A stretch of DNA of 64,000 bases from Alphaproteobacteria bacterium (GTDB lineage Bacteria > Pseudomonadota > Alphaproteobacteria > Sphingomonadales > Sphingomonadaceae), in assembly GCA_030424845.1 (NCBI GenBank), contig JAUHWC010000002.1, forward strand, positions 62,001 through 126,000, written 5' to 3'. The stretch's first letter is position 1. Every line of letters starts with the position of its first letter. Below are positions 1 to 64,000 of this stretch, piece by piece. The notes below the pieces were generated by a model. The model saw only the letters and a program-made list of their open reading frames with translations, was not told the origin of the DNA and ran no database searches. The position numbers and the translations under genes are program-made.

Positions 1-282
1 GCGCTCGTCCTGCGGTTCCTTGCGCACTTCGATGATCTCGGGATGATCCTCCATCCCCTTCACCTGGTCATGCAGGTTCAAGGTGCCGAAGCGCCGGGCA
101 AAGGCGAGGTGCTGTTCGGGCGTCATCTCCTGCCTGCGAAAGAAGATCACGAGGTGATCGAGCAGCGCCTGCCTGATTTCGGCGATCACGTCATCGGGAA
201 GGTCCTGCGACAGGTCCGCCCCTTCGACCAGGGCTCCCATCGCGCCTGCCCAAGGCGTCACCGTGATATGCTGCTGCTTCAT
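1..282 (-). CDS. TauD/TfdA-family dioxygenase, N-terminal part (runs off the window)
   Basis: The minus-strand frame opens with ATG at 282 and is still open at base 1, so only the first 94 residues are present. The N-terminus reads MKQQHITVTPWAGAMGALVE and continues with segments typical of Fe(II)/2-oxoglutarate dioxygenases of the TauD/TfdA family (a LLDHLVIFFRRQEMTPEQHL stretch and a FGTLNLHDQV stretch). The HxD metal-binding motif would lie beyond the window edge, so catalytic competence cannot be judged. Such enzymes oxidatively cleave sulfonates, ethers or alkyl sulfates in the cytoplasm. The substrate is unknown here. It is divergent from the lipoprotein gene at 438, with about 155 bp between them for promoters. 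Confidence 0.75.
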   Translation of the reverse strand, partial: MKQQHITVTPWAGAMGALVEGADLSQDLPDDVIAEIRQALLDHLVIFFRRQEMTPEQHLAFARRFGTLNLHDQVKGMEDHPEIIEVRKEPQDER

Positions 283-437
283 TGCTCCCGATCTCCCCTT
301 TTTGCGCCGATTGTGCCTGCGCGAACGAGCCCGTCAAGTGCTCCTCCTGTTGCATCGGGGAACTGATCGGACAGAGCCTCTTGCCAAGCCCGCAGTGCAT
401 GCCATGATCCGTCCCGAGGGAGAGGGAGAGAACCATC

Positions 438-1004
438 ATGAAGACCACCGCCAAAATCATCGCAGCCGCCAGCGTGCTGTCCCTGACCGCGTGCAACAAC
501 GTGGAGGTCGAGATCGACAGCGAGATGCAGGAGACGATCGACCGCATCGCCATCGAGGACATGGTCACCGAGTATTATGTCCACCTGGGCGGCGGCGATG
601 CCAGCGCCTTCGACGAATATTTCACCGAGGATGCAATCTTCGACGTGAACGGCATCGTTGCCACCGGGCGCGAGGAGATCGAGGCGATCTATGCCGGCAT
701 CGGCGAGGACGAGACCAGCGCATCCAACCAGGGCGGCCCGTTCCACATGATCTTGTCCAACCCGGTGATCGAGGTCAACGGTGACACGGCCACCGCGCAA
801 TTCATCTGGACCGGCATCGGCAACCCCGAGATCGGCGAGCCGCCGGTGCTCATCGAACAGGGCCGCGAGTATGACAAGCTGGTGAAGGTCGACGGGAGCT
901 GGAAGTTCGCGCACCGCGTCGTGATTGCCGAAAGCGGCCTGCCGATGAACCAGTATCCGACGTGGGAACCGCGCCTCGACTTCAGCTTTGACGATATGGA
1001 ATAA
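438..1004 (+). CDS. SnoaL/NTF2-like lipoprotein
   Basis: This 188-residue protein starts with a lipoprotein signal (MKTTAKIIAAASVLSLTAC), with Cys19 as the probable lipidated residue. The mature part has an NTF2-like cone fold pattern: an N-terminal helix (RIAIEDMVTEYYVHLGGGD), then DEYFTEDAIFDVNG and a C-terminal strand set ending in WKFAHRVVI. The SnoaL-like superfamily includes isomerases, hydratases and non-enzymatic binding proteins, so no reaction can be assigned. A purine-rich stretch (gggagagggagag) precedes the ATG. Two more NTF2-like genes lie within 5 kb (3103-3492 and 5209-5604), suggesting a shared catabolic setting. Confidence 0.72.
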   Translation: MKTTAKIIAAASVLSLTACNNVEVEIDSEMQETIDRIAIEDMVTEYYVHLGGGDASAFDEYFTEDAIFDVNGIVATGREEIEAIYAGIGEDETSASNQGGPFHMILSNPVIEVNGDTATAQFIWTGIGNPEIGEPPVLIEQGREYDKLVKVDGSWKFAHRVVIAESGLPMNQYPTWEPRLDFSFDDME

Positions 1005-1006
1005 GG

Positions 1007-1636
1007 TCAGGCCAGCTTTGCCGGTCTCACCGGCTGCCTGAGCACGGTGCGCAACTTCTCCGGCACGCTGCGGCGCGGATCGGACAGGTACACCTCGTGG
1101 TGATGGCCGTTGAAGGTCAGCCCGCGCGCGGGCAGCACCTCGTCGTGCAGTGCGGCCAGCTTGGGACCTTCATCCGCGAAGGGGCCGAGGTGCAAATGCT
1201 GCAGGCAGCGCCCTTCCTCCAGCACATCCATCCGCACCTTGGAAAAATCGAGAGCGGGTTTCTTTTTTGCCTGCCGATCCAGCGCCTGTGAAACATGGTC
1301 CTGCGTGATCCAGTCAGGCAGCATCAGCATCATGGTCCAGCGCCACTCCTCGCGTCGGTCCGGCTGGGTATAGGCGTTGAAGTCGTCAGCCCACAACAGC
1401 CCTTCCAGCGGCGGCACCGCATAATCGCGCTCCAGTTCGATCTTGCTGAAGAACTTTGTGCCGTATGCTGCGGGGTAGAGTACTTCGAGAGCGGCGACAT
1501 ATTCCGCCCCGCCCGGCGCGCCCTGGCCATCCACCATAAGGTATCCGAACGCAGGGAAGCAGGCCTCCTCCCAATCCTTCTTCGATGCCGTGAAATAGCT
1601 TTTCAGTTCGCGCTTGAGGTCCAGTTTGCCGGCCAT
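1007..1636 (-). CDS. GyrI-like small-molecule-binding domain protein
   Basis: This 209-residue soluble protein reads like the GyrI-like/AraC-effector-binding family. It has KKDWEEACFPAFGYLMVDGQ near residue 20, a PLEGLLWADDF segment, and the family's C-terminal HHHEVYLSDPRR motif, which usually helps form the ligand pocket. No DNA-binding domain is attached, so it is a stand-alone ligand-binding module, perhaps sequestering or hydrolysing a small hydrophobic compound. The start has a good ribosome site (GGAAGGGG) upstream on the minus strand. It is convergent with the lipoprotein gene and ends 2 bp after it. Confidence 0.75.
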   Translation of the reverse strand: MAGKLDLKRELKSYFTASKKDWEEACFPAFGYLMVDGQGAPGGAEYVAALEVLYPAAYGTKFFSKIELERDYAVPPLEGLLWADDFNAYTQPDRREEWRWTMMLMLPDWITQDHVSQALDRQAKKKPALDFSKVRMDVLEEGRCLQHLHLGPFADEGPKLAALHDEVLPARGLTFNGHHHEVYLSDPRRSVPEKLRTVLRQPVRPAKLA

Positions 1637-1746
1637 TCGATCCCCTTCCGTCTGACCTGCGCGAGGCTATGCCCGCAAAGCTGAGCAGGAAGGAGGGACC
1701 GACAAACCGCGATCAACTTACGGCAAACGGACGAGGCCGGGTCCGC

Positions 1747-1776
1747 AGGCCCAGGCCCAGGCCCAGGCCCAGGCCC
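1747..1776. repeat. Five tandem copies of AGGCCC
   Basis: The hexamer AGGCCC is repeated five times without interruption in the intergenic region between the GyrI-like gene and the DUF3237 gene. It is a short GC-rich microsatellite that could vary in copy number by slippage. It lies outside any coding frame I would support, so no protein effect is expected. Confidence 0.9.
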
Positions 1777-1784
1777 GGGCAGGA

Positions 1785-2312
1785 CTAGGTCAGCGCGAAA
1801 TAACGCAGGCGGTTGCCTTCGGTCCGCCGTTCACCCACGCCGATGAACACGTGCTTGGTCAGCCAGTCATGCTTGCCGGCCACGCATTCGAAAGTGGTCT
1901 GGCTGCGCAGGTAATATTCCTCGTGCGGCACGGGAGGGCCACCGTTGAAGGCCCACTCCCGAATGCGGTCCATCGTGTCGGGCTGGCGCCCCCATAGGAA
2001 GCCGCGGTTCTGCAACATCATGGTGGTGCCGTCATCTTCCTGCAGCAGGTAGCGCGCATCGAGGCATGCAACCCCGTCACCGCGCCAATAGGCATAATCG
2101 CCGCCTGATCCGGCCACGGCCTTGCCCTTCAGCAGTGGGCCTTCGAAGGTCCCACCCTGCACCATCACCGCAGTGCGCATACCGCCACCGGGCAGCGGGG
2201 CCATGGTGTAGGTTTCGGGAAAATCGAGCCGCACTTCCATCACCATCTCAAGGCGCGGATTGTCGATGGTGGAGAAGTCGGTGAACGGCGTGGTATCGTA
2301 AACTTGCGTCAT
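1785..2312 (-). CDS. DUF3237-family protein
   Basis: The product is about 175 residues from the ATG at 2312 (MTQVYDTTPFTD). An in-frame TTG 12 bp further upstream would overlap the stop of the SDR gene and is less likely. The sequence has the DUF3237 beta-barrel pattern: PRLEMVMEVRLDFPETYTM, then GGGMRTAVMVQGGTFEGPLLKGKA and a late YLRSQTTFECVAGKHDWL segment. DUF3237 proteins are often found beside degradation genes for aromatic or isoprenoid compounds, but no reaction is established. It lies 8 bp downstream of the SDR gene and is probably co-transcribed with it. Confidence 0.8.
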   Translation of the reverse strand: MTQVYDTTPFTDFSTIDNPRLEMVMEVRLDFPETYTMAPLPGGGMRTAVMVQGGTFEGPLLKGKAVAGSGGDYAYWRGDGVACLDARYLLQEDDGTTMMLQNRGFLWGRQPDTMDRIREWAFNGGPPVPHEEYYLRSQTTFECVAGKHDWLTKHVFIGVGERRTEGNRLRYFALT

Positions 2313-2320
2313 GTCTCGTC

Positions 2321-3076
2321 TCAACTCAGGTTGATCAGGCCGCCATCGACCAGGATATCCTCGCCGGTGATGAAGCTGGCTTCGTCGCTGGCAAGAAACA
2401 GCACCGTGCGCGCCACTTCGTCGCTCTCGCCCATGCGGTGCATGGGGATGTTGTTGATCATCATCTCCTTCAGCTTTTCCACCTCTTCCGGGCCCATGCC
2501 GGGATTGCGATGGAGCAGCGGCGTATCGATGGGGCCGGGGCTGACCATGTTGAGGCGGATCTTGCGCGGCAGCAGTTCGCGCGCAAACACCTTCATCGCC
2601 ATCGCAAGTCCCGCCTTGGCGGAGGCATAGGTGCCGTTGCCATCGATCGGCCCATGCGCGCCGATAGAGCCGGTGACGACGATGGAACCACTCTCGCCCA
2701 TGATCCGCACCGCCTTCTGCAGCGCGAATACACAGCCCTTCAGGTTGATGGAGTGGACGAAATCCCAGTCCTCCTCGGTGATGCCTTCAAGCGGCGCGAA
2801 GCCGCCAACGCCGGCATTGATGTAGAGCACGTCGATCCGGCCATCTGCCGCCTCGACCTTTGCCACCACGTCCTCGGTAGAGGCGATGTCGGCAATGTCG
2901 GACTGGTAGCCGACCGAGCCGGGCACGCTGGCCACGGCGTCATCGATGGTCTGCCGGTTGCGGCCGGTCAGGTGGACCTTGGCGCCTTCTGCCGCAAAGG
3001 CCTGTGCCGCAGCGAGGCCCATGCCCGAATTGCCGCCCAGCACCAGCACGATCTTGTTTTCAAAACGCTTTGTCAC
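2321..3076 (-). CDS. SDR-family NAD(P)-dependent oxidoreductase
   Basis: This is a 251-residue classical short-chain dehydrogenase/reductase. The Rossmann cofactor motif is GGNSGMG at residues 14-20 (a GG variant of the usual TG), NAG is at 88-90, and the catalytic residues are Ser137 (in VTGSIGA), Tyr150 and Lys154 (YASAK). The C-terminal substrate loop has SPGPIDTPLL, and FITGEDILVDGGL is the family signature end. The substrate is unknown. It sits in a minus-strand run GMC oxidoreductase, SnoaL-like protein, SDR and DUF3237 with short gaps or overlaps, consistent with one catabolic operon. Confidence 0.9.
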   Translation of the reverse strand: MTKRFENKIVLVLGGNSGMGLAAAQAFAAEGAKVHLTGRNRQTIDDAVASVPGSVGYQSDIADIASTEDVVAKVEAADGRIDVLYINAGVGGFAPLEGITEEDWDFVHSINLKGCVFALQKAVRIMGESGSIVVTGSIGAHGPIDGNGTYASAKAGLAMAMKVFARELLPRKIRLNMVSPGPIDTPLLHRNPGMGPEEVEKLKEMMINNIPMHRMGESDEVARTVLFLASDEASFITGEDILVDGGLINLS

Positions 3077-3102
3077 GCCCGCTCCCCTCGCGTGTCGGAT
3101 TT

Positions 3103-3492
3103 TCAGAAAGGCCCGATCGGATTGGGCCCGCCTTCGACCACGTCCTGCATCACGTCCCAGTGTTCGGCAATCATGCCGTCCTCGATGCGGAAGATGTCGA
3201 TCACTGCCCAGCCAAGGTCATCGGGCCAGCGGCGCACGTGGTAATGCACCGTCACGTGATCGCCGTCGACAAAGGCCCGCTTCACGTCATGCACGGCATC
3301 CGGCGTCTGCTCGCGGATCATGTCGAGGAATGCCTTCAGCCCCTCCCGCCCCGGCTGCGCTGCCTGGTTGTGCTGGATGTAGCTTGCCGAAATGTACCGG
3401 TCGACAGCGCCCGAATCCATCGGGTTCAGCACGTCGCGGAACATGTCCAGCACCAGCTGCAGGTTGGCTTCCTCGGCTGGCGTGCGGCTCAC
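3103..3492 (-). CDS. SnoaL-like (NTF2 superfamily) protein
   Basis: The likely start is GTG at 3492, which overlaps the TGA of the GMC oxidoreductase by 4 bp (GTGA). That gives 129 residues. The sequence has NTF2-like features: NLQLVLDMFRDVLNPMDSGA, a YIQHNQAAQPGREGLKAFL segment and DIFRIEDGMIAEHWDVMQD. The pattern resembles the SnoaL-like group annotated as predicted aldol-condensation or ester-cyclase proteins, where a conserved His and Asp line the cavity. Function here is inferred only. The coupling implies co-expression with the GMC enzyme. Confidence 0.8.
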   Translation of the reverse strand: MSRTPAEEANLQLVLDMFRDVLNPMDSGAVDRYISASYIQHNQAAQPGREGLKAFLDMIREQTPDAVHDVKRAFVDGDHVTVHYHVRRWPDDLGWAVIDIFRIEDGMIAEHWDVMQDVVEGGPNPIGPF

Positions 3493-5138
3493 GCTGCCTT
3501 CTCCGCCGGCAGTTCGGCAGGCGGCAGCTTGCGACCGCGCATGATGTCCGCCGCCTTTTCCGCCACCATGGTGACCGGCAGCGCGGTATTGCCCCCGGGC
3601 ACGGTCGGCATCACGCTGGCATCCACCACGCGCAGGCCTTCCACGCCGATCACCCGGCATTCCTCGTCCACCACGCTGCGCGCGCCCATGCCCATCGCGC
3701 AGGTGCTGGTGGGGTGCATGCCGACGTAGCAGGTGTTGCGGATCAGGTCGTTCAGCTCGTCATCGGTTTCGGCACCTGCACTGGGAGCGCGCTCCGCGCC
3801 GACAAGCTGCCCCATCGGATCGGTCCGGTAGATCTTGCGAGCGGTGCGGATCGCGCGGCGCATCTGCGCCAGGTCCGCCTCCTCGCTCATGATGTTGAGC
3901 GTGACCGATGCGATGTCACGGGGATCGGCGCTTTTCAGCTTCACCCAGCCGCGGCTTTCGGGATGCAGCTGGACGATGCCGGCCCAGAACACGTGCTCCT
4001 GCTCCTTCTTGATCCCGGGGAACCATGTCTGGGCATCGAAGCGGATCGGATTGACCATGATCTGCATATCGGGCCGCTCGAGATGGTCTGCCGTGCGCAC
4101 CACCACGTTGCAGCTGTTGAGCTGGCCGGCCAGCGTGCCCGTGCCCGTCAGCGCCCATCGGATGGCATTGAACGCCAGGCGATCCCAGCGCAGCTGGCGC
4201 AGGAAGGTGACTTTTCGCGTTGCCTCGAATTCCAAGCTGGCCGTGGGATGTTCCTGCAGGTTGCGGCCTACGCCGGGGCTGTCATGCAGCACGGCAATGC
4301 CATGTTCCTTCAGGTGTTCGGCAGGGCCGATGCCGGACAGCATCAGGAGGTGCGGGGAATTGTAGGCACCGCCGGACAGCACAACTTCGCGGCGGGCGCG
4401 GACAATGCTGGTGGTGCCGTCCTTCCCTTCCACTTCCACGCCCACGGCGCGCTTCCCTTCAAACACCACGCGGCGCACCAGGACCCCCGTGCGCACATCG
4501 AGGTTCTGTCGCCCCAGGGCGGGCTTGATATAGGCGCTGGCCGAACTGGCGCGGCGACCGCGATCATCCACCGTCTGCTCGCCGCGGGCGAAGCCTTCGG
4601 GCTGCGCCCCGTTGAGATCGTCGGTGGTCGAGAAGCCGGCATTCCTTGCCGTCGCCATCATCTCTTCATGCAGCAGGTGCGGGCTGTCGATCGGGCGCAC
4701 GCGCAAGGGGCCGCCGCTGCCGTGATATTCGCTCTCGCCCCGCCAGCTGTCCTCCATCTTGCGGAAATAGGGCAGGCAATCGGCATAGGACCAGCCGCGC
4801 GCGCCCATCTGCGCCCACAGGTCGTAATCGGCGGGATGGCCGCGCATGGCGAACATGCCGTTGATCGATCCCGACCCGCCCATGACCTTGCCACGCGGAA
4901 GCGGCATGCGGCGCCCGTTCAGGTGTGGCTCTTCCTCTGTCCAGTAAGGCCAGTTGAATTCGGGCTTGGTCATCGCCCGGAGGAAGCCCAGCGGCATGCG
5001 GATCAGGGGGTGGTCATCCTGACCGCCCGCTTCCAGCAGCAGGACATTGTCCTTGCCATCCTCGCTCAGGCGGGCGGCCATCACGCAGCCCGCGCTGCCG
5101 CCACCCACCACGATATAATCGAACGCTGCCTCGGTCAT
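3489..5138 (-). CDS. GMC-family FAD-dependent alcohol oxidoreductase
   Basis: The ATG at 5138 ([20 protein letters not shown]) places the FAD-binding GGGSAG motif at residues 13-18, as expected for the glucose-methanol-choline family. Total length is about 549 residues, normal for choline-dehydrogenase-like members. Other signatures are [38 protein letters not shown] and a C-terminal block with [10 protein letters not shown] and [18 protein letters not shown]. These enzymes oxidise primary alcohols to aldehydes. The substrate is not evident. It is the first gene of a likely minus-strand operon and is divergent from the NTF2-like gene at 5209. Confidence 0.92.
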
Positions 5139-5208
5139 CGTCGCAACTCTCCCTCTTGTGGCCTTGCTAACGATCGTTACGATGCTGCGCAAGCAGGGGG
5201 AGCCGCCA

Positions 5209-5604
5209 ATGACGCGCGAAGATTACCAACGCTATGCCGATGCCTTCAACAGCCGTGATTATGACACGGTGTTCGATTTCTATACCGACACGCCGCGGAT
5301 GGCCTTTTTCGGGATCGAGATCACCACGCGCCAGCAGTTGAAGGACTTCTACGGCTTCCTGCATTCCTACGTGACCGAGACGATCACGATCGAGAAGTTC
5401 GCCGGGTCGGAAGAACTGGCTGCGGTGGAAGGGATCATCCGGATCGAGGCCTTCCGGGACCTGACGCGCGAGGACCTGGATGCAAACGGCATGGAGCAGT
5501 TCTTCCCCATCGCGAAAGGCGATGTGCAGGAAATGCGGCAGTATATCCATTACCACCTGGAGAACGGAAAGATCGCCAGCGTCGGCTGCGCCCTTGTCCC
5601 TTGA
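5209..5604 (+). CDS. NTF2/SnoaL-like protein
   Basis: A 131-residue protein from the ATG at 5209, which follows a purine-rich ribosome site (caggggg). An upstream in-frame start at 5158 would put the N-terminus inside the divergent promoter region and is disfavoured. The sequence begins MTREDYQRYADAFNSRDYDT and carries DFYTDTPRMAFFGIEI and LENGKIASVGCALV, an NTF2-like pattern. It is the third protein of this superfamily in the first 6 kb and is divergent from the GMC oxidoreductase gene. Confidence 0.75.
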   Translation: MTREDYQRYADAFNSRDYDTVFDFYTDTPRMAFFGIEITTRQQLKDFYGFLHSYVTETITIEKFAGSEELAAVEGIIRIEAFRDLTREDLDANGMEQFFPIAKGDVQEMRQYIHYHLENGKIASVGCALVP

Positions 5605-5736
5605 GCCGCTGCCTGCTGCCCTGCCGATAACAGGCTGCAAATAATGCCGGATTCCGCATGAACCGCACGGTTTTCATACTTGCGTTTATTTCGCATATAT
5701 GAAATGAACGGGTTTCTCAAAAGGAGCTTTCCTGAA

Positions 5737-6861
5737 GTGATCGAAACCACCCATGTCGGCAGCCTGCCTCGCGGCCCCGAACTTGTGCCCCTGCTGCTCG
5801 CCCGCGACAAGGGGGAAGAGTATGATGCCGCGGAATTCGACCGCGTGGTGCAAGCCGCCGTGGACGATGCCGTGCAACAGCAGGTTGCCGCCAGTGTATC
5901 CATCGTCAGCGATGGCGAACTCGGCAAGGTCGGCTATTCGACCTACATGATCGAGCGCCTCTCAGGCTTTGGCGGGCACACGCCGCGCAAGCCCGCGCTG
6001 GACCTTGCCGCAGTTCCGGAGCTGGCCAAGAAGCTGGCCGCGATCATGGGCAGCCAGGAATTCACCCGCGCCTCTGCCATCGACAAGGTCGAACTGGTCA
6101 ACCTGCAACCGCTGCATGACGATATCCGCCGCTTCAAGACCGCGCTTGAACGGCACGGAGACGGGGCCAGGGCGTTCCTCAACACCGCTTCGCCGGGGCT
6201 GATCACCGCGTTCCAGCCGAACCAGTATTATCCCAGCCACGAAGCCTATCTGGCAGACCTCGTCACCGCCATGCGGCCGGAATATGAAGCCATAGCGGCT
6301 GCCGGGTTCGACGTGCAGTTCGACTGTCCGGACCTCGCCATGAGCCGCCACACCGGTTACAAGGACATGAGCGAGGAAGAGTTCCTCGCCACGATCCGCG
6401 CCAATGTCGATGCGCTGAACGAGGCGACGGCGGACATACCGGCAAGCCAGATGCGCATGCATGTGTGCTGGGGCAATTACGAAGGCCCGCACGATCATGA
6501 CATCCGGTTGGAGAAGATCCTCGACGTGGTGCTTTCGGCACGCCCTGCCACGATCCTGTTCGAACACGCCAACCCGCGCCACGAGCACGAATGGAAGGTC
6601 TGGCGCGATGCGGACCTGACCGGCAAGATCCTTGCCCCAGGTTTCATCGACAGCTGCTCCAACTACATCGAGACGCCTGAGCTGATCGCCCAGCGGATCG
6701 AGCGCTTTGCCGACTTCGTGGGCAAGGAACGCGTGATCGCCAGTTCCGATTGCGGCTTCGGCACCTTTGCCGGCTATGGCAAGATCGACCCGCAGGTGGC
6801 GTGGAAGAAACTGGCCAACCTGCGCGCCGGGGCCGACATTGCGGAAGAACGGATCGGCTGA
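5737..6861 (+). CDS. Cobalamin-independent methionine synthase II (MetE C-terminal-like) family protein
   Basis: The start is decided by the ribosome site: AAGGAG at 5721-5726 lies 10 nt before GTG at 5737, and the family N-terminus is IETTHVGSLPRG, which follows that GTG directly. An upstream in-frame ATG at 5704 would add unrelated residues. The 374-residue product matches the zinc-dependent methyltransferase domain of MetE without its N-terminal half. Likely zinc ligands are His and Cys in MHVCWGNYEG and the Cys in ASSDCGFGTFAG. Members of this group transfer methyl groups or act in xenobiotic pathways, and substrates are mostly unknown. It overlaps the IclR gene by 1 bp (TGATG). Confidence 0.88.
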   Translation: MIETTHVGSLPRGPELVPLLLARDKGEEYDAAEFDRVVQAAVDDAVQQQVAASVSIVSDGELGKVGYSTYMIERLSGFGGHTPRKPALDLAAVPELAKKLAAIMGSQEFTRASAIDKVELVNLQPLHDDIRRFKTALERHGDGARAFLNTASPGLITAFQPNQYYPSHEAYLADLVTAMRPEYEAIAAAGFDVQFDCPDLAMSRHTGYKDMSEEEFLATIRANVDALNEATADIPASQMRMHVCWGNYEGPHDHDIRLEKILDVVLSARPATILFEHANPRHEHEWKVWRDADLTGKILAPGFIDSCSNYIETPELIAQRIERFADFVGKERVIASSDCGFGTFAGYGKIDPQVAWKKLANLRAGADIAEERIG

Positions 6862-7619
6862 TGGCGGAAACGGGAACCGGGGCGCAGAATTCGCAGGTCA
6901 AGTCGGCCACGCGCACGCTCGACATCATCGAATATGTCGTGGCCCACAACCGGCCGCTGGTGGCGCAGGAGATCGCCACCGCGCTCGGCATCCCGGTGTC
7001 CAGCCTGTCCTACCTGCTCGCCACGCTGGTGGAACGCGAATACCTGGTGCGCGACGGGCGCCGCTACTCCGCCGGCCCGGGCCTTGCCCGCCTGCAGGCC
7101 TCGACCGAAAGCTTCACCCTGGCAGACAGGGCCGCGCCACTGGTGCGCACCCTGCGCGTGCAACTGGACGAAACCACCAGCTTCTTCGTTCGCAATGGCT
7201 GGGAGATCGAGGCCATCGTGACCGTGTCCAGCGAGCAGGCGCTGCGCTATTCCGTGCCGCAGGGCCGCCGCTTGCCGATGCACGCACTCGCGGCAGGCAA
7301 GGTGCTGCTCGCCGCACTCGAACCGGCCGAACTGGACCTCTATTTCGCGGAGGTCGATCGTGTCAGCTTCACCGAACTCACGGTGACGGATGAAGCCACC
7401 CTGCGCGCCCAGCTGGACGAAGCGCGCAAGACCGGTTTCGCCATGACCGACGAGGAATTCTCGCGCGGGATCGTTGGGATCGGCCGGTTGGTGACGATAG
7501 GCGGCCAGCCGGTCGGATCGCTCTCGGTCGCGGTGCCCAAGGTCCGCTTCGACGATGACCTGCACGCCCGCGTGGCAGACCTGCTGGAGCGCACCGCCGG
7601 GCTGCTCGAAGACAGCTGA
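6861..7619 (+). CDS. IclR-family transcriptional regulator
   Basis: The 252-residue protein has an N-terminal winged helix-turn-helix (RTLDIIEYVVAHNRPLVAQE, then PVSSLSYLLATLVEREYLV) and the C-terminal IclR effector domain with RLPMHALAAGKVLLA and a late GIVGIGRLVTIGGQPVGSLS segment. IclR proteins bind aromatic or carboxylic acid effectors and control adjacent catabolic genes. It is translationally coupled to the MetE-like gene (stop and start share one base), so it probably regulates that gene or the nearby one-carbon genes. The operator is not identified. Confidence 0.9.
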   Translation: MAETGTGAQNSQVKSATRTLDIIEYVVAHNRPLVAQEIATALGIPVSSLSYLLATLVEREYLVRDGRRYSAGPGLARLQASTESFTLADRAAPLVRTLRVQLDETTSFFVRNGWEIEAIVTVSSEQALRYSVPQGRRLPMHALAAGKVLLAALEPAELDLYFAEVDRVSFTELTVTDEATLRAQLDEARKTGFAMTDEEFSRGIVGIGRLVTIGGQPVGSLSVAVPKVRFDDDLHARVADLLERTAGLLEDS

Positions 7620-7636
7620 CCCTCCGGCAATTTCCC

Positions 7637-8362
7637 CTAGAGCCCGTCGAGGAAATCGTCCCCGATCAGTGACGGGCTCTCCCCGGCCTGTTCGTCTCCC
7701 ACCTCTTCCGCGGCCTCGCTTTCGCCCGCCTGATCTTCCGGCAGCGGCGCTTCAGCGACATCCCCTGCCGTCGGCTCATCGGACGGGGCGACCGGGTTGA
7801 CCTGGATGAAGGTGATCCCGCCCGATCCGGTCGAGACGCCCGATGTGATTGGGGCGATCGTGTCGATACCCTGGTCGGGTTCCTCCACATCGGGCTGCGG
7901 CAGGCGGCGGCGATAGATGCGGGTCCCATCCCAGTCGCCGATCGGGTCCCCATCGCGCGCGCGCACCAGCATGTAGGGCGCGAGGTCGGTGCCGACATAC
8001 AGCATCGTCGCGGTGTCCGCGCTAGTCAGGTCGAAGCGGAAGATATCAGGCACCGCCCCGGGGCGCGGATCATCGAAGCTGAGTTCCACCTGGCCGAGGA
8101 ATTCGATTCCCGTCATGCTCGGGTCGGACTTCACGCCGCCATCGAGGTTGGCAAAATTGTTGCCATCGGTGTTGAAGCTCTCCGGGCGATGCCATTGACC
8201 CAGCCACTCGCCGTCAGTGCCTTCCTCGATCTCGAAGCGGAAGATGGTCACGCCAGCGACGCGGAAATCCCATGTGCCCTCGATCGTTTGGGCATGGGCG
8301 GCAGGCGCGGCGACAAGCGCCAGCAGCAGGGTGAGGAAGGGAAGCGCGATCCGTTTGAACAT
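7637..8362 (-). CDS. Secreted hypothetical protein
   Basis: The ATG at 8362 opens a clear Sec signal peptide (MFKRIALPFLTLLLALVAAP, with cleavage probably after AHA, before QTIEG), so the protein is periplasmic or secreted. The mature N-terminal half contains IEGTWDFRVAGVTIFRFEIE and DPRPGAVPDIFRFDL, a beta-rich, lipocalin-like pattern I cannot assign to a named family. The C-terminal third is acidic and low-complexity (many E, A, P, G and D). The 241-residue length is uncertain in function. It ends 17 bp from the convergent IclR gene. Confidence 0.65.
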   Translation of the reverse strand: MFKRIALPFLTLLLALVAAPAAHAQTIEGTWDFRVAGVTIFRFEIEEGTDGEWLGQWHRPESFNTDGNNFANLDGGVKSDPSMTGIEFLGQVELSFDDPRPGAVPDIFRFDLTSADTATMLYVGTDLAPYMLVRARDGDPIGDWDGTRIYRRRLPQPDVEEPDQGIDTIAPITSGVSTGSGGITFIQVNPVAPSDEPTAGDVAEAPLPEDQAGESEAAEEVGDEQAGESPSLIGDDFLDGL

Positions 8363-8416
8363 GGGCGCGATTGTCAGCGCGAACGCGCGGCTTTGCAAGC
8401 CATTCGCCCCACGCAA

Positions 8417-8446
8417 AAGGGGCGGCCACTCGCGTGACCGCCCCTT
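8417..8446 (-). terminator. Rho-independent terminator of the LigM-like gene
   Basis: A 9-bp stem (AAGGGGCGG pairing with CCGCCCCTT) can be extended by inner CAC/GTG pairs. It is followed on the minus strand by TTTT. It begins 24 bp after the stop codon at 8470, in the right orientation for ending transcription of the 8470-9894 gene. Confidence 0.8.
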
Positions 8447-8469
8447 CATTGCTGTATCGGTATTGCCGA

Positions 8470-9894
8470 TCAGGCGTTGGCGCCAACGCCCGACTGGCGC
8501 CAGCTGTCGGCATAGGCCGTGCGGGCGACGTTCGAGTAAGGAACCGGCGAGATGACGGCCTTAATCTCGGTCTGCACGTGCGGCTCGACGGTCGGCTTGG
8601 TGGTGCCGCCGTTCGGCTCGCCCCACACCAGCTTGACTTCCTTGCCCATTTCGACCTCGTCGGGATCGATCATGGCGAGGGTGAGCATCTTGCCTTCGTT
8701 CGAGGAGTAGCCGACCCAGGTCGACACGCCGATGAATTCGCCAGCAGCGTTACGCACTTCGTCAAACGGGTGCATCGCGTAGACGGCGCTCGGGAACTCG
8801 AAGTACTTCGCACGGTCACCTTCGGCGAACAGCGAGGACATGACGCGCATCATGTCTTCGTTGTCGAGAGCCAGCGTGACCTTCTGCTTGTGCTTTTGGC
8901 CAGCCATCTTCTCGAGGGCTTCGCGACCGACGAAGTCATGGTCGAACTTCACGATGTGGCCGTAGCCGATATCCCACGGCGTGAGGTAGTAGCCTTCGAC
9001 GCTGTCGGGAACGTAGGAACCGCCAACCGAGCACATGCCGGCATAGGACTTGCCGGAAGCCCAGGTGCGGAAATCCTTCATCATCTGCGAATCGCCGGTG
9101 TAGAAAGCGGGCAGCGGCGAAGGCAGCCAGCCGGATTCCAGCGTGTTCGAGGAGTAGGCGCGGCCACCGACCAGTTCGAGGCCGAATTCTTCACCGGCAG
9201 CAACCAGTGCGGAATGGACGGCCTGGTAGTCTTCCCAGGGGCCGAACAGTTCGTAACCCGGCTGGCCAGCCATGCCGTGGCGCAGGGCGATCACGTCCTT
9301 GCCGTTGATGTCCACGTGAGCCATGTTGAAGAACTTCAGGTCCGGCGGGGTCTGGCCCATGGCCTTTTCCAGCGTCTTCATGGCGTTCGGGCCCTGCAGC
9401 TGGAAACGGTAGTTCTTGCGAACACCGTCGGTGCGCATGGCAGTACGTTCGTCACGCTCGACGGTCACGTTCCACTTGGAACCATCGGGCTTCGGATACT
9501 GGGCGTGGAATTCGACCCATTCAATGGCGGGTGCACGGCCGACCAACGAGAATTCTTCCTCGTCGAGGTAGAACAGGATCACGTCACCGATGACGTAACC
9601 ATCCGGCGTGACCGGAACGTACTGCTTGGCCTTGTTGACGGCGAAGTTCTTGAAGCTGTTGATGGCGGTGTATTCGAGCAGCGCCATGGCTTCCGGACCG
9701 CGCACATACAGTTCCACCATGTGGTAGGACTGGTTGAACAGCACGCAGGACTTGGCCCAGCCGCGCTGTTCCTTGCGCCAGTTGGAATATTCGGCCGGCA
9801 CGCCCGGATAGACGTTGGGGCCGACCTGCTGGTTGCGCAGGAAGTCGACAACGTCGGCCTGTGCGTCCAGCTTCTGCTGCAGATTGTCACTCAT
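8470..9894 (-). CDS. LigM/DesA-like tetrahydrofolate-dependent aryl O-demethylase (GcvT-fold)
   Basis: This 474-residue protein matches the length and landmark segments I know from the vanillate/3-O-methylgallate O-demethylase LigM of Sphingobium SYK-6: SNWRKEQRGWAKSCVLFNQS, NKAKQYVPVTPDGYVIGD, FFNMAHVDINGKDVIALRHG, SNTLESGWLPSPLPAFYTGD and KFDHDFVGREALE. The family moves a methyl group from a methoxyaromatic to tetrahydrofolate. The metF and folD genes, which would oxidise the resulting methyl-THF, lie just beyond the next gene, as in known lignin-monomer clusters. A GAGAGGAG ribosome site precedes the ATG. The exact substrate is inferred, and other GcvT-fold demethylases (such as for DMSP) remain possible. 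Confidence 0.85.
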   Translation of the reverse strand: MSDNLQQKLDAQADVVDFLRNQQVGPNVYPGVPAEYSNWRKEQRGWAKSCVLFNQSYHMVELYVRGPEAMALLEYTAINSFKNFAVNKAKQYVPVTPDGYVIGDVILFYLDEEEFSLVGRAPAIEWVEFHAQYPKPDGSKWNVTVERDERTAMRTDGVRKNYRFQLQGPNAMKTLEKAMGQTPPDLKFFNMAHVDINGKDVIALRHGMAGQPGYELFGPWEDYQAVHSALVAAGEEFGLELVGGRAYSSNTLESGWLPSPLPAFYTGDSQMMKDFRTWASGKSYAGMCSVGGSYVPDSVEGYYLTPWDIGYGHIVKFDHDFVGREALEKMAGQKHKQKVTLALDNEDMMRVMSSLFAEGDRAKYFEFPSAVYAMHPFDEVRNAAGEFIGVSTWVGYSSNEGKMLTLAMIDPDEVEMGKEVKLVWGEPNGGTTKPTVEPHVQTEIKAVISPVPYSNVARTAYADSWRQSGVGANA

Positions 9895-9924
9895 GAAATG
9901 CTCCTCTCTTGGAGATACTCACTA

Positions 9925-10626
9925 TCAGGATGCCGGCATGTCCAGCCAGCGGCTTATTGCTTCGTTGACCGCATCCGGTGCTTCCAACTGGATCATGTGT
10001 CCAGCCCCGGGAACGATAACGAGTTGCGAATTTGCGATGCGCGACGCGATCTCCTCATGCTGGGCAGGCGGCGCCCAGGTATCCAGTTCGCCGGTCATTA
10101 CCAGCGTCGGGCAGGTGATCTCGCCCAGCAGGCCTTCCACGTCCGGGCGGGTGACCAGCGCGTTGATCTGCGCATCGAACACCTCCTGGCCCATGCTGAA
10201 GCACATGTCCCACATCGGCGGGTAGATCGCGGGATCCTTGCGGTTCTCTTCCGCCACCATCGGTGGCAGCCAGCTGTCCACCAGGGCCTTGAAACCCTGT
10301 TCATGGCCGATGGCCTTCAGCGCCTCGCGCTTGGCAGGCTCATCCTCGCCCACCGGATGGACGCCGGTAGAGACCAGCGCTAGCCGGCTGACCCGTTCGG
10401 GAGCCTGGCGGTAGACTTCCAGCGCCACGCGGCCGCCCATCGAATGGCCGAAGACCTCCAGCTTGTCAGCGCCCAGCCTGTCAGCATCGGCGAGCGCGAT
10501 TCGCGCCATTTCCTCAAGCGAATCGGCCATCCCGTAGGAATCGACTGCATGGCTGCCCGCAAAGGCGGCTGTCTGCGGAGCATACATGCTCGCATCGCAA
10601 ATCAGGCCGGGCAGGAAAAGCAGCAT
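9925..10626 (-). CDS. Alpha/beta-fold hydrolase
   Basis: The 233-residue protein has a compact alpha/beta-hydrolase layout: oxyanion region FLPGLICDASMY near the N-terminus, nucleophile elbow GHSMGG, a late Asp in MTGELDTWAPP and the catalytic His in PGAGHMIQLEAP. The Ser-Asp-His triad is complete, so it should be an active esterase or C-C hydrolase. It lies 30 bp upstream of the LigM-like gene on the same strand and is probably co-transcribed, suggesting a role in releasing methoxyaromatic acids from esters. That substrate link is inference. Confidence 0.88.
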   Translation of the reverse strand: MLLFLPGLICDASMYAPQTAAFAGSHAVDSYGMADSLEEMARIALADADRLGADKLEVFGHSMGGRVALEVYRQAPERVSRLALVSTGVHPVGEDEPAKREALKAIGHEQGFKALVDSWLPPMVAEENRKDPAIYPPMWDMCFSMGQEVFDAQINALVTRPDVEGLLGEITCPTLVMTGELDTWAPPAQHEEIASRIANSQLVIVPGAGHMIQLEAPDAVNEAISRWLDMPAS

Positions 10627-10721
10627 GGAACAGTCATTCTCTCACGGGTTGTTCGCTCTTATGAAAATTTCATCTATACGAATAATAGCACTTGCGCTAG
10701 GGGCTTTGTGAACCCGTCAAG

Positions 10722-10737
10722 GGGCGCTAAAGCGCCC
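10722..10737 (+). promoter_or_regulatory. Inverted repeat in the metF leader
   Basis: GGGCGCT and AGCGCCC form a perfect 7-bp stem with a two-base centre (or 6 bp with a 4-base loop) 32 bp before the metF start. A second possible stem (GGGG pairing with CCC) lies just upstream at about 10700-10715. There is no U-tract, so it is not a simple terminator. It may be part of a structured leader or an operator. I could not match it confidently to a known riboswitch. Confidence 0.4.
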
Positions 10738-10769
10738 GCCGAGCGAGAGAGCCGAGAGGAGAAGATTCG

Positions 10770-11642
10770 ATGAGCTACGCCGCGATCCACCCCAATTGGG
10801 AAAAGAATCCGGACAACATGGTGGACGGCTATTCGCTGGAAATGACGGCGAAGGAAATCGAGGGGCTTAAGGAAGCGGCATCGCTGATCCGCCCCGACAC
10901 CCAGATTGCGGTGACTTTCCTTCCCGGCGAGGAGATGGAACAGCGCGTGGAAGCCGCCGTGCTGGTTCGCGAACTGGGCTTCGAGCCGATCGTCCACCTG
11001 TCCGCCCGCCGCATCGAAAGCGAAGAGCAGCTGGACTGGTACCTTGGCGAAATCACCAACAAGGCCGGTGTGAAGCGCGTCTTCATCATCGCCGGTGACC
11101 CGCCGGAGCCCGAAGGCCCCTATTCCGACTCGCTGCAGATCGTCGAGACCGGCCTCCTCGAAAAGCACGGTATCGAAATCGTCGGCGTCGGCGGCCATCC
11201 GGAAGGCCACCCCAATGTCTCCAAGGATGACCTGTGGGTGTGGATGCAGAAGAAGATCGACGCTGTGCGCGCCCACGGCATGACCCCGCTGGTGGTGACC
11301 CAGTTCGCTTTCGATGACGATGCCATCGTGGAATGGCTGGCCGAAATGCGTGACCGCAACATCGATGTGCCCGTGCGCCTTGGCGTACCCGGCCCGGCCG
11401 GCATCAAGCGCCTGCTCGGCTTTGCCAAGCGTTGCGGCGTCGGCGCATCGGCGAGCGTGATGAAGAAGTACGGCGTGAGCCTGACCAACCTCATCGGCAG
11501 CGCCGGTCCGGACAAGCTGGTGGACAGCCTCGAAAAGAAGCTGACCGAACGCCACGGCCGGGTCCGCCTGCACTTCTATCCCTTCGGCGCGCTGACGGCG
11601 TCCGCCGAATGGATCAACAAGTACCACGCCAAGCATAGCTGA
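10770..11642 (+). CDS. metF: Methylenetetrahydrofolate reductase
   Basis: The 290-residue protein fits the MetF TIM-barrel flavoprotein: EGYSLEMTAKEIEGLKEA-like N-terminus, VTFLPGEEMEQRV, FEPIVHLSARRIESEEQL, VKRVFIIAGDPPEPEGPYSD and GVGGHPEGHP, with MTPLVVTQFAFDD late. It interconverts 5,10-methylene-THF and 5-methyl-THF in the cytoplasm. Next to a LigM-like demethylase it would be expected to run in the oxidative direction, recovering methyl groups released from aromatics. An AGAGGAGAAG ribosome site precedes the ATG. folD follows about 100 bp downstream. Confidence 0.93.
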   Translation: MSYAAIHPNWEKNPDNMVDGYSLEMTAKEIEGLKEAASLIRPDTQIAVTFLPGEEMEQRVEAAVLVRELGFEPIVHLSARRIESEEQLDWYLGEITNKAGVKRVFIIAGDPPEPEGPYSDSLQIVETGLLEKHGIEIVGVGGHPEGHPNVSKDDLWVWMQKKIDAVRAHGMTPLVVTQFAFDDDAIVEWLAEMRDRNIDVPVRLGVPGPAGIKRLLGFAKRCGVGASASVMKKYGVSLTNLIGSAGPDKLVDSLEKKLTERHGRVRLHFYPFGALTASAEWINKYHAKHS

Positions 11643-11649
11643 GCTTGAC

Positions 11650-11670
11650 GGCGGCCCCTTGGGGGCCGCC
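11650..11670 (+). terminator. Strong GC hairpin after metF
   Basis: GGCGGCCCC and GGGGCCGCC form a perfect 9-bp stem with a 3-base loop 7 bp after the metF stop. No uridine tract follows, so it may pause polymerase or protect the metF mRNA end and need not fully terminate. folD begins 76 bp later. Confidence 0.5.
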
Positions 11671-11745
11671 GCACTCGCTTGAGGCAATAACGGCAAACGC
11701 GCGGCGGCAGCTTTCCGGCTTTCGCCGCCGCATCAGGGAAACGAC

Positions 11746-12678
11746 ATGGCCGAGAAGATCGATGGCCGCTCAATCGCGGCTCAGCTGGACGAAAAGACCA
11801 AGGCGCAGGTGGACGAGATGGTCGCCGCCGGGATGCACCGCCCCGGACTGACCGTGATCCTGGTCGGCGATGATGGCGCAAGCCAGGTCTATGTCCGCCG
11901 CAAGATCAAGGCCTGCGAGAAGGTCGGCATCACCAGCACCGAGCATCGCCTTCCGGCCGATACCAGCCAGGAAGACCTGCTGACCCTGATCGACCAGCTC
12001 AACAACGACCCGCAGGTTCACGGCATCCTGTGCCAGGTTCCCCTGCCCGAACATATCGACACGCGCCTGGTGCTGCGGTCGATCGCCCCGGAAAAGGACG
12101 TGGACGGTTTCCATCCCGTCAATGTCGGTCGCCTCAGCACCGGCACCGGCGGCATCGTCCCTTGCACGCCGCTTGGCGTGATGATCCTGTTGCAGAGCGT
12201 GGTTGACGATTTCGTGGGCAAGGATGCGGTGGTGATCGGCAAGTCCAACATCGTCGGCAAGCCAGTCGCGAACCTGCTGCTCGATGCAGAATGCACCGTT
12301 TCGGTGACCCATATCTACACCAAGAACCTGCCGGAAATCGCCCGCAAGGCCGATATCATCGTCGCCGCTGCCGGCGCGCCGGAACTGGTCAAGGGTGACT
12401 GGGTGAAGCCTGGCGCCGTGATCATTGATGTCGGCATCACCCGCATCATGGGCGAGGATGGCAAGGAGAAGCTGGTGGGCGATGTCGCCTTTGACGAATG
12501 CCAGCACGCCAAGGCCATCACCCCGGTCCCCGGCGGTGTGGGCCCGATGACGATTGCCTGCCTGCTGGCCAATACGGTACAAGCGGCCAAAGCGCTCCAG
12601 AGTGAGGCTTCCAAGGCAGACCATTATGCCGACGCTCCGTCGCGTTCCATGTTTACCGAGGCAGCACCAGGCAACTGA
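11746..12678 (+). CDS. folD: Bifunctional methylene-THF dehydrogenase/methenyl-THF cyclohydrolase
   Basis: The 310-residue protein carries the FolD signatures: PGLTVILVGDDGASQVYVRR with a catalytic Lys in the following Y-x-x-x-K context, ILCQVPLPEHID, PEKDVDGFHPVNVG, the NADP loop VVIGKSNIVGKPVANLLL and the terminal PVPGGVGPMTIACLL. It oxidises methylene-THF to methenyl-THF and hydrolyses it to formyl-THF. With metF upstream it completes a path from methyl-THF to formyl-THF. The C-terminal extension after residue 290 (KALQSEASKADHYADAPSRS) is longer than usual and of no evident function. Confidence 0.95.
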   Translation: MAEKIDGRSIAAQLDEKTKAQVDEMVAAGMHRPGLTVILVGDDGASQVYVRRKIKACEKVGITSTEHRLPADTSQEDLLTLIDQLNNDPQVHGILCQVPLPEHIDTRLVLRSIAPEKDVDGFHPVNVGRLSTGTGGIVPCTPLGVMILLQSVVDDFVGKDAVVIGKSNIVGKPVANLLLDAECTVSVTHIYTKNLPEIARKADIIVAAAGAPELVKGDWVKPGAVIIDVGITRIMGEDGKEKLVGDVAFDECQHAKAITPVPGGVGPMTIACLLANTVQAAKALQSEASKADHYADAPSRSMFTEAAPGN

Positions 12679-12693
12679 CAAGCTGAGAGGAAT

Positions 12694-14178
12694 ATGACCA
12701 GCCCCGACACAGATGTAGTGATAGTGGGGGCCGGTATTGCCGGCATCTCGATGGCGGCACATCTGCAGGACCAGTGCCCTGACCGCACATTCTTTGTGCT
12801 TGAAAAGCGCAACCGCCTTGGCGGTACTTGGGACCTGTTCCGCTACCCCGGCGTGCGCTCCGACAGCGACATGCAAACGCTGGGTTTTTCCTTCGAGCCG
12901 TGGGATAGCGATGATGCCATCGCCCCCGGTGGCGACATCCTTGACTATCTGGGCAATGTGGTGGCGAAACGCGGTCTCGATAGCCGCATCCGCTACAACA
13001 CCGCAGTATCGGCAGCCGACTGGCACGGCGATGAAGGCCTGTGGCACGTCACCATCGACACGCCGAAGGGTTGGGAAACCCTGCGTGCGCGCTGGCTCTA
13101 TATGGCCACCGGCTATTACGATTACGAACAGCCCTATGACGCGAAAATTGCGGGGCTGGAGGATTTCGAGGGACAGGTGGCCCACCCGCAGTTCTGGCCC
13201 GAGGACCTCGACTATTCCGGCAAGCATGTTGTCGTGATCGGGTCCGGCGCGACGGCAGTCACCATCGTACCTGCCATGGCCGATGCGGCAGGCCACGTCA
13301 CCATGCTCCAGCGCACGCCAACATGGATGGCGAGCAAGCCATCACGTGACAAGGTTTCCAATTTCCTGCGCCGCGTGCTGCCGCGCAAACCCGCTTACTG
13401 GCTATCGCGCAAGGTCAACACGCTGATCTTTGCAGCTATGTACAAGGCCGCGCGCAAGAACCCGGAAGCCGCAGCCAACAAGCTCACCAGCATGACCCGC
13501 AAGGAGTTAGGCGAGCACTACAAAGCCAAAGATTTTACCCCGCCCTACAATCCGTGGGAACAGCGGCTGTGCCTTGTACCGGACAGCGACTTCTTCAAAG
13601 CAATCAAGCAAGGCAAGGCGAGCATCCGCACCGCGCATGTCGACAAGGTGGAGGCCAAGGGCATCCGCCTGGATGATGGCAGCTTGCTGGAGGCCGACAT
13701 CATCGTCACCGCCACCGGCCTGCAGCTAAGCCTTGGCGGCAAGATCGACGTGACGCTGGAAGGCAAGCCCGTCACCTGGGGGCAGGAATTCTTCTATCGC
13801 GGCTGCATGATCTCGAACGTGCCCAACCTCACTTTCGTGTTCGGCTATCTCAACAACAGCTTCACCCTGCGCGCGGACAACACTAGCGCCTATACCTGCC
13901 GGGTACTCAACCACCTGAAGACCGTGGGCAGGCCCGTTGCCGTGCCGCGCCCGCCCGCCGATGGTTTGGTGGAAGGGCCGCTGTTCCCCTTCTCCTCCGG
14001 CTACCTGATGCGCGAAATCCACCAGGTGCCCAAGAGCACAGACAGCCTGCCGTGGCGCCTGAATCACGATTACCTCGCCGATTGCCGTGACTTCAGGAGG
14101 AACCCCGTGGCAGACGGCAACCTCAGCTTTGAAGACACTGCACAAAGTCCGGTAGAGCAAAAAGCGGATTTGGCTTAA
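12694..14178 (+). CDS. Flavin-containing monooxygenase, Baeyer-Villiger type
   Basis: This 494-residue flavoprotein has an N-terminal FAD Rossmann motif (VVIVGAGIAGISMAAH, residues 8-23), the Baeyer-Villiger fingerprint FxGxxxHxxxW at residues 158-168 (FEGQVAHPQFW), and a second NADPH-binding motif (VVVIGSGATAVTIVPAMA). A late ATG motif (VTATGLQ) completes the family pattern. Such enzymes insert oxygen next to ketones or oxidise N and S atoms. The substrate is unknown. It follows folD by 15 bp with a GAGAGGA ribosome site, so it may share the transcript. Confidence 0.92.
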   Translation: MTSPDTDVVIVGAGIAGISMAAHLQDQCPDRTFFVLEKRNRLGGTWDLFRYPGVRSDSDMQTLGFSFEPWDSDDAIAPGGDILDYLGNVVAKRGLDSRIRYNTAVSAADWHGDEGLWHVTIDTPKGWETLRARWLYMATGYYDYEQPYDAKIAGLEDFEGQVAHPQFWPEDLDYSGKHVVVIGSGATAVTIVPAMADAAGHVTMLQRTPTWMASKPSRDKVSNFLRRVLPRKPAYWLSRKVNTLIFAAMYKAARKNPEAAANKLTSMTRKELGEHYKAKDFTPPYNPWEQRLCLVPDSDFFKAIKQGKASIRTAHVDKVEAKGIRLDDGSLLEADIIVTATGLQLSLGGKIDVTLEGKPVTWGQEFFYRGCMISNVPNLTFVFGYLNNSFTLRADNTSAYTCRVLNHLKTVGRPVAVPRPPADGLVEGPLFPFSSGYLMREIHQVPKSTDSLPWRLNHDYLADCRDFRRNPVADGNLSFEDTAQSPVEQKADLA

Positions 14179-14188
14179 GCCCATTATC

Positions 14189-14956
14189 ATGATGACAAGC
14201 CAAAACCGTATCTGGACTGCCGCACTGGTGGTAATCGGGGACGAGATCCTCTCCGGCCGCACCCATGACAAGAACATAGCCCAGATCGCCAGCTGGCTCC
14301 AGGTGCAGGGCATCCGCCTTTCCGAAGTGCGCGTCGTGGCTGACGACATGGATGCCATTGCCGCGGCAGTGAACGCATTGCGCGTCCAGCATGATTACCT
14401 GTTCACAACCGGCGGCATCGGCCCCACGCATGACGATATCACCGTGGATTCGGTGGCCCGGGCACTGGGTGTCGAGGTGGTCATCCACCCCGAGGCGCGG
14501 GCGATGCTGGCGGAATACTACAAGGACAAGCAAGGCGGCCTGAACGAAGCGCGCCTGCGCATGGCCCGCGTGCCGGAAGGGTCAGACCTCATCCCCAACC
14601 GCATGTCCGGAGCGCCGGGTATCAGGCACGGCAACATCTTCCTGATGGCGGGTGTCCCGTCGATCACCGCGCAGATGCTGGACGGGTTGACCGGCACGCT
14701 GGAAGGCGGCGCGCCACTGCTGGCGGAAACCGTCGGCGGATGGATCAAGGAAAGCGAAGTGGCAGACCTGCTGCGCGAAGTGGAACAGGCCCATCCCGAA
14801 TGCCAGATCGGCAGCTATCCCTTCTTCCGCGAAGGCAAGACGGGCGCCAATTTCGTGATCCGGTCCACCAACCGCGATGCGCTGGACAGCTGTGTCGACA
14901 CGCTGTGCGAAGGCCTTGGCGAACTGGGCCTCGATTTCACGCCGGGCGGGATCTAG
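14189..14956 (+). CDS. CinA-like molybdopterin-binding (MoCF) domain protein
   Basis: The 255-residue protein is the N-terminal CinA/MoCF-biosynthesis domain alone: AALVVIGDEILSGRTHDKN, YLFTTGGIGPTHDDITVDSV and NIFLMAGVPSITAQML are the hallmark segments. It lacks the C-terminal CinA amidohydrolase half (PncC), as is common for short alphaproteobacterial versions. The biochemical role of this stand-alone domain is not settled. Two ATGs one codon apart (14189 and 14192) are both possible starts. It follows the monooxygenase by 10 bp. Confidence 0.9.
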   Translation: MMTSQNRIWTAALVVIGDEILSGRTHDKNIAQIASWLQVQGIRLSEVRVVADDMDAIAAAVNALRVQHDYLFTTGGIGPTHDDITVDSVARALGVEVVIHPEARAMLAEYYKDKQGGLNEARLRMARVPEGSDLIPNRMSGAPGIRHGNIFLMAGVPSITAQMLDGLTGTLEGGAPLLAETVGGWIKESEVADLLREVEQAHPECQIGSYPFFREGKTGANFVIRSTNRDALDSCVDTLCEGLGELGLDFTPGGI

Positions 14957-14971
14957 CCGCCAACCGGGACA

Positions 14972-15301
14972 TCAGCCTTCGCCGGCCGTCTTGTCCTCGC
15001 GCGGGGGTGCGACCAGCTTCTGGCCCTGCTGGCGGATCGCGCCTTCGACCATCGGCTTGATGAAGCCCAGCGCGGCGGGCAATTCCACTACGAAAACCAC
15101 TTCGTCATCGGCAATGTCGATATGGCCGTTGAGGTCCTGCCCCATGGCCTTGATTGCCATGGTCATGCGGTCCTCGCTCGGCCAGTCGGTGGTCACCTCG
15201 GCCATGCCGCCGGGCACGGCATCGGCGATGGAATGGCTGTTGCTCTTCAACCGGCGGCGGACTTCCTCGCGGCCCAGTTCATGCGGAATGGCGACCTGTA
15301 T
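14972..15301 (-). CDS. Polyhydroxyalkanoic acid system family protein (PHA_gran_rgn), probable non-standard ATA start
   Basis: The conserved core LKSNSHSIADAVPGGMAEVT and the FIKPMVEGAIRQQGQKLVAP end fit the small PHA-system (PHA_gran_rgn) family. The first standard start codon in frame is TTG at 15250, but the expected N-terminus (QVAIPHELGREEVRRR) is encoded upstream without any ATG, GTG or TTG. ATA at 15301 sits 7 nt after a GAGAGGAAAG ribosome site and just downstream of the TGA of the preceding gene. The product would be 109 residues. The role in polyester granules is inferred from the family name only. A G-to-A mutation or sequencing error at the start is possible. Confidence 0.7.
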   Translation of the reverse strand: MQVAIPHELGREEVRRRLKSNSHSIADAVPGGMAEVTTDWPSEDRMTMAIKAMGQDLNGHIDIADDEVVFVVELPAALGFIKPMVEGAIRQQGQKLVAPPREDKTAGEG

Positions 15302-15313
15302 ATTGCTTTCCTC

Positions 15314-16066
15314 TCAGCTCTTGTCGGGCGGCGGGAGCCCTTCGGCATCGCCATACCTGTAATCCAGATAGCGCGTGCGGATGGCGAGGTCGTCAAGCGA
15401 TCCCTCGGCCAGCTGGCGCGTGACATGGTCGATCTCCCTGCTGATCTTGCCGAGGCTTTCGACCAGCTGCTTGTCCGGCGTGGAACCGGCGCGTTCCTCG
15501 CGCCGCAGGTGCTGCGGGATCTTGCGATAGCTGTCGATCATCTCGGGCAGCACTTCGCCCACCAGCTTGCGCGTTTCGGCGGCCGCGGGATGCGCCGTAT
15601 CGACATGTTCCAGCTGCGCGCCCAGCCCGTCGAGCTGTACGCCGATGTCCTCCACCAGCCGCACTGCGGGCGGCGGCAAGGCCGGGCGCTGGCTTTCCAG
15701 CCACAGCTCGGTGCGGGCGACAAGCTGGCGCGCATCCTGCGTGCGGCTCAGCGTGGCGCGATCCGGCACCTTGATCTTGCGGGTCCCGAAAAAGCCGATG
15801 GCAGCCATCAGCGCGAAGAAGGTGACCATCACGCCGACGAAGCCGATGCCATCGATGATCACACCCGCCGCCGATGCGGCGACAAGGATGCCGACCACGG
15901 CAAGCGCGATATTGTGCAGCTTCTTCGCCAGGTGCTTGCGCCTCAGCTTGCGCGAACCCTCGGCCACGCCTTCCATGCGGTGACGGCCGCCATTCTGGTT
16001 GTCGCGCAGCAGCGACCGCCCTTCCTGGATCAGCCGCTCGCTTTGCGTGGTGAGGTCATTGGCCAT
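15314..16066 (-). CDS. Membrane protein of the TelA neighbourhood (unknown function)
   Basis: The 250-residue protein has two adjacent membrane segments (NIALAVVGILVAASAAGVII and FVGVMVTFFALMAAIGFFG, about residues 51-94) followed by a long, charged, helix-rich cytoplasmic domain. Its start overlaps the stop of the TelA-family gene by one base (TGATG), so the two are translationally coupled. This pairing with a TelA-like protein is common in proteobacteria and suggests a membrane partner for it. I do not recognise a catalytic motif. Confidence 0.75.
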   Translation of the reverse strand: MANDLTTQSERLIQEGRSLLRDNQNGGRHRMEGVAEGSRKLRRKHLAKKLHNIALAVVGILVAASAAGVIIDGIGFVGVMVTFFALMAAIGFFGTRKIKVPDRATLSRTQDARQLVARTELWLESQRPALPPPAVRLVEDIGVQLDGLGAQLEHVDTAHPAAAETRKLVGEVLPEMIDSYRKIPQHLRREERAGSTPDKQLVESLGKISREIDHVTRQLAEGSLDDLAIRTRYLDYRYGDAEGLPPPDKS

Positions 16067-17277
16067 CAGCTATCGAGGCTCAGCAACGATGTTTCGCTGG
16101 AGATTTCCCTGGCGGCCTGCGCCTGGCCTTCGGCCCGCGCGATGTAGCCCTTGGACTTCTCCACCTCGTCAGACAGGGTGTTGACCGTCTGCTTCATGGA
16201 CTCCAGCGCCCGCAGCTTGAAGCTGTCGACCTCGTCCATCGTGTCATAGATGTTCTGGAAGGCGCGTTGCAGCGTTTCCATCGGGATGGTGCTGGATGCC
16301 GCCTGCTCGTGGATCTGGGCGGTGTTGTCGCGCAACATCTGTCCCGTGGAATCGATGATCCCGGCGGTGGTTTCGTTGAGCGCGGTGATCTGGCCCAACA
16401 CCAGCTTCTGGTTGGTCATCGCCTGCGCCACGGTCACCGCCGTGCGCAGCGCGCCGACCGTGGTGCTGCTGGCACGATCGACACCCTTCACCAGCTCGAC
16501 ATTGTTCTTCTTGACGAGGTCCAGCGCAAGGTAGCCCTGCACCGATACCGCCATCTGCGTGAGCAGGTCCTGCTTGCGCTGGCGGACATAGAACAGCGCG
16601 GTTTCGCGGATCGCCTTGGCCTTTTCCGGATCGGTCGCATCCAGTTCCGCCGCCTTGTCCTCCAGCTTCTGGTCCAGCGTGCCGGAGATGTGGATCATCT
16701 GTTCCAGATTGCCCATCGCTTCCCACAGCTTCTGCCGCTCCACGTCGATCGCGGCATTGTCCATCAGCAGTTCGTCCTTGCCGCTGGAAAGGCGGGCAAG
16801 GATCGCCTGGATATGGCCCTGGGCGGAGGTGTAGCTGTCGAAATAATTCTTCAGCTTGTTGCCGAAGGGGATGATGCCGAACAGCTTGCGCCCGGTCATC
16901 TTGCCGCGGCGACCGGGATCGAGGTCTTCCACCGTGCGGCGCAGCTCGGCCAGGTTGGCCCCCACGCCGCTTTCCTGGTCCATCGCGCGAACCGGGCGAT
17001 CGAGGAAGCGGTTGGACATGCCGGCCGCCGCCATGATTTCCTTGCGGCCCATGTTGGTGATCTGGTCCACCTTCTTGCCGAAATCGGGAGACTTGGCATC
17101 CAGGCCCACCAGCTCCTCAACAAAGCTGTCCACCTTCACGTCGAGCGCGGACTTCTTTTCTTCCGACACGGGAACAAGACCCGCCGCCTTGTCGACCGAA
17201 ACAGCCGGCACCGGATCGGGCGGGGTCAGCTCCAGATCGGCTTCAACCCTGGTCGTCGTTTCGTTGCTGGTCGCCAT
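16066..17277 (-). CDS. Toxic anion resistance protein, TelA family
   Basis: The 403-residue protein is predominantly helical and matches TelA-family landmarks: KVDQITNMGRKEIMAAAGMS, GKMTGRKLFGIIPFGNKLKNY with FDSYTSAQGHIQAIL, DNAAIDVERQKLWEAMGNLE and a coiled C-terminal part (MKQTVNTLSDEVEKSKGYIA). The family is linked to tellurite or nitrogen-anion resistance and cell-envelope stress, but the mechanism is unclear. It is the promoter-proximal gene of a pair with the membrane protein downstream and is divergent from the DUF389 gene. Confidence 0.9.
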   Translation of the reverse strand: MATSNETTTRVEADLELTPPDPVPAVSVDKAAGLVPVSEEKKSALDVKVDSFVEELVGLDAKSPDFGKKVDQITNMGRKEIMAAAGMSNRFLDRPVRAMDQESGVGANLAELRRTVEDLDPGRRGKMTGRKLFGIIPFGNKLKNYFDSYTSAQGHIQAILARLSSGKDELLMDNAAIDVERQKLWEAMGNLEQMIHISGTLDQKLEDKAAELDATDPEKAKAIRETALFYVRQRKQDLLTQMAVSVQGYLALDLVKKNNVELVKGVDRASSTTVGALRTAVTVAQAMTNQKLVLGQITALNETTAGIIDSTGQMLRDNTAQIHEQAASSTIPMETLQRAFQNIYDTMDEVDSFKLRALESMKQTVNTLSDEVEKSKGYIARAEGQAQAAREISSETSLLSLDS

Positions 17278-17397
17278 TCCCTCAAATCCATCAATGATGC
17301 TCGGTTACTGTATTAGGAACACAAGACACGTATTTCAAGCGTTCCCTTTTTCAGTTGATACCAATATATCCTGCTTTTCCCGGGGAGGCGAATTCCA

Positions 17398-18912
17398 ATG
17401 GCAAGTGAAGGACCTGCATCGCGCCACTACAGCTTCGGCAACGTGCTGGTGACATGGCGGCGATGGTGGCGGATGGCGGTTACGGCAACCGTGAACCAGG
17501 CCGCCGTGATCGAGAAGCGGCGGGTCGAATGCGAGATCAGCTCGCGCTACCTGCTGATGCTGTGCATGTCCGCCGGGATCGCCACGCTGGGCCTGTTGCT
17601 GTCCTCCCCCGCAGTGGTGATCGGCGCCATGCTGCTATCCCCGCTGATGGACCCGATCATGGGCCTGGGCTTTGCGCTGGCCATCGGCGACTTCCAGTGG
17701 ATCAAGCAGTCTGCCCGGTCGCTGGCCATCGGCACCCTGCTGGCGGTGATCTTCTGCGCTCTACTGGTGTTCCTGTCTCCATTGCAGACGGTCACCAGCG
17801 AGATCGCCGCCCGCACGCAGCCCAACCTGTTCGACCTTGGCGTTGCCTTCTTTTCGGCCATTGCCGGTGCCTATGCGATGATCCGCGGGCGCGAGGGGAC
17901 AATCGTGGGGGTGGCCATCGCCACCGCGTTGATGCCGCCGCTGGCGGTGATCGGCTTCGGCCTTGCCACCTTCAACTGGACGGTCTTTTCCGGCGCGCTG
18001 CTGCTCTATGTCACCAACCTGATGACCATCGCGCTGACCGCAACGCTGATGGCACGCCTTTACGGCTTCCGCACCAACCTTTCCGAACGGCAGACAGCGT
18101 TCCAGACCTTCGTGATCGTGGCTGCATTCGTGGCACTGGCGATCCCGCTGGGCATTTCGCTCAGGCAGATCGCGTGGGAAGCCAATGCCACCCGGCAGAT
18201 CAACTCCGCCGTGCTGGACGCATTCGACAGCCGGGCGCGGCTTTCGCAGATCGACACCGATTTCAAGACAAGCCCGATCCAGGTTTCGGCAACAGTGCTG
18301 ACACCGCAGCTGGAAAGCGATGCCGAACGGATCACGGCACGTGCGATGAGCCGCACGCTGGGCACGCCGGTCGAAGTGAAGATCAATCAGTACCGCGTCG
18401 GCACCAGCGCACAGGCCGCCGAGCAGGCACAGCTGTCCGCCGCGCTGGCCAGCCAGGAGGCCGATCGCGAGGCGGCAGAGGAACTGGCCGAACGCCTCGC
18501 ACTGGTAGCAGGTGTCAGCCCCGATGAGGTGACGGTGGACCGCGAACGGCGACGGGCAACGGTTTCGGCAAGCCCGCTGGAAGGGGCCACCCTGGCCGCT
18601 TATGCCGAGCTGGAACGCCGCATCGAGGCCAGCGAGCCGGAGGACTGGGAGATCCGCCTTGAACCGCCGCTCAAGCCATTGCCGCAAATATCCTTCGACG
18701 GAGAGGAAATTTCCCCCGCAGGGCAGGAAGCGCTTGGCCTTGCCGAATGGGCGATCAAGCGGCTCGGCCTGCCCGTTCGCATCAGCGGCCGTGCCGATGC
18801 GGTGGAAGCGGTGCGCCTGGCCTTTGCCGAGCGGGGCATTACCGTGCAAACCGATCCCGGCCGCGCGGGTTCCGATGACGTGACCGTGCAATGGAGCACC
18901 CAAGTCCAGTAA
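17398..18912 (+). CDS. DUF389 membrane protein
   Basis: The 504-residue protein starts with a short cytoplasmic part, then six or more membrane helices covering about residues 50-260. The DUF389 signature is SSPAVVIGAMLLSPLMDPIM with GLGFALAIGD after it, and GTIVGVAIATALMPPLAVIG later. The C-terminal half (after about residue 270) is soluble and repetitive in composition (AEQAQLSAALASQEADREAA). DUF389 proteins are presumed transporters or channels of unknown substrate. A 120-bp gap to the divergent TelA gene is AT-richer than the surroundings and probably holds the promoters. Confidence 0.88.
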   Translation: MASEGPASRHYSFGNVLVTWRRWWRMAVTATVNQAAVIEKRRVECEISSRYLLMLCMSAGIATLGLLLSSPAVVIGAMLLSPLMDPIMGLGFALAIGDFQWIKQSARSLAIGTLLAVIFCALLVFLSPLQTVTSEIAARTQPNLFDLGVAFFSAIAGAYAMIRGREGTIVGVAIATALMPPLAVIGFGLATFNWTVFSGALLLYVTNLMTIALTATLMARLYGFRTNLSERQTAFQTFVIVAAFVALAIPLGISLRQIAWEANATRQINSAVLDAFDSRARLSQIDTDFKTSPIQVSATVLTPQLESDAERITARAMSRTLGTPVEVKINQYRVGTSAQAAEQAQLSAALASQEADREAAEELAERLALVAGVSPDEVTVDRERRRATVSASPLEGATLAAYAELERRIEASEPEDWEIRLEPPLKPLPQISFDGEEISPAGQEALGLAEWAIKRLGLPVRISGRADAVEAVRLAFAERGITVQTDPGRAGSDDVTVQWSTQVQ

Positions 18913-18931
18913 GCGAACCGAGGCCCGAACC

Positions 18932-19327
18932 ATGTCTGCCGAACTGACCGTCCTTGTCCTGTCCACCCTGCTGTTGCTGGCCCATGTCATGCTGGCGATC
19001 CGCTTCAAGACGAAGCAGTACGGCGTGGACTGGAACATGGGCGCGCGCGACGAGGACCTGCCACCGCTCAACGCCGTGGCTGCACGGCTGGAACGCGCGC
19101 GGGACAATTTCCTCGAAACCTACCCTGTTGCCATCATCGCCTTGCTGGCGGTGGAGATCACCGGCACGTCGAGCCCAGCAACCGCCGCCGCTGCCTGGGC
19201 CTGGCTCTGCGCCCGGATCATCTACCTGCCGCTCTATTGGGCAGGCGTGCCGAAGGTGCGCACCCTGGCATGGGGCGCGGGGCTGCTGGCACTGCTGGTC
19301 CTGATCGGCAGCCTGCTGCTGAGCTGA
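18932..19327 (+). CDS. MAPEG-family membrane protein
   Basis: The 131-residue protein has about four membrane helices and the MAPEG signature (RLERARDNFLETYPVAIIAL, with the conserved R-x-x-N-F-x-E-x-x-P pattern). Eukaryotic members are glutathione transferases and eicosanoid enzymes. Bacterial short members have no assigned substrate. It follows the DUF389 gene by 19 bp on the same strand. Confidence 0.85.
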   Translation: MSAELTVLVLSTLLLLAHVMLAIRFKTKQYGVDWNMGARDEDLPPLNAVAARLERARDNFLETYPVAIIALLAVEITGTSSPATAAAAWAWLCARIIYLPLYWAGVPKVRTLAWGAGLLALLVLIGSLLLS

Positions 19328-19340
19328 CGGCCCGCGGCGT

Positions 19341-21068
19341 TCAGGCTGCCAGCTGGATCGGCTCGATCTCGCCCGACAGGTAGAGCTTCTTGGCCTTGGC
19401 GCGGCTGAGCTTGCCCGAGGACGTGCGCGGCAACGTGCGCGGCGGCACGAGTTCGACAACGCAGTTCATGCCGGTGACGGCACGCACCTTGTCGGCAATC
19501 TCGTCACGCAGTTTCAGGCGCTCGTCCGGGTCGGTCACGCGGCAATGCACCAGCACGGCAGGGGCTTCCTCGCCACTCTCGGTCTCGATCGCGAAGGCCG
19601 CGATATCGCCGTGGTTGAAGCCGGGAAGCTGTTCCACGGCCCATTCGATATCCTGCGGCCAGTGGTTCTTGCCGTTAATGATGATCATGTCCTTCGCCCG
19701 GCCGACGATGAACAGGTAGCCATCGGCAAGATAGCCCATGTCACCGGTATCGAGCCAACCATCGACGAGGCATTCGTCCGTCGCTTCCTGGTTTCGGAAG
19801 TAGGAATGCATCACGCTGGGGCCACGGCACCAGACCTTGCCGATCTGGTGGTCGGCCTTCACTTCGCCGTTCTCGCCGCGGATTTCCACGTCCATGTCGG
19901 GCAGCGGCTTGCCGCAGTTCACGATGGCGCGATAGCGGGCCGGGCGCGACAGGTCGCGGCTTGTGCCGGACAGGCGCTCTTCTTCCACGAGTTCAACACG
20001 GATGCCCTCTCCCGGCGGCATCACCGTGACCGCCAGGGTCGCTTCGGCAAGGCCGTAGGACGGCGTGAAGGCACTGGCCTTGAAGCCGGCATCGGCAAAG
20101 GCGTTGACGAAGTTCTGCATCACGTCCGGACGGATCATGTCCGCGCCATTGCCCGCAAGGCGCCAGCGCGACAGGTCGAAGCGTTCGGCCACGTTCGTCT
20201 GGCTGGAAACACGGCGCGCGCAAATGTCATAGCCGAACGTCGGCGAATAGCTGAGCGTGGTACCCTTGTTGCGGCTGATCAGGTCCAGCCAGGCTAGCGG
20301 GCGGCGGGCGAAATGTTCGGTCTTGAGGTAATCGACCGAAACCTGGTTGGCGATGAGCGACAGGAAACAGCCGACAAGGCCCATGTCGTGATACCACGGC
20401 AGCCAGCTGGCCACGCGGTCATTGGTGCCGATATCCATGCTGGCGGCATGGCCGTAAAGATTGTGCAGCAGCGCCTTGTGCGTGACCGCGACGCCCTGCG
20501 GGAAGCGGGTGGAGCCGCTGGAATACTGCAGGTAGCAGATATCCTCAGGATCGGCCTTGGGCAGATCTGCCACCGGTGCCGGGCGCTGGGCCAGCACATC
20601 CCAGGGAATGCCTTCGCAGCCCTGCCGCTCTGCCGCCGCGCCAGCCATGTCGGCGATTTCCGGCGGGTAGATCAGCATCTTCGGGTCAGAGCTCTGCAAC
20701 TGCACCGCCAGCTGGTCGATATAGCTTTCCTTGCCACCGAAGGTGGTGGGCAAAGGCAGTGGTACCGGCCATGCGCCGACATAGGTGCAGGCACAGAACA
20801 GCGCCGCGAAATCGGGGCCGGTTTCCGCGATCAGCGCCACCCGGTCAGCCTTACCGATGCCGGCATCGACCAGCCGATATGCCATCTGCATGGCATCCTC
20901 GCGCATCTCGGAATAGGGATAGACACGCTGCAGGTCGCCGCGCATGTCATGGAAGTTCAGGCCCTTCTTGCTCCTTGCCGCGTAATCGATCGCGTCATTG
21001 AAGGTGGCAAAATCGGCACGAATGCGAGGCAGCTCGCAATCGTTGGGCGTGGGTGTCAGTTCGGTCAT
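19341..21068 (-). CDS. Fatty acyl-AMP ligase (FAAL)
   Basis: From ATG 21068 the protein has about 575 residues, typical of FAALs. Adenylation motifs visible are YLQYSSGSTRFPQGVAVTH (A3), SWLPWYHDMGLVG (the FAAL-typical block), the AYS-like PSYGLAEATLAVTV and DTGDMGYLADGYLFIVGRAKDMIIINGKN. FAALs activate fatty acids as acyl-adenylates and hand them to acyl carrier proteins and not to CoA. No carrier protein or polyketide synthase is adjacent, so the acceptor is unknown. An upstream ATG at 21089 is an alternative start. It is divergent from recX. Confidence 0.9.
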   Translation of the reverse strand: MTELTPTPNDCELPRIRADFATFNDAIDYAARSKKGLNFHDMRGDLQRVYPYSEMREDAMQMAYRLVDAGIGKADRVALIAETGPDFAALFCACTYVGAWPVPLPLPTTFGGKESYIDQLAVQLQSSDPKMLIYPPEIADMAGAAAERQGCEGIPWDVLAQRPAPVADLPKADPEDICYLQYSSGSTRFPQGVAVTHKALLHNLYGHAASMDIGTNDRVASWLPWYHDMGLVGCFLSLIANQVSVDYLKTEHFARRPLAWLDLISRNKGTTLSYSPTFGYDICARRVSSQTNVAERFDLSRWRLAGNGADMIRPDVMQNFVNAFADAGFKASAFTPSYGLAEATLAVTVMPPGEGIRVELVEEERLSGTSRDLSRPARYRAIVNCGKPLPDMDVEIRGENGEVKADHQIGKVWCRGPSVMHSYFRNQEATDECLVDGWLDTGDMGYLADGYLFIVGRAKDMIIINGKNHWPQDIEWAVEQLPGFNHGDIAAFAIETESGEEAPAVLVHCRVTDPDERLKLRDEIADKVRAVTGMNCVVELVPPRTLPRTSSGKLSRAKAKKLYLSGEIEPIQLAA

Positions 21069-21199
21069 AGAAGTAAGGGCAACCCTCATTCTGCGCGCTT
21101 CTGTGGCGCATCCCCAAATCCAGAAAGGGGGTATCGGCGCAAGGCCGCCCCCGTGTCAATCTTTCCCATTTGATAGGAAGTGTGGCACGAATAAGGCCA

Positions 21200-21787
21200 A
21201 TGGCGGGTAATAGACAAGAGTGTAAGCAGCAAAGGAGGGCAAAAAAGCCTCTCGATCCAGCGCGTTTGCGCGATCTGGCGCTGTCCTATGTCGCCCGATA
21301 CGCCACCTCTTCGGCCAAGCTGGAGCGTTATCTTGCCCGCAAGCTGCGCGAGCGCGGATGGGATGAAAACGAGCAAGCACGACCCGATATCCAGGGCCTT
21401 GTCAGCCGCTATGCGGAACTCGGCTATATCGATGATGAAGGATTCGCCCGCTCGAAAAGCGCCAGCCTGATGCGACGCGGATACGGCAAGCGGCGGGTGG
21501 AGCAGGTGCTCGGGCAGGACGGCATCTCCCCGCTCATGCGTGAAGATGTGGCCCCGGCAGAGGCCGAACTGCGCCATGCCGCGCTGGCGCTGGCCAAGAA
21601 GCGGCGCTTCGGGCCATTCGGCAGGGAGGCACCCGATCCTGCAAGAAGGGAAAAGCAGGTCGCGGCCATGCTGCGGGCTGGCCACGATCTCGACAGCGCG
21701 CGCAAAATGGTTGATGCACAAAGCGAAACCGCGGCCGAGGAATGGGCGCATGAACTGGATGAGGAAATCCCCGATGCAGATTGGTAA
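21200..21787 (+). CDS. recX: Regulatory protein RecX
   Basis: The 195-residue protein starts at ATG 21200 after an ATAAGG ribosome site. It has three-helix repeats typical of RecX: LRDLALSYVARYATSSAKLE, LVSRYAELGYIDDEGFARSK and RRVEQVLGQDGISP, with a longer basic N-terminus. RecX binds RecA filaments and limits strand exchange. recA is not adjacent, which is common in alphaproteobacteria. Its 3' end overlaps the DUF192 gene by 14 bp. Confidence 0.87.
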   Translation: MAGNRQECKQQRRAKKPLDPARLRDLALSYVARYATSSAKLERYLARKLRERGWDENEQARPDIQGLVSRYAELGYIDDEGFARSKSASLMRRGYGKRRVEQVLGQDGISPLMREDVAPAEAELRHAALALAKKRRFGPFGREAPDPARREKQVAAMLRAGHDLDSARKMVDAQSETAAEEWAHELDEEIPDADW

Positions 21788-22277
21788 GGCGCTGCGCATG
21801 GCCAGCATCGCCGTGGCGGCAATGCTGGCGGCCTGCTCCACCCAGGCAGCGACCGAGAACACCGCAGCCCCGGCGCAGGCGGGGGCCGCGGTCCATCCGC
21901 AGTCCGGGCTGGAACTCACGGCGCTGACCATCACCACGCAGGAGGGGGCCGAACACGCCTTCACCGTGGAAGTGGCCGCAACGCAGGAGGAACAGCGCCA
22001 GGGCCTGATGTTCCGCACATCGATGGGACCGGACGAAGGAATGATCTTCCCTTTCCCGCGCGCGCGCATCGCCAGTTTCTGGATGCGCAACACGGTGATC
22101 TCGCTGGACATCATCTTCATCGGCCCGGACGGCCGTATCCTCAATATTGCCGAGAACACCGTCCCCTATTCGGAGGAATCGGTGCGCTCGATCGGCCCGG
22201 CGGGCGCGGTTCTGGAACTGAATGGCGGACGCACGGCCGAACTGGGGATCAAGGCCGGCGATCTGGTCGAGTGGTGA
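21774..22277 (+). CDS. DUF192 lipoprotein
   Basis: The ATG at 21774 overlaps the recX end and follows GAGGAAA. The 167-residue product has a lipoprotein signal (MQIGKALRMASIAVAAMLAA followed by Cys) and then the DUF192 domain with QRQGLMFRTSMGPDEGMIFP, FWMRNTVISLDIIFIG and VLELNGGRTAELGIKAGD. The family is periplasmic and of unknown biochemical role. The conserved W-M-[KR]-N-T motif is present. Confidence 0.9.
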   Translation: MQIGKALRMASIAVAAMLAACSTQAATENTAAPAQAGAAVHPQSGLELTALTITTQEGAEHAFTVEVAATQEEQRQGLMFRTSMGPDEGMIFPFPRARIASFWMRNTVISLDIIFIGPDGRILNIAENTVPYSEESVRSIGPAGAVLELNGGRTAELGIKAGDLVEW

Positions 22278-22322
22278 TCTAGAGGCTTTTCCAAGGCCCC
22301 AAAATATACTAACCGCGCCCTC

Positions 22323-22721
22323 ATGAATTTCCTGATGAAGATCTTCACCTGGTGGGACGGCGCCACGATCGGCACGCTCCTGTGGTCTGCGCGCAATGGC
22401 GAGCATGTCGGCACCGACGCGCAAGGCAACAAGTACTATCGCTCCAAGAAGGTGAAGGACGGCGGTCGCGAGCGGCGCTGGGTCATCTACGATGGCGCCA
22501 ATGATGCCAGCCGGGTTCCGGCCGAATGGCACGGCTGGCTGCACGGTTCCTATGACGAACTGCCCGAAAGCCACTTGCCCCCGCCGCGCATCTGGGAAGC
22601 CGATTTCACGCCCAACGCCACTGGCACTGCGCAGGCTTATCGCCCGGCCGGCGCCCTGGAACGTGGCGGCAAGCGCGCCCGCGCCACAGGCGATTACGAA
22701 GCCTGGACGCCCGACGCGTGA
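22323..22721 (+). CDS. NDUFA12-like accessory subunit of respiratory complex I
   Basis: The 132-residue protein has the NDUFA12/B17.2 pattern: FTWWDGATIGTLLWSARNGE, HVGTDAQGNKYYRSKKV, RRWVIYDGANDASRVPAEWH and GWLHGSYDELPE. In alphaproteobacteria and mitochondria this supernumerary subunit binds the peripheral arm of NADH:quinone oxidoreductase. The location apart from the nuo operon is normal. The stop overlaps the next gene by 4 bp. Confidence 0.92.
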   Translation: MNFLMKIFTWWDGATIGTLLWSARNGEHVGTDAQGNKYYRSKKVKDGGRERRWVIYDGANDASRVPAEWHGWLHGSYDELPESHLPPPRIWEADFTPNATGTAQAYRPAGALERGGKRARATGDYEAWTPDA

Positions 22722-23236
22722 GGCACTTGCGGTTCGCCGCTGCACCCCTCGTGCTGCTTGCCTTGGCAGCTTGCGGTGGCGATGCGCCTGAACCGGAAGC
22801 AGAGCAGACGGAAATCCCCGAGGAACTGGCTGGGGAAGCGCTCCCCACGCTTGACGTGGATGGCAGCATCGGCACGCCGCTGGAACAGCGGGTGGCCACG
22901 CTGGGGCTGATCAACAAGCGCAACAATATCAGCCGCGATATCGAACTGCGCCCGGGGGAACAGCAGCGGATCGACGATGTCATCATCCGCCTTTCCAGCT
23001 GCGAGCGCGCGCCGCCGTGGGAGACACCGCCACTGACCGGCGCTTTCGTGCAGGTGCTGGTGCAGGAGCGCGAGGATGTCGATTCGGAACTTGAATGGAA
23101 CCGGATATTCTCGGGCTGGCTCTACAAGGAAGCGCCTGCCGTGAACGTGGTGGAACACCCGATCTACGATGTGTGGATGAAGGATTGCGCGATGAGCTTC
23201 CCGGGTGAAGAGGAGCCCGCCTCCTCCAGCAACTGA
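22718..23236 (+). CDS. DUF2155 lipoprotein
   Basis: It starts at GTG 22718, overlapping the NDUFA12 stop (GTGA). The 172-residue protein has a lipoprotein signal (MRHLRFAAAPLVLLALAAC) and the DUF2155 core (VATLGLINKRNNISRDIELR, VIIRLSSCERAPPWETPPLT, FSGWLYKEAPAVNVVEHPIY, VWMKDC). The two internal Cys residues may form a disulfide. The family is alphaproteobacterial and periplasmic, with unknown function. Its last 73 bp overlap the convergent aat gene. Confidence 0.92.
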   Translation: MRHLRFAAAPLVLLALAACGGDAPEPEAEQTEIPEELAGEALPTLDVDGSIGTPLEQRVATLGLINKRNNISRDIELRPGEQQRIDDVIIRLSSCERAPPWETPPLTGAFVQVLVQEREDVDSELEWNRIFSGWLYKEAPAVNVVEHPIYDVWMKDCAMSFPGEEEPASSSN

Positions 23237-23859
23237 GCATGCGCGGCAGGCAGGTCTGCCGCAAAACCATCGGAACAGGCGCGGGTGAGCAACGCCCCGT
23301 ATTCATCGCGGGTCACCGTGATCGCCCCCAGCGATTCGAGGTGTTCGGTGATGAACTGGCAATCGAGCAGCCGGTATCCCGCCCGTCGCATCAGCGCCAC
23401 AAGCCAGGTAAGCGCCACCTTGCTGGCATTGTCCGCGCGGCTGAACATGCTTTCCCCGCAGAACACCCTGTCAAAGCTGACACCATAGAGCCCGCCCACC
23501 AGTGCATCGCCCTGCCAGCATTCGATCGAATGGGCATGGGCCGCCATGTGCAGCGCCTTGTAGCTCGCCTCGATCCGTGCGTTGATCCAGGTGTCCGGGT
23601 GGTCCTCGCGCGGCTCGGCACAAGCGGCGATAACTCCGGCAAAATCGCGATTGCAGGTAACGGTATAGCGATCCTGCCGGACGATCTTGGCGAGCGAGCG
23701 CGACAAGCGGAAGCCATCGAGCGGAAAGATGCCCCGTTCACGCGGTTCGACCCAGAAGATCTCCTCGTCCTCCCGCGAATCGGCCATGGGGAACACCCCG
23801 CTGCGATAGGCCAGCAGCAGGGTCTCGACCGGCACGATCTGGGGCAAGGGCGCGTGCAT
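23164..23859 (-). CDS. aat: Leucyl/phenylalanyl-tRNA-protein transferase
   Basis: The 231-residue protein carries the Aat signatures: LLAYRSGVFPMADSREDEEI, FWVEPRERGIFPLDGFRLSR, TWINARIEASYKALHMAAHA, HSIECWQGDALVGGLYGVSF and FCGESMFSRADNASKVALTW. It transfers Leu or Phe from tRNA to N-terminal Lys/Arg of proteins, tagging them for the ClpAP N-degron pathway. The C-terminal tail (after AADLPAAHAQLL) extends across the convergent end of the DUF2155 gene, giving a 73-bp overlap on opposite strands. Confidence 0.95.
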   Translation of the reverse strand: MHAPLPQIVPVETLLLAYRSGVFPMADSREDEEIFWVEPRERGIFPLDGFRLSRSLAKIVRQDRYTVTCNRDFAGVIAACAEPREDHPDTWINARIEASYKALHMAAHAHSIECWQGDALVGGLYGVSFDRVFCGESMFSRADNASKVALTWLVALMRRAGYRLLDCQFITEHLESLGAITVTRDEYGALLTRACSDGFAADLPAAHAQLLEEAGSSSPGKLIAQSFIHTS

Positions 23860-23895
23860 CGCCGCCCTTCTAGCACGTCAATGCATTCTCGTCGC

Positions 23896-23922
23896 TTGCC
23901 ATTGATGCCAAGGCGATATAGA
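23896..23922 (+). promoter_or_regulatory. Candidate promoter of tRNA-Trp
   Basis: TTGCCA at 23896-23901 and TATAGA at 23917-23922 resemble -35 and -10 boxes with a shortish 15-bp spacer. The mature tRNA begins 16 bp after the -10 box. Confidence 0.4.
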
Positions 23923-23937
23923 GGGCCGGTCCGCTGC

Positions 23938-24013
23938 AGGGGTGTAGCTCAGTTGGTAGAGCATCGGTCTCCAAAACCGAGGGCCACGGGTTCGAATCCT
24001 GTCACCCCTGCCA
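23938..24013 (+). tRNA. tRNA-Trp (CCA)
   Basis: A 76-nt cloverleaf: acceptor AGGGGTG pairs with CACCCCT, the D arm is GCTC...GAGC, the anticodon arm TCGGT-CTCCAAA-ACCGA exposes CCA, the T arm is ACGGG-TTCGAAT-CCTGT, the discriminator is G and the 3' CCA is encoded. Proximity to secE-nusG and rplK-rplA is the usual bacterial neighbourhood for tRNA-Trp, though here other genes intervene. Confidence 0.97.
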
Positions 24014-24098
24014 TTTTCCCGGCCGTTGCTGACAAGTCCTGAAGGCCGGGCAAATCCGCCAGCATTGCCAATTGTCTCCGGGCTGGTGAGCCTGCCCC

Positions 24099-24842
24099 AT
24101 GAGCATGTTGCAGAAGTTCCGCCACTTTTCCGTTCGTTACGGCGTCCTGCACGCCGCAGCCGCTGGCATCGGACGCAAGAAGTTCGGCGTGTGGAAGCTG
24201 GCAGGGCCGCTGGTTTCGCGCGGCTATGCGCGCACCTATTGCCGCAAGGCCGGGCCACGGGGCCTCAACCTGGGTTCGGGATCGAACCTGATCGAGGGCA
24301 TGCTGAACGTCGATATCGATCCGCGCGCCGATAGCTGGTGCGACCTCACCAGGCCGCTCGCCTTTCCCGACGAAGCCTTCGACGTGATCTTTTCCGAAGA
24401 AGTGCTGGAGCATGTGGACGAGGTGCAAGGCGCTCGCCTGCTGGCGGAATGCTGGCGGGTGATGAAGCCCGGCGGTCGCATACACATCGCCACGCCCGGC
24501 CTGGATTACTTTGCCGCCCGCGTGGCGGAGAAGGACCCCGAGGGCGAGGCGATAAACGCGATCTTCTATGAACACGGCCACCGCTTCATCTATTCGCAGC
24601 AGCGGCTGGAGAAGGCCCTGTCATCAGCCGGCTTCGCTGGCGTGACCTTCTATGGCTAAAAGGATCCCGCAGCCCTTCTGGGCCAGCATGACAGCCATGC
24701 CGACCGCTTCGATCACGATCCGGCCATCTCGCTTTATGTCGAGGCGTCAAAGCCCGGCAGCGGTGCCCAGACGCAAGCCTTCAAGGCGCGGGGACAAGTG
24801 AAGGGAGCGCGCCGCGACACGCTCCCTCCTCGCCATTCTTAA
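24099..24842 (+). pseudogene. SAM-dependent methyltransferase broken by an in-frame TAA
   Basis: The frame from ATG 24099 encodes a class I methyltransferase: GLNLGSGSNLIEGMLNVDID is the SAM-binding loop, VIFSEEVLEHVDEV is the post-strand-4 motif and WRVMKPGGRIHIATPGLDY is the family signature. A TAA at 24657 stops it at 186 residues. The same frame then continues for 60 codons to TAA at 24840 with plausible family C-terminal sequence (HADRFDHDPAISLYVEASKP). One base change (for example CAA or GAA to TAA) would explain it. The truncated protein keeps the SAM-binding fold but loses its last strands, so it may be inactive. Sequencing error is possible. Confidence 0.75.
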
Positions 24843-26374
24843 TACTCTTCGGGCTCTTCCGGCGTATCGGCATGGTGGTCCGGCCCGGCCTTGCGGTCGC
24901 CCTTGGCAAGTTTGAACACCACGCCGGACAGCAGCGCGAGCGCGAGCAGGTTGGGCAGGGCCATAGCGGCATTGGAGATATCGCCCAGGCGCCAGACCAG
25001 CGTCAGGTCCTGCGAACTGCCGATGAAGATCACCACGCACCACAGCACGCGCCAGATCATGTGCAGCACCTTTTCCCCGCCGCGGGTCGAGCCCGGCACA
25101 CGGTCGTAGATGAAGGTGATCGCCCGCTCGCCATAATAGGACCAGGTGAGCAGCGTGGTGAAGACGAACAGGATCAGCGCCAGCGAGGCGACCAGCGTTC
25201 CCAAGGGCACAGAGGCGATCTCGAACGGGAAAGCCGCCGCAAAGGCACCGCTGGTCATCGCGAAGCCTTCAAGGTCGGAATTCCACGCATGGCGCACAGC
25301 CTCGCCGCCAGCGGTGAAATTGCCCTCCACCGTCAGCATGACCAGCGCGGTCATGGTGCAGATCACGATGGTATCGATGAAGGTGCCCATCATCGCCATG
25401 CGGCCCTGCTGTTCGGGATCGTCCGTCTGGGCGACGGCGTGCGCGATGGGGGTGGAACCCTGCCCGGCCTCGTTCGAGAACAGGCCGCGCGCCACGCCGG
25501 CACGGATCGCCAGCATGATCGCCGCGCCGACAAAGCCGCCGGTGGCAGCCTGAGGATTGAAGGCACCGTGGAAGATCAGGCCGAAGGTTTCCGGCAGATC
25601 GCCGAAGTTCAGGATCAGCGCGACGATGGCCATGACGATATAGGCCGCCGCCATGATCGGCACGATCTTTTCCGCCACATTGCCGATCGACTTGATGCCT
25701 CCGATGATGACGATGAACACCAGCACGGCGGTGATCAGGCCGCCCAGCCATTCCTCGATGCCGAACAACTCGTTCATGCCGTCTGCCACGGCGTTTGCCT
25801 GGATCGAATTGCCCGTCACCAGCGCGGAGAAGAGCGTGCCGATGCAGAACAGGATCGCCAGCCAGGTCCACTTCGGGCCAAGGCCGATCATGATGTAGCT
25901 CATCGGGCCGCCGCGATAGACGCCGTCACTGGTCTTTTCGCGATAGCGGATCGCCAGCGAGCCTTCGGCAAAGGCCAGCGCCATGCCGATCAGCGCGGTG
26001 ATCCACATCCAGAAGATCGCGCCCGGACCGCCCAGCGCGATGGCCGTGGCCACGCCCGCAAGGTTGCCGGTACCGACCTGGCCGGAAAGCGCGGTGGAAA
26101 GCGCGGCAAAGGGGCTGATTTCGCCCGATCCCGATCCCTTGCGACCCGTGAACAGCCCGGCGAACGCGCTGCCCAGCTTGCGCAGCGGGTAGAACTTCAG
26201 GCCGATCATCACATAAAGGCCGATGCCCAGGAGGATGATCGTCATCGGGGGAAGCGGCTGGCCGTTTATGGAGAGCCACGACAGCGTTTCGCCGTTCCAC
26301 GTGCCTCCCCAGATGAAGTCGGAAACATTGGTAACGTGGTCGATCAGCCCGACCGATTGTTGTGCCTTTGCCAA
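24839..26374 (-). CDS. Alanine/glycine:cation (AGCS) symporter
   Basis: The 511-residue protein has about ten membrane helices and AGCS signatures: GEISPFAALSTALSGQVGTG (the family Pfam block), NLAGVATAIALGGPGAIFWM, GRKGSGSGEI, VYRGGPMSYIMIGLG and NEAGQGSTPIAHAVAQTDDP. Members import alanine or glycine with Na+ or H+. The C-terminal tail is short and charged (ADTPEEPEEY). The start at ATG 26374 is followed immediately by MAKAQQSVGLIDHVTN. The 3' end touches the extended methyltransferase frame. Confidence 0.93.
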   Translation of the reverse strand: MAKAQQSVGLIDHVTNVSDFIWGGTWNGETLSWLSINGQPLPPMTIILLGIGLYVMIGLKFYPLRKLGSAFAGLFTGRKGSGSGEISPFAALSTALSGQVGTGNLAGVATAIALGGPGAIFWMWITALIGMALAFAEGSLAIRYREKTSDGVYRGGPMSYIMIGLGPKWTWLAILFCIGTLFSALVTGNSIQANAVADGMNELFGIEEWLGGLITAVLVFIVIIGGIKSIGNVAEKIVPIMAAAYIVMAIVALILNFGDLPETFGLIFHGAFNPQAATGGFVGAAIMLAIRAGVARGLFSNEAGQGSTPIAHAVAQTDDPEQQGRMAMMGTFIDTIVICTMTALVMLTVEGNFTAGGEAVRHAWNSDLEGFAMTSGAFAAAFPFEIASVPLGTLVASLALILFVFTTLLTWSYYGERAITFIYDRVPGSTRGGEKVLHMIWRVLWCVVIFIGSSQDLTLVWRLGDISNAAMALPNLLALALLSGVVFKLAKGDRKAGPDHHADTPEEPEEY

Positions 26375-26561
26375 GTGGCAACCCCCTCAGATAGGATCCC
26401 GTCAAGCAGCGAAGGCTATAGCCGAGCCGCACGGCTGGCCAGTCCCAATGTTGCAATTGCAACCAGCCCGGTTTTCGCCCGCCGATTTCCCAGTCTTGCC
26501 AAGGGCTCGCATGCATCCTAAATACGCCGGTGTCTTCCGAAATCGGAGAATCACAGCCCCT

Positions 26562-26579
26562 CCCGATCACATGATCGGG
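26562..26579. promoter_or_regulatory. Perfect inverted repeat upstream of secE
   Basis: CCCGATCA and TGATCGGG are separated by CA, giving an 18-bp near-perfect palindrome 65 bp upstream of secE. It could be an operator or a hairpin. The intergenic region 26375-26643 holds nothing else I can support, apart from the presumed secE promoter. Confidence 0.45.
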
Positions 26580-26643
26580 GCGGCGATGGTCCTATGGCGA
26601 AAGACGAAACAGGTTTTACGCTGGCAAGCTGAAGGCAAGAGCG

Positions 26644-26847
26644 ATGGCGAAAGAAGGCAAGACGAGTCCCGGCGAATTCATCCGCCAGGTGCGGTCGGAA
26701 ACGTCCAAGGTCGTATGGCCCACCCGTGAAGAGACGATCCGCACGGCGATCTTCGTTTTCATCATGATGCTGATCCTCTCGCTGTTCTTCCTCGCGGTGG
26801 ATTCGACATTCAGCGCAGTCGTCAGCTGGCTGCTCGAGCTGGCCTGA
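26644..26847 (+). CDS. secE: Preprotein translocase subunit SecE
   Basis: The 67-residue protein matches short bacterial SecE: SPGEFIRQVRSETSKVVWPT (with the conserved K-V-x-W-P) followed by one membrane helix (AIFVFIMMLILSLFFLAVDS). It is the essential gamma-like subunit of the SecYEG channel. nusG lies 41 bp downstream, the usual order. Confidence 0.96.
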   Translation: MAKEGKTSPGEFIRQVRSETSKVVWPTREETIRTAIFVFIMMLILSLFFLAVDSTFSAVVSWLLELA

Positions 26848-26888
26848 CCGCTTGCTCACGCAATTCAAGACACAGAGAGAGATTTCAG

Positions 26889-27425
26889 ATGGCCCGCTGG
26901 TACATCATCCATGCTTATTCCGGCTTCGAGAACAAGGTCCGCGATTCGATCCTGGCAGAGGCGGAGCGCCTGGGCCTGTCCGAAGGCGTGGAAGCGGTGG
27001 AAGTCCCCACCGAAACCGTGACCGAAGTGAAGCGCGGCAAGAAGGTGCAGGTCGAACGCAAGTTCATGCCCGGCTACGTGCTGGCCAAGCTGAACATGAC
27101 CGACGATATCTATCACCTGGTCAAGAACACCCCCAAGGTCACCGGCTTCCTGGGCACCAACAACAAGCCGCAGCCGATCTCCGAAAAGGAAGCGGCGCGC
27201 TATTTCGGTGGCGTGGAAGAAGCCAAGTCCGCACCGAAGAAGGAAATCCACGTCGATTACGAGATCGGCCATTCCGTCAAGGTGCTGGAAGGCCCCTTCG
27301 CCAGCTTCAACGGCCTGGTGGAAGAACTCGATTTCGACAAGGCCAAGGTCAAGGTCTCCGTCTCGATCTTCGGCCGCGCCACCCCGGTGGAACTGGACTT
27401 CGAGCAGGTCGAACTGATCAAGTAA
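26889..27425 (+). CDS. nusG: Transcription termination/antitermination protein NusG
   Basis: The 178-residue protein starts MARWYIIHAYSGFENKVRDS, the standard NGN domain, with RKFMPGYVLAKLNMTDDIYH and VTGFLGTNNKPQPISEKEA following. The C-terminal KOW domain contains GHSVKVLEGPFASFNGLVEE-like sequence. NusG binds RNA polymerase and couples it to Rho and ribosomes. An AGAGAGAGAT purine stretch precedes the ATG. Confidence 0.96.
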   Translation: MARWYIIHAYSGFENKVRDSILAEAERLGLSEGVEAVEVPTETVTEVKRGKKVQVERKFMPGYVLAKLNMTDDIYHLVKNTPKVTGFLGTNNKPQPISEKEAARYFGGVEEAKSAPKKEIHVDYEIGHSVKVLEGPFASFNGLVEELDFDKAKVKVSVSIFGRATPVELDFEQVELIK

Positions 27426-27442
27426 GTCCGGGCGCTCACGCG

Positions 27443-28555
27443 CTACGCAACAAAAGGGCATCCGGTGCGAACCGGGTGCCGTTTGTCTGTTAAGGCAGCG
27501 CGGCGCTCCTGGGCGCGAAGCTGCGCAAACAGCGAAAGTGCCTCGTCGAGGAGCGCCGAGTTTTCGGCCGCATCGGCCACCTTCGGAATGGGGCGGACCA
27601 GAGCCCGGGCATCGCTGCTGGCGGCATCGTCTGCCGGAAGGCCCAGCATCGTCCACAGCGCGTGCGGATCAAAGCTGCCGGTAAAAGCTTCCATCCCGAT
27701 GAGCTCGCATGCTTCTTCACCTGCAAGGTGGCGATACGCGGCGATCCAGTAGGCCAGCCAGTAATCGAGGGTGAGCGGATCATGGCTTTCGATCACCTGT
27801 TCCATTCCCTCGAACAGGATGGGCTTGTGATCCGCGCCGAATTCGAAATGGCCGATATCGCGCACATAGCGGCGAGCAAAGGCGCTTTGTGCATGGGTTT
27901 CCAGTGCCAACTGATGTTGGCGCAGCAGCGACTTTGCCTGTGCCAGCGGATCGCGCAAAGGCACCAGGAAGCGCGCATCGGGAAAGGCCTTCGCGAGCCC
28001 CGCGATACGCGCGATATTGGCGTTGTTCTTGGAAAGGTAGCGCGGCGCTTCCCCCGCCTCGCCTCCGCGCGAATGGATCAGCGCCTGCATGTGATGGCGC
28101 AGCGCCCTGGTGAAACCTTCCGGCAGATCGCCCCATGGGGTGATGCCGCGCTCGCTGTAATGCTCGGGGAAATGGCGCAACCAGAGCACTTCCTCGAAGG
28201 CCTCCGGACTGTCGACACTGACCAGTAGCCCATCCTTGTGCGCGCGTTCCTTGGCGGCCTGCTTCACCTGGAACCGGCCGGACAGCTTGCGCCACATGAC
28301 GGGCGAGAGGACGAAGGGCATGTCGCGGTAGCTGTGCGTCACCAGCGAACGGTGGCGGGCAAGCACTTCCAGCAGCAGCGTGGTGCCCGCGCGCGGCAGC
28401 GAGGTGACGAAGATCGGCGCGCCCATGGCCTGGGCCGCAATCGCAGACCCGTGCATCTGCGCTTCCATGTCGCACAGCATGTCCTGCGGCACGCGCGCAC
28501 CGACAGCGAGCTTGTGTACCGCGCGGTCTGCGAAGCTGTAATCCTCCAGCGCCAT
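27443..28555 (-). CDS. Sulfotransferase family protein
   Basis: From ATG 28555 the protein is about 370 residues. The PAPS 5'-phosphate loop is TSLPRAGTTLLLEVLARHRS, and a 3'-phosphate-binding Arg/Ser region follows in FLVPLRDPLAQAKSLLRQHQ. These mark PAPS-dependent sulfotransferases that place sulfate on hydroxyl or amine groups. The acceptor is unknown. It is the last gene of a minus-strand module with two small membrane proteins and an arylsulfotransferase-like gene. Its start lies 1 bp after the TGA of the (broken) membrane gene. Confidence 0.85.
   Translation of the reverse strand: MALEDYSFADRAVHKLAVGARVPQDMLCDMEAQMHGSAIAAQAMGAPIFVTSLPRAGTTLLLEVLARHRSLVTHSYRDMPFVLSPVMWRKLSGRFQVKQAAKERAHKDGLLVSVDSPEAFEEVLWLRHFPEHYSERGITPWGDLPEGFTRALRHHMQALIHSRGGEAGEAPRYLSKNNANIARIAGLAKAFPDARFLVPLRDPLAQAKSLLRQHQLALETHAQSAFARRYVRDIGHFEFGADHKPILFEGMEQVIESHDPLTLDYWLAYWIAAYRHLAGEEACELIGMEAFTGSFDPHALWTMLGLPADDAASSDARALVRPIPKVADAAENSALLDEALSLFAQLRAQERRAALTDKRHPVRTGCPFVA
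27457..27490 (+). terminator. Terminator after nusG, inside the convergent sulfotransferase end
   Basis: GGCATCCGGT pairs with ACCGGGTGCC through a GCGA tetraloop (10 bp, one G-T), followed by GTTTGTCTGTT. It ends 55 bp after the nusG stop. It also encodes the last residues of the sulfotransferase on the opposite strand. Confidence 0.65.
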
Positions 28556-28556
28556 G

Positions 28557-28949
28557 TCAGGCAGCAACTGCCTTGCGCGAACGCATGGCAATGCCGATGG
28601 CGGCGAACACCGCCACGGTGGCAAGGATCACGTCCAGCCGCAGCGAGAAGGCGATGAACGCGTCGAATGTCAGCACGCCTGCCAGCTGGGCCAGCTAGGC
28701 GGGCACGACGGCAACGCCGACGCACAGGGCCAGCCCCGCGGCCAGCGATACCGCATTGCCCAAGGCCTTGATGTAACCTGCGCGCAGCGCGGCTTCCTTG
28801 GCATCGTCATCCATGTCGGCATTGCTGACTACAGCGAAGCTTTCCTGCATGCCGGATAGCGTGGCGCGCGTGGCAGGCCAGACTTTCAGCCCCACGAATA
28901 CCGCCGCCAGCAGCACACAGCTGAGGCAATAGATGCCGATCATGGCCAT
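28557..28949 (-). pseudogene. Small membrane protein interrupted by in-frame TAG
   Basis: The frame opens with MAMIGIYCLSCVLLAAVFVG and runs 84 residues to TAG at 28695-28697. The same frame continues for 45 more codons, including another membrane helix (LRLDVILATVAVFAAIGIAM) and ends in TGA at 28557, one base before the sulfotransferase ATG. The fit of that second end to the operon layout argues that the ancestral gene was about 130 residues with three or four helices. CAG-to-TAG is a likely change. Function is unknown, and the truncated form may still insert in the membrane. Confidence 0.7.
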
Positions 28950-28958
28950 GATCCCGGC

Positions 28959-29201
28959 TTACTCGCCCGGATTGGCCTGTTCCGGCCCGTTCTTGGCGCG
29001 CATCTTCTTCAGCATGCGCTTGGCCGGATACCACACGAAGCCCAGCACCATCAGCAGCACGACGCCGATGAAACTGAGGATCGAACCGATTGCCGAAAGG
29101 CCGGCGCCTGCGCCCATGTAGGCCTGGGCCGGCACAGCCGTTGCCGCGAGCAGCAGAATGGCAGCCACGCGGGCGGCGGAAGGAATGGTCAGCTTGGGCA
29201 T
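28959..29201 (-). CDS. Small membrane protein, unknown function
   Basis: An 80-residue protein with a signal-like N-terminus (RVAAILLLAATAVPAQAYMG) and a second membrane helix (SILSFIGVVLLMVLGFVWYP), ending in a basic tail (AKRMLKKMRAKNGPEQANP). It overlaps the end of the ASST-like gene by 13 bp and precedes the other small membrane gene by 9 bp, so the four genes form one minus-strand operon. I do not recognise a family. Confidence 0.65.
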   Translation of the reverse strand: MPKLTIPSAARVAAILLLAATAVPAQAYMGAGAGLSAIGSILSFIGVVLLMVLGFVWYPAKRMLKKMRAKNGPEQANPGE

Positions 29202-30538
29202 GTGAGAGCCTCCTTTGCAAAGTAATCAGCGGGAATGCGCCGCGCATCGGCGAACAGGGCTGCGGCTTCATCGTCATAGGCCTGGCGGTAATCCCACGCG
29301 ATTGCGCCATCCGGGGTGACTTCGAACACCCGCCCCGCGATTGATTCCGCGATCAGCCTGTTCCCGTTGGGAAGAGCTTGGTGGGTACCCACTATGAAAG
29401 AATTAAACCTGTCGGCTTCGCCCACCGGGTTGACGGTGGTGGTCTCCCCCGTCGCCGGGTCGAAACGCAGGATACGGCTGCCAGTGACGTGGCGGCCGAC
29501 CATCTGCGCGCGATTGTCGAAGATCTCGATCAGGCCATCGGGCGTGATGTCCGGATCGTGCTGGCGCACCCACGGCCCCTGCTGGTGCCATTTCAGGTGC
29601 CCGTCATCCTTGTCGAGGATCGCCAGCATGTGCATTTCGCGCAGGGAAACCAGGATGTCGCCGGCTTCCACCCCGTCGATGCGCGCGGCAAGCGCCGGGG
29701 TCACTTCCTCGATGTCGTTGAGGTGGACAGGGTCTGCCGGGACATCGGTGAGCGAGGCGTAGAGCGCATGGTCCAGCTCTGCCTCGTACACCGCCGCGAC
29801 GACCGAGAATTCCTTCAGCACGTTGCCTTGCGGGTCCACCAGCAGGGCGGAATTGTTGTAGCTCTTCGACATGGAATCGCCGCTCAGGGCGATGATGTCC
29901 GCCGCACTCATGCCGGTGGGCAGGTATTTCTCCGGCGTGTCCTCGGGCGCGATCACCCCGGGAATCCAGTAATTGCCGTCCATCGTCGGCGTTACCGAAT
30001 GGTGCGTGGGCCGGTCACTGCGCCAGACGAGGTTGGAACAGGCATCCAGCCGCGCTGCGCCCAGCTGCCCGAAATTGAGGATGATCGAACCGTCTTCCAG
30101 CGGCTCCATGCCCTGTATGAAATAGTGCAGCGGCGACTTGGGAACCTGTGTTGCGGGGAAGACTTCGTCCGCATCAGGCCAGATGGCGAAGAAATCCGCC
30201 GTCCAGCGGTGCAGTTCCTGCCCTTCGGCATCCAGCAGGCGGACCTGCTTGCCATCGGCAAAGATGCCCTGGACCAGCGTATGGCCGGGCTCCATCGCGT
30301 CCTTGTCGCTGCTGACAAGGCCTGAGTCCTCGTAAACCAGCGGTCCCAGGATATGGGGGCGCTCCTGGAACTGTTCGCGCACCAGCATGACGCTAGCCTT
30401 CGCCCCATCTGCCAGCATGGTGAAGGGCTGCGCGCCCAGGGCACCGAGGATGCCGCCCGCCATCAGCGTGGCAAGCAGGGGAAACAGGCGGCCAGGCAGC
30501 CCCTTTTCCTCATCCCTTGCATCTGAAATTTCGGACAT
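29189..30538 (-). CDS. Arylsulfotransferase (ASST)-family protein
   Basis: From ATG 30538 (MSEISDARDEEKG) the protein has about 449 residues, with one N-terminal membrane anchor (FPLLATLMAGGILGALGAQP). Beta-propeller-like repeats typical of the ASST family follow: PTHHSVTPTMDGNYWIPGVI, PDITPDGLIEIFDNRAQMVG and HQALPNGNRLIAESIAGRVF. Known ASSTs move sulfate between phenols without PAPS, using a His nucleophile. Whether the catalytic His set is kept is not clear. With the adjacent PAPS-type sulfotransferase it suggests a sulfate-ester module. Confidence 0.8.
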   Translation of the reverse strand: MSEISDARDEEKGLPGRLFPLLATLMAGGILGALGAQPFTMLADGAKASVMLVREQFQERPHILGPLVYEDSGLVSSDKDAMEPGHTLVQGIFADGKQVRLLDAEGQELHRWTADFFAIWPDADEVFPATQVPKSPLHYFIQGMEPLEDGSIILNFGQLGAARLDACSNLVWRSDRPTHHSVTPTMDGNYWIPGVIAPEDTPEKYLPTGMSAADIIALSGDSMSKSYNNSALLVDPQGNVLKEFSVVAAVYEAELDHALYASLTDVPADPVHLNDIEEVTPALAARIDGVEAGDILVSLREMHMLAILDKDDGHLKWHQQGPWVRQHDPDITPDGLIEIFDNRAQMVGRHVTGSRILRFDPATGETTTVNPVGEADRFNSFIVGTHQALPNGNRLIAESIAGRVFEVTPDGAIAWDYRQAYDDEAAALFADARRIPADYFAKEALTCPS

Positions 30539-30740
30539 TCCTTCGCTCCATGTCTGTGGGCGAAGCTCTAAAGGGAGATGGTTAACAAATTGCCACGCAA
30601 GTTCCCGGAAGGCCCGGCCTGCCGGAAGCGAGGCAAAAGCCTTGCGATTCGCCCGGCTTTCGACTAGACGCGCGCCTTCCCGAGAGGGAATCCATGCGGG
30701 AGGCTCTTGCAGCAAGGGCCGCCAACACCGCTTACCATGC

Positions 30741-30759
30741 CCCCGGACGCGTTCCGGGG
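30741..30759 (+). promoter_or_regulatory. Hairpin in the rplK leader
   Basis: CCCCGGA and TCCGGGG form a 7-bp stem with a short CGCGT loop, ending 23 bp before the rplK start. The leader of L11 operons is a site of translational feedback by L1, but the L1-binding consensus is not evident here. The remaining leader (30539-30740) probably holds the promoter. Confidence 0.4.
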
Positions 30760-30782
30760 AACAGTGAGAAAGGAATGGTCAT

Positions 30783-31214
30783 ATGGCCAAGAAGATTGAC
30801 GGCTATATCAATCTGCAGGTGCCTGCCGGCACTGCAACCCCGTCCCCGCCGATCGGCCCTGCGCTGGGCCAGCGCGGCGTGAACATCATGGAGTTCTGCA
30901 AGGCATTCAACGCCGCCACGCAGGATCTCGAAAAGGGTGCGCCGATCCCGACCAAGATCACGGTCTATGCGGATCGCAGCTTCACCTTTGAAACGAAGAC
31001 TCCGCCCGCCAGCTACATGATCAAGAAGGCCACCAAGCTGAAGTCCGGTTCCAAGGAACCCGGCAAGTCGGTTGCCGGCCAGATCAAGCAGAGCCAGATC
31101 AAGGAAATCGCCGAGGCCAAGATGAAGGACCTCAATGCGAACGACATCGACCAGGCGATGAAGATCATTGCCGGTTCCGCCCGTTCGATGGGCATCGAAG
31201 TGGTGGAGGGCTAA
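30783..31214 (+). CDS. rplK: 50S ribosomal protein L11
   Basis: The 143-residue protein is clearly L11: [60 protein letters not shown] and a C-terminal RNA-binding end with [15 protein letters not shown]. It forms the stalk base of the large subunit. A GAGAAAGGAAT ribosome site precedes ATG. rplA starts 4 bp after its stop. Confidence 0.98.
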
Positions 31215-31218
31215 GCAC

Positions 31219-31911
31219 ATGGCAAAGCTGACCAAGAAGCAGAAGACCGTCGCCGCTCTCGATTCCGAGAAGCTGTACACGGTGGACGAAGCTCTCGCCG
31301 TGCTGCGCGAGCACAAGGCCAAGTTCGACGAGACCGTTGAAGTGGCGATGAACCTGGGCGTTGACCCGCGTCACGCAGACCAGATGGTCCGCGGCATGAT
31401 CTCGCTGCCCTCCGGCACCGGCAAGACCGCCAAGGTCGCCGTGTTCGCCCGTGGCGAGAATGCCGACAAGGCGCTGGCCGCCGGCGCCGACAAGGTCGGT
31501 GCGGAAGATCTGATGGAAGACATGCAGGCAGGCAACCTCGATTATGACCGCGTGATCGCCACGCCGGACATGATGGGCGTGGTCGGCCGCCTGGGCAAGG
31601 TGCTGGGCCCCAAGGGCCTGATGCCGAACCCCAAGCTGGGCACCGTCACTCCCAACGTGGAACAGGCCGTCAAGGACGCCAAGGGTGGCCAGGTCGAATT
31701 CCGCGTCGAGAAGCAGGGCATCATCCACTCCGGCATCGGCAAGCTGTCGTTCAAGGACGAAGACCTGAAGGCCAACTTCAAGGCGCTGACCGAAGCCGTG
31801 GTGAAGGCCAAGCCGTCGGGCGCCAAGGGCAAGTATGTGCGCAAGGTCTCGCTGACCTCCTCCATGGGCCCGGGCCTCAAGGTGGACCTGTCGGAAATCG
31901 AAGGCGCATAA
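31219..31911 (+). CDS. rplA: 50S ribosomal protein L1
   Basis: From ATG 31219 ([20 protein letters not shown]) the protein is 230 residues, the normal L1 length. Landmarks are [60 protein letters not shown] and [15 protein letters not shown]1 forms the mobile L1 stalk and represses its own operon in many bacteria. rplJ and rplL do not follow. Instead there is a terminator and a convergent DUF2721 gene. Confidence 0.98.
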
Positions 31912-31934
31912 GCCGCCTCGATCCAGGATAATCG

Positions 31935-31971
31935 AAAAGGGGCCGGTGGAGCGATCCGCCGGCCCCTTTTT
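31935..31971. terminator. Bidirectional rho-independent terminator after rplA
   Basis: GGGGCCGGTGGA pairs with TCCGCCGGCCCC through a GCGA tetraloop, flanked by AAAA on the left and TTTTT on the right. It can end both rplA (plus) and the convergent DUF2721 gene (minus). Confidence 0.93.
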
Positions 31972-32001
31972 CGTGCGGCCAGCCGAACCCGGTGTCGAGC
32001 C

Positions 32002-32451
32002 CTAGAGCTTGCGCTCGATCTCCAGGTAGCTGCGCGGGATACGCAGGGCTGCTGCGGCCTCGCGCGTTTCCTTCAGGAACAGCAGCAGCGCCGCCATCAG
32101 CAGGGTGATGGCCAGGATGAACACGCCGGCAGCAACGGGGTTGAGCCCGAGATGGGCGAATTCCTCGAGGAACAGCAGCGCCACGGTCGTGCCGATGCAG
32201 ACGCCGGACATCACCAGCAGCAGGATCGCCCGGTTGAGCAGCGCCAGCCGCGCATCGGCCATGCGGATCTCGCGCACCACGGCATCGTGCTCATCCCCTT
32301 GCGTCTCGCCATAACGGGCCTGCAGCACGCGAGCGCGATCCACCACGCGGCCAAGGCGGGCGGAAAGGATGTTCATGATCGAACCGATCGCCACCAGCAC
32401 GAAGACCGGCGCAAGCGCTAGCTGGATCGTCTGGGCAATCATCGTGGGCAT
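32002..32451 (-). CDS. DUF2721 membrane protein
   Basis: The 149-residue protein has three membrane helices and the DUF2721 pattern: an N-terminal helix ([20 protein letters not shown]), a charged hairpin with [20 protein letters not shown], then [20 protein letters not shown] and [20 protein letters not shown]. The family is widespread and uncharacterised. It lies 11 bp downstream of the mannose-1-phosphate guanylyltransferase gene. Confidence 0.88.
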
Positions 32452-32462
32452 GGGACGGGTTC

Positions 32463-33497
32463 CTACTGGTTGGCAGCGCCTTTGAGCTTGCCGACCTTCT
32501 GCGCGCCTTCCATCGTGGTGACCAGTATTTCATCACCATCGACGATCACGGCCACGTCCGACAGGCCGATCACGGAGATGCGCGGGCCGTCGCTCTGCGC
32601 AAGGATATTGCGGCAATCGACCAGTTCGACATTGCCGGAAACGCGGTTGCCATCGGCATCGCCGGTGCGGGCATCGCGCAAGGCCTGGAAATTGCCGATG
32701 TCGGACCAGCCCATGTCCACCGGCACCATGGCGGCCCGATCGGTGTTCTCCATCACAGCATAATCGATGGAGTCACCCTTGATCGCGGAAAAGCTGTCCG
32801 CATCGGGATGGAAACGGCACCCTTCGCTGCGTCCTGCCGCGACGGCTGCCTCCACACCGGCCGCAATATCCGGCCTGTGGCGACGCAATTCGTCCATGAA
32901 ACTAACGGCACGGAAGGCGAAGATCCCGCCGTTCCAGCTGTATCCGCCGTCTGCAAGAAAGCCCTTCGCAGTCTCGAGGTTCGGCTTCTCGACAAAGCGA
33001 TCCACCTTGAAACCGCCTTCCAGCGGATCGCCGCGCCTGATGTAGCCAAAGCCTGTTTCGGGCGATTGCGGGGCGATGCCGAAGCTCACCAGCCAGCCAT
33101 TTCGAGCCAGTTTCGCAGCAGCGGAAGCAGCCTCGCAGAAGGCGCGGCCATCGGCAATGTGGTGATCGCTGGGACACACCAGCATCACCGCGTCTTCGGG
33201 CAGGCGCGCGGCTGCCAGGGCGATGGCGGCGGCGGTGTTCTTCGCTGCCGGTTCCACGATGATCCCGGCTTGGCGTGCATCACCCAACTGGCTTTCCACC
33301 AGCGGCAAGTGCGCTGCGCCGGTGACCACGGTAACCGGCGCAAATCTTGCGCTGTCAGCGCAGCGATCCAGCGTCGCTTCGAACAGCGTGCGTTCCCCCA
33401 CCAGCGGCAGGAAGGGCTTGGGCTTGTCCTTGCGGCTGCTGGGCCACAGGCGCGTGCCGCTTCCCCCGCACAGGATCACCGGATGGATGCTGCTCAT
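32463..33497 (-). CDS. Mannose-1-phosphate guanylyltransferase
   Basis: The 344-residue nucleotidyltransferase starts MSSIHPVILCGGSGTRLWPS, the GGxGTRLxP motif that binds the nucleotide phosphate, with KDKPKPFLPLVGERTLFEAT after it. Other blocks are VMLVCPSDHHIADGRAF and ETGFGYIRRGD. FVEKPNLETAKGFL is the sugar-phosphate-binding loop. It lacks the isomerase domain of bifunctional ManC-type enzymes. It makes GDP-mannose for exopolysaccharide or glycans. Confidence 0.93.
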   Translation of the reverse strand: MSSIHPVILCGGSGTRLWPSSRKDKPKPFLPLVGERTLFEATLDRCADSARFAPVTVVTGAAHLPLVESQLGDARQAGIIVEPAAKNTAAAIALAAARLPEDAVMLVCPSDHHIADGRAFCEAASAAAKLARNGWLVSFGIAPQSPETGFGYIRRGDPLEGGFKVDRFVEKPNLETAKGFLADGGYSWNGGIFAFRAVSFMDELRRHRPDIAAGVEAAVAAGRSEGCRFHPDADSFSAIKGDSIDYAVMENTDRAAMVPVDMGWSDIGNFQALRDARTGDADGNRVSGNVELVDCRNILAQSDGPRISVIGLSDVAVIVDGDEILVTTMEGAQKVGKLKGAANQ

Positions 33498-33543
33498 TGT
33501 TCCTCTCTAGGCTTCATGCGCCAGCCTCTTAACCGCAATATGG

Positions 33544-34296
33544 TTAACGCCGGAAGAAGTCCTGCCGCCAGCCATAGCGCGCAGGCACCGGATTGCCGAG
33601 TGCATCGATTGCCGGATTGAAGCGGATACGCTCGATCACCAGCGGGCAGACCAGGGCATTGGTGGCAGGGTCCGGGCCCGGGTTGCGCACGCTGCAATCG
33701 GATGCCCGGCCATCGACCCCCACGGTGAAGACCACGGTGACGGACGTGCCATCGCGCACCTGCCGCCCGCCTTCGGGAATGGGAAAGTCGCGGGCGGAAT
33801 CGATACTGCCCGATTTGACCGAAGGCCCGCTGACAGGCACGCCGCCCCGCCCTTGCCCTGACCGGCCACTGCCGGTGCCGAAACCTTCGCCCGCTGCGCC
33901 CGTGCCATCGCCCGTGTCAGTCGCGCCGGCAGCATTCTGCGTTCCGGTGGAAGCGGCGCGCGGGATGGGTGTGGGGCTGGGCGAGAGGTTTTCGGGTGCT
34001 GCCTGCTCGCGCGCCTGCGCATCGCGGCCGGCTTCTGCTGCTGCGCCTTCATCCGGGTTTTCGTTGAGCACCGGCTCCGGCTCGTTCTCCGGCTCTTCGC
34101 GCGTGGTGACGATCACCGTGATCTGCGATTGGGCGCGCTCCACCACCTGCGCGGTGAAATCGGGCGCAAGCAGGCGCATCAACAGCGCGCCCACGGCCAG
34201 GTGGCCAAGGATAACCAGAGCCAGCAACCACCAGCGTGGCCGGCGGCGCGGGTTGTATTGCCCCCGGGACCTGCCCCTTGGTGCTGCGCCTGTCAT
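33544..34296 (-). CDS. TonB-type energy transducer (C-terminal TonB domain protein)
   Basis: I prefer ATG 34296 (MTGAAPRGRSRGQYNPRRRP), which has AAGGAG in its upstream region and places one membrane anchor (WWLLALVILGHLAVGALLMR) at the N-terminus after a basic stretch, the normal TonB topology. A long periplasmic linker rich in P, G, S, E and A follows. The C-terminal domain (GTSVTVVFTVGVDGRASDCS, then LVCPLVIERIRFNPAIDALG) is TonB-like. The 250-residue product would couple the proton gradient to outer-membrane receptors. The frame is open upstream to 34539 (see the remnant entry). Confidence 0.78.
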   Translation of the reverse strand: MTGAAPRGRSRGQYNPRRRPRWWLLALVILGHLAVGALLMRLLAPDFTAQVVERAQSQITVIVTTREEPENEPEPVLNENPDEGAAAEAGRDAQAREQAAPENLSPSPTPIPRAASTGTQNAAGATDTGDGTGAAGEGFGTGSGRSGQGRGGVPVSGPSVKSGSIDSARDFPIPEGGRQVRDGTSVTVVFTVGVDGRASDCSVRNPGPDPATNALVCPLVIERIRFNPAIDALGNPVPARYGWRQDFFRR

Positions 34297-34539
34297 TGTC
34301 GCTGCCTCTCCTTCCAGCGGCGTTTCCTGCCCTGAATGCCCTTGAAGTGGCAATCCTAACAGCGCATAGTCATATTCGGGATCGCCGGCGCGCTTGGCCT
34401 CTTGCGGAGAGAGCGCCGCCCATGCGGCTTCGGCTTCTTCGGCGCTGCGCTGCTGGGCAGCTGCAGGCGTGGCGATCTGTGCGGCCACACCGGCGGCCAG
34501 CGCCAGGATGATGCGGCGGTGCCATTGCAGGCGGTTCAT
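34297..34539 (-). pseudogene. 5' remnant of a secreted TPR-type gene fused in frame upstream of the TonB gene
   Basis: In the same frame as the TonB gene, ATG 34539 opens a signal peptide (RRIILALAAGVAAQIATPAA) and then AWAALSPQEAKRAGDPEYDY, which looks like the start of a secreted tetratricopeptide protein. After the residues YAL the sequence loses that character and runs through the ribosome site of the TonB gene. I read it as the beginning of a deleted gene. The alternative is a genuine 331-residue protein with a signal peptide plus an internal membrane helix. Confidence 0.5.
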
Positions 34540-34778
34540 TGTCACAATTTCCCCCAAGTCGCAGGAATTACGGTCCTGTGCTTAGAGGGGATCGCCGCCC
34601 GCGACCGCTTACAAGCAATGTTTCAGCTATGACATAGGTTGTTAGTTTCGCGTTGTTTCAGGGATTTCCGCCTGATTATCGCTTTCTTTCATCCTGTCGC
34701 CGCCCACCGCCAGATAGGCATGGCCAGCCCGATGCAAACCGTTATAATTGGTAACCATTGGACGGAGGAAACGGGAAC

Positions 34779-36227
34779 ATGGGGAAGAAGCCTTTCAGCT
34801 TCACGCGGCGACAGGCGATGGGCGCAATGGGCACGGCGGCGCTGGCCGTAACGCTGCCGGGCTGCGCAAGGCAGGACGCTGCCGGCAATGGCGGTGGCGC
34901 CCCTCCGGAGAAACCCAACTTCCTTTTCATCATGGCCGATGACCTGGGATATGCCGACCTGTCCTGTTACGGGCGGCAGGAATATGAAACGCCCGTGCTG
35001 GACGCGCTGGCCGCGCAAGGCATGCAGTTCATGCATGGCTATGCCAATTCGGCAGTCTGCTCGGCCACGCGCACGGGCCTGATCACCGGCCGATACCAGT
35101 ATCGCATCCCGGTTGGCCTGGAAGAACCGCTGGGCCGCCCGGGCATCGGGCTGGACCCTGCCCATCCCACCCTGCCTTCGCTGCTCAAGCAGCTGGGCTA
35201 TCACACCGGCCTGGTGGGCAAGTGGCACCTGGGCGGCCTGCCCGATTTCGGCCCGCTGAAGAGCGGCTATGACGAATTCTGGGGCAATCGCGGTGGCGGC
35301 GTGGACTATTTCACCCATGAAGTCTTCGGCAATCCCGACCTGTGGGATGGCGAAGTGCAGGTGGAGGAGATGGGCTATTACACCGACCTGCTGGCTGACC
35401 GTTCGATCGAGTTCCTCGACGGGCGCGCCGCGGAACCGGGAAAGCCGTGGCTGCTCTCGCTGCATTTCACCGCCGCGCACTGGCCGTGGCAGGCCAATGA
35501 CGAGAAGGGCCGTGCCGAAAGCGCCCGCATCGCCGCGCAGCAGCCGGGCGAAGGTTCGGGCATCCTGCATTATGACGGCGGCGACATGGAAACCTATGCC
35601 GGGATGGTCACCAGCCTCGACATGAACATCGGGCGCGTCCTTGACCACCTTGCCTCGCTGGGCATGGAACAGGACACGGTGGTGGTCTTCACGTCGGACA
35701 ACGGCGGGGAGCGCTTCAGCCACAACTGGCCCTTCACCGGCATCAAGACCGAGCTGCTCGAAGGCGGCATCCGCGTGCCGTTCATCGTCAAGTGGCCGGG
35801 CCTCGCAGAGCCGGGCTCCACCAGTGACACGCCCGCCCTGTCGATGGATTTCCTGCCCACCTTCCTCGCCGCCGCCGGGGGCGCACCGCACCCGGACTAT
35901 CCGACTGACGGAATGGACCTTGCACCGGTGCTGCGCGGGGAGGAAACGCCGGACCGCACGCTGTTCTGGCGTTTCTGGAACAAGGACCAGAAGGCGGCTC
36001 GCCACGGCCGGTACAAATACCTGAAGATCAACGACAACGAATATCTGTTCGACATCGTGGCGGACCCGCTTGAACGCGGCAACCTGAAGGACCGGATTCC
36101 GGACAAGTTCGCCGAGCTGAAGGCCGCGCATGATAGCTGGAACGCCGAGATGCTGGCTGATCCCAACGCCGCCAGCTTCGGCTGGACCCCGCAGCAGCTG
36201 GCAGATCATTACGGCTGGAACGACTGA
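34779..36227 (+). CDS. Sulfatase (arylsulfatase A type), Cys-type
   Basis: The start at ATG 34779 follows GGAGGAAA. The N-terminus has a twin-arginine-like signal (FTRRQAMGAMGTAALAVTLP) with a following Cys lipobox-like residue. The formylglycine motif is CSATR, with Cys94 to be converted to formylglycine. Metal-binding residues are in FLFIMADDLGYADLSCYG and VFTSDNGG, and GKWHLGG is present. It hydrolyses sulfate esters, probably in the periplasm. The 482-residue length is normal. No dedicated formylglycine-generating enzyme is adjacent. TATAAT at 34743-34748 may be its -10 box. Confidence 0.93.
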   Translation: MGKKPFSFTRRQAMGAMGTAALAVTLPGCARQDAAGNGGGAPPEKPNFLFIMADDLGYADLSCYGRQEYETPVLDALAAQGMQFMHGYANSAVCSATRTGLITGRYQYRIPVGLEEPLGRPGIGLDPAHPTLPSLLKQLGYHTGLVGKWHLGGLPDFGPLKSGYDEFWGNRGGGVDYFTHEVFGNPDLWDGEVQVEEMGYYTDLLADRSIEFLDGRAAEPGKPWLLSLHFTAAHWPWQANDEKGRAESARIAAQQPGEGSGILHYDGGDMETYAGMVTSLDMNIGRVLDHLASLGMEQDTVVVFTSDNGGERFSHNWPFTGIKTELLEGGIRVPFIVKWPGLAEPGSTSDTPALSMDFLPTFLAAAGGAPHPDYPTDGMDLAPVLRGEETPDRTLFWRFWNKDQKAARHGRYKYLKINDNEYLFDIVADPLERGNLKDRIPDKFAELKAAHDSWNAEMLADPNAASFGWTPQQLADHYGWND

Positions 36228-36239
36228 TCGCAGGGCCGA

Positions 36240-37238
36240 TCAGGCGGAGGTGAGGCGCTCCACCAGCCAGTAGCTTGCGGTGATCCCGAGGCCGTAGGCG
36301 GCCAGCTTCTGCAGGGACGCGGCCTTCGCCGCCACCGGCTGCACGCGACGCGCAACCTGCCATGCCGCAAACAGCACGCCGGCAAAGATCACCTGCCCGA
36401 CCTCGATCCCGATGTTGAAGGCGAACAGCGCCGTCAGAAGCCCTTCATCGGGCAAGCCGATCTCGCGCAGCACGCTGGCAAAGCCGAAACCGTGGAGCAG
36501 CCCGAAACTGGCCGCCACGGCCACGGGCCTGCGGAATGTCAGGCTGTCGCGATTGCCGCGCGCGATTTCCACGGCGAGAAACACGATCGACAAGGCGATC
36601 ACCGCTTCCACCGCCCGGATGTTGAGCTGCACGAGGTCCAGCGCGGCCAGAGCCAGCGTGATCGAATGGGCTCCGGTGAAACCGGTCACGGTCACCAGGA
36701 TGCGCCGCCATGTACCCGCGATGATGATCAGCCCGGTCACGAACAGCAGGTGGTCGATGCCTTCCCAGATGTGCTCGAACCCCAGCTTCACGAACTCGCC
36801 AAAGGTGCTCGCACGGCCCGCTTCCTCGGGTGCGGGAATATGGAGAATATCCTCACCCGGTTGCAGCAGCAGCGTTTCCACCGGATTGCCGCCAGCGCGG
36901 ACGCGGGCGATCGTGGCAAGGCCGGGATTCGCCACCGTGTAGTCTATGGCAATCTCCCTTCCGGAAATTCCGCGATCGCAAGCCCATTCCTGCTGCCGCC
37001 AATGGCCCAACGCGTCCGACCATTGCCGCGTCTGCTCGCCCGCTGCGCAACCTTGCGGCGCATGAAGCTCGGGGATGAACCCGGCCTCGACATTGGCCGG
37101 GATTTTCCATTTCACCTCGAAAATGCCTGCGTCCTGTTCGGTCAGCGTGATGATCAGCGGGCGGTTGTCATCCGCCTGCGCCGGGATCGCCAGCAGTGCA
37201 CACAAGATCGCAAGACAGGCGAGCAGGAGGCGCATCAA
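36240..37238 (-). CDS. HupE/UreJ family membrane protein
   Basis: The 332-residue protein has a signal peptide (MMRLLLACLAILCALLAIPA), a periplasmic domain and then six membrane helices with the HupE/UreJ core: LGFEHIWEGIDHLLFVTGLI, FTGAHSITLALAALDLVQL and ASFGLLHGFGFASVLREIGL. The His residues in those helices suggest metal (nickel) transport in related proteins, though large members of this group lack known hydrogenase or urease partners here. Its ATG overlaps the stop of the isomerase gene by 4 bp. Confidence 0.87.
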   Translation of the reverse strand: MMRLLLACLAILCALLAIPAQADDNRPLIITLTEQDAGIFEVKWKIPANVEAGFIPELHAPQGCAAGEQTRQWSDALGHWRQQEWACDRGISGREIAIDYTVANPGLATIARVRAGGNPVETLLLQPGEDILHIPAPEEAGRASTFGEFVKLGFEHIWEGIDHLLFVTGLIIIAGTWRRILVTVTGFTGAHSITLALAALDLVQLNIRAVEAVIALSIVFLAVEIARGNRDSLTFRRPVAVAASFGLLHGFGFASVLREIGLPDEGLLTALFAFNIGIEVGQVIFAGVLFAAWQVARRVQPVAAKAASLQKLAAYGLGITASYWLVERLTSA

Positions 37239-38110
37239 TCGGCTGTTCCCGCCTCGTCGCGCACTTCGTAGTTCTCCAGCAAGCGATCGATCGCCGCCAA
37301 GGCGCTCTGCGCGCGGGCATCGGCAAGGGCATCCTGCGCCACGCGTCCGGCGATCTCTTCAAACTCCGGCACGCGGGGAGCATTCCTTTCCGTCAGGCCG
37401 ACCACATGCCAGCCATACCGGCTGCGGAGCGGGCCTTGCCATTCCTCGCCCGGCTCCAGCTCGAACAGCGCCTGCGCAAAGTCCTCGCCGAATTGCCCGG
37501 CGATCTCGCGCGCAGCGGCATCGGCATAGTTCAACTGGTAGAGGAAGCGATCGCCGTAGCGGCCCGCTTCACCGAAGGAGGCATTGGCACGCATCTCGGC
37601 AAGGGCTGCCCGCGCATCAGCCTCTGCCCCCGGGCCTCGCCGGTCGGTAGAAAAGAAGGCATGGCTGAAGCTGACCCGCGCGCCTTCGGCATAGCGCGCC
37701 CGGTTCGCCTCGAAATAGGCGCGCACGTCGCCTTCGGTCAGTTCGATATCGGATGCCTCTTCCTCGGCCAGCAGCAGGCGCATCTGCTGCACCACGCGCT
37801 GCTTCACCATCGGGTCCGCCTCCGCAAGGCCCAGTGCCTGCCCTTCACGATAGAGCGCTTCGGTCACCGCAGCATCGCGCACCAGCTGGGCGCGCTCTTC
37901 GGCGCTCATGCCCGCCAGCAGTTCGCGGAATCCCTCTTCGTCATAAAGCTGCGCGCGGCGCTGGAGGTGGTCGATCAGTTGCGCCTCGCCGATGGTGATC
38001 ACCCGGCCGGCCTCGGGCGCAGGCCAGATCCAGCTGGCCAGCACGAAGAGCAGGGCCCCGAGGCCAAGGAAATGGACCAGCGGCTCCCTGAGCCATGCAA
38101 TCAGCTTCAC
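37235..38110 (-). CDS. Membrane-anchored parvulin-type peptidyl-prolyl isomerase
   Basis: The best start is GTG 38110, overlapping the DUF3604 stop as GTGA; a GTG at 38122 is the alternative. The 291-residue protein has one N-terminal membrane helix (LVHFLGLGALLFVLASWIWP) and a SurA/PpiC-like periplasmic part: VRDAAVTEALYREGQALGLA, YFEANRARYAEGARVSFSHA and RSRYGWHVVGLTERNAPRVP. It would assist folding of exported proteins. It lies in one operon with two DUF3604 lipoproteins and a HupE/UreJ protein, perhaps serving their assembly. Confidence 0.87.
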   Translation of the reverse strand: MKLIAWLREPLVHFLGLGALLFVLASWIWPAPEAGRVITIGEAQLIDHLQRRAQLYDEEGFRELLAGMSAEERAQLVRDAAVTEALYREGQALGLAEADPMVKQRVVQQMRLLLAEEEASDIELTEGDVRAYFEANRARYAEGARVSFSHAFFSTDRRGPGAEADARAALAEMRANASFGEAGRYGDRFLYQLNYADAAAREIAGQFGEDFAQALFELEPGEEWQGPLRSRYGWHVVGLTERNAPRVPEFEEIAGRVAQDALADARAQSALAAIDRLLENYEVRDEAGTAD

Positions 38111-39987
38111 GGCATGTACCACACGGGCGAGGACCAGGCGCGTTCCTGGATCGTGGGCGGGATGTCGATCGTGGCAAGGTCGATCCCCATCGCCAGCGCA
38201 TCGAACACGTGCTGGCGCGGAGTGGGGATCTGCAACACGCGCACATAGTAGAAGGCACGCTCGGCAGGATCGAAATCGGTATCGGTCCAGACGGTCGCCA
38301 GTTCAGCCTTGCCGATGGTTTTGGTATAGCGCGCGGTGGCGAGGTCCACCGTGTTGCCCACCGCAGGCAGGCTGCCATCGGCGCGCATCCTGCGATTGCC
38401 GCTCCATGCCACGTTGAACACCTTTTCATGCAAGGTGCCGTCTGCCGCGAGCCAGCCCTTCACCACCTGCACCCGGTCAAGGTTGGCGCCTTCGGGGTCC
38501 ATCGCCGCCTGGATCATCAGGCGCGGTGCACGGCCATCCGAACGGGCAAGCGTGCCGCCCATCGGCACGCCCATGCGGTAGCCGCGATCCGCGAAGTCTG
38601 CCCGCGCCGCGTCAGCGGCTTCGAAGCCATAGCCTGCGAACACGCGCACCCGCATGCGCGGGCCGGTGGTGCCGTATACCTCCTTGCGGCGGAAGGCGGC
38701 GAAGATCGACTGCCGGTCATTGCGGTCCGCCCATACACCGGCAAGACCGCCTGCGCTCATCTGCACATTGGGGAAGATGCCCGCCAGCGCATCAGGACCG
38801 ACACGCTCTGCCGGGCGGAAATCCTCCGCCATTTTGCCGAGGAAACTGTCCTCCTCCACCGAGGCGAAGCCGGTGTGGGAATCGCTCGCCGCGATCATGC
38901 CGAACTGGAACGGATTGCGCCCGATCCGCGCGGCTTCGGCCAGTCCGCGCAGGTATGCGCCGCGCACGTAGGAGCCTTGCGATGCCTCGGTCGGCTGGCC
39001 GGACAAGAGCATGTTGCGCAGTTCGAAATTTGCGAATTCGTCAGTCGTAGAAAACACCGGGTGGGTTTCGGACGTGCCCTTGTACTGGCTCACCTCCACC
39101 ACCGGCTCCCACATGCTGCGGCGCTCGGCATAGGCAGCGGTAAAGGGATTGCCGTCCGAATCCTCAAGTCCGAACATCAGCCCGTCGGACAGGTTGGAAT
39201 TGTGCGGCATGGCCACGAAATCGGCCCCCGTGCGCGCCCTTGTCTGTTCGAAGAAGGACCACAGGTCCTCCGGCCGGTCGGACTGGTAATAGCTGAAGGG
39301 CAGGAACTGGCGCGCCACATCGCCATCCACGTCGGTCATCACGATGCGGTGGAGGTTGCGGGTATTGGGAGTGGAGGACCATTCCCAGCCGATGATCGCG
39401 GTGAAGGTGCCGGGAAAATTGTGCCGTTCGGCAGCGGCGACCTGCGCATCCCAGCTGACCTGGCGGTTCTCGTCGGTAAGGAACTCGCTGAAATAGGCTG
39501 CGCGGTCCGCTTCCGCCTGGTCGAACCCCATCATTGCCGTGCTGAAGGCCGCGCCGCCCTGCTCTGCCAGGATGCGGGCAAACCGGCTGCCCAGCACCGT
39601 GTCCACCACGCGCGGATCGCCTGCCTCTATACGCGGCGAAATGCCGAGGTTTTCGGCATGGTCGGACATGACGAGGAAATCGAGCGGACGGTCGATCTGC
39701 ACCCGCTGCCCGGTCTTGGGAAAGACCACCGGGATCCCGCGGGCGAAGCGATAGGCGCTGTCGATATCCGCGCTGGCGAGGCCGGTGGCAAAGGCATCCA
39801 CCGAATTGCGCGAATGGACATGCGTATCGCCCCACAGGAGCACGCGGTCCGATTCCGGCAGCGGGTCTGCGGGGGTGACGCCAGTGACCGCGATATTCTG
39901 CGCCAAGGCGGTGGGCGCTTCCTCCCCCTGGCTGCAGGCCGCAAGCGAAAGCGCGGCGACGGAGGCGAGAAGGAAGCGGGCTTGCAT
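38107..39987 (-). CDS. DUF3604 lipoprotein (PHP-like), copy 2
   Basis: From ATG 39987 the protein is about 626 residues with a lipoprotein signal (MQARFLLASVAALSLAAC). The domain has metal-binding segments of PHP-like hydrolases: LLWGDTHVHSRNSVDAFATG (HxH), FLVMSDHAENLG and AMPHNSNLSDGL. The C-terminus includes RVQVVKGWLAADGTLHEKVF and FYYVRVLQIPTPR. The reaction is not known. Its start overlaps the stop of copy 1 by one base (TAATG), so both are made together. The two are diverged paralogues. Confidence 0.88.
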   Translation of the reverse strand: MQARFLLASVAALSLAACSQGEEAPTALAQNIAVTGVTPADPLPESDRVLLWGDTHVHSRNSVDAFATGLASADIDSAYRFARGIPVVFPKTGQRVQIDRPLDFLVMSDHAENLGISPRIEAGDPRVVDTVLGSRFARILAEQGGAAFSTAMMGFDQAEADRAAYFSEFLTDENRQVSWDAQVAAAERHNFPGTFTAIIGWEWSSTPNTRNLHRIVMTDVDGDVARQFLPFSYYQSDRPEDLWSFFEQTRARTGADFVAMPHNSNLSDGLMFGLEDSDGNPFTAAYAERRSMWEPVVEVSQYKGTSETHPVFSTTDEFANFELRNMLLSGQPTEASQGSYVRGAYLRGLAEAARIGRNPFQFGMIAASDSHTGFASVEEDSFLGKMAEDFRPAERVGPDALAGIFPNVQMSAGGLAGVWADRNDRQSIFAAFRRKEVYGTTGPRMRVRVFAGYGFEAADAARADFADRGYRMGVPMGGTLARSDGRAPRLMIQAAMDPEGANLDRVQVVKGWLAADGTLHEKVFNVAWSGNRRMRADGSLPAVGNTVDLATARYTKTIGKAELATVWTDTDFDPAERAFYYVRVLQIPTPRQHVFDALAMGIDLATIDIPPTIQERAWSSPVWYMP

Positions 39988-41849
39988 TACGATTGAGCTC
40001 CCGCCGGGGTGTAATAGACCGGCGATGTCCAGGCCCGTTCCTGCAGCCACGGCACGGTATTGTCCGTCAGCGGGATGCCGCTGGCGACTGACAGGTAGGT
40101 GGCCCAGCGCGGCGTGGGAATCTCGATCACGCGGGCATAGTAGAAGGCACGCTGCGAGGCATCGAAATCGGGATCGGTCCAGCTGGCGAACAATTCCGGC
40201 GCGCCGATCGTGTTCTCGTAGGTCGCGGTCGACGCATCCACCGTATTGCCCACGGCAGGGAGCCGCCCATCCGCACCCGGCGTGCGGTCACCGCTCCAGG
40301 CGACATCGTAGATCCGCTCATAGCTCCGGCCGCCGTCGCGCCAGACCTTGATGATCTGGATCCGGTCGAGGTGGCCGGAATTGGGATCCTTGGCAGCTTG
40401 CACAAGGAAGCTGGGACCGGTCGCGCCGGCAGCAGGCTGCGCAAGGTTGCCGCCCATGGGCACGCCCCAGCGATAGGCCTGCGTTGCCCAGTCCGGCGCA
40501 TTGGCGAAGCCGGAGGGATCGCCCCAGCCGGCGAACAGCCGCACCCGCATGCGCGGGCCGGAAGTGGCGAAGGTCTCGCGCCGCTGGAAAGCAGCGAAGA
40601 GGGATTCGCGCGTGTTTTCCTCCGCCCACACACCAGTGAGGCCGGCAGCGGACAGATTGGCGAGCGGGCTGCCCAGCACCGGTGAGAGGTCGTTGATGAT
40701 CCACGCGGCATTGGCGTGGTTGTCGGACAGGCCCAGGGCACCGGGGTAATTGTCCTCTTCGGTGGAGGATGCCCCGGAATGATAGTCCGATGCCCCGACA
40801 AAACCCTGCTCGAACGGGTTCACGCCCAGCGCCTCTGCCAGTTCCATCCCGCGCGCCAGGCCCGACCGGACATAGCCGCCGGCAAGGTCGCCGTCAGACG
40901 GCAGCAACTCGAAATCGGCAAACTCGTCATCCGGCGAAAGCTCGGGCCGGGTCTCGCTGGTGCCCTTGATCTGGCTGATTTCCACCAGCGGCTCGTTCGC
41001 CCTGCGGCGCGCGGCATAGTCCGCGCTCATCGGCTGGCCATAGGTATCGAGGAAGCTGTAGGCCTGCCCGCCCGAAAGGTTGGTGTTGTGCGGGATCATC
41101 ACGCTGTCGATGCCGTTGGCGCGATTGTCCTCGGCATAGGCCCAAAGCGCTTCGTGGTGCAGGCTGTCCGTCGCACCGAAAGGCATGGCGGGATAGGTTG
41201 GCCCGCGGAAGATCACGTTGCGATGCATGTGTCCGGCAGAAGCCGCATTGCCGTATGTCGGCGAATATTCGAAGGCCACGAAGGCAGTGAACTTGCCCGG
41301 ATCATTGTGTCGCTCGGCAGAGGCGATGATGTCCTGCCATGCCTGGTAGGTGCGGTTGGGATTGGTGAGACCGGGCGTGTCATTGCCGCGCAGTCCGCCA
41401 ACGGCAATGCCGAACAGCTCCATCATGGTGTCGCCGCCCTCATGCGCGATCAGGCGCTTCCATTCATCCTCGTCGATCGGCGGGGCGATATCGCCTGCCA
41501 TCGCCGAACGGACATTGCCCAGATATTCGGCATGATCGGTGACGGCGAGGAAATCGAGCGGCGCAGTGCGCCGGATCATCCGGCCCAGGTAATCGATCTG
41601 CTCGCCCTTGGCGTACATGTAGGCATCATCGGGCGTGGTGTTGGTCTTGGCTGCCGCCGCATCGAGCGAATAGCTGGTGTGCAGGTGGAGATCGCCGAAG
41701 AAGACCTGCCGCTCGCCCGTGTTCAGCAGGCTGGGCGTTTCGTCCCCCGAAGCTGTCGCCGCATCCTCTTCGGCACAGCCTGCCAGGGCCAGCGCCGCAA
41801 TCGCCACGCCCGTTCCCAGCACGCGCCGCAGCACGGTTCCATCCCACAT
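39987..41849 (-). CDS. DUF3604 lipoprotein (PHP-like), copy 1
   Basis: From ATG 41849 (after GGGGAGGGCAAGG) the protein is 620 residues with a lipobox (IAALALAGCAEED). PHP-like motifs parallel copy 2: VFFGDLHLHTSYSLDAAAAK (HxH), FLAVTDHAEYLG and MIPHNTNLSGGQAY, with IQIIKVWRDGGRSYERIYDV near the end. It heads a four-gene minus-strand operon. The operon promoter should lie in 41850-41966, immediately next to the integrated element, so insertion may have changed its upstream context. Confidence 0.88.
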   Translation of the reverse strand: MWDGTVLRRVLGTGVAIAALALAGCAEEDAATASGDETPSLLNTGERQVFFGDLHLHTSYSLDAAAAKTNTTPDDAYMYAKGEQIDYLGRMIRRTAPLDFLAVTDHAEYLGNVRSAMAGDIAPPIDEDEWKRLIAHEGGDTMMELFGIAVGGLRGNDTPGLTNPNRTYQAWQDIIASAERHNDPGKFTAFVAFEYSPTYGNAASAGHMHRNVIFRGPTYPAMPFGATDSLHHEALWAYAEDNRANGIDSVMIPHNTNLSGGQAYSFLDTYGQPMSADYAARRRANEPLVEISQIKGTSETRPELSPDDEFADFELLPSDGDLAGGYVRSGLARGMELAEALGVNPFEQGFVGASDYHSGASSTEEDNYPGALGLSDNHANAAWIINDLSPVLGSPLANLSAAGLTGVWAEENTRESLFAAFQRRETFATSGPRMRVRLFAGWGDPSGFANAPDWATQAYRWGVPMGGNLAQPAAGATGPSFLVQAAKDPNSGHLDRIQIIKVWRDGGRSYERIYDVAWSGDRTPGADGRLPAVGNTVDASTATYENTIGAPELFASWTDPDFDASQRAFYYARVIEIPTPRWATYLSVASGIPLTDNTVPWLQERAWTSPVYYTPAGAQS

Positions 41850-41966
41850 TGCCTTGCCCTCCCCGCAATTGCGCAATTGGCATAGCACTAGGGCGAAACC
41901 TTGCCCCAATGCAAAGGCATTTGCACCGAATGACCGGGTGCAGGGGGAGATGCCGCAGGGGTGGGA

Positions 41967-42026
41967 AAGGTGGTGAGCCCTGCTGGGCTCGAACCAGCGA
42001 CCTACTGATTAAAAGTCAGTTGCTCT
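41967..42026. repeat. attL-side copy of the 60-bp direct repeat (3' end of tRNA-Lys)
   Basis: These 60 bp are identical to 56111-56170. They contain the 3' 56 nt of tRNA-Lys(TTT) on the minus strand (T arm, variable loop, anticodon arm and part of the D loop). The 5' part of the tRNA is absent here, so this is a partial copy left by site-specific integration. In the 329-bp stretch between genes (41850-42178) this repeat, the arm sites at 42158 and the DUF3604 promoter region are all I can support. Confidence 0.95.
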
Positions 42027-42157
42027 GCTATTTGCAGGGGCTTTCATCCTGCCTCATGCGATAAACTTGACCCCCATTTGTCCCCATGTGCGAATAGCTT
42101 AAGCGTAAAAATCGCTAACAGCGGGTCTCAAACGTTGTTATCAAGTCTCACGAAGAA

Positions 42158-42176
42158 TGAAACCTCGGTGAAACCT
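42158..42176 (+). promoter_or_regulatory. Paired TGAAACCT sites (candidate integrase arm sites, left)
   Basis: TGAAACCT occurs at 42158-42165 and 42169-42176, 11 bp apart. The same pair with the same spacing and orientation occurs at 56036-56054 near the other end. Repeats of this kind near both att sites usually bind the N-terminal domain of a tyrosine integrase. The left pair ends 3 bp before the integrase ATG, so it may also control integrase expression. Confidence 0.65.
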
Positions 42177-42178
42177 TC

Positions 42179-43432
42179 ATGGCCAAGCGTGTTCCCCCTC
42201 TTAGCGCAGCAAAGCTAGCTAAGCTGAAGCCGGATCCCACCAAGACCCTAGAGTTGGTCGACGGTGCGGTACCGGGCTTGCGAATGCGGATCACCCCGGC
42301 AGGCACCAAAACATGGTCTCTCAACATGCGCGCAAACGGTGTCATGAGGCGCTTCGAAGTCGGTAGCGAACTAGGGCTGGCTGATGCACGGACCAAAGCA
42401 CTCGACCTGCGCAAGTCGATTAAAGAGGGCGCAGACCCAACGCAGGAACGGCGCAACAGACGCCTTCAGGCCACGTCAGCAAAGATTGGTATCGGTACGC
42501 TGGAGTCTGTTGTCGATGCGTATTTTAGCAGTCCTTCCGGCAGAGCGCTTAGGACCGGTGGCGAACAGTCCCGGCGAGTAAAATCTGTCTTCGCCCCTCA
42601 TATGCGGCGACCAGCAGAGGAGGTAACTTCGGCCCAGCTGCAACTGACGATCGATGCGCATCAGAGTGTTTCTTCTGCGGCGAGAGCTACAGCATACCTA
42701 AAACCCATACTAAAGTGGGCCCGCAAGCGGGGGCTAGTTACCGACACCTTCGATCTCGAGAAACCACCGGAAGGCGCGCCAAAGCAAAGGCACTTCACAG
42801 ATGATGAGCTTGCAGCGCTCTGGCCAACCCTGACCGGCCCTTATGGCAACTGCGTTAAGTTCCTGCTCTACACCGGAGTGCGCCTCAGTAGCGCGGTGAA
42901 TGCGACTTGGGGTCAGGTCGACCTGCTCAAAGGAATATGGACCATCCCGGGTGGGAGCTTGAAGGACACTCGGCGCGCCGAAAAGCGAGGTAAGAAGCCT
43001 AAGGTTGATCTCGTTGTCCCACTCTCGAAGCAAGCACAGGCCTTGTTGTCGGAGGTCCATCAGGCGGAAATCGCACGAAGGCAACTGCAAGGCGATGGAC
43101 GCGACATAGCACCGGAAGGTCGTGTCTTCCTTGGTGATCGGGGAGGCAGACTTGCAAACTGGGATAGGTGGTTGAAATCGAATGCGGAGCGATCAGGAGT
43201 AACTGATTGGTCTGCCAAAGCCTGTCGGAGCACGGTTGCTACGCTAGCTGCTAACTGCGGCGCACCTCCGCACATTGCTTCGGTCATAATGGGGCATGCG
43301 AACATCGGCGGCCAGCTGCTGGCTGTCTACAACAAGGGTCGGTACTTTACGGAACACGCCGAAGCCCTTCAGGCGGTAGGTGATCAGCTAGATGCAATTG
43401 TTGGCACAGTGAAGAGAGGGGCGGCGCAATGA
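42179..43432 (+). CDS. Tyrosine-type site-specific integrase
   Basis: The 417-residue protein has a DUF4102-like N-terminus (LELVDGAVPGLRMRITPAGT, then WSLNMRANG) and a C-terminal tyrosine recombinase domain. Catalytic residues are Arg235 (LYTGVRLSSAVNATW), a Lys in the beta-hairpin (GSLKDTRR), Arg350, His373 (VIMGHANIG) and Tyr384 (AVYNKG). The usual His of the HxxR box is Lys347 (KACR), a tolerated variant in some integrases. It is adjacent to the attL-side repeat and reads into the element. It should cut at the tRNA-Lys 3' end. Confidence 0.95.
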   Translation: MAKRVPPLSAAKLAKLKPDPTKTLELVDGAVPGLRMRITPAGTKTWSLNMRANGVMRRFEVGSELGLADARTKALDLRKSIKEGADPTQERRNRRLQATSAKIGIGTLESVVDAYFSSPSGRALRTGGEQSRRVKSVFAPHMRRPAEEVTSAQLQLTIDAHQSVSSAARATAYLKPILKWARKRGLVTDTFDLEKPPEGAPKQRHFTDDELAALWPTLTGPYGNCVKFLLYTGVRLSSAVNATWGQVDLLKGIWTIPGGSLKDTRRAEKRGKKPKVDLVVPLSKQAQALLSEVHQAEIARRQLQGDGRDIAPEGRVFLGDRGGRLANWDRWLKSNAERSGVTDWSAKACRSTVATLAANCGAPPHIASVIMGHANIGGQLLAVYNKGRYFTEHAEALQAVGDQLDAIVGTVKRGAAQ

Positions 43433-44082
43433 TGGAGCAAGCGATCCAACTTCTGGACCTGTATCGGCCTTCGTTCGTCAAATCAGAGGCAGTTAGCCTA
43501 CTTCGTGCTGTGGCCAATAGGGACGACCCTGAAAGGCCGCTAAAGTTTCAAGTTTACGACATTGTCTACGCCTTCCAGCGATTAGAAGCACATCGCTTAG
43601 GTATCCGTGCGGATAAGCGGTCCGTCGCGTATAACGAGTTTAGGCAAGGCTATCTAACATCGCTGGCAATGTGGGTTCCCGGGCAGAATCCACTCGCTGA
43701 CCAGGTTAAGGTTCTTATTGACCATCAAGCAGCCGGTCGGGTTGAGGAAGTAGCGTCCGGCCTCAAAAAGTTGTTCAAGGATTTTGAAAATCACCACAGC
43801 CAACAACAGAAAGGGGTCGCAGGGACACCTCGTGACCCAAAACCGATCGACCAATACATCCTCGACTTGCTAGCCGTTAACCCGACGCTGAGTGAAAAGG
43901 CGCTCTGGAGGCAAATAGAGATCGACTCCGAGGGTCTACATAACCCGATAATTGGCGAAATTGCGCATGATTCCGTTTGGATTATCGACCCAACTCCCGA
44001 ACATATTAACCGCTCCAAAAAATACTCGCGAAGTTCCTTCCGCTCACGTCTTTCCAGACTGAAAAAAAATAAATCTCATTAG
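43429..44082 (+). CDS. Hypothetical protein coupled to the integrase
   Basis: The 217-residue protein begins at ATG 43429, overlapping the integrase stop by 4 bp (ATGA). It is polar and mostly helical, with LKFQVYDIVYAFQRLEAHRL, VKVLIDHQAAGRVEEVASGL and a basic tail (SRSSFRSRLSRLKKNKSH). The tail could bind nucleic acid. I do not recognise a family. Being translationally coupled to the integrase, it may help or control recombination. Lower GC than the flanking chromosome suggests transfer. Confidence 0.75.
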   Translation: MMEQAIQLLDLYRPSFVKSEAVSLLRAVANRDDPERPLKFQVYDIVYAFQRLEAHRLGIRADKRSVAYNEFRQGYLTSLAMWVPGQNPLADQVKVLIDHQAAGRVEEVASGLKKLFKDFENHHSQQQKGVAGTPRDPKPIDQYILDLLAVNPTLSEKALWRQIEIDSEGLHNPIIGEIAHDSVWIIDPTPEHINRSKKYSRSSFRSRLSRLKKNKSH

Positions 44083-44145
44083 CCGGCTTTTGAGATTCGG
44101 CGCCGCCAGACCCGTGTGATCGCAACGAATCACACGGAGGTCTTT

Positions 44146-44376
44146 ATGTCGCAAGCGATGCCAATCAACTTCGAATCCCTACCTGACGCAGCACTGGTCA
44201 GAGCCAACGTACTATATGCCGCGGGACTTCTTCCCTTCTCGAAAGCCACGCTGTGGCGAATGGTAAAGGCAGGTAGGTTTCCAGCCCCAATCAAGCTCTC
44301 AAAGAACGTAGCCGTATGGGAAGTCGGCACCATCAGGCGCTGGCTTGATGAGCTTTCTCGGGAGGCTGCGGAATGA
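44146..44376 (+). CDS. AlpA-family excisionase/transcriptional regulator
   Basis: From ATG 44146 (after CACGGAGG) the protein is 76 residues. The core LLPFSKATLWRMVKAGRFPA followed by PIKLSKNVAVWEVGTIRRWL is the AlpA/MerR-like winged helix of P4 AlpA and related proteins. These activate integrase or excise the element. Its stop overlaps the next ATG (ATGA), so it is coupled to the downstream cysteine-rich gene and primase. Confidence 0.88.
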   Translation: MSQAMPINFESLPDAALVRANVLYAAGLLPFSKATLWRMVKAGRFPAPIKLSKNVAVWEVGTIRRWLDELSREAAE

Positions 44377-44774
44377 CCTACCATCCTCAACATAGAACGT
44401 ATGGCCACGCTGCATGCTGCCGATGCGCTCGCATGATAGACCTTGCCAAAAGGCCACCAGCATTCATTGTCGAACAGGGTAACCTGTATGTCTACCTCTG
44501 CCACTGTCCGAGCTGCTACTGGAACTTGTTGGATATTGGCGAAGAGGAGTGTCGTGCATCAGTTGGTAAGGCGTTGGCTATTTGCTTCGCGGCGATGCCT
44601 GATCAATCTGGGTTGGCGATAACCACTTCAGCGGCGCTGCAAGCGCATCGTGGCGACTTGGTAAAAGCCTACGAGATTGGCGCGTCATTGCCGCGATGGC
44701 TGCACGATGCAATCTTTACAGGAGAAGCTGAAGCAAGCCTCATCCCTTCCGACATCTGGGAGGTGCCGCAATGA
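44373..44774 (+). CDS. Cysteine-rich hypothetical protein
   Basis: The 133-residue protein has an N-terminal Cys/His cluster (HAACCRCARMIDL, then VYLCHCPSCYWNLL) that could hold one zinc ion. The rest is helical with a final EASLIPSDIWEVPQ. It sits between AlpA and the primase with 4-bp overlaps on both sides, so all three are one translation unit. I do not recognise the family. A zinc-binding primase accessory is one guess. Confidence 0.75.
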   Translation: MTYHPQHRTYGHAACCRCARMIDLAKRPPAFIVEQGNLYVYLCHCPSCYWNLLDIGEEECRASVGKALAICFAAMPDQSGLAITTSAALQAHRGDLVKAYEIGASLPRWLHDAIFTGEAEASLIPSDIWEVPQ

Positions 44775-47158
44775 ACACCGCTTCCGACTATATCGCCCAC
44801 GGGTTTGCGCTGGTGCCAATCCCTAAGGGGCAGAAAGGTCCCAACACGCCCGGCTGGAACAAGCGGGAGAACGTCATCACCGACCCGGCGGATGCTTCTG
44901 GTCTGGTGGGTAACATCGGGCTGGCCCACGCTTTCAGCACTCCACCGACGATGGCGCTGGACATAGATGACATGGCGCGAGCCGTAACGTGGCTAGCAGA
45001 TAGGGGCATTGACCTTGATATGCTGCTGGATGCCGATGACGCGGTGCAGATCGTGTCGGGAAGAGAGGGTAGTGCCAAGCTCGTTTATCGCTTGCCTTCA
45101 GGTATTGCCCCGATCCCGCTGAAACAGATCACTGACCCTGCAACCGGCGATATGGTGCTGGAGTTCAGGTGTACCAGTGCCAATGGCAAAACCGTGCAGG
45201 ATGTTCTTCCGCCTTCTACCCACCCTGATACCGGGAAGCCCTACGCGTGGGGAGGTAAAGGTAGGTGGCAGAAACTGCCGGAAATACCGAAACCACTGCT
45301 GACGGTTTGGCGGGACTTGTTTGAGCCGACTGCCGCACGGCCAACCGCTAGCGGGGGCGCTAAAACAGCAACTAAAGACGACATACTCACGCTTCCCCCT
45401 GACACGATCCAGCACCTTCGTAGTGCCCTGCTGTCGATGCGCGCCGACGACTATCACCTTTGGATCAACGTCGGGATGGCACTGAAGCGGCTTGGTGATG
45501 TTGGCAGAGGTTTGTGGCTCGAGTGGTCCCTCACATCAGAAAAGTCACAAGACACCGAAAATCCGCGCGACCCTGCTAAAACTTGGGAAGGGTTTAACCC
45601 GACAAGCATCGATTACCGCTTTATCTTCGCTGAGGCACAGCGGCAGGGGTGGGTAAATCCGACAAAGAGTTATGCCGCCTCTACGTCTGCGGGTGCAGTA
45701 CTCGGTGCTGACGAAAAGCCTCAGGTTGGCGATGATAGTTGGGACGTGCCCCAGTCGTTGCCGGGCTCGCTGCGTAAGGTCAAAGAACTCAATGTAGACT
45801 GTTTGCCATCCACTGTGCAGAACGCTGTGAGCGATATCTCCGAGAGGCTCTCCTGCCCGGCGGACTACGTAGCAGCTTCCCTACTTGTCGGTGCTGGCGC
45901 CATTGTCGGCAACAGGGTTGGGATATTACCGAAACAACACGACGATACGTGGGAGGTGTACCCTGCATTCTGGGGTGGGATCGTGGGGCCACCCGGCTCG
46001 ATGAAAACCCCTGTGCAGCACGAGACCATGAAGCCTCTGCGACATATCGAAGAGGAAGACAATGTTGCCTACGGTATCGCTCTTGCGACCTATCAAGCGG
46101 CTAAAAAGCAATATGATAAGGACTCGTCGGCATACAAAGCGGGTAAGCTGAGCAGTATCCCCACAGAACCTACCGAACCGACTAAGCCCCGGCTCGTGGT
46201 GAACGATACTACCTATCAAGCGCTAGGAGAAATCTTGGCGGGCAATCCACGTGGGGTACTTATACATGGTGACGAGTTATCCGGCTTGCTGCACAGTCTG
46301 GATGCAGCTGGGCAGGAGGCTGCTCGCGGGTTTTACCTTTCGGGATGGGGTGGGACTGGCAATTACACCTTCGACCGTATTGGTCGGGGCAGCATTCGCC
46401 TTACCCACTATGCAATGTCCGTTTTTGGCGGCTTCCAGCCTGACAAGATCAAGCAATATGTGAGCATGGCACAGAGCGGTAGCTCGCAGAATGACGGTCT
46501 GTTGCAACGCTTCCAGCTACTGGTTTGGCCAGATCTGACTGAAGACTTCGTGCTGGTAGATCGCGCACCTGATCGTACTGCTCTTGCGGCGATGAATAGC
46601 GCGATGTTGGGTCTGCGAACGGTAGGTGATGGAAGAAAGGCCAATAAGCACGGCTCTCGGTTGTTCCGCTTCGCTCCGGATGCACAGTCCACCTTCAACA
46701 AATGGTACGTTCGCAACGAGCAACTGCTTCGAAATGACCATTTAGGGGCGTCGGAACAAAGCCATTTCGCTAAGTACCGTAGTCTTCTGCCCGGCTTAGC
46801 ACTCCTGTTCCATCTGCTTGAGGGTCATGAAGGAGACGTATGTGAGCAGTGTTTTGTCGGTGCTTTCAATTATGCCCATTATCTTAAGTCCCATGCACAG
46901 CGGATATACGGTGCAGTCCACGGGATCGATGGCGCAGGTACTGAAGCACTGGCAGCCCGCCTGAAAAAGGGAAGCCTTCCCTCTGGCTTCACAGCACGGG
47001 CAGTCTACACCAAGGGTTGGCGGAGCCTTTCTGACAAACATATGGTCTCGCAGGCGGTGGATCAGCTGCTTGAGCTAGGCTGGCTCAGGGAGAGGTCCGT
47101 GGACACCGGGGGCAGGCGGACCATCGAGTATGACATTAACCCACGCATCTTCGAGTAG
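44771..47158 (+). CDS. Primase/helicase-like replication protein (Prim-Pol, PriCT-2, DUF3987)
   Basis: The 795-residue protein has three parts. The N-terminal Prim-Pol domain carries the metal-binding DID at residues 64-66 (MALDIDDM) and SAKLVYRLPSGIAP. A PriCT-2 region lies at about residues 215-290 (LLSMRADDYHLWINVGMALK). The C-terminal DUF3987 region has a Walker A at 406-413 (GPPGSMKT) and a Walker B-like DE at 501-502 (VLIHGDELSGLL). Such proteins start replication of mobile elements and phage satellites. No replication origin was identified. Confidence 0.9.
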   Translation: MNTASDYIAHGFALVPIPKGQKGPNTPGWNKRENVITDPADASGLVGNIGLAHAFSTPPTMALDIDDMARAVTWLADRGIDLDMLLDADDAVQIVSGREGSAKLVYRLPSGIAPIPLKQITDPATGDMVLEFRCTSANGKTVQDVLPPSTHPDTGKPYAWGGKGRWQKLPEIPKPLLTVWRDLFEPTAARPTASGGAKTATKDDILTLPPDTIQHLRSALLSMRADDYHLWINVGMALKRLGDVGRGLWLEWSLTSEKSQDTENPRDPAKTWEGFNPTSIDYRFIFAEAQRQGWVNPTKSYAASTSAGAVLGADEKPQVGDDSWDVPQSLPGSLRKVKELNVDCLPSTVQNAVSDISERLSCPADYVAASLLVGAGAIVGNRVGILPKQHDDTWEVYPAFWGGIVGPPGSMKTPVQHETMKPLRHIEEEDNVAYGIALATYQAAKKQYDKDSSAYKAGKLSSIPTEPTEPTKPRLVVNDTTYQALGEILAGNPRGVLIHGDELSGLLHSLDAAGQEAARGFYLSGWGGTGNYTFDRIGRGSIRLTHYAMSVFGGFQPDKIKQYVSMAQSGSSQNDGLLQRFQLLVWPDLTEDFVLVDRAPDRTALAAMNSAMLGLRTVGDGRKANKHGSRLFRFAPDAQSTFNKWYVRNEQLLRNDHLGASEQSHFAKYRSLLPGLALLFHLLEGHEGDVCEQCFVGAFNYAHYLKSHAQRIYGAVHGIDGAGTEALAARLKKGSLPSGFTARAVYTKGWRSLSDKHMVSQAVDQLLELGWLRERSVDTGGRRTIEYDINPRIFE

Positions 47159-47462
47159 TAGGTGTGTTTGGTACCTTTTGGTGGTTTTGTAGGTACCCCC
47201 CTAGTACATTTTTTTACTTTTTATCCCCCAAACCTGCGAGGATGAGGGGGGAGGTCACCGACAAAACCATCAAAAGCCCCCCCGCTTCGATGGGGTAACC
47301 GCGCAAATCCGAGCCAGTATACGTCCGGACTGCTCCAGCTGGTGCCCTAGGTCGTGTTGACAAAAGGCATCAGCCATCTCTCTTGAATTGTTTGATCCGA
47401 AAAATTTTCGAGAAATATATCTATCGGCGACAATGGCCTGCGGTATTTATAATGAAATTATA
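47159..47462. other. Gene-free stretch after the primase gene
   Basis: No supportable gene on either strand. It has runs of T and A after the primase stop, a C-rich tract (ccccc repeats near 47226 and 47280) and a TTGACA-like box at 47357-47362 without a good -10 at normal spacing. It becomes very AT-rich towards 47463, where the small HTH gene ends. An origin for element replication could lie here, but no iterons are visible. Confidence 0.5.
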
Positions 47463-47636
47463 TTAAGTATTTTCTGATTCTATATAATTAAATAATATTT
47501 CTAATGTTTTTGAAATAGGTCTTTGCCCGCTTTCATAGTATTTAATAGCCCTTATCGAAACTCCTAGCTTTTTTGCCATTAATTCCTGAGTGAAGCCAAG
47601 TTTGTTCCTGCGAGACCTGAATTCTTTATGTGTCAT
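47463..47636 (-). CDS. Small XRE-type helix-turn-helix protein
   Basis: A 57-codon minus-strand frame starts at ATG 47636 with AAAGGAG 7 nt before it. It reads MTHKEFRSRRNKLGFTQELM, then AKKLGVSIRAIKYYESGQRP and ISKTLEILFNYIE: a complete XRE/Cro HTH domain (FTQELMAKKLGVSIRAIKYYE). It is unusually AT-rich. A lone repressor-like protein between the replication genes and the CRISPR-Cas cargo may control the element's life cycle. The target operator is unknown. Confidence 0.85.
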   Translation of the reverse strand: MTHKEFRSRRNKLGFTQELMAKKLGVSIRAIKYYESGQRPISKTLEILFNYIESENT

Positions 47637-47804
47637 TCTGGCTCCTTTGGTCTAGACGACGCATTCTCTTTTGCGCGGCTTTCGGTTCCGTTGGCGTAAT
47701 TCGCTTGATCGATGCGGCTAGTCGACAATCAAACCTTCACCCATTTGTGTCAATGGACCACGCCTGTCAAAAGACAGCATCCCTCTAGCGGATCAGAGAA
47801 ACAG

Positions 47805-48062
47805 ATGAAAAAAGGCCTTTCACGCTCCGCCCTTGAGCAGTTCATCCGCTGCCCTCGTTGCTTCTATCAGCAGCGCAGACTGAGCTTGAACCAGCCATCG
47901 ATGGTGCCGCTGACCCTAGCGGTTGCAACGGACGCTCTCCTCAAGAACGAGTTCGATGCAATTCGTGACCGCCAAAACATGCAAACAACAGGTCCCTTAG
48001 ATCACCATGTTGGAGCAATGCTAGCTGAGGCCACTCGGCTCCATAAGGAAGCCATGTCCTGA
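47805..48062 (+). pseudogene. N-terminal fragment of a PD-(D/E)XK-nuclease-like protein
   Basis: From ATG 47805 the frame encodes 85 residues. MKKGLSRSALEQFIRCPRCF, then SMVPLTLAVATDALLKNEFD resemble the start of a bacterial PD-(D/E)XK-superfamily protein (the C-P-x-C-F and D-x-L-L-K-x-E-F-D motifs). Typical relatives are longer, near 250 residues, and carry the nuclease core after this point, which is missing. TGA at 48060 ends the frame. I read it as a truncated relic. A genuine small protein is possible. Confidence 0.55.
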
Positions 48063-48345
48063 CTTGCTAAGCCAAAGGCTGCCCCCTTGCCGCAACTGCG
48101 CGAAGCAGAAAGGCTATTGAACGAAGGGGAGATACTCGCCTCGGACGCTGCGTCCTACGTAGATGCAACTCAGATGGATACTGCTTTGGCTGAACTACAC
48201 CGCCAACAGGGTCAGGTCAGAGCTATGATAGTCCAAGTGGAAGCCGCCAAGGGCAGGCAGGGCGATATGCAGGTAGGGCGGTTAGTGGCGATTGCGGTTT
48301 GTATGAAGCAAAAGGCGGGGGGGGGTAGAAGCTGGAATTTAGGCG
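48063..48345. other. Gene-poor stretch between the nuclease fragment and the tracrRNA
   Basis: An open frame continues from 48063 to 48374 in the same phase as the fragment before it, but it has no standard start except TTG 48087 and no recognisable domain. A run of nine G lies at 48317-48325. It may be the decayed remainder of the upstream gene. I see no other feature. Confidence 0.4.
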
Positions 48346-48474
48346 GAAAAAGAGCTATGCGGCGCCTCCGTTAATGGAAGGCGCCGCAATAAAACCGGCG
48401 TTGTCTTTGGGATGCCGAGCCCACACGAAGAGACTTTTGCTTGCGAAAAGCAGCCCCCTCTCGTTCTGCTAGAA
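48346..48474 (-). ncRNA. tracrRNA of the type II-C system
   Basis: On the minus strand, 48474-48450 is an anti-repeat that pairs with 25 nt of the CRISPR repeat with only one G-U. A TTTT internal loop and a short lower stem (CGCA then GC with one bulged A) follow, matching the 5' end of the repeat as in known type II duplexes. Downstream lies a CGGC/GCCG hairpin and then a terminator: GCGGCGCC and GGCGCCGC arms at 48359-48387 followed by TTTTT at 48351-48347. The start is set by a promoter at 48479-48506. RNA length is about 129 nt. Confidence 0.88.
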
Positions 48475-48478
48475 ATTT

Positions 48479-48506
48479 ATGCTAGCATTATGCGCTGGGA
48501 GGTCAA
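48479..48506 (-). promoter_or_regulatory. tracrRNA promoter, overlapping the cas9 promoter region
   Basis: On the minus strand TTGACC (48506-48501) and the extended -10 TGCTAGCAT (48487-48479) are separated by 16 bp, and transcription would start right at the anti-repeat. ATGCTAGCAT at 48479-48488 is a perfect palindrome, so an extended -10 of the same sequence reads on the plus strand towards cas9 as well. The tracrRNA -35 box overlaps the region between the cas9 ribosome site and ATG. Confidence 0.7.
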
Positions 48507-48508
48507 GT

Positions 48509-51500
48509 ATGGCATCAGAACTCGTCTTTGGTTTCGACATTGGTACCACGTCAATCGGCTCGGCTGTTGTAAAGATGGACAGCGCCGCCGGCACTGGCGA
48601 GGTTGCTCACTTAGGTGTGCGCATTTTTCCAGAAGCGCGCGACCCTGACGGCATCCCCTTTAACCAGGAACGCAGAAAACGTCGCATGATGCGTCGCCAA
48701 TTGCGGCGTCGGCGCACAAGACGGCGCGATCTCAACCAATTGCTCAATCAGGCGGGTTTTCTTCCAGAATTTAGCAAGACATCAAGTTCGGCGTGGGCAA
48801 ACGCCATGGGTATGGATCCATGGCTACTGAGAGCGAAAGCCGTAAGTGAACCTCTTGGCGCCCTCGAACTTGGCCGAGCACTCTATCACCTTGCACAGCG
48901 CCGCCACTTTCGTGGCCGTGATTTTGAGGGGACGACCGTAGATACCGGCGACAGCGAGGACACACCAAGCGCGGACGAACAGAAGGCGGCCTCCCAACGC
49001 GAAAAAGACCGCAGCACTCTTAAATCCTCTGGCCAAACGCTTGGTGCTTTCCTTGCAGCAATTCCGGAGCGAGAAGAGCGACGCCGCGGGTACCATTTCG
49101 CGCGAGAAGATGTCGCTGCCGAGTTCCGTGCTATCATCACAGCGCAAGCCCCCCATCACGCACAACTGCGTGAAGCCGATTTCGTTGCGGCACTTCAGCA
49201 GGCAATCTTCGATCAAAAACCGGTATTCTGGCGCAAGGCGACACTTGGGGTCTGTCGGCTCATGCCCGGTGCGGAGCTTGCTGCCTCGGCTTCCTGGGTG
49301 TCGCAGGAAAAGCGCATGCTGGAAAAACTTAACAACCTGCGGATCGAGGAAGGCAACGGTCGTCCGCTGGACGATAATGAGCGTAAGGCACTGCTGGCCC
49401 TGCTGCGTACCCAGGATACCGCGACTTGGGGCGGCATCCGTCGGCACTTGAAGCTGTATTGGCGTAAGAATGATCTACCTGAAAAGCCAACCTTCAATCT
49501 TGAGCGCGGAGGCGAAAAAGGGCTAGTCGGCAACCGACTGGAAAATCGCTTATCGATGATCATGGGCCAGCGTTGGGACGCTGACGGAGTTCTGCGCGAT
49601 CGGATGCGCCGGGAAATTCACGCCCGCCTTTACGCCGCGGACTACGGGCAAATCGGCAGCCGCATCGTTATCCGACGCGAGGCGGAGCGGCGGCTCGCAC
49701 GGTCCGAGGAGGGCACGCGCCTTCAGGCAGACTTTGGCTTGACCGACGAAGAAGTCGACAAACTGGTTAGCCTGACGTTCGCGCCCGGATGGGAGCCATT
49801 TTCCGAGGACGCTCTCTGGCAATTCCTGCCCCGGCTGAAGCAAGGCGCGATGTTCGGTACTTTGCTCTCTGGGCCCGAAGAGGAAAACTGGCGCGCCAGC
49901 TCTTTCCCGGACCGGGAGAAACCAACCGGCAGCTGGGTCGATCGCTTGCCTACACCTGGAAACAGCCGGGAAGAGGTTGACCGCCAGAAATCAGTCCGAA
50001 ATCCCACGGTTCTGCGTGTGCAGAACGAATTACGCAAGGTCGTCAACAACCTGATTGCAGTCTACGGACAGCCAGATCGCATAAGGGTGGAAGTGGCACG
50101 CGAGGTGGGCAAATCCGCTCGCGATCGAGCGGAGGAACTCACGCGCAACCGCGCCCGCGAGAAGGAGCGCAAGAAGGCCGCGGGCGAACTGCGGAAGGGG
50201 GGCATCACAGCACCTTCCCGCGATGACATCGAGAAATACCTCTTGTGGGAGGAATGTAATCGCCAGTGTCCATACACCGGGTTGATGATCGATTTTGGCG
50301 CCCTATTCCATCGCGGCGAATTCCAGGTGGAGCATATCTGGCCGCGCTGGCGATCGTTGGACAACAGCTTCGCCAACAAGACGCTGTGCCACCGCGATTT
50401 CAACCTGCGGAAATCCAACCGCACGCCGTTCGAGGCCTTCGAACATGACGCGGAAGGTTGGGAAAGTGCTCTCACACGCGTTCGGTCCTTTTCGGGACCA
50501 CGCGGGCGGGTGGAAATAAAAGCGAAGCGCTTCGCGGCGACCGAAATCCCGGCCGACTTCGCCGCCCGCCAATTGACCGACACCGGCTACGCCGCTCGCC
50601 AGGCAGTGGGTTTCCTCAAGATGCTGTTCCCCGATTTGGGCCAAACCAGCGAGGTCCGCGTCGCCACTCTGGCCGGCCGGGTCACGTCGCGGCTGCGGCA
50701 CAACTGGGGCCTGAACAACATCCTGTCCGACACAGGCGAAAAGACCCGCGCGGATCACCGCCACCACGCCATGGACGCGCTGGTCGTGGCGCTGGCGCAC
50801 CCCGGTTATACCCAGCGCCTGTCACGCTGGTTTCAGGCACGTGACGCGGCGACGCCGCAGGCGGAACCGCCACTCGATCCGCCGTTCCGCGATGCGCGGG
50901 CACAAGCTGAGCGCAAGGCGGCAGACATCGTCGTTTCGCACCGCGTGCGCCGCAAGGTGTCCGGGCCGCTGCACAAAGACACCACGTATGGCGATGCCGG
51001 ACCAGCCCAAGGTAGCGGCGGCATCGCGTATCGCTGGTTCGTGACTCGCAAGCCGGTAGAGATGCTCACCAAATCGCTGCTCGGTGACGATGCTGCCTGG
51101 CCCGATCCGACAATCCGTGAGCGAGTGCGCGCTTGGGTGGAAGCCAATGGCGGTGATCCGAAGAAGGCGTTCCTGAACGGCTATCCCACAGTGTCCGATG
51201 GCGGGGCGCCGATTCGCAAGGTGCGTATCCACGTCAAGCAGCAGCAAAAACTGATGGCGCCCTTGAAGAACGGCTATGCTGATCTTGGCAACAACCATCA
51301 CATGGCCGTGTTCCGAAATGGTGACGGACGGGTTGAGACCGAGATCGTCAGTCTGTTCGAGGCGGCCGACCGGTTGCGGCGCCATCAGCCAGTGGTCCGC
51401 AAGTCGCTGAACGACGCGCCGCTTGTGATGTCGCTCGCGCAGGGAGACACAGTGTCTTTCTCCGACGGTAAGCTGAAAGGGCTTTGGATCGTTCAGAGCG

Positions 51501-51649
51501 TCTGGTCCGCCGGTCCCATAGTTCTCTGGCGAGCCGAGGATGCAGTCGGCAGCAGCGTGTTCCGCCCAACTGCTGCATCCATCCTGAAGTCCGGTGGCCA
51601 AAAAGTAGCCGTCGATCCCATCGGCCGCATCCGCCCGGCGCGTGACTGA
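48509..51649 (+). CDS. cas9: CRISPR-associated endonuclease Cas9, type II-C
   Basis: ATG 48509 after GGGAGG gives 1046 residues, a compact type II-C size. RuvC-I is FGFDIGTTSIG with Asp10. An Arg-rich bridge helix follows (RRKRRMMRRQLRRRRTRRRD). RuvC-II has Glu528 (RVEVAREVGK). The HNH domain has CNRQC and VEHIWPR with catalytic His609 (Glu608 replaces the usual Asp, as I recall for the Parvibaculum Cas9 lineage). RuvC-III is DHRHHAMDAL with His753 and Asp756. All catalytic residues are intact, so it should cleave DNA guided by crRNA and tracrRNA. Stop and cas1 start share a base (TGATG). Confidence 0.98.
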   Translation: MASELVFGFDIGTTSIGSAVVKMDSAAGTGEVAHLGVRIFPEARDPDGIPFNQERRKRRMMRRQLRRRRTRRRDLNQLLNQAGFLPEFSKTSSSAWANAMGMDPWLLRAKAVSEPLGALELGRALYHLAQRRHFRGRDFEGTTVDTGDSEDTPSADEQKAASQREKDRSTLKSSGQTLGAFLAAIPEREERRRGYHFAREDVAAEFRAIITAQAPHHAQLREADFVAALQQAIFDQKPVFWRKATLGVCRLMPGAELAASASWVSQEKRMLEKLNNLRIEEGNGRPLDDNERKALLALLRTQDTATWGGIRRHLKLYWRKNDLPEKPTFNLERGGEKGLVGNRLENRLSMIMGQRWDADGVLRDRMRREIHARLYAADYGQIGSRIVIRREAERRLARSEEGTRLQADFGLTDEEVDKLVSLTFAPGWEPFSEDALWQFLPRLKQGAMFGTLLSGPEEENWRASSFPDREKPTGSWVDRLPTPGNSREEVDRQKSVRNPTVLRVQNELRKVVNNLIAVYGQPDRIRVEVAREVGKSARDRAEELTRNRAREKERKKAAGELRKGGITAPSRDDIEKYLLWEECNRQCPYTGLMIDFGALFHRGEFQVEHIWPRWRSLDNSFANKTLCHRDFNLRKSNRTPFEAFEHDAEGWESALTRVRSFSGPRGRVEIKAKRFAATEIPADFAARQLTDTGYAARQAVGFLKMLFPDLGQTSEVRVATLAGRVTSRLRHNWGLNNILSDTGEKTRADHRHHAMDALVVALAHPGYTQRLSRWFQARDAATPQAEPPLDPPFRDARAQAERKAADIVVSHRVRRKVSGPLHKDTTYGDAGPAQGSGGIAYRWFVTRKPVEMLTKSLLGDDAAWPDPTIRERVRAWVEANGGDPKKAFLNGYPTVSDGGAPIRKVRIHVKQQQKLMAPLKNGYADLGNNHHMAVFRNGDGRVETEIVSLFEAADRLRRHQPVVRKSLNDAPLVMSLAQGDTVSFSDGKLKGLWIVQSVWSAGPIVLWRAEDAVGSSVFRPTAASILKSGGQKVAVDPIGRIRPARD

Positions 51650-52581
51650 TGCTGCGGAAGACGATCGAGATCGCAACTCCGGGAACTCGCCTCTCGGTTG
51701 CGCACTGCCAACTGGTGATTGAACGACCGGAGTTACCCAAGGCAACTGTCCCCATCGAGGATCTGGGCGTACTTGTAATCGACGACGCACGCGCCAGCTA
51801 TACGCAGGCGGTCTTCATCGAATGTCTTGCCTCCGGCGCCACCGTCATCATTTCCGGCCACGATCACCTACCGACCGGAATGATGCTGCCGATGGACGGG
51901 CATCATGCGCTGACCGAGCGGCACTGGGCGCAGGTTGAGGCAAGCGCACCGCTGCGCAAGCGCTTGTGGCAGACGATCATCGTCGCCAAGCTGCGCCAGC
52001 AGGGGCGGCTACTCACCAAGACGACCGGGCAGGATGCGGGACTAGCCGCGCTGGCGGGTAGGGTGCGATCTGGCGACCCGGACAACCTGGAGGCACAGGG
52101 CGCGCAGCGTTATTGGCCAAAGCTGTTCGGTCGGGACTTCCGCCGCGATCGCGCCGCCGGTGATGCCAATGCGTTGCTCAATTATGGCTATGCCATCGTA
52201 CGAGCGGCCTGTGCTAGGGCGCTGGTGGCATCTGGCCTCCTTCCCTCGCTCGGCGTATGGCACCGCAACCGGTCCAACCCCTTCTGCCTTGCCGATGATC
52301 TGCTGGAGCCGTGGCGCCCGATCGTCGACTGGAAAGTGCACGACATCAAAAAGAGGGGCGATGGACCGCAGCGTCTTGACGACCGCCCAACCCGCGCAGC
52401 GCTGCTTTCCATTTTAAACGAAACAGTGCTCGTGGGGAGCAAGCGCTGGCCGGTGTTGCTCGGCATCGAACAATCGGCAGCAAGCCTCGCAAAGGCACTG
52501 ATGCAGAATGACCGCGATGCGCTGATTCTGCCCGGAAGCCTGCCTCTCCAACTTGACTTGCTTGACGATGGCGCGGGCTGA
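51649..52581 (+). CDS. cas1: CRISPR-associated endonuclease Cas1
   Basis: The 310-residue protein has the Cas1 metal-binding residues: Glu148 (DNLEAQGAQRYWP), His205 (GVWHRNRSNPF) and Asp217 (ADDLLEPWRP). N-terminal beta-domain segments (EDLGVLVIDDARASYTQAVF) are also family-like. Cas1 with Cas2 integrates new spacers. It is coupled to cas9 and overlaps cas2 by 14 bp, so the adaptation module is intact. The sequence fits the type II Cas1 length. Confidence 0.97.
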   Translation: MLRKTIEIATPGTRLSVAHCQLVIERPELPKATVPIEDLGVLVIDDARASYTQAVFIECLASGATVIISGHDHLPTGMMLPMDGHHALTERHWAQVEASAPLRKRLWQTIIVAKLRQQGRLLTKTTGQDAGLAALAGRVRSGDPDNLEAQGAQRYWPKLFGRDFRRDRAAGDANALLNYGYAIVRAACARALVASGLLPSLGVWHRNRSNPFCLADDLLEPWRPIVDWKVHDIKKRGDGPQRLDDRPTRAALLSILNETVLVGSKRWPVLLGIEQSAASLAKALMQNDRDALILPGSLPLQLDLLDDGAG

Positions 52582-52930
52582 GACACCACCAGCCTATCCC
52601 ATCCAGCCCTGGGGGTGGCGCAGTATGTGGATCATCGCCATGTTTGATCTGCCTGCGGATACTAAAGCCGCACGCCGCGCCTATACTCGTTTTCGCAAGG
52701 ATCTTCTCAAAGACGGCTTCACGATGATGCAGTTTTCGGTCTATATTCGCCACTGCGCATCGTTCGACAATGCCGAACTACATGCTGCTCGCATGGGGGC
52801 CAAAGTACCTCAAAAAGGAGAGGTCCAATTCCTGATCATCACCGACAAGCAGTTCGGCCGAATCAAGGTCTATGTCGGAAAAAAACGTGACAATCCCACC
52901 CCGGCGCCTGCCCAACTGCAGCTTTTTTGA
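52568..52930 (+). CDS. cas2: CRISPR-associated endoribonuclease-like Cas2
   Basis: From ATG 52568 (inside the end of cas1) the protein is 120 residues. The ferredoxin-like core is MWIIAMFDLPADTKAARRAY, then GFTMMQFSVYIRHC and VQFLIITDKQFGRIKVYVG. The conserved Asp in FDLP is present. A 20-residue N-terminal extension precedes the core, so a later start at the ATG of MWIIAMF is possible. It bridges Cas1 dimers during spacer acquisition. The array begins 49 bp after its stop. Confidence 0.94.
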   Translation: MARAETPPAYPIQPWGWRSMWIIAMFDLPADTKAARRAYTRFRKDLLKDGFTMMQFSVYIRHCASFDNAELHAARMGAKVPQKGEVQFLIITDKQFGRIKVYVGKKRDNPTPAPAQLQLF

Positions 52931-52941
52931 CCTCGCGAAGG

Positions 52942-52966
52942 AAAAAGCCGAGCATTTTCAATCGGT
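52942..52966 (-). terminator. Candidate terminator of the crRNA precursor
   Basis: On the minus strand ACCGA and TCGGC form a short stem (one G-T) followed by TTTTT at 52946-52942. It lies 13 bp beyond the last repeat in the crRNA direction, in the right place to end the minus-strand array transcript before it enters cas2 in antisense. The stem is weak. Confidence 0.5.
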
Positions 52967-52978
52967 AACACGAGGGCT

Positions 52979-54468
52979 GTTCTAGCAGAACGAGAGAGGG
53001 CTGCAATCCGCAGCTGGCATGACGGCGGGGTTCAATGGGAATTAGTTCTAGCAGAACGAGAGAGGGCTGCAATCCGCAGCTATCATCGCACGGACGAAGG
53101 ACAGGAAGCGGTTCTAGCAGAACGAGAGAGGGCTGCAATCCGCAGCCCGTCGGGAAGCGTGGCGTCATAGAACAGGGTTCTAGCAGAACGAGAGAGGGCT
53201 GCAATCCGCAGCTTCGTATACTCAAACCCACGAGATCGCATCGTTCTAGCAGAACGAGAGAGGGCTGCAATCCGCAGCTAGACCGAGCCTGTGGTCAGGT
53301 TGACGAACGTTCTAGCAGAACGAGAGAGGGCTGCAATCCGCAGCTGTTGGGGCACTTGATCTCGACCAGACCGTCAGTTCTAGCAGAACGAGAGAGGGCT
53401 GCAATCCGCAGCACGCGCCTGTCGATACCGCCGCATGGGCGAGTTCTAGCAGAACGAGAGAGGGCTGCAATCCGCAGCCTATTCGCGGCCTATCTCATCA
53501 GTGGCAGGGTTCTAGCAGAACGAGAGAGGGCTGCAATCCGCAGCTGGGCGTGGTGACATTCCTTGCACAAGCTGGTTCTAGCAGAACGAGAGAGGGCTGC
53601 AATCCGCAGCGCGATTGTCCGCCGCCTAATATGTCCGGCGTTCTAGCAGAACGAGAGAGGGCTGCAATCCGCAGCACTTCGCCATCCTCAGCGCAGTCTC
53701 ACGCAGTTCTAGCAGAACGAGAGAGGGCTGCAATCCGCAGCTCAACAACGAGCCACTTGCTCGCAGCTTTGGTTCTAGCAGAACGAGAGAGGGCTGCAAT
53801 CCGCAGCTCGGTGCCGTGGTGATACTCGTCAACCAGTTGTTCTAGCAGAACGAGAGAGGGCTGCAATCCGCAGCCGCTCGGCATCATCGCTCTAATCACC
53901 ATTGGTTCTAGCAGAACGAGAGAGGGCTGCAATCCGCAGCGGTTGTGTAACTGGCATAAGGTGCTGAAGGGTTCTAGCAGAACGAGAGAGGGCTGCAATC
54001 CGCAGCTAATCGGTCGCCTGCTCGGCGTTCTGGATAGTTCTAGCAGAACGAGAGAGGGCTGCAATCCGCAGCATAAGCACGGCCAAGGTGTGGCGGTGGA
54101 TGGTTCTAGCAGAACGAGAGAGGGCTGCAATCCGCAGCCGTGCTGCCGAAGATCAGGTTGGGGTCTGCGTTCTAGCAGAACGAGAGAGGGCTGCAATCCG
54201 CAGCGCGATAGTGCGCCGCCTGATATGTCCGGCCGTTCTAGCAGAACGAGAGAGGGCTGCAATCCGCAGCGGACAACGAACACGTCACCGATGCTATCCT
54301 GTTCTAGCAGAACGAGAGAGGGCTGCAATCCGCAGCAAGGTAGGATTGTGTTCGCGCAGGATTGGCGTTCTAGCAGAACGAGAGAGGGCTGCAATCCGCA
54401 GCAATCAATGGCCGGTTCCCCAACCGTCCGTAGTTCTGGCAGAACGAGAGAGGGCTGCAATCCGCAGC
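52979..54468 (-). CRISPR. Type II-C CRISPR array: 23 repeats of 36 bp, 22 spacers
   Basis: Repeats begin at 52979 and recur mostly every 66 bp to 54433-54468. They are identical except the last one, which has a T-to-C change in the crRNA sense (TTCTGG in place of TTCTAG on the plus strand). Spacers are 30 bp apart from number 6 (32), number 10 (29) and number 13 (31), counted from cas2. Pairing with the tracrRNA anti-repeat shows the crRNA is read on the minus strand, where the repeat starts GCTGCGGATTGC. Each repeat contains TTGCAG, 16 bp and the extended -10-like TGCTAGAAC, a probable internal promoter. Confidence 0.98.
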
Positions 54469-54572
54469 GCTATCCCCTGTCTAAGCAACCACCAGATCGT
54501 CTGCAGCCAGTATCAACCTACTTCGCTCCCCGGTGGATAACGGCAGATAAACTCCAGCACCACCGTGGGTCA

Positions 54573-54581
54573 TGCTATAAT
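54573..54581 (+). promoter_or_regulatory. Extended -10 just before the HGG-motif gene
   Basis: TGCTATAAT is a perfect extended -10 ending 6 bp before the ATG at 54587, so transcripts would begin at or near the start codon (leaderless). No good -35 is present, as is common with extended -10 boxes. The stretch 54469-54572, which is the upstream side of the array in the crRNA sense, holds no other feature I can support. Confidence 0.55.
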
Positions 54582-54586
54582 GGCGC

Positions 54587-54910
54587 ATGCCGCTGCCCAA
54601 CATCATCTCCGGTAATGCACCCCGGTGCAAGGCTCAGTGCAAGGCAAGGGGTGACCAGTGCCGCAACCCAGCCGCCTACGGTATGACCGTGTGCAGATAC
54701 CACGGTGCCAAGAAGCCCGAAGCTATTAAGCGCGGGAAGAGCCACTGGAACTACCAGCACGGGCAAGAGACGCTCGAAGCCAAGGCCGAGCGGAGCAAGA
54801 GGCTTGCAGAGCTGCACGAGCTTGAGGCACTATCATACGCATACGGGCTGGTGCCCGCAGGAACCCCACGATGGCGGGGTCGGAAGCCGAAGGGGATAGC
54901 GGGCTCGTGA
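54587..54910 (+). CDS. HGG-motif-like phage/satellite protein
   Basis: The 107-residue protein has the pattern RCKAQCKARGDQCRNPAAYG, then MTVCRYHGAKKPEAIKRGKS, close to the Cys-rich HGGxSxG-type proteins found in prophages and mobile elements (C-x-x-x-C, C-x-x-H-G). It likely binds zinc and perhaps nucleic acid. Function is unknown. The stop overlaps the next gene as GTGA. Confidence 0.65.
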   Translation: MPLPNIISGNAPRCKAQCKARGDQCRNPAAYGMTVCRYHGAKKPEAIKRGKSHWNYQHGQETLEAKAERSKRLAELHELEALSYAYGLVPAGTPRWRGRKPKGIAGS

Positions 54911-55311
54911 AACTTAAAACCCTCCTACCAGTGTGCGCTTTGCTTGCTTCTGTTGCTGCACAGGCGGCTGACGATGATGAACAGTGGGTGGAGCTTGCTC
55001 GCGATAGCGAAGCTGGAGTGGTGTCTTCCTATGATGCCCGTTCGGTCCGCACGGAAGGTGATTACCGGCAAGTCTGGGCACGTGATCGTTACAATGATCA
55101 GCACCGTGATGTTCGGGAAGTCAGGGCGCTCTATGAAGTTGATTGTGCCGAACCGGCTATCAGGCTCGTCCAGAGCCTGACCTTTCTGCGCAGCGGGCGG
55201 GTACAGGAAGTTGAGGGTGTCGACAGCTGGAAGAACATTATCGACTGGGGTAGGGATTACGACCCCTCAGGAGCCTTGCACCGCGCTGTCTGCCGAGCTC
55301 AGGTACGTTGA
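54907..55311 (+). CDS. Surface-adhesin E-like secreted protein
   Basis: GTG 54907 overlaps the stop of the HGG-motif gene (GTGA). The 134-residue protein has a signal peptide (KLKTLLPVCALLASVAAQAA) and the surface-adhesin-E-like pattern QWVELARDSEAGVVSSYDAR, then YRQVWARDRYND and a CRAQVR end. Two Cys residues could form a disulfide. This family is often found on mobile elements with unclear function. Confidence 0.6.
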   Translation: MKLKTLLPVCALLASVAAQAADDDEQWVELARDSEAGVVSSYDARSVRTEGDYRQVWARDRYNDQHRDVREVRALYEVDCAEPAIRLVQSLTFLRSGRVQEVEGVDSWKNIIDWGRDYDPSGALHRAVCRAQVR

Positions 55312-55316
55312 TCAGT

Positions 55317-55343
55317 AGGAGCGAACCAGACGGTGGCTGGTCG
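55317..55343. repeat. Direct repeat flanking the nuclease-like gene, left copy
   Basis: ACCAGACGGTGGCTGGT at 55325-55341 recurs exactly at 55987-56003, with imperfect similarity for about 5 bp on each side. The copies flank the gene at 55379-55813. Confidence 0.7.
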
Positions 55344-55378
55344 GGCGGTAGGCTTCACCGTGGTTCCTTTATTGCCCG

Positions 55379-55813
55379 ATGATATCCCTACTCATCCTCG
55401 CCGCCACAGCGGTAGTTCCAACTGGTCAGGTGTTCACCTGCAATCCCACTCATTTTTGGGACGGTGATGGCCCTATCTGGTGCGAAGAGGGACCTAGGAT
55501 CAGGCTGTCCGGTATTGCTACGCGCGAGATGGACGGGACCTGCCGCAGTAACCAGCCCTGCCCTGATGCAAGCGCTGAGGAAGCCAGAGATTCTCTTGTG
55601 AGACTGGTTGGTAGACCCACTGGTCGTAGCGCGCAGGGACATGTTCTCGTTGAAGGTCCGACAATGACCTGCACGTCTCTTGGTAACGGTGTCGGAAGCC
55701 GCACGGCTGCTTGGTGTGTTTCACCGATAGGCGGCGACCTGTCCTGCGCCATGGTTGCTGGTGGGTGGGCGTTGCGTTGGGAGCGCTATTGGGGTGATCA
55801 TCGCTGCGATTAA
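55379..55813 (+). CDS. Thermonuclease (SNase)-like secreted protein, probably degenerate
   Basis: The 144-residue protein has a short signal sequence (MISLLILAATAVVPTGQVFT) and a DGDGPIWCEEGPRIRLSGIA stretch that matches the start of staphylococcal-nuclease-like proteins (D-G-D and R-I-R-L-x-G-I). The usual second catalytic region is not clear. Several Cys residues suggest disulfides. It may be a divergent or inactive nuclease. It lies between the two 17-bp direct repeats. Confidence 0.55.
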   Translation: MISLLILAATAVVPTGQVFTCNPTHFWDGDGPIWCEEGPRIRLSGIATREMDGTCRSNQPCPDASAEEARDSLVRLVGRPTGRSAQGHVLVEGPTMTCTSLGNGVGSRTAAWCVSPIGGDLSCAMVAGGWALRWERYWGDHRCD

Positions 55814-55978
55814 CAGCTTGCAACGAGCCACCGGAAGGCTTGCTCCAAGAGTGAACACCTAACGCGCAGTTTAGTATGTACACACAACCCGTGGGTCCCA
55901 TCTGACGGATTGGGGGGTACCGCCCCGGTGGGGTGCCGCTGGTCAGGATTTAACAGGGGGGGTGGGGGTGTCGAATCA

Positions 55979-56005
55979 GGGAGCAGACCAGACGGTGGCT
56001 GGTTG
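55979..56005. repeat. Direct repeat flanking the nuclease-like gene, right copy
   Basis: Right copy of the 17-bp exact repeat described for 55317-55343, 662 bp away. Confidence 0.7.
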
Positions 56006-56035
56006 GCTAGCAGGGCAGCTAGATCGCACCAACGG

Positions 56036-56054
56036 TGAAACCTAAGTGAAACCT
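56036..56054 (+). promoter_or_regulatory. Paired TGAAACCT sites (candidate integrase arm sites, right)
   Basis: TGAAACCT at 56036-56043 and 56047-56054, 11 bp apart, the same unit, spacing and orientation as at 42158-42176. It lies 57 bp inside the attR-side repeat. Confidence 0.65.
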
Positions 56055-56110
56055 TTGCAATGAAGCACAGACGCTTATCGCCTAGGTTAATCCCCATAAG
56101 TATCTGAAAT

Positions 56111-56170
56111 AAGGTGGTGAGCCCTGCTGGGCTCGAACCAGCGACCTACTGATTAAAAGTCAGTTGCTCT
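56111..56170. repeat. attR-side copy of the 60-bp direct repeat (within tRNA-Lys)
   Basis: Identical to 41967-42026. Here it belongs to the intact tRNA-Lys gene, covering its 3' 56 nt and four bases beyond the CCA end. Confidence 0.95.
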
Positions 56171-56190
56171 ACCAACTGAGCTAAGGGCCC
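56115..56190 (-). tRNA. tRNA-Lys (TTT), intact, integration target
   Basis: A 76-nt cloverleaf on the minus strand: acceptor GGGCCCT pairs with AGGGCTC (one G-U), the anticodon arm ACTGA-CTTTTAA-TCAGT exposes TTT, the T arm contains GTTCGAG, the discriminator is A and CCA is encoded. The element lies downstream of its 3' end, so the tRNA stays functional after integration. Its 5' end is 3 bp from the folK stop. Confidence 0.97.
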
Positions 56191-56192
56191 AC

Positions 56193-56702
56193 TCACCGGA
56201 GGCGTCCCCTAAGGACGGGGCGGGGGCGGGTCAAGCGCGCATGTAGCTGTTTGATCGTCAGCCCGGTGACAGGGTCGCGCCAATCGGGTGCGATCTGCGC
56301 GGCAGGGCCAAGCACGAAGTCGCGTTCGCGAAACAGCGGATGGGGAATCTGCAGGCCCTCCCGCGCCACCATGCCGCCGGACCACAGCACGATGTCGAGG
56401 TCGAGCGTGCGCGAGCGCCAGCGCTGGCCCGTGCGCTTCCGGCCCATGACATGCTCCAGCACCTGCAGCGCCTCGAGCATCTCGTCCGGCTCCCACGCGC
56501 TGGAGACGATCGCGGCGGCATTGGCATATTGCCGCTGCGACGGGCCGACGGGCGCGCTGGTGATGATCGGCGATCGGGCGAGCACCGCGCCGACGGCGGG
56601 CGACATCAGCTCCATCGCCGCCTCCAGCACGTCACGCGGACGGCCGAACCGGGGGTGGCGCTGGTTGGAACCGAGCGCGATGAGATAGAGGTGGGTGGTC
56701 AA
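56193..56702 (-). CDS. folK: 2-amino-4-hydroxy-6-hydroxymethyldihydropteridine pyrophosphokinase
   Basis: The 169-residue protein has HPPK signatures: LIALGSNQRHPRFGRPRDVL, YANAAAIVSSAWEPDEMLEA and RKRTGQRWRSRTLDLDIVLW (with the metal-binding D-L-D), then IPHPLFRERDFVLGPAAQIA. It makes the pterin pyrophosphate for folate synthesis. Its ATG overlaps the aguB stop (4 bp), so they are coupled. Presence of folK just upstream of the tRNA marks the ancestral chromosome edge. Confidence 0.95.
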   Translation of the reverse strand: MTTHLYLIALGSNQRHPRFGRPRDVLEAAMELMSPAVGAVLARSPIITSAPVGPSQRQYANAAAIVSSAWEPDEMLEALQVLEHVMGRKRTGQRWRSRTLDLDIVLWSGGMVAREGLQIPHPLFRERDFVLGPAAQIAPDWRDPVTGLTIKQLHARLTRPRPVLRGRLR

Positions 56703-57574
56703 ATGTCTTCGGCAATGCGCCCGTAAAGCTGCGGGCGGCGATCACGGAAGAAGCCCCAGCTGGCACGGTGCTTGCGCGCAGCTTCGAGGTCCAGCGTGGC
56801 GACCAGCACGCCGGTTTCCGCGCGCCCGAACTGTTCGATGTAGTCACCCCATTCGTCGCAGATGAAGCTGTGACCGTAGAAGGTGGTGCCCGTTTCCTGC
56901 GAACCTTCATGTCCGATGCGGTTGGCGGCGACCACCGGCATGCAGTTGGACACGGCATGGCCGATCATGGCGCGGCGCCACATGCGGCTGGTATCCATGT
57001 CGGCATCCTTGGGTTCGGAGCCGATGGCGGTGGGATAGAGCAGCACCTGCGCGCCTTTCAGGGCCAGGCAGCGCGCCGTTTCGGGATACCACTGGTCCCA
57101 GCAGATGCCGATGCCGATGCGCGCGGTGCCGGTGTCTGTGGGAATGTCCCACACCTTGAACCCGTCATTCCCGGGACGGAAATAGAACTTCTCCTCATAG
57201 CCCGGCCCGTCGGGGATATGGCTCTTGCGATAGGTGCCCTGGATCTCGCCCCTGGCATCGATCATTGCCAAGGTGTTGTAATAGTGGTGCCCGTCGCGCT
57301 CGAAGAAGCTGGTCGGGATCGCCACGCCCAGCTTCGCCGCCAGCGCCTGCATGGCGATGACCGAAGGATGCTCCGCAGTCGGGCGGGCGAGCGCGAAGAA
57401 CTCGTCCTTCTCCTCGCGGCAGAAATAGGGGCCTGAAAACAGTTCCGGCGGCAGGATGACCTGCGCGCCCTTGCCGGCAGCTTCCTCCACCAGCGCGGAA
57501 ACGGCTGCGATATTCTCGGATTCGTCCTCTGATCCGAGGGCGAGTTGCAAGGCGGCGACAGTGAGCTTGGTCAT
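56699..57574 (-). CDS. aguB: N-carbamoylputrescine amidase
   Basis: The 291-residue nitrilase-superfamily protein has the catalytic triad Glu44 (ILPPELFSGPYFC), Lys117 (YRKSHIPDGPGY) and Cys158 (GIGICWDQWYPE). The YRKSHIP and YFRPG contexts and ASWGFFRDRRPQLYG end fit AguB. It converts N-carbamoylputrescine to putrescine. The agmatine deiminase partner is not in the window. Confidence 0.93.
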   Translation of the reverse strand: MTKLTVAALQLALGSEDESENIAAVSALVEEAAGKGAQVILPPELFSGPYFCREEKDEFFALARPTAEHPSVIAMQALAAKLGVAIPTSFFERDGHHYYNTLAMIDARGEIQGTYRKSHIPDGPGYEEKFYFRPGNDGFKVWDIPTDTGTARIGIGICWDQWYPETARCLALKGAQVLLYPTAIGSEPKDADMDTSRMWRRAMIGHAVSNCMPVVAANRIGHEGSQETGTTFYGHSFICDEWGDYIEQFGRAETGVLVATLDLEAARKHRASWGFFRDRRPQLYGRIAEDI

Positions 57575-57623
57575 GGCCTTGGCCCTTATTCTGCCGCCGC
57601 CCGCGTGTAAATTGCGCGTGTGG

Positions 57624-58553
57624 TTATTGCACCTTGCGGAACAGCAGCGTCATCCGGTCACTTTCACCGATCTGTGTGCGGCGGCGGTATTCGGAAGTCC
57701 CTTCTTCCGCGCCGTTGTACGAGGGCGGAAGCGACCAGACACCGGTTTCCCAATTGGCCGGGTCACGCGGGTTGGCATTGATCTCGCTCGAAGCGACCAG
57801 CTCGAAGCCGTAGAGGGCGAACAGGGCCACCACGTCATCCTGCTTCTGGTAGCCGTTGTCACCCAGCACATAGGATACCGGCGCATTGGCGCGGGCACGG
57901 TGCTGCACAACGCCCAGCAAGCCGTCGTCCTTGAGCAGGTGGCGGATGGCGACCATCGATTCATGGAACCAGCCGAACCGGCGCATGTTGTGGATCTCGC
58001 GGAAGATCGTCACCCGGTCAGCCACGCCTTCCCAATTGTCCATCTCGTCATTGGTGTTGAGGCCGTAGACACGCGCGCCTTCGATCCCCACCCAGCTGCG
58101 CGCATCGGTGGGAATACGGCTGGAGGCATTGCGGTAAAGGTCCCAGTATTCGCCGGTAGCAAAGCGATCGTCGAGCCTCGGGTTTAGCCCGATATAGGTG
58201 CCGTTGCGGCCGAGATAGGGAATCAGGATGCGGGAATACCAGCCACCGGCCGGCATGTAATCGACCACGGTCATGCCCGGTTCGATGCGGAAGAAGCTCA
58301 GCGTCTGCGCCGGATGGCGATACTGGTCCCGCGCGCGGTCTTCATCGCGCCGCTCATGCGCCAGAGCCGCTTCCATCGGCGTCATGTCGACAAGGACAGG
58401 CTGTTCGACCTGTGCTTCCTCCTCGGGCTGCTGCTCTTCTCCCAGCAGCGAGCCGATGACGCCGCGCAGGATCCTTTCACCTGTGGACTGGGCGGCGGCC
58501 GGTGCAGCAACGGTCATGGCCGCAGCAGCAGCCAGAAGGGCGATCGAACGCAT
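57624..58553 (-). CDS. Secreted class I methyltransferase-like protein
   Basis: The 309-residue protein has a signal peptide (MRSIALLAAAAAMTVAAPAA) and a SAM-methyltransferase-like core: FFRIEPGMTVVDYMPAGGWY and a late LLKDDGLLGVVQHRARANA segment, similar to a group of predicted exported methyltransferases (COG4798). The acidic stretch after the signal (EEQQPEEEAQVEQ) is low-complexity. Function of these periplasmic relatives is unclear. Confidence 0.8.
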   Translation of the reverse strand: MRSIALLAAAAAMTVAAPAAAQSTGERILRGVIGSLLGEEQQPEEEAQVEQPVLVDMTPMEAALAHERRDEDRARDQYRHPAQTLSFFRIEPGMTVVDYMPAGGWYSRILIPYLGRNGTYIGLNPRLDDRFATGEYWDLYRNASSRIPTDARSWVGIEGARVYGLNTNDEMDNWEGVADRVTIFREIHNMRRFGWFHESMVAIRHLLKDDGLLGVVQHRARANAPVSYVLGDNGYQKQDDVVALFALYGFELVASSEINANPRDPANWETGVWSLPPSYNGAEEGTSEYRRRTQIGESDRMTLLFRKVQ

Positions 58554-58660
58554 GAGGAATCTCTCCCGATATCAGTGTTACATGCCAGCCTAGCCTTATG
58601 GGTAGGGATGACAAGGCGCACTTTCTTCCCCATCTTCGCCAGCGGAAAAGGAGACCAGTC

Positions 58661-59197
58661 ATGGCGAGTGAAGAGGCCATTGTCGCAGGCGGATGCTTCT
58701 GGTGCACCGAAGCGGTATTCAATGACGTGATCGGCGTCCTGGCCGTGGAAAGCGGCTATATCGGCGGCACGGTGGAGCACCCGACCTACAAGCAGGTCTG
58801 CTCAGGCAGCACCGGCCATGCCGAAGGCGTGCGCATCACGTTTGATGCCGATGTGATCTCGCTGGCCGACGTCTACGACATGTTCATGGGGACGCATGAC
58901 CCGACCCAGCTGAACCGCCAGGGCAATGACATCGGCACGCAATATCGCAGCGCGATCTTCCCGCTGGACGATGACCAGCGCGTTGCAGCCGAAGCGGCCA
59001 TTGCCCGGTGGAACGATGCCCATGACGGTGCACAGGCGGTGACGACCATCGAAGGTCCCGCCACGTGGTATCCGGCAGAGGATTACCACCAGGAATACTG
59101 GCAGGGCGAAGGCCAGCGAAACCCCTATTGCCTGGCCGTGATCCCGCCCAAGCTGATGAAGCTGCGCAAGAGCTTTGCAGACAAGGTGAAGGGCTGA
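58661..59197 (+). CDS. msrA: Peptide-methionine (S)-S-oxide reductase
   Basis: ATG 58661 after AAAAGGAG gives 178 residues. The catalytic motif is GGCFWCTEAVF with Cys12, followed by GYIGGTVEHPTYKQVCSGST (note the second Cys) and RSAIFPLDDDQRVAAEAA. EDYHQEYW is near the end. It repairs methionine sulfoxide in the cytoplasm. Confidence 0.95.
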   Translation: MASEEAIVAGGCFWCTEAVFNDVIGVLAVESGYIGGTVEHPTYKQVCSGSTGHAEGVRITFDADVISLADVYDMFMGTHDPTQLNRQGNDIGTQYRSAIFPLDDDQRVAAEAAIARWNDAHDGAQAVTTIEGPATWYPAEDYHQEYWQGEGQRNPYCLAVIPPKLMKLRKSFADKVKG

Positions 59198-59224
59198 GCC
59201 AACACCGCAAGCGCGCGCAAGACT

Positions 59225-60349
59225 TCAGCCTCGCAAGCGGGCAAACCAGTGAGCGATGCGCTGTAGCAGGGAAAGGCGGGGTGCCTCTTCCTGGAGCTGC
59301 TCCTCGGCATGCACCAGCCGGGCGCGAAGGCTGCTGTGTTCGCCCTGCGCGATATGCAGTTCGCGGCGCTGTTCCGGCTCCATCCAGGAGAAGTCCGGTG
59401 CGTCGTCGAAATCGTCGAAATCGTCGAAATCGGCTTGCTGCTCGACCGTTTCAGGCAGGGCTTCGGGCTCCTCGGCGAGCATTTCCAGTTCGAGCGGTGC
59501 TTCGTCTTCCACCGGCTCGGCGGCAGCTTCGAGTTCTCCTGCAACAGGATCCTCTACCGGCTCCTCGGCAAGGTCCGGACCCAGCTCGAACACCTCTTCT
59601 TCGGCTTCTTCAACATCCGGCCATGCCGTTTCATCGGCCACGGGCTCAGCGGCGACAGGCTCATCGGCGACAGGCTCTGCGGGTTCCGGTGCAGCGCGGG
59701 CAAGGCCGAAGCCATCGGCGCCAAAGCCCATTTCGTCGAGGCGCTCCATGGGGCCCGGGCGGCGCGTTGCCGCAGCCTCGCTCGCGTCGTCTTCTGCCGC
59801 TTCGGGCCGGGCTTTCGGCAAGGCGCGCATGCGCTTCAATTGCTCTTCGATCGAAGGGATCACGCTCTCGCGCACTTCCTCTTCTGCGGCAGGCTTTGCG
59901 GCGGGGCGCAGGAGATGTTCGAGATTGAAGGACTGGTCCGGCGTGTCCTCTTCCTCGTCCAGTTCGCCTTCGTCGGTGTAATCTTCCGGGATCGGCGGAA
60001 GCGCGACATCCTCGTCTTCCCATGTCGAAGCATCGGGGATCGCGGGATAAGCGGAAGCATCTTCCGTGCCGATGTCCTCTGCGCCCATCGGGGCAAGGCC
60101 GAGCAGGCTGGCAGGCCGGCGCACCCGCTCCTCGCCCATGTGATCGGCGGCTTCTTCCATGATCTGCGCGCCGCCGGCGGCCATTTCCAGGTGGGCCTTG
60201 GCAAGCTCGTCCGCATCGAGCACGAGCACGGGCTTCTTCTTCTTGCGCGGGGCACCCATGCCCATCAGGCTGCCATAGCCATCATTGGCCGCAACCGCAC
60301 GGGGCGAGCGGGTGGCCAGGGGGGATTCGGAGCGCGCAGGTACTGCCAT
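59225..60349 (-). CDS. Acidic low-complexity hypothetical protein
   Basis: The 374-residue protein begins MAVPARSESPLATRSPRAVA and has a basic patch (GAPRKKKKPVLVLDADELAK) then very long Glu/Ala/Pro-rich sequence (for example AEPVADEPVAAEPVADETAW) and FDDFDDFDD repeats before a short helical C-terminus (RLSLLQRIAHWFARLRG). Most of it is likely disordered. The conserved-looking N-terminal block may be the functional part. Function is unknown. Confidence 0.7.
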   Translation of the reverse strand: MAVPARSESPLATRSPRAVAANDGYGSLMGMGAPRKKKKPVLVLDADELAKAHLEMAAGGAQIMEEAADHMGEERVRRPASLLGLAPMGAEDIGTEDASAYPAIPDASTWEDEDVALPPIPEDYTDEGELDEEEDTPDQSFNLEHLLRPAAKPAAEEEVRESVIPSIEEQLKRMRALPKARPEAAEDDASEAAATRRPGPMERLDEMGFGADGFGLARAAPEPAEPVADEPVAAEPVADETAWPDVEEAEEEVFELGPDLAEEPVEDPVAGELEAAAEPVEDEAPLELEMLAEEPEALPETVEQQADFDDFDDFDDAPDFSWMEPEQRRELHIAQGEHSSLRARLVHAEEQLQEEAPRLSLLQRIAHWFARLRG

Positions 60350-60434
60350 GGACGGCGTTTCTATGGCGATATGCTCTCCATAGCATTTGCGGGCATGGTT
60401 AACGCGGCCCTAACCTGTGTGATCCGCAAGAAGC

Positions 60435-61694
60435 CTAATTCCGGGCCCATCGAGCGATGAAGAACCCGTCAAGCCCGCCGTCTTCCGCCAGCATGCCAGG
60501 ATGGGTGCGAACCCAGCCTTCCGGGGTCGGCGCGATGCCTGCTGGCAGTTCGTCGGCGCGCACCGGATCCGGCGACAGCGCGATATGCCCGGCCTGCTGT
60601 TCGCCTTCCTCTGCTTCCAGCGAGCAGGTGGCGAACACGATCCGCCCGCCATCGGCCAACCAGCCCAATGCCCGTTCGAGCAGCGCGGATTGCAGTTCGG
60701 CCATTTCGAGGACGTGGCGCTGACTGATCCGGTGCAGCACGTCGGGATGGCGGCGGCAGGTTCCGGTGGCGGTGCAAGGCGCATCCAGCAGGATCGCATC
60801 GAAGGGCACATCGGGCCGCCATTCCAGCGCGTCTGCCACCACGACCCTTGCATCAAGTCTGGTGCGCTCGAGGTTCTCGTGCAGGCGTTCGAGCCGCTTC
60901 TGGCTGATATCCAGCGCGGTGACATTCCAACCGGCCGCCGCCAGTTGCAGCGTCTTGCCACCCGGCGCGGCACACAGGTCCAGCACGCGGCGGCCTTCGC
61001 CCGCGCCCAGCAGGCGTGCAGGCAGCGACGCGGCAAGATCCTGCACCCAGAAGGCACCTTCGACAAAGCCTTCCAGCTGCTCCACAGCCTGGCCGCGCGG
61101 CAGCCGCACGTGGCCGGGCATCAGGCTGGTTCCACCCAGCTTCCCTGCCAGCTCCGCAGTCTGCGCCGGATCGCGCAGTGTCAGGTCAAGCGGCGGCGGC
61201 AGCGCCAGGCCGGGGGCAATATCCGCGGCCCGCTCTCCCCAGCGCATCATCACCGCATCAGGCGGGGTCGGCACGGCAGGCAATCTCGCCTTGCGCTTGG
61301 TCAGCGTGGAAAAGACACCGTGCGCCAGCCGACGCGGACCGCCCGCCAGCAGGCCCAGCCCGGTAGCGATCACCGCATGCGGCGGCGTGTCCAGCCGCAG
61401 CCATCCTGCCAGCATCAGGCGCAAGACCATGCGCGGCTTGGCATCACCGGGCAGCGGCTTCTTCATCGCGCTGTCGATCAGCGCATCGAGATCGACCAGC
61501 CAGCGCAGCACTTCGCCTGCCAGCGCCTTGGCCAAGGCGCGATCCGCCGGCTTGTCCAGCCCTTTCAGCGCGCTGCCTTCGGCCATGTCCAGCGTCTCGC
61601 CGCGGCGGAACACGGCATCCAGCAGCTTGAGCGCGGCCTTGCGCGCAGGCAGGCCCGCAGGCGTATCGAAGAGGAAATCGGGACGTTTTGCCAT
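60435..61694 (-). CDS. RsmB-type 16S rRNA m5C methyltransferase
   Basis: From ATG 61694 (MAKRPDFLFDTPAGLPARKA) the protein is about 419 residues. An N-terminal NusB-like domain precedes the methyltransferase domain with RRVLDLCAAPGGKTLQLAAA (SAM loop), ILLDAPCTATGTCRRHPDVL and IVFATCSLEAEEGE, where the TCS Cys is the likely nucleophile. It probably methylates 16S rRNA C967, but other RsmB-like targets are possible. It is divergent from the small DUF1674 gene. Confidence 0.9.
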   Translation of the reverse strand: MAKRPDFLFDTPAGLPARKAALKLLDAVFRRGETLDMAEGSALKGLDKPADRALAKALAGEVLRWLVDLDALIDSAMKKPLPGDAKPRMVLRLMLAGWLRLDTPPHAVIATGLGLLAGGPRRLAHGVFSTLTKRKARLPAVPTPPDAVMMRWGERAADIAPGLALPPPLDLTLRDPAQTAELAGKLGGTSLMPGHVRLPRGQAVEQLEGFVEGAFWVQDLAASLPARLLGAGEGRRVLDLCAAPGGKTLQLAAAGWNVTALDISQKRLERLHENLERTRLDARVVVADALEWRPDVPFDAILLDAPCTATGTCRRHPDVLHRISQRHVLEMAELQSALLERALGWLADGGRIVFATCSLEAEEGEQQAGHIALSPDPVRADELPAGIAPTPEGWVRTHPGMLAEDGGLDGFFIARWARN

Positions 61695-61753
61695 TGCCAC
61701 CGCCCTTAGGCTCCATTGCCAAGAAGCGCCAGTGCGCCCATGTTGCTCGAACC

Positions 61754-61909
61754 ATGAAACGTGCAACCAAACGCCCCGAAGGCTTCACCAAGCCTGCCCA
61801 CTGGAGCAACGATCCGCCGCCCGCCCCGTCAAAGGGCAAGGAGAAGGAGGAGCTTTCACCCACACGCTATGGTGACTGGGTGAAGGACGGCCTCGCCATC
61901 GATTTCTGA
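61754..61909 (+). CDS. DUF1674 / succinate dehydrogenase assembly factor 4-like protein
   Basis: The 51-residue protein from ATG 61754 ends LSPTRYGDWVKDGLAIDF, the DUF1674 (SDHAF4) signature (P-T-R-Y-G-D-W, D-F). In mitochondria this factor helps insert the flavoprotein subunit into succinate dehydrogenase. It overlaps nothing but lies 59 bp from the divergent rsmB start. Confidence 0.85.
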   Translation: MKRATKRPEGFTKPAHWSNDPPPAPSKGKEKEELSPTRYGDWVKDGLAIDF

Positions 61910-61941
61910 TGGCGCACGGCTGCGAGGGAATGCAGCAGCGT

Positions 61942-62529
61942 TCAATCCTTGCCTTCCCGTTCCTCTTCCGGGCCGAGAATGCGCGCCCACGGCACCTTGG
62001 CCAGCGCCACCAGCAGCGCCAGCATGACGAACTGCATAGCAATGCCCCAGGGGCTGGTCAGTGCTTCGCGGAAGGTGTCGGTCAGCGTCAGTTCCTCTGC
62101 CACGAGGTGGGCCGAGCCTGCATAGATCGAATAGGAAACCAGCCGCCCGGCGAAAAAGGCCAGCGTGAAGGGCAGGATGCGGATATTGGTGAGGCCGATG
62201 GCGGCAAACAGTTGCGCCGATGGCACGGGCGAGAGCGCAAACAGGCCAAGGGCGGCAAGGCCGTGATGCTTCTTGCGCATGAAGGCGTTGCGCACCGCGG
62301 CGAGGTTGGTCTTGGTTTCTTCGGACACGCGATAGGACAGCAGGCGAAAGCCATGTGCCAGCAGGTAGCGCCCCGATGCCGCCGCCAGCGCGCCAACCAG
62401 CACGATGCCGGGCACGGGCAGATCGGTCGACAAGCCGAACATCACGATCACGGACCATGTCGGCGGCCCGAAGGCGGGCAGCAGGTTGATCGCAAAGACC
62501 ACCGCGAAAAGGAACAGGTACTCCGTCAC
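61942..62529 (-). CDS. Integral membrane protein, VTT/DedA-like or small exporter
   Basis: The likely start is GTG 62529, giving 195 residues (VTEYLFLFAVVFAINLLPAF). It has five or so membrane helices and a GPPTWSVIVMFGL segment. FALSPVPSAQLFAAIGLTN (with P-x-P) resembles the re-entrant motif of VTT-domain proteins. The assignment is tentative. It lies 28 bp downstream of hemH on the same strand. Confidence 0.65.
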   Translation of the reverse strand: MTEYLFLFAVVFAINLLPAFGPPTWSVIVMFGLSTDLPVPGIVLVGALAAASGRYLLAHGFRLLSYRVSEETKTNLAAVRNAFMRKKHHGLAALGLFALSPVPSAQLFAAIGLTNIRILPFTLAFFAGRLVSYSIYAGSAHLVAEELTLTDTFREALTSPWGIAMQFVMLALLVALAKVPWARILGPEEEREGKD

Positions 62530-62557
62530 AATTGGGACATTTGGCGGGTGTTGGCCG

Positions 62558-63580
62558 TTAAATCCAGCCTGCGAGTTCGCGACGCACCAGGGTTTCGAGC
62601 ATGGCCATGCCCGCATCACCGGCATTGAGGCAGCCCAGCGCGGCAAATTCCTCGCCGCCTGCCTCGGTGAACTGTTCGCGGCCGCGAATGGCCAGTTCCT
62701 CCAGCGTTTCCAGGCAATCAGCCGAAAAGCCGGGCGCCGCAATTGCAAGGCGCTTGGTGCCCTTGGCGGCTTCTTCCTCAAGCACGGCATCGGTGGCCGG
62801 TTCGAGCCACTTGGCAGGGCCGAAACGGCTCTGGAAGGTAGTGACCATGCGAATGTCCGGCCGGGCCAGCGCGGCTTGCAGCAGGCGTGCCGTCTTCATG
62901 CAGTGGCAGTGGTAGGGATCGCCAAGGTCCAGCGTGCGCCGGGGCATGCCGTGGAAGGACAGCAGCAGCACTTCGGGCACGAAGGCCAGCGCATCAAGCT
63001 GCGCGCCGATGTCCGTTGCAAGCGCATCGATATAGGCCGGATCGTCGTGATAAGGCGGCATCACCCGCAAGCTGGGCTGCCAGCGCATCTTGCCCAGCGC
63101 CTCCCCCGCCTTGTCCACCACGGTCGCCGTGGTGGCACCCGAATATTGCGGATAGAGCGGGGCAAGCACGATCCGCTCGCACCCGGCATCCATCATCGCC
63201 TGCAGCTTGTCCGGGATGGACGGATTGCCATAGCGCATGGCCCAGTCGACCTTCACCGCGTCCCCCAGCCGTACTTGCAGCTTCTCCGCCTGCTGCGATG
63301 TGATCGAAGCAAGCGGCGAACCCTTCTCCGTCCACACCTGGGCATAGGCGTGGGCGCTCTTCTTCGGGCGCACGTTGAGGATCACGCCACGCAGGATCGG
63401 CTGCCATGCAATCTGCGGAATTTCGATCACGCGCGGGTCGGACAGGAATTCGGCAAGATACTTCTTCACCGCCTTGGGTGTCGGCGCATCAGGCGTGCCC
63501 AGATTGACGAGCAGCACCCCCACTCCGCCTGACTTGACGGGGGGATGGTCTGCCGGAAGCTGCTGTTTCTGCCAGGTCAT
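62558..63580 (-). CDS. hemH: Ferrochelatase
   Basis: The 340-residue protein has ferrochelatase signatures: VLLVNLGTPDAPTPKAVKKY, VDWAMRYGNPSIPDKLQAMM, VLAPLYPQYSGATTATVVDK, LLLSFHGMPRRTLDLGDPYH (catalytic His) and TTFQSRFGPAKWLEPATDAV. It inserts iron into protoporphyrin IX. The N-terminal extension (MTWQKQQLPADHPPVKSGG) is usual in alphaproteobacteria. Confidence 0.95.
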   Translation of the reverse strand: MTWQKQQLPADHPPVKSGGVGVLLVNLGTPDAPTPKAVKKYLAEFLSDPRVIEIPQIAWQPILRGVILNVRPKKSAHAYAQVWTEKGSPLASITSQQAEKLQVRLGDAVKVDWAMRYGNPSIPDKLQAMMDAGCERIVLAPLYPQYSGATTATVVDKAGEALGKMRWQPSLRVMPPYHDDPAYIDALATDIGAQLDALAFVPEVLLLSFHGMPRRTLDLGDPYHCHCMKTARLLQAALARPDIRMVTTFQSRFGPAKWLEPATDAVLEEEAAKGTKRLAIAAPGFSADCLETLEELAIRGREQFTEAGGEEFAALGCLNAGDAGMAMLETLVRRELAGWI

Positions 63581-63621
63581 GCCCCGCCCATAGCCCGATT
63601 GCCGGTCAATGCACTACCGCC

Positions 63622-64000
63622 TTAGAGCCCGCCCGATAGCAGGGGCAGGCGCCGCAGGCGCAGGCCGGTTGCGGAATAGAGCGCGTTGGCAACCGCCGGC
63701 GCGATGGCAGGAACGCCGATCTCGCCGGGGTCGAAACTTTCCTCCGCGCTTTCGACAAGGTCGATGGTGATGCGCGGGGCATCCTCAAGCGTCGGCATCT
63801 GCAAGTCCGCCAGACGCAATGCCGTGGGGCGCCCCTCGTCATAGCCGGTGGCGCATCCCAGCGCATTGCCCAGGCCGAACAGCAAGCCGCCTTCGATCTG
63901 TTGCAGGGCGATATCGCGATTGACCACCCGGCCGATATTGACCGCGGCATGGATGCGGCTGACGCGCACGCCGCCTTCACCCGCAGCCGCCGTGGCAACC
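63622..64000 (-). CDS. Molybdopterin-binding oxidoreductase subunit, C-terminal end (isoquinoline 1-oxidoreductase beta-like)
   Basis: The frame enters from beyond base 64000 and ends at 63622 with about 126 residues in view. RVVNRDIALQQIEGGLLFGL and FDPGEIGVPAIAPAVANALY, with RLRRLPLL near the end, match the C-terminus of xanthine-dehydrogenase-family large subunits of the isoquinoline-oxidoreductase group. The conserved Glu in GEIGVP is the catalytic base in this family. The N-terminal part is outside the window. Confidence 0.85.
   Translation of the reverse strand, partial: VATAAAGEGGVRVSRIHAAVNIGRVVNRDIALQQIEGGLLFGLGNALGCATGYDEGRPTALRLADLQMPTLEDAPRITIDLVESAEESFDPGEIGVPAIAPAVANALYSATGLRLRRLPLLSGGL

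Follow-up and report, generated by a model that had tools for sequence, protein, structure and literature searches.

A probable PICMI-like phage satellite in tRNA-Lys of a Sphingomonadaceae genome carries a complete type II-C CRISPR-Cas9 system

The window, a 64,000-nt stretch of DNA from a member of the Sphingomonadaceae, contains, as the initial annotation had described, a 14.1-kb element bounded by repeats of the 3' region of tRNA-Lys (Table 1). The repeat is direct and exact over 60 bp, with a spacing of 14144, and makes up 41 of the 52 repeated 20-mers of the window when the CRISPR array is excluded. Its right copy lies in and just past the 3' end of an intact tRNA-Lys(ttt) gene (56115–56190, minus strand) and its left copy is a tRNA remnant. 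The intact tRNA marks the right end of the element and the integrase lies at the far (left) end. G+C content is 55% in the integrase-to-primase block, 60–61% in the cas genes, 63.5% in the left flank and 64.8% in the right flank.

Table 1. Features of the element, with positions in the window
Feature	Position	Strand	Evidence
attL, copy of the 60-bp tRNA-Lys 3' region	41967..42026	-	Exact repeat; Rfam tRNA remnant, 34.5 bits
Tyrosine integrase with Arm-DNA-bind_3 domain	42179..43432	+	PF13356, PF00589; phrog_1
Integrase-overlapping gene, 4 nt (ATGA); iolg-like by position only	43429..44082	+	No family match
AlpA-like regulator/excisionase	44116..44376	+	PF05930, 25.0 bits (cut-off 21); phrog_66, phrog_2790
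Gene between alpA and primase, ATGA overlap on each side	44373..44774	+	No assigned family (Pfam, PHROGs scans)
Prim-Pol/PriCT_2/DUF3987 primase-helicase, 795 aa	44771..47158	+	PF09250, PF08707, PF13148
HTH_3 (Cro/CI-like) regulator, 57 aa, opposite strand	47463..47636	-	PF01381, 37.1 bits; phrog_8 and others
ORF of 116 aa, possible remnant	47712..48062	+	Matches N-terminal part only of phrog_31195
tracrRNA candidate; anti-repeat 48442-48474; tail of GC hairpin then U run	48345..48480	-	Folding, z -2.77
cas9, type II-C, ORF of 1056 aa; RuvC and HNH motifs present	48479..51649	+	TIGR01865, 553.5 bits; PF18541, PF13395
cas1	51649..52581	+	PF01867; Cas1_II, 5.1e-94
cas2	52553..52930	+	PF09827; Cas2_II, 1.6e-43
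CRISPR array, 23 repeats of 36 bp, 22 spacers	52979..54468	-	crRNA strand predicted from tracrRNA candidate
HGGxSTG-like small protein	54587..54910	+	NF041373, 18 (below cut-off of 29); phrog_3678; 60% to L024
Small protein with Adhesin_E match	54871..55311	+	PF16747, 31.8 bits (cut-off 23.7)
phrog_18798 small protein	55379..55813	+	5e-39
attR, overlaps intact tRNA-Lys (56115-56190)	56111..56170	-	Exact 60-bp repeat

The left part of the element holds five backbone genes, all open reading frames with ATGA overlaps. Profile matches were obtained for the integrase, AlpA-like and primase/helicase genes reported earlier at this side, including 47 bits for PF00589 in the integrase (cut-off 27.1) and 237.4 bits for PF13148 (DUF3987) in the primase. 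The integrase gene overlaps the next gene at 43429–43432. The product of that second gene has no similarity at E<=0.01 to its positional counterparts in eight relatives, and no mutual sequence similarity was detected among the integrase-overlapping genes of relatives. A weak match of the gene at 44373 to Cas2 (E 0.0073) was taken as chance. Possible remnant ORFs lie at 47712–48374. No structural or packaging genes were found in the element, and its scanned ORFs (Pfam, PHROGs) gave no match to PICI-type interference or packaging families.

The CRISPR-Cas module has the composition of type II-C: cas9, cas1 and cas2 only, with a tracrRNA candidate and an array. It is as complete as first annotated, the tracrRNA being a folded candidate, and no further credible cas gene was found among the element ORFs scanned. 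Relatives suggest that cas9 starts at the ATG at 48509; DNA similarity to two cas relatives starts at 48358. From the tracrRNA candidate, the crRNA strand is predicted to be the minus strand. The solved Cas9 sequences closest to that of the element are 6kc8, 8ja0 and 6jdq, which we take to be from Neisseria meningitidis.

An empty tRNA-Lys site, which the initial annotation proposed looking for in related genomes, is present in one congener (G014), where left flank, tRNA and right flank occur without the insert. The right flank is matched in 23 of 24 congeners (the window's own genome not counted). Among the loci examined from this search, the left flank lies beside the tRNA only in G014, so the left neighborhood is not conserved elsewhere. 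The empty site leads us to reject, as extremely improbable, the alternative that the cas genes belong to the ancestral chromosome and are flanked by repeats only by chance. Cas9 relatives in two other genomes (G113, 72%; G231, 52%) lie elsewhere, with no integrase, AlpA or DUF3987 profile match in the sequence examined around them (the G231 contig is short), which would fit an ancestral operon. Against it, the 60-bp repeat is exact and is not coincidental, because G014 has the empty site; and Cas9 at E<=1e-20 occurs in 2 of 40 genus genomes (own included), the other being 33% identical and located elsewhere. No searched genome was found to hold these cas genes at the same locus while lacking the backbone.

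Related backbones in the same family point to the cas genes as cargo. None of 17 such neighborhoods has a cas match. One cas-free relative (G049) has a primase at 70–71%, an AlpA gene and an integrase that is only 23% identical; another (G292) has the same gene order and ATGA overlap beside tRNA-Tyr, and an att repeat looked for there was not found. In the element, the cas module is flanked by the primase and the HGGxSTG-like gene; G049 shares the latter, and there the two genes are about 0.7 kb apart. Judged from these gene layouts, the cas module is a separable, separately acquired insert, in line with its earlier description as cargo. Two relatives (L032, L230) have homologues of the rightmost small gene (55379..55813), at 68–71%, close to DUF3987 genes. 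Other cargo of relatives, examined with PADLOC over 10 ORFs, comprised a restriction-control-like HTH protein (L025) and little else. A PADLOC match of one ORF (L026) to PtuA was set aside; from its sequence this is presumably a Sel1-type repeat protein.

Beyond these neighborhoods, integrase relatives in two genomes (G136 and G240, 52–54%) have no match to the window primase or to cas genes beside them. Queries with Cas1, Cas9 and the single primase sequence found no relative in IMG/VR. A primase alignment as query found at least 58 loci with a relative; integrase and AlpA profile matches are present in only two (L252, L253) among the 58 listed. Prim-Pol/DUF3987 relatives occur in ordinary phages too. 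In a megablast of the element against phage records, only the tRNA stretch matched.

The sister Cas9 (81%; support 100/99) is in another genus (G611), within a satellite-like element in tRNA-Asn with an integrase, HTH_17, Toprim primase and DUF3987. That element differs from ours in integrase, primase and tRNA site, its cas1 is broken and no cas2 match was found in it. Since it bears the sister Cas9, this cas lineage probably entered such elements more than once or moved between them. The combination of Cas9 with this backbone is rare: a DUF3987 profile, built with G611 included, matched in 0 of 26 other Cas9 neighborhoods of the family sample, several of them shortened by contig ends (L044, L064, L070, L237, L238).

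The decay of the sister element, the possible remnant ORFs and the finding of the exact element in its own genome only (among genomes searched) are consistent with a satellite that once moved but has become fixed, with an immobile backbone and a CRISPR-Cas system that the host retains because it profits from it. We regard this as unlikely, given att repeats still identical over 60 bp and five backbone genes that are open reading frames with ATGA overlaps. An IME-like element that a conjugative system, not a phage, mobilizes in trans, with the primase-helicase serving replication after transfer, seems rather improbable. It has precedents in a relaxase-bearing tRNA-Ala element with AlpA, integrase and cas9-cas1-cas2 in the same bacterial family (G226, L242) and in the type II-C Cas9 described on an ICE, CampyICE1, in the available text of PMC8743540. 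On the other side, no relaxase match was found in the element ORFs scanned (Pfam, PHROGs), and the backbone follows the published PICMI order.

The initial annotation suggested comparing the spacers with phages and satellites, and the phage comparison gave matches. Four of the 22 spacers match phage genes: spacers 10, 16 and 19 match terS-like and portal-like genes of one phage group, and spacer 6 has matches in Caulobacter phage DMCA and Sphingopyxis phage VSN-002, in both cases in a YqaJ gene. None of 66 shuffled controls matched in 85 loci; the spacer-target contigs are an enriched set because they were gathered by spacers or by the matched phage's gene. Searching the array against family genomes gave matches in 27 of 397 (own included). 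They comprise related arrays, found in four genomes, and numerous short matches; only those of spacer 6 (L114, L132) were used, and matches of spacers 14 and 16 with 5–7 mismatches in bacterial genomes were left uncounted. Self-targeting was dismissed: apart from the array and the anti-repeat, the own-genome search returned three short matches, which are attributed to chance (E 0.17–0.58).

The 22 spacers were compared with the 17 backbone neighborhoods and two further loci (L226, L227), and the single match, with six mismatches, is in L226, which lacks such a backbone. None of the 58 listed IMG/VR primase-relative loci is matched by any spacer, and no plasmid match was found at E<=0.1. Five spacers of the sister element (G611) have no match with up to six mismatches in the fetched viral contigs.

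Taken together, we think it likely that the element is a PICMI-like phage satellite in tRNA-Lys whose cargo is an acquired, complete type II-C CRISPR-Cas9 system. On the reading that we favor, the adaptive immunity it carries would be directed at phages that are not its helper. The integrase, AlpA and integrase-overlapping gene would excise the element, the Prim-Pol/DUF3987 protein would replicate it, and a helper phage would package it without capsid remodelling. The carried Cas9 would then shield the cell from other phages, thereby protecting the helper and the element too, with Cas1 and Cas2 keeping spacer acquisition going. A bolder and only tentative proposal is that the satellite spreads immunity that is still learning: concatemers in full-size helper capsids would escape the roughly 12-kb limit of the P4 capsid, an array free of helper spacers would let Cas9 kill only the helper's rivals, and the Cas9 lineage would be partly satellite cargo, on at least two backbones.

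Satellites are known for short defense systems; here a complete adaptive system lies on a satellite-like element, which poses the question of how a helper-dependent element gains spacers against other phages and yet spares its helper. According to the available part of PMC12931967, the CRISPR immunity that staphylococci gain while a helper infects them blocks the mobilization of the satellite. With the CRISPR and satellite sides of this conflict in one unit, the conflict becomes testable. With this element, the PICMI-like design also reaches tRNA sites in Sphingomonadaceae, and such elements may offer II-C CRISPR-Cas a route of spread. No report was found of a satellite-like element in a tRNA gene with complete CRISPR-Cas9 and phage-matching spacers.

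In gene content and order, the element comes closest to the PICMIs (phage-inducible chromosomal minimalist islands) among known kinds, rather than to P4. The accessible sections of PMC10803314 give PF00589, PF05930 (AlpA) and PF13148 (DUF3987) as mandatory in the PICMI search model (section 10), which accepts PF00589 or a serine integrase, PF05930 or PF12728, and DUF3987 or DUF5906. In 21 of 35 subfamilies they describe a gene that overlaps int, usually through ATGA. They name fis integration as a hallmark, with Fis among four mandatory genes in the Methods; complete PICMIs are reported there only in Vibrio. Our element shares with PICMIs the combination of integrase, AlpA and DUF3987 primase, the ATGA overlap after int (a likeness to the published iolg in position), the one gene that separates alpA from the primase, the lack of detected structural and packaging genes, and the carriage of defense cargo. 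It is not a PICMI in the strict sense because its site is tRNA-Lys, not fis. It further differs in its host family (Sphingomonadaceae, against Vibrionaceae), its size (14.1 kb, where PICMIs average 6.7 kb), the Prim-Pol domain of its primase and its CRISPR-Cas.

The initial annotation called the element P4-like, which we reject as very improbable. Integrase and AlpA are common to P4-like elements, and primase-helicase function and defense cargo are also shared (available parts of PMC8628076, PMC9122126). However, the element ORFs scanned with Pfam and PHROGs gave no match to psu, delta, epsilon and P4 alpha (PF03288), the four defining families that the scans covered (the fifth, sid, has a custom profile), whereas gene order, ATGA overlaps and DUF3987 fit PICMI. 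Moreover, the part of PMC9122126 available reports E. coli P2-like and P4-like elements without large systems such as CRISPR-Cas. PICIs share the integrase, AlpA-type regulator, primase and lack of detected structural genes (PMC6092414, in part); they differ in that no interference or packaging gene was found here. CampyICE1 is likewise an integrative element with a type II-C Cas9 among its cargo but, as far as the available text of PMC8743540 describes, is a 70-kb conjugative element without cas1 or cas2, most of whose spacers are predicted to target plasmids. The module itself resembles other type II-C systems in its cas9-cas1-cas2 genes, tracrRNA beside cas9, 36-bp repeats and 29–32-bp spacers; what sets it apart is only that it sits in a satellite-like element.

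The element is integrated in a tRNA-Lys gene. Self-comparison of the window bore out the exact 60-bp tRNA-Lys repeat around about 14.1 kb described in the initial annotation, with the two copies spaced 14144 bp apart. An intact tRNA-Lys(ttt), encoded on the minus strand, overlaps the right-hand copy. The left-hand copy is only part of a tRNA, yet it passes the Rfam threshold. That annotation had also proposed looking for empty tRNA-Lys sites in related genomes, and one was found, in the congener G014. Because the left flank, an uninterrupted tRNA-Lys and the right flank are contiguous there, and a joined-flank query aligns over its full length and both the 60-bp segment and the remaining tRNA are intact at the junction, this locus is an empty site. 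Of 24 congeners other than the host genome, 23 contained a match to the right flank. At the examined congener loci, a left-flank match was present only in G014, which is therefore the sole empty site seen. Among the genomes sampled, the exact element is present in one only.

Features of the element, with window coordinates or relative order
Feature	Position	Family or remark
Left direct repeat	41967-42026	
Integrase	left end of element	PF13356, PF00589
Gene with no family assigned	second from left	overlaps integrase by ATGA
AlpA	third from left	PF05930
Gene with no family assigned	between alpA and primase	ATGA overlap with both neighbours
Prim-Pol/PriCT_2/DUF3987 protein, 795 aa	fifth from left	
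HTH_3 regulator, 57 aa		opposite strand
ORF, 116 aa	47712-48062	
tracrRNA candidate, cas9, cas1, cas2	right of HTH_3 gene, in this order	
Array, 23 repeats	52979-54468, after cas2	
Spacer 10	53611-53639	
Spacer 19	54205-54234	
Three small genes	after array	
Right direct repeat	56111-56170	

ORFs were called mechanically. The element carries a complete type II-C gene set with open frames, and profile scans found no capsid, tail, terminase or relaxase families among the scanned ORFs. G+C content is 55% in the integrase-primase block, 60-61% in the cas genes and 63.5% and 64.8% in the flanks. The 116-aa ORF matches the start of phrog_31195 only. Its start resembles those of PD-(D/E)XK nucleases, so it may be a truncated remnant.

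Primase matches at E ≤ 1e-20 occur in 19 of 298 family genomes, the host included. We compared 17 backbone neighbourhoods from the 18 other genomes, leaving out G212 (contig end) and a second fragment of G049. The initial annotation had suggested searching for the same integrase-primase backbone elsewhere; related backbones were found, and none of the 17 neighbourhoods matches cas9, cas1 or cas2 at E ≤ 1e-3. In the cas-free relative G049, the primase (70-71% identity) lies about 0.7 kb from an HGGxSTG-like gene (60%), versus 7.4 kb in the window, CRISPR-Cas for the most part. Given this difference in spacing, the cas module is an insert in the backbone. DNA similarity with two cas relatives runs from 48358 to the array. 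The backbones themselves are mosaic, since the G049 integrase is just 23% identical to that of the window. Several share tail genes: the HGGxSTG-like gene is also in loci L024, L031 and L233, and the gene at 55379 in L032 and L230.

An integrase near the primase relative matched strongly in 15 of the 17 neighbourhoods, weakly in L228 and not in L032. AlpA/HTH matches were found in 10 of 17 with an iterated profile whose seeds were partly relatives picked by eye; when nine of these ten candidates were run against Pfam, six scored above the curated cut-off for AlpA or HTH_17, L231 right at it, and L233 and L235 under it. Across the window and 15 relatives, an ORF overlaps the integrase end by exactly 4 nt in six cases (ATGA four times, GTGA twice) and by 1-14 nt in ten. 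Repeats marking att sites were located for 4 of 15 backbone relatives: at tRNA-Lys (6.6 kb), tRNA-Lys(ctt) (6.5 kb), tRNA-Phe (6.3 kb) and tRNA-Gln (13.1 kb). Loci L027 and L029, from two further genera, each hold a 6.5-kb PICMI-like element in a tRNA-Lys gene, with the integrase at the end away from the tRNA, like the window element. Two predicted-virus contigs in IMG/VR (L252, L253) have integrase, AlpA-profile and DUF3987-primase matches together and are possibly further satellites of the same design. Many IMG/VR phage contigs (L254-L309), several of 37-39 kb, carry genes related to the satellite primase; in most of them the identity is 29-33%, across residues 7-685.

Cas9 matches at E ≤ 1e-20 occur in 26 of 298 family genomes and 2 of 40 genus genomes, and Cas1 matches at E ≤ 1e-90 in four of 396 genomes of the order, the host included each time. 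G611 is one of these four. Among 26 other Cas9 neighbourhoods from 25 genomes, some ended by contig ends, three have an integrase profile match and none a DUF3987 match. In a Cas9 tree of 25 rows, the sister of the window Cas9 is that of G611 (support 100/99), from another genus of the family, followed by G113 and then G231. The G611 gene lies in a second satellite-like element (L314+L315, 7437-20061 of the joined stretch), where the last 15 nt of a tRNA-Asn are repeated 12.55 kb away. Within it lie an integrase gene, an array of six repeats, a cas1 fragment containing a stop, cas9 (1046 aa) and genes for an HTH_17 protein, a Toprim_3 primase and a DUF3987 protein; no cas2 match was found there. 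The two integrases are 25% identical, the primases differ in type, and the G611 cas genes lie between the integrase and HTH genes, whereas those of the window follow the primase. Two captures of the cas module and transfer between satellites both fit, and the tree favours neither. The sequence examined around the G113 cas locus, which adjoins a putative ClpA-like ORF, contains no match to integrase, AlpA or DUF3987.

Other mobile contexts were seen. An element in tRNA-Ala of G226 (L242, 2344-18402; 16-bp repeat at 2404 and 18387) encodes AlpA, an integrase and a relaxase of the MobA/MobL type together with cas9-cas1-cas2 from a different Cas9 lineage; its translated ORFs reveal a long repeat array. 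L067 (G032, 4800-17637), possibly a decayed element, has a tRNA-Asn, an integrase fragment and a 16-bp repeat of the tRNA end enclosing cas9-cas1-cas2. In G261 (L070, L112), a Cas9 remnant adjoins a cas1 of full length as well as a cas2; there are also two arrays on separate contigs whose repeats are related.

Comparing the spacers with phages, as initially proposed, gave phage-gene matches for 4 of the 22; none was found for the other 18. Searching phage sequences with the array returned five records at E ≤ 1, every one at spacer 6 (best E 0.003). In Caulobacter phage DMCA and Sphingopyxis phage VSN-002 this spacer aligns to YqaJ genes, each with 4/32 mismatches; two sites in bacterial genomes match it with 3 and 5 mismatches. 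Spacers 10 and 19 have three differences over 29 shared bases, all at third codon positions of the target's reading frame. They target two versions of one phage gene site, as if taken from diverging phages. A pattern built from both found four IMG/VR contigs, in which the target is a 190-aa ORF, presumably terS, with a putative TerL-like ORF in the same contig. Relatives of this putative TerL brought in further contigs, giving 85 loci (853 kb). In this set, enriched by construction, the best matches had 2 mismatches for spacer 10, 1 for spacer 19 and 2 for spacer 16, while 0/66 mononucleotide-shuffled spacers matched at 6 or fewer. We take the spacer 16 target to be a portal protein. A second set of 58 loci had no spacer match, and controls were likewise 0/66.

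In crRNA orientation, the 3' flanks of the better matches are CAGCAA, CGTCAA, GCGCAA, GCGCTA, CCGCCA and CGGCAA, a consensus near NNNCAA from only about three independent target sites; in weaker versions of the terS-like site, the C at position 4 is frequently absent. Because spacers target its terS-like and portal-like genes, the sequences suggest that this phage group would be a rival rather than a helper.

From sequence alone, Int and AlpA would excise the element, the primase-helicase would replicate it and a helper phage would package it; sequence analysis showed no helper, excised circle or particle. For PICMI115, excision is described as needing alpA, int and iolg, copy number as depending on the primase, and the DNA as forming concatemers in full-size capsids (PMC10803314). 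Packaging without capsid shrinkage would leave space for the 6.1-kb CRISPR module. P4 capsids are given a capacity of about 12 kb, and CRISPR-Cas is reported absent from E. coli P4-like elements (PMC9122126).

Among the papers listed by our searches of the open-access literature, we found no report of a satellite with a CRISPR-Cas system. A type II-C Cas9 is already described on an ICE, without cas1-cas2, in a paper (PMC8743540) that further cites Vibrio islands bearing CRISPR-Cas. The initial label 'P4-like' is not supported, as integrase and AlpA are the only P4-type genes found among the scanned ORFs; the design fits PICMI instead. As described in PMC10803314, a PICMI encodes an integrase, AlpA and a primase containing DUF3987 or DUF5906; int is frequently overlapped by another gene, most commonly by ATGA, and in many subfamilies one gene separates alpA from the primase. 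The window element shares the integrase, AlpA, DUF3987 primase, ATGA overlap with int and single alpA-primase gene, but lies in tRNA-Lys and not at fis. The authors call fis integration a 'hallmark'; section 10 treats fis as optional, while in the Methods Fis is one of four genes required, and complete PICMIs are placed in Vibrio only, with incomplete PICMI-like variants elsewhere (PMC10803314). Since every gene-order point fits but the fis site does not, the element is PICMI-like by design and not a PICMI member.
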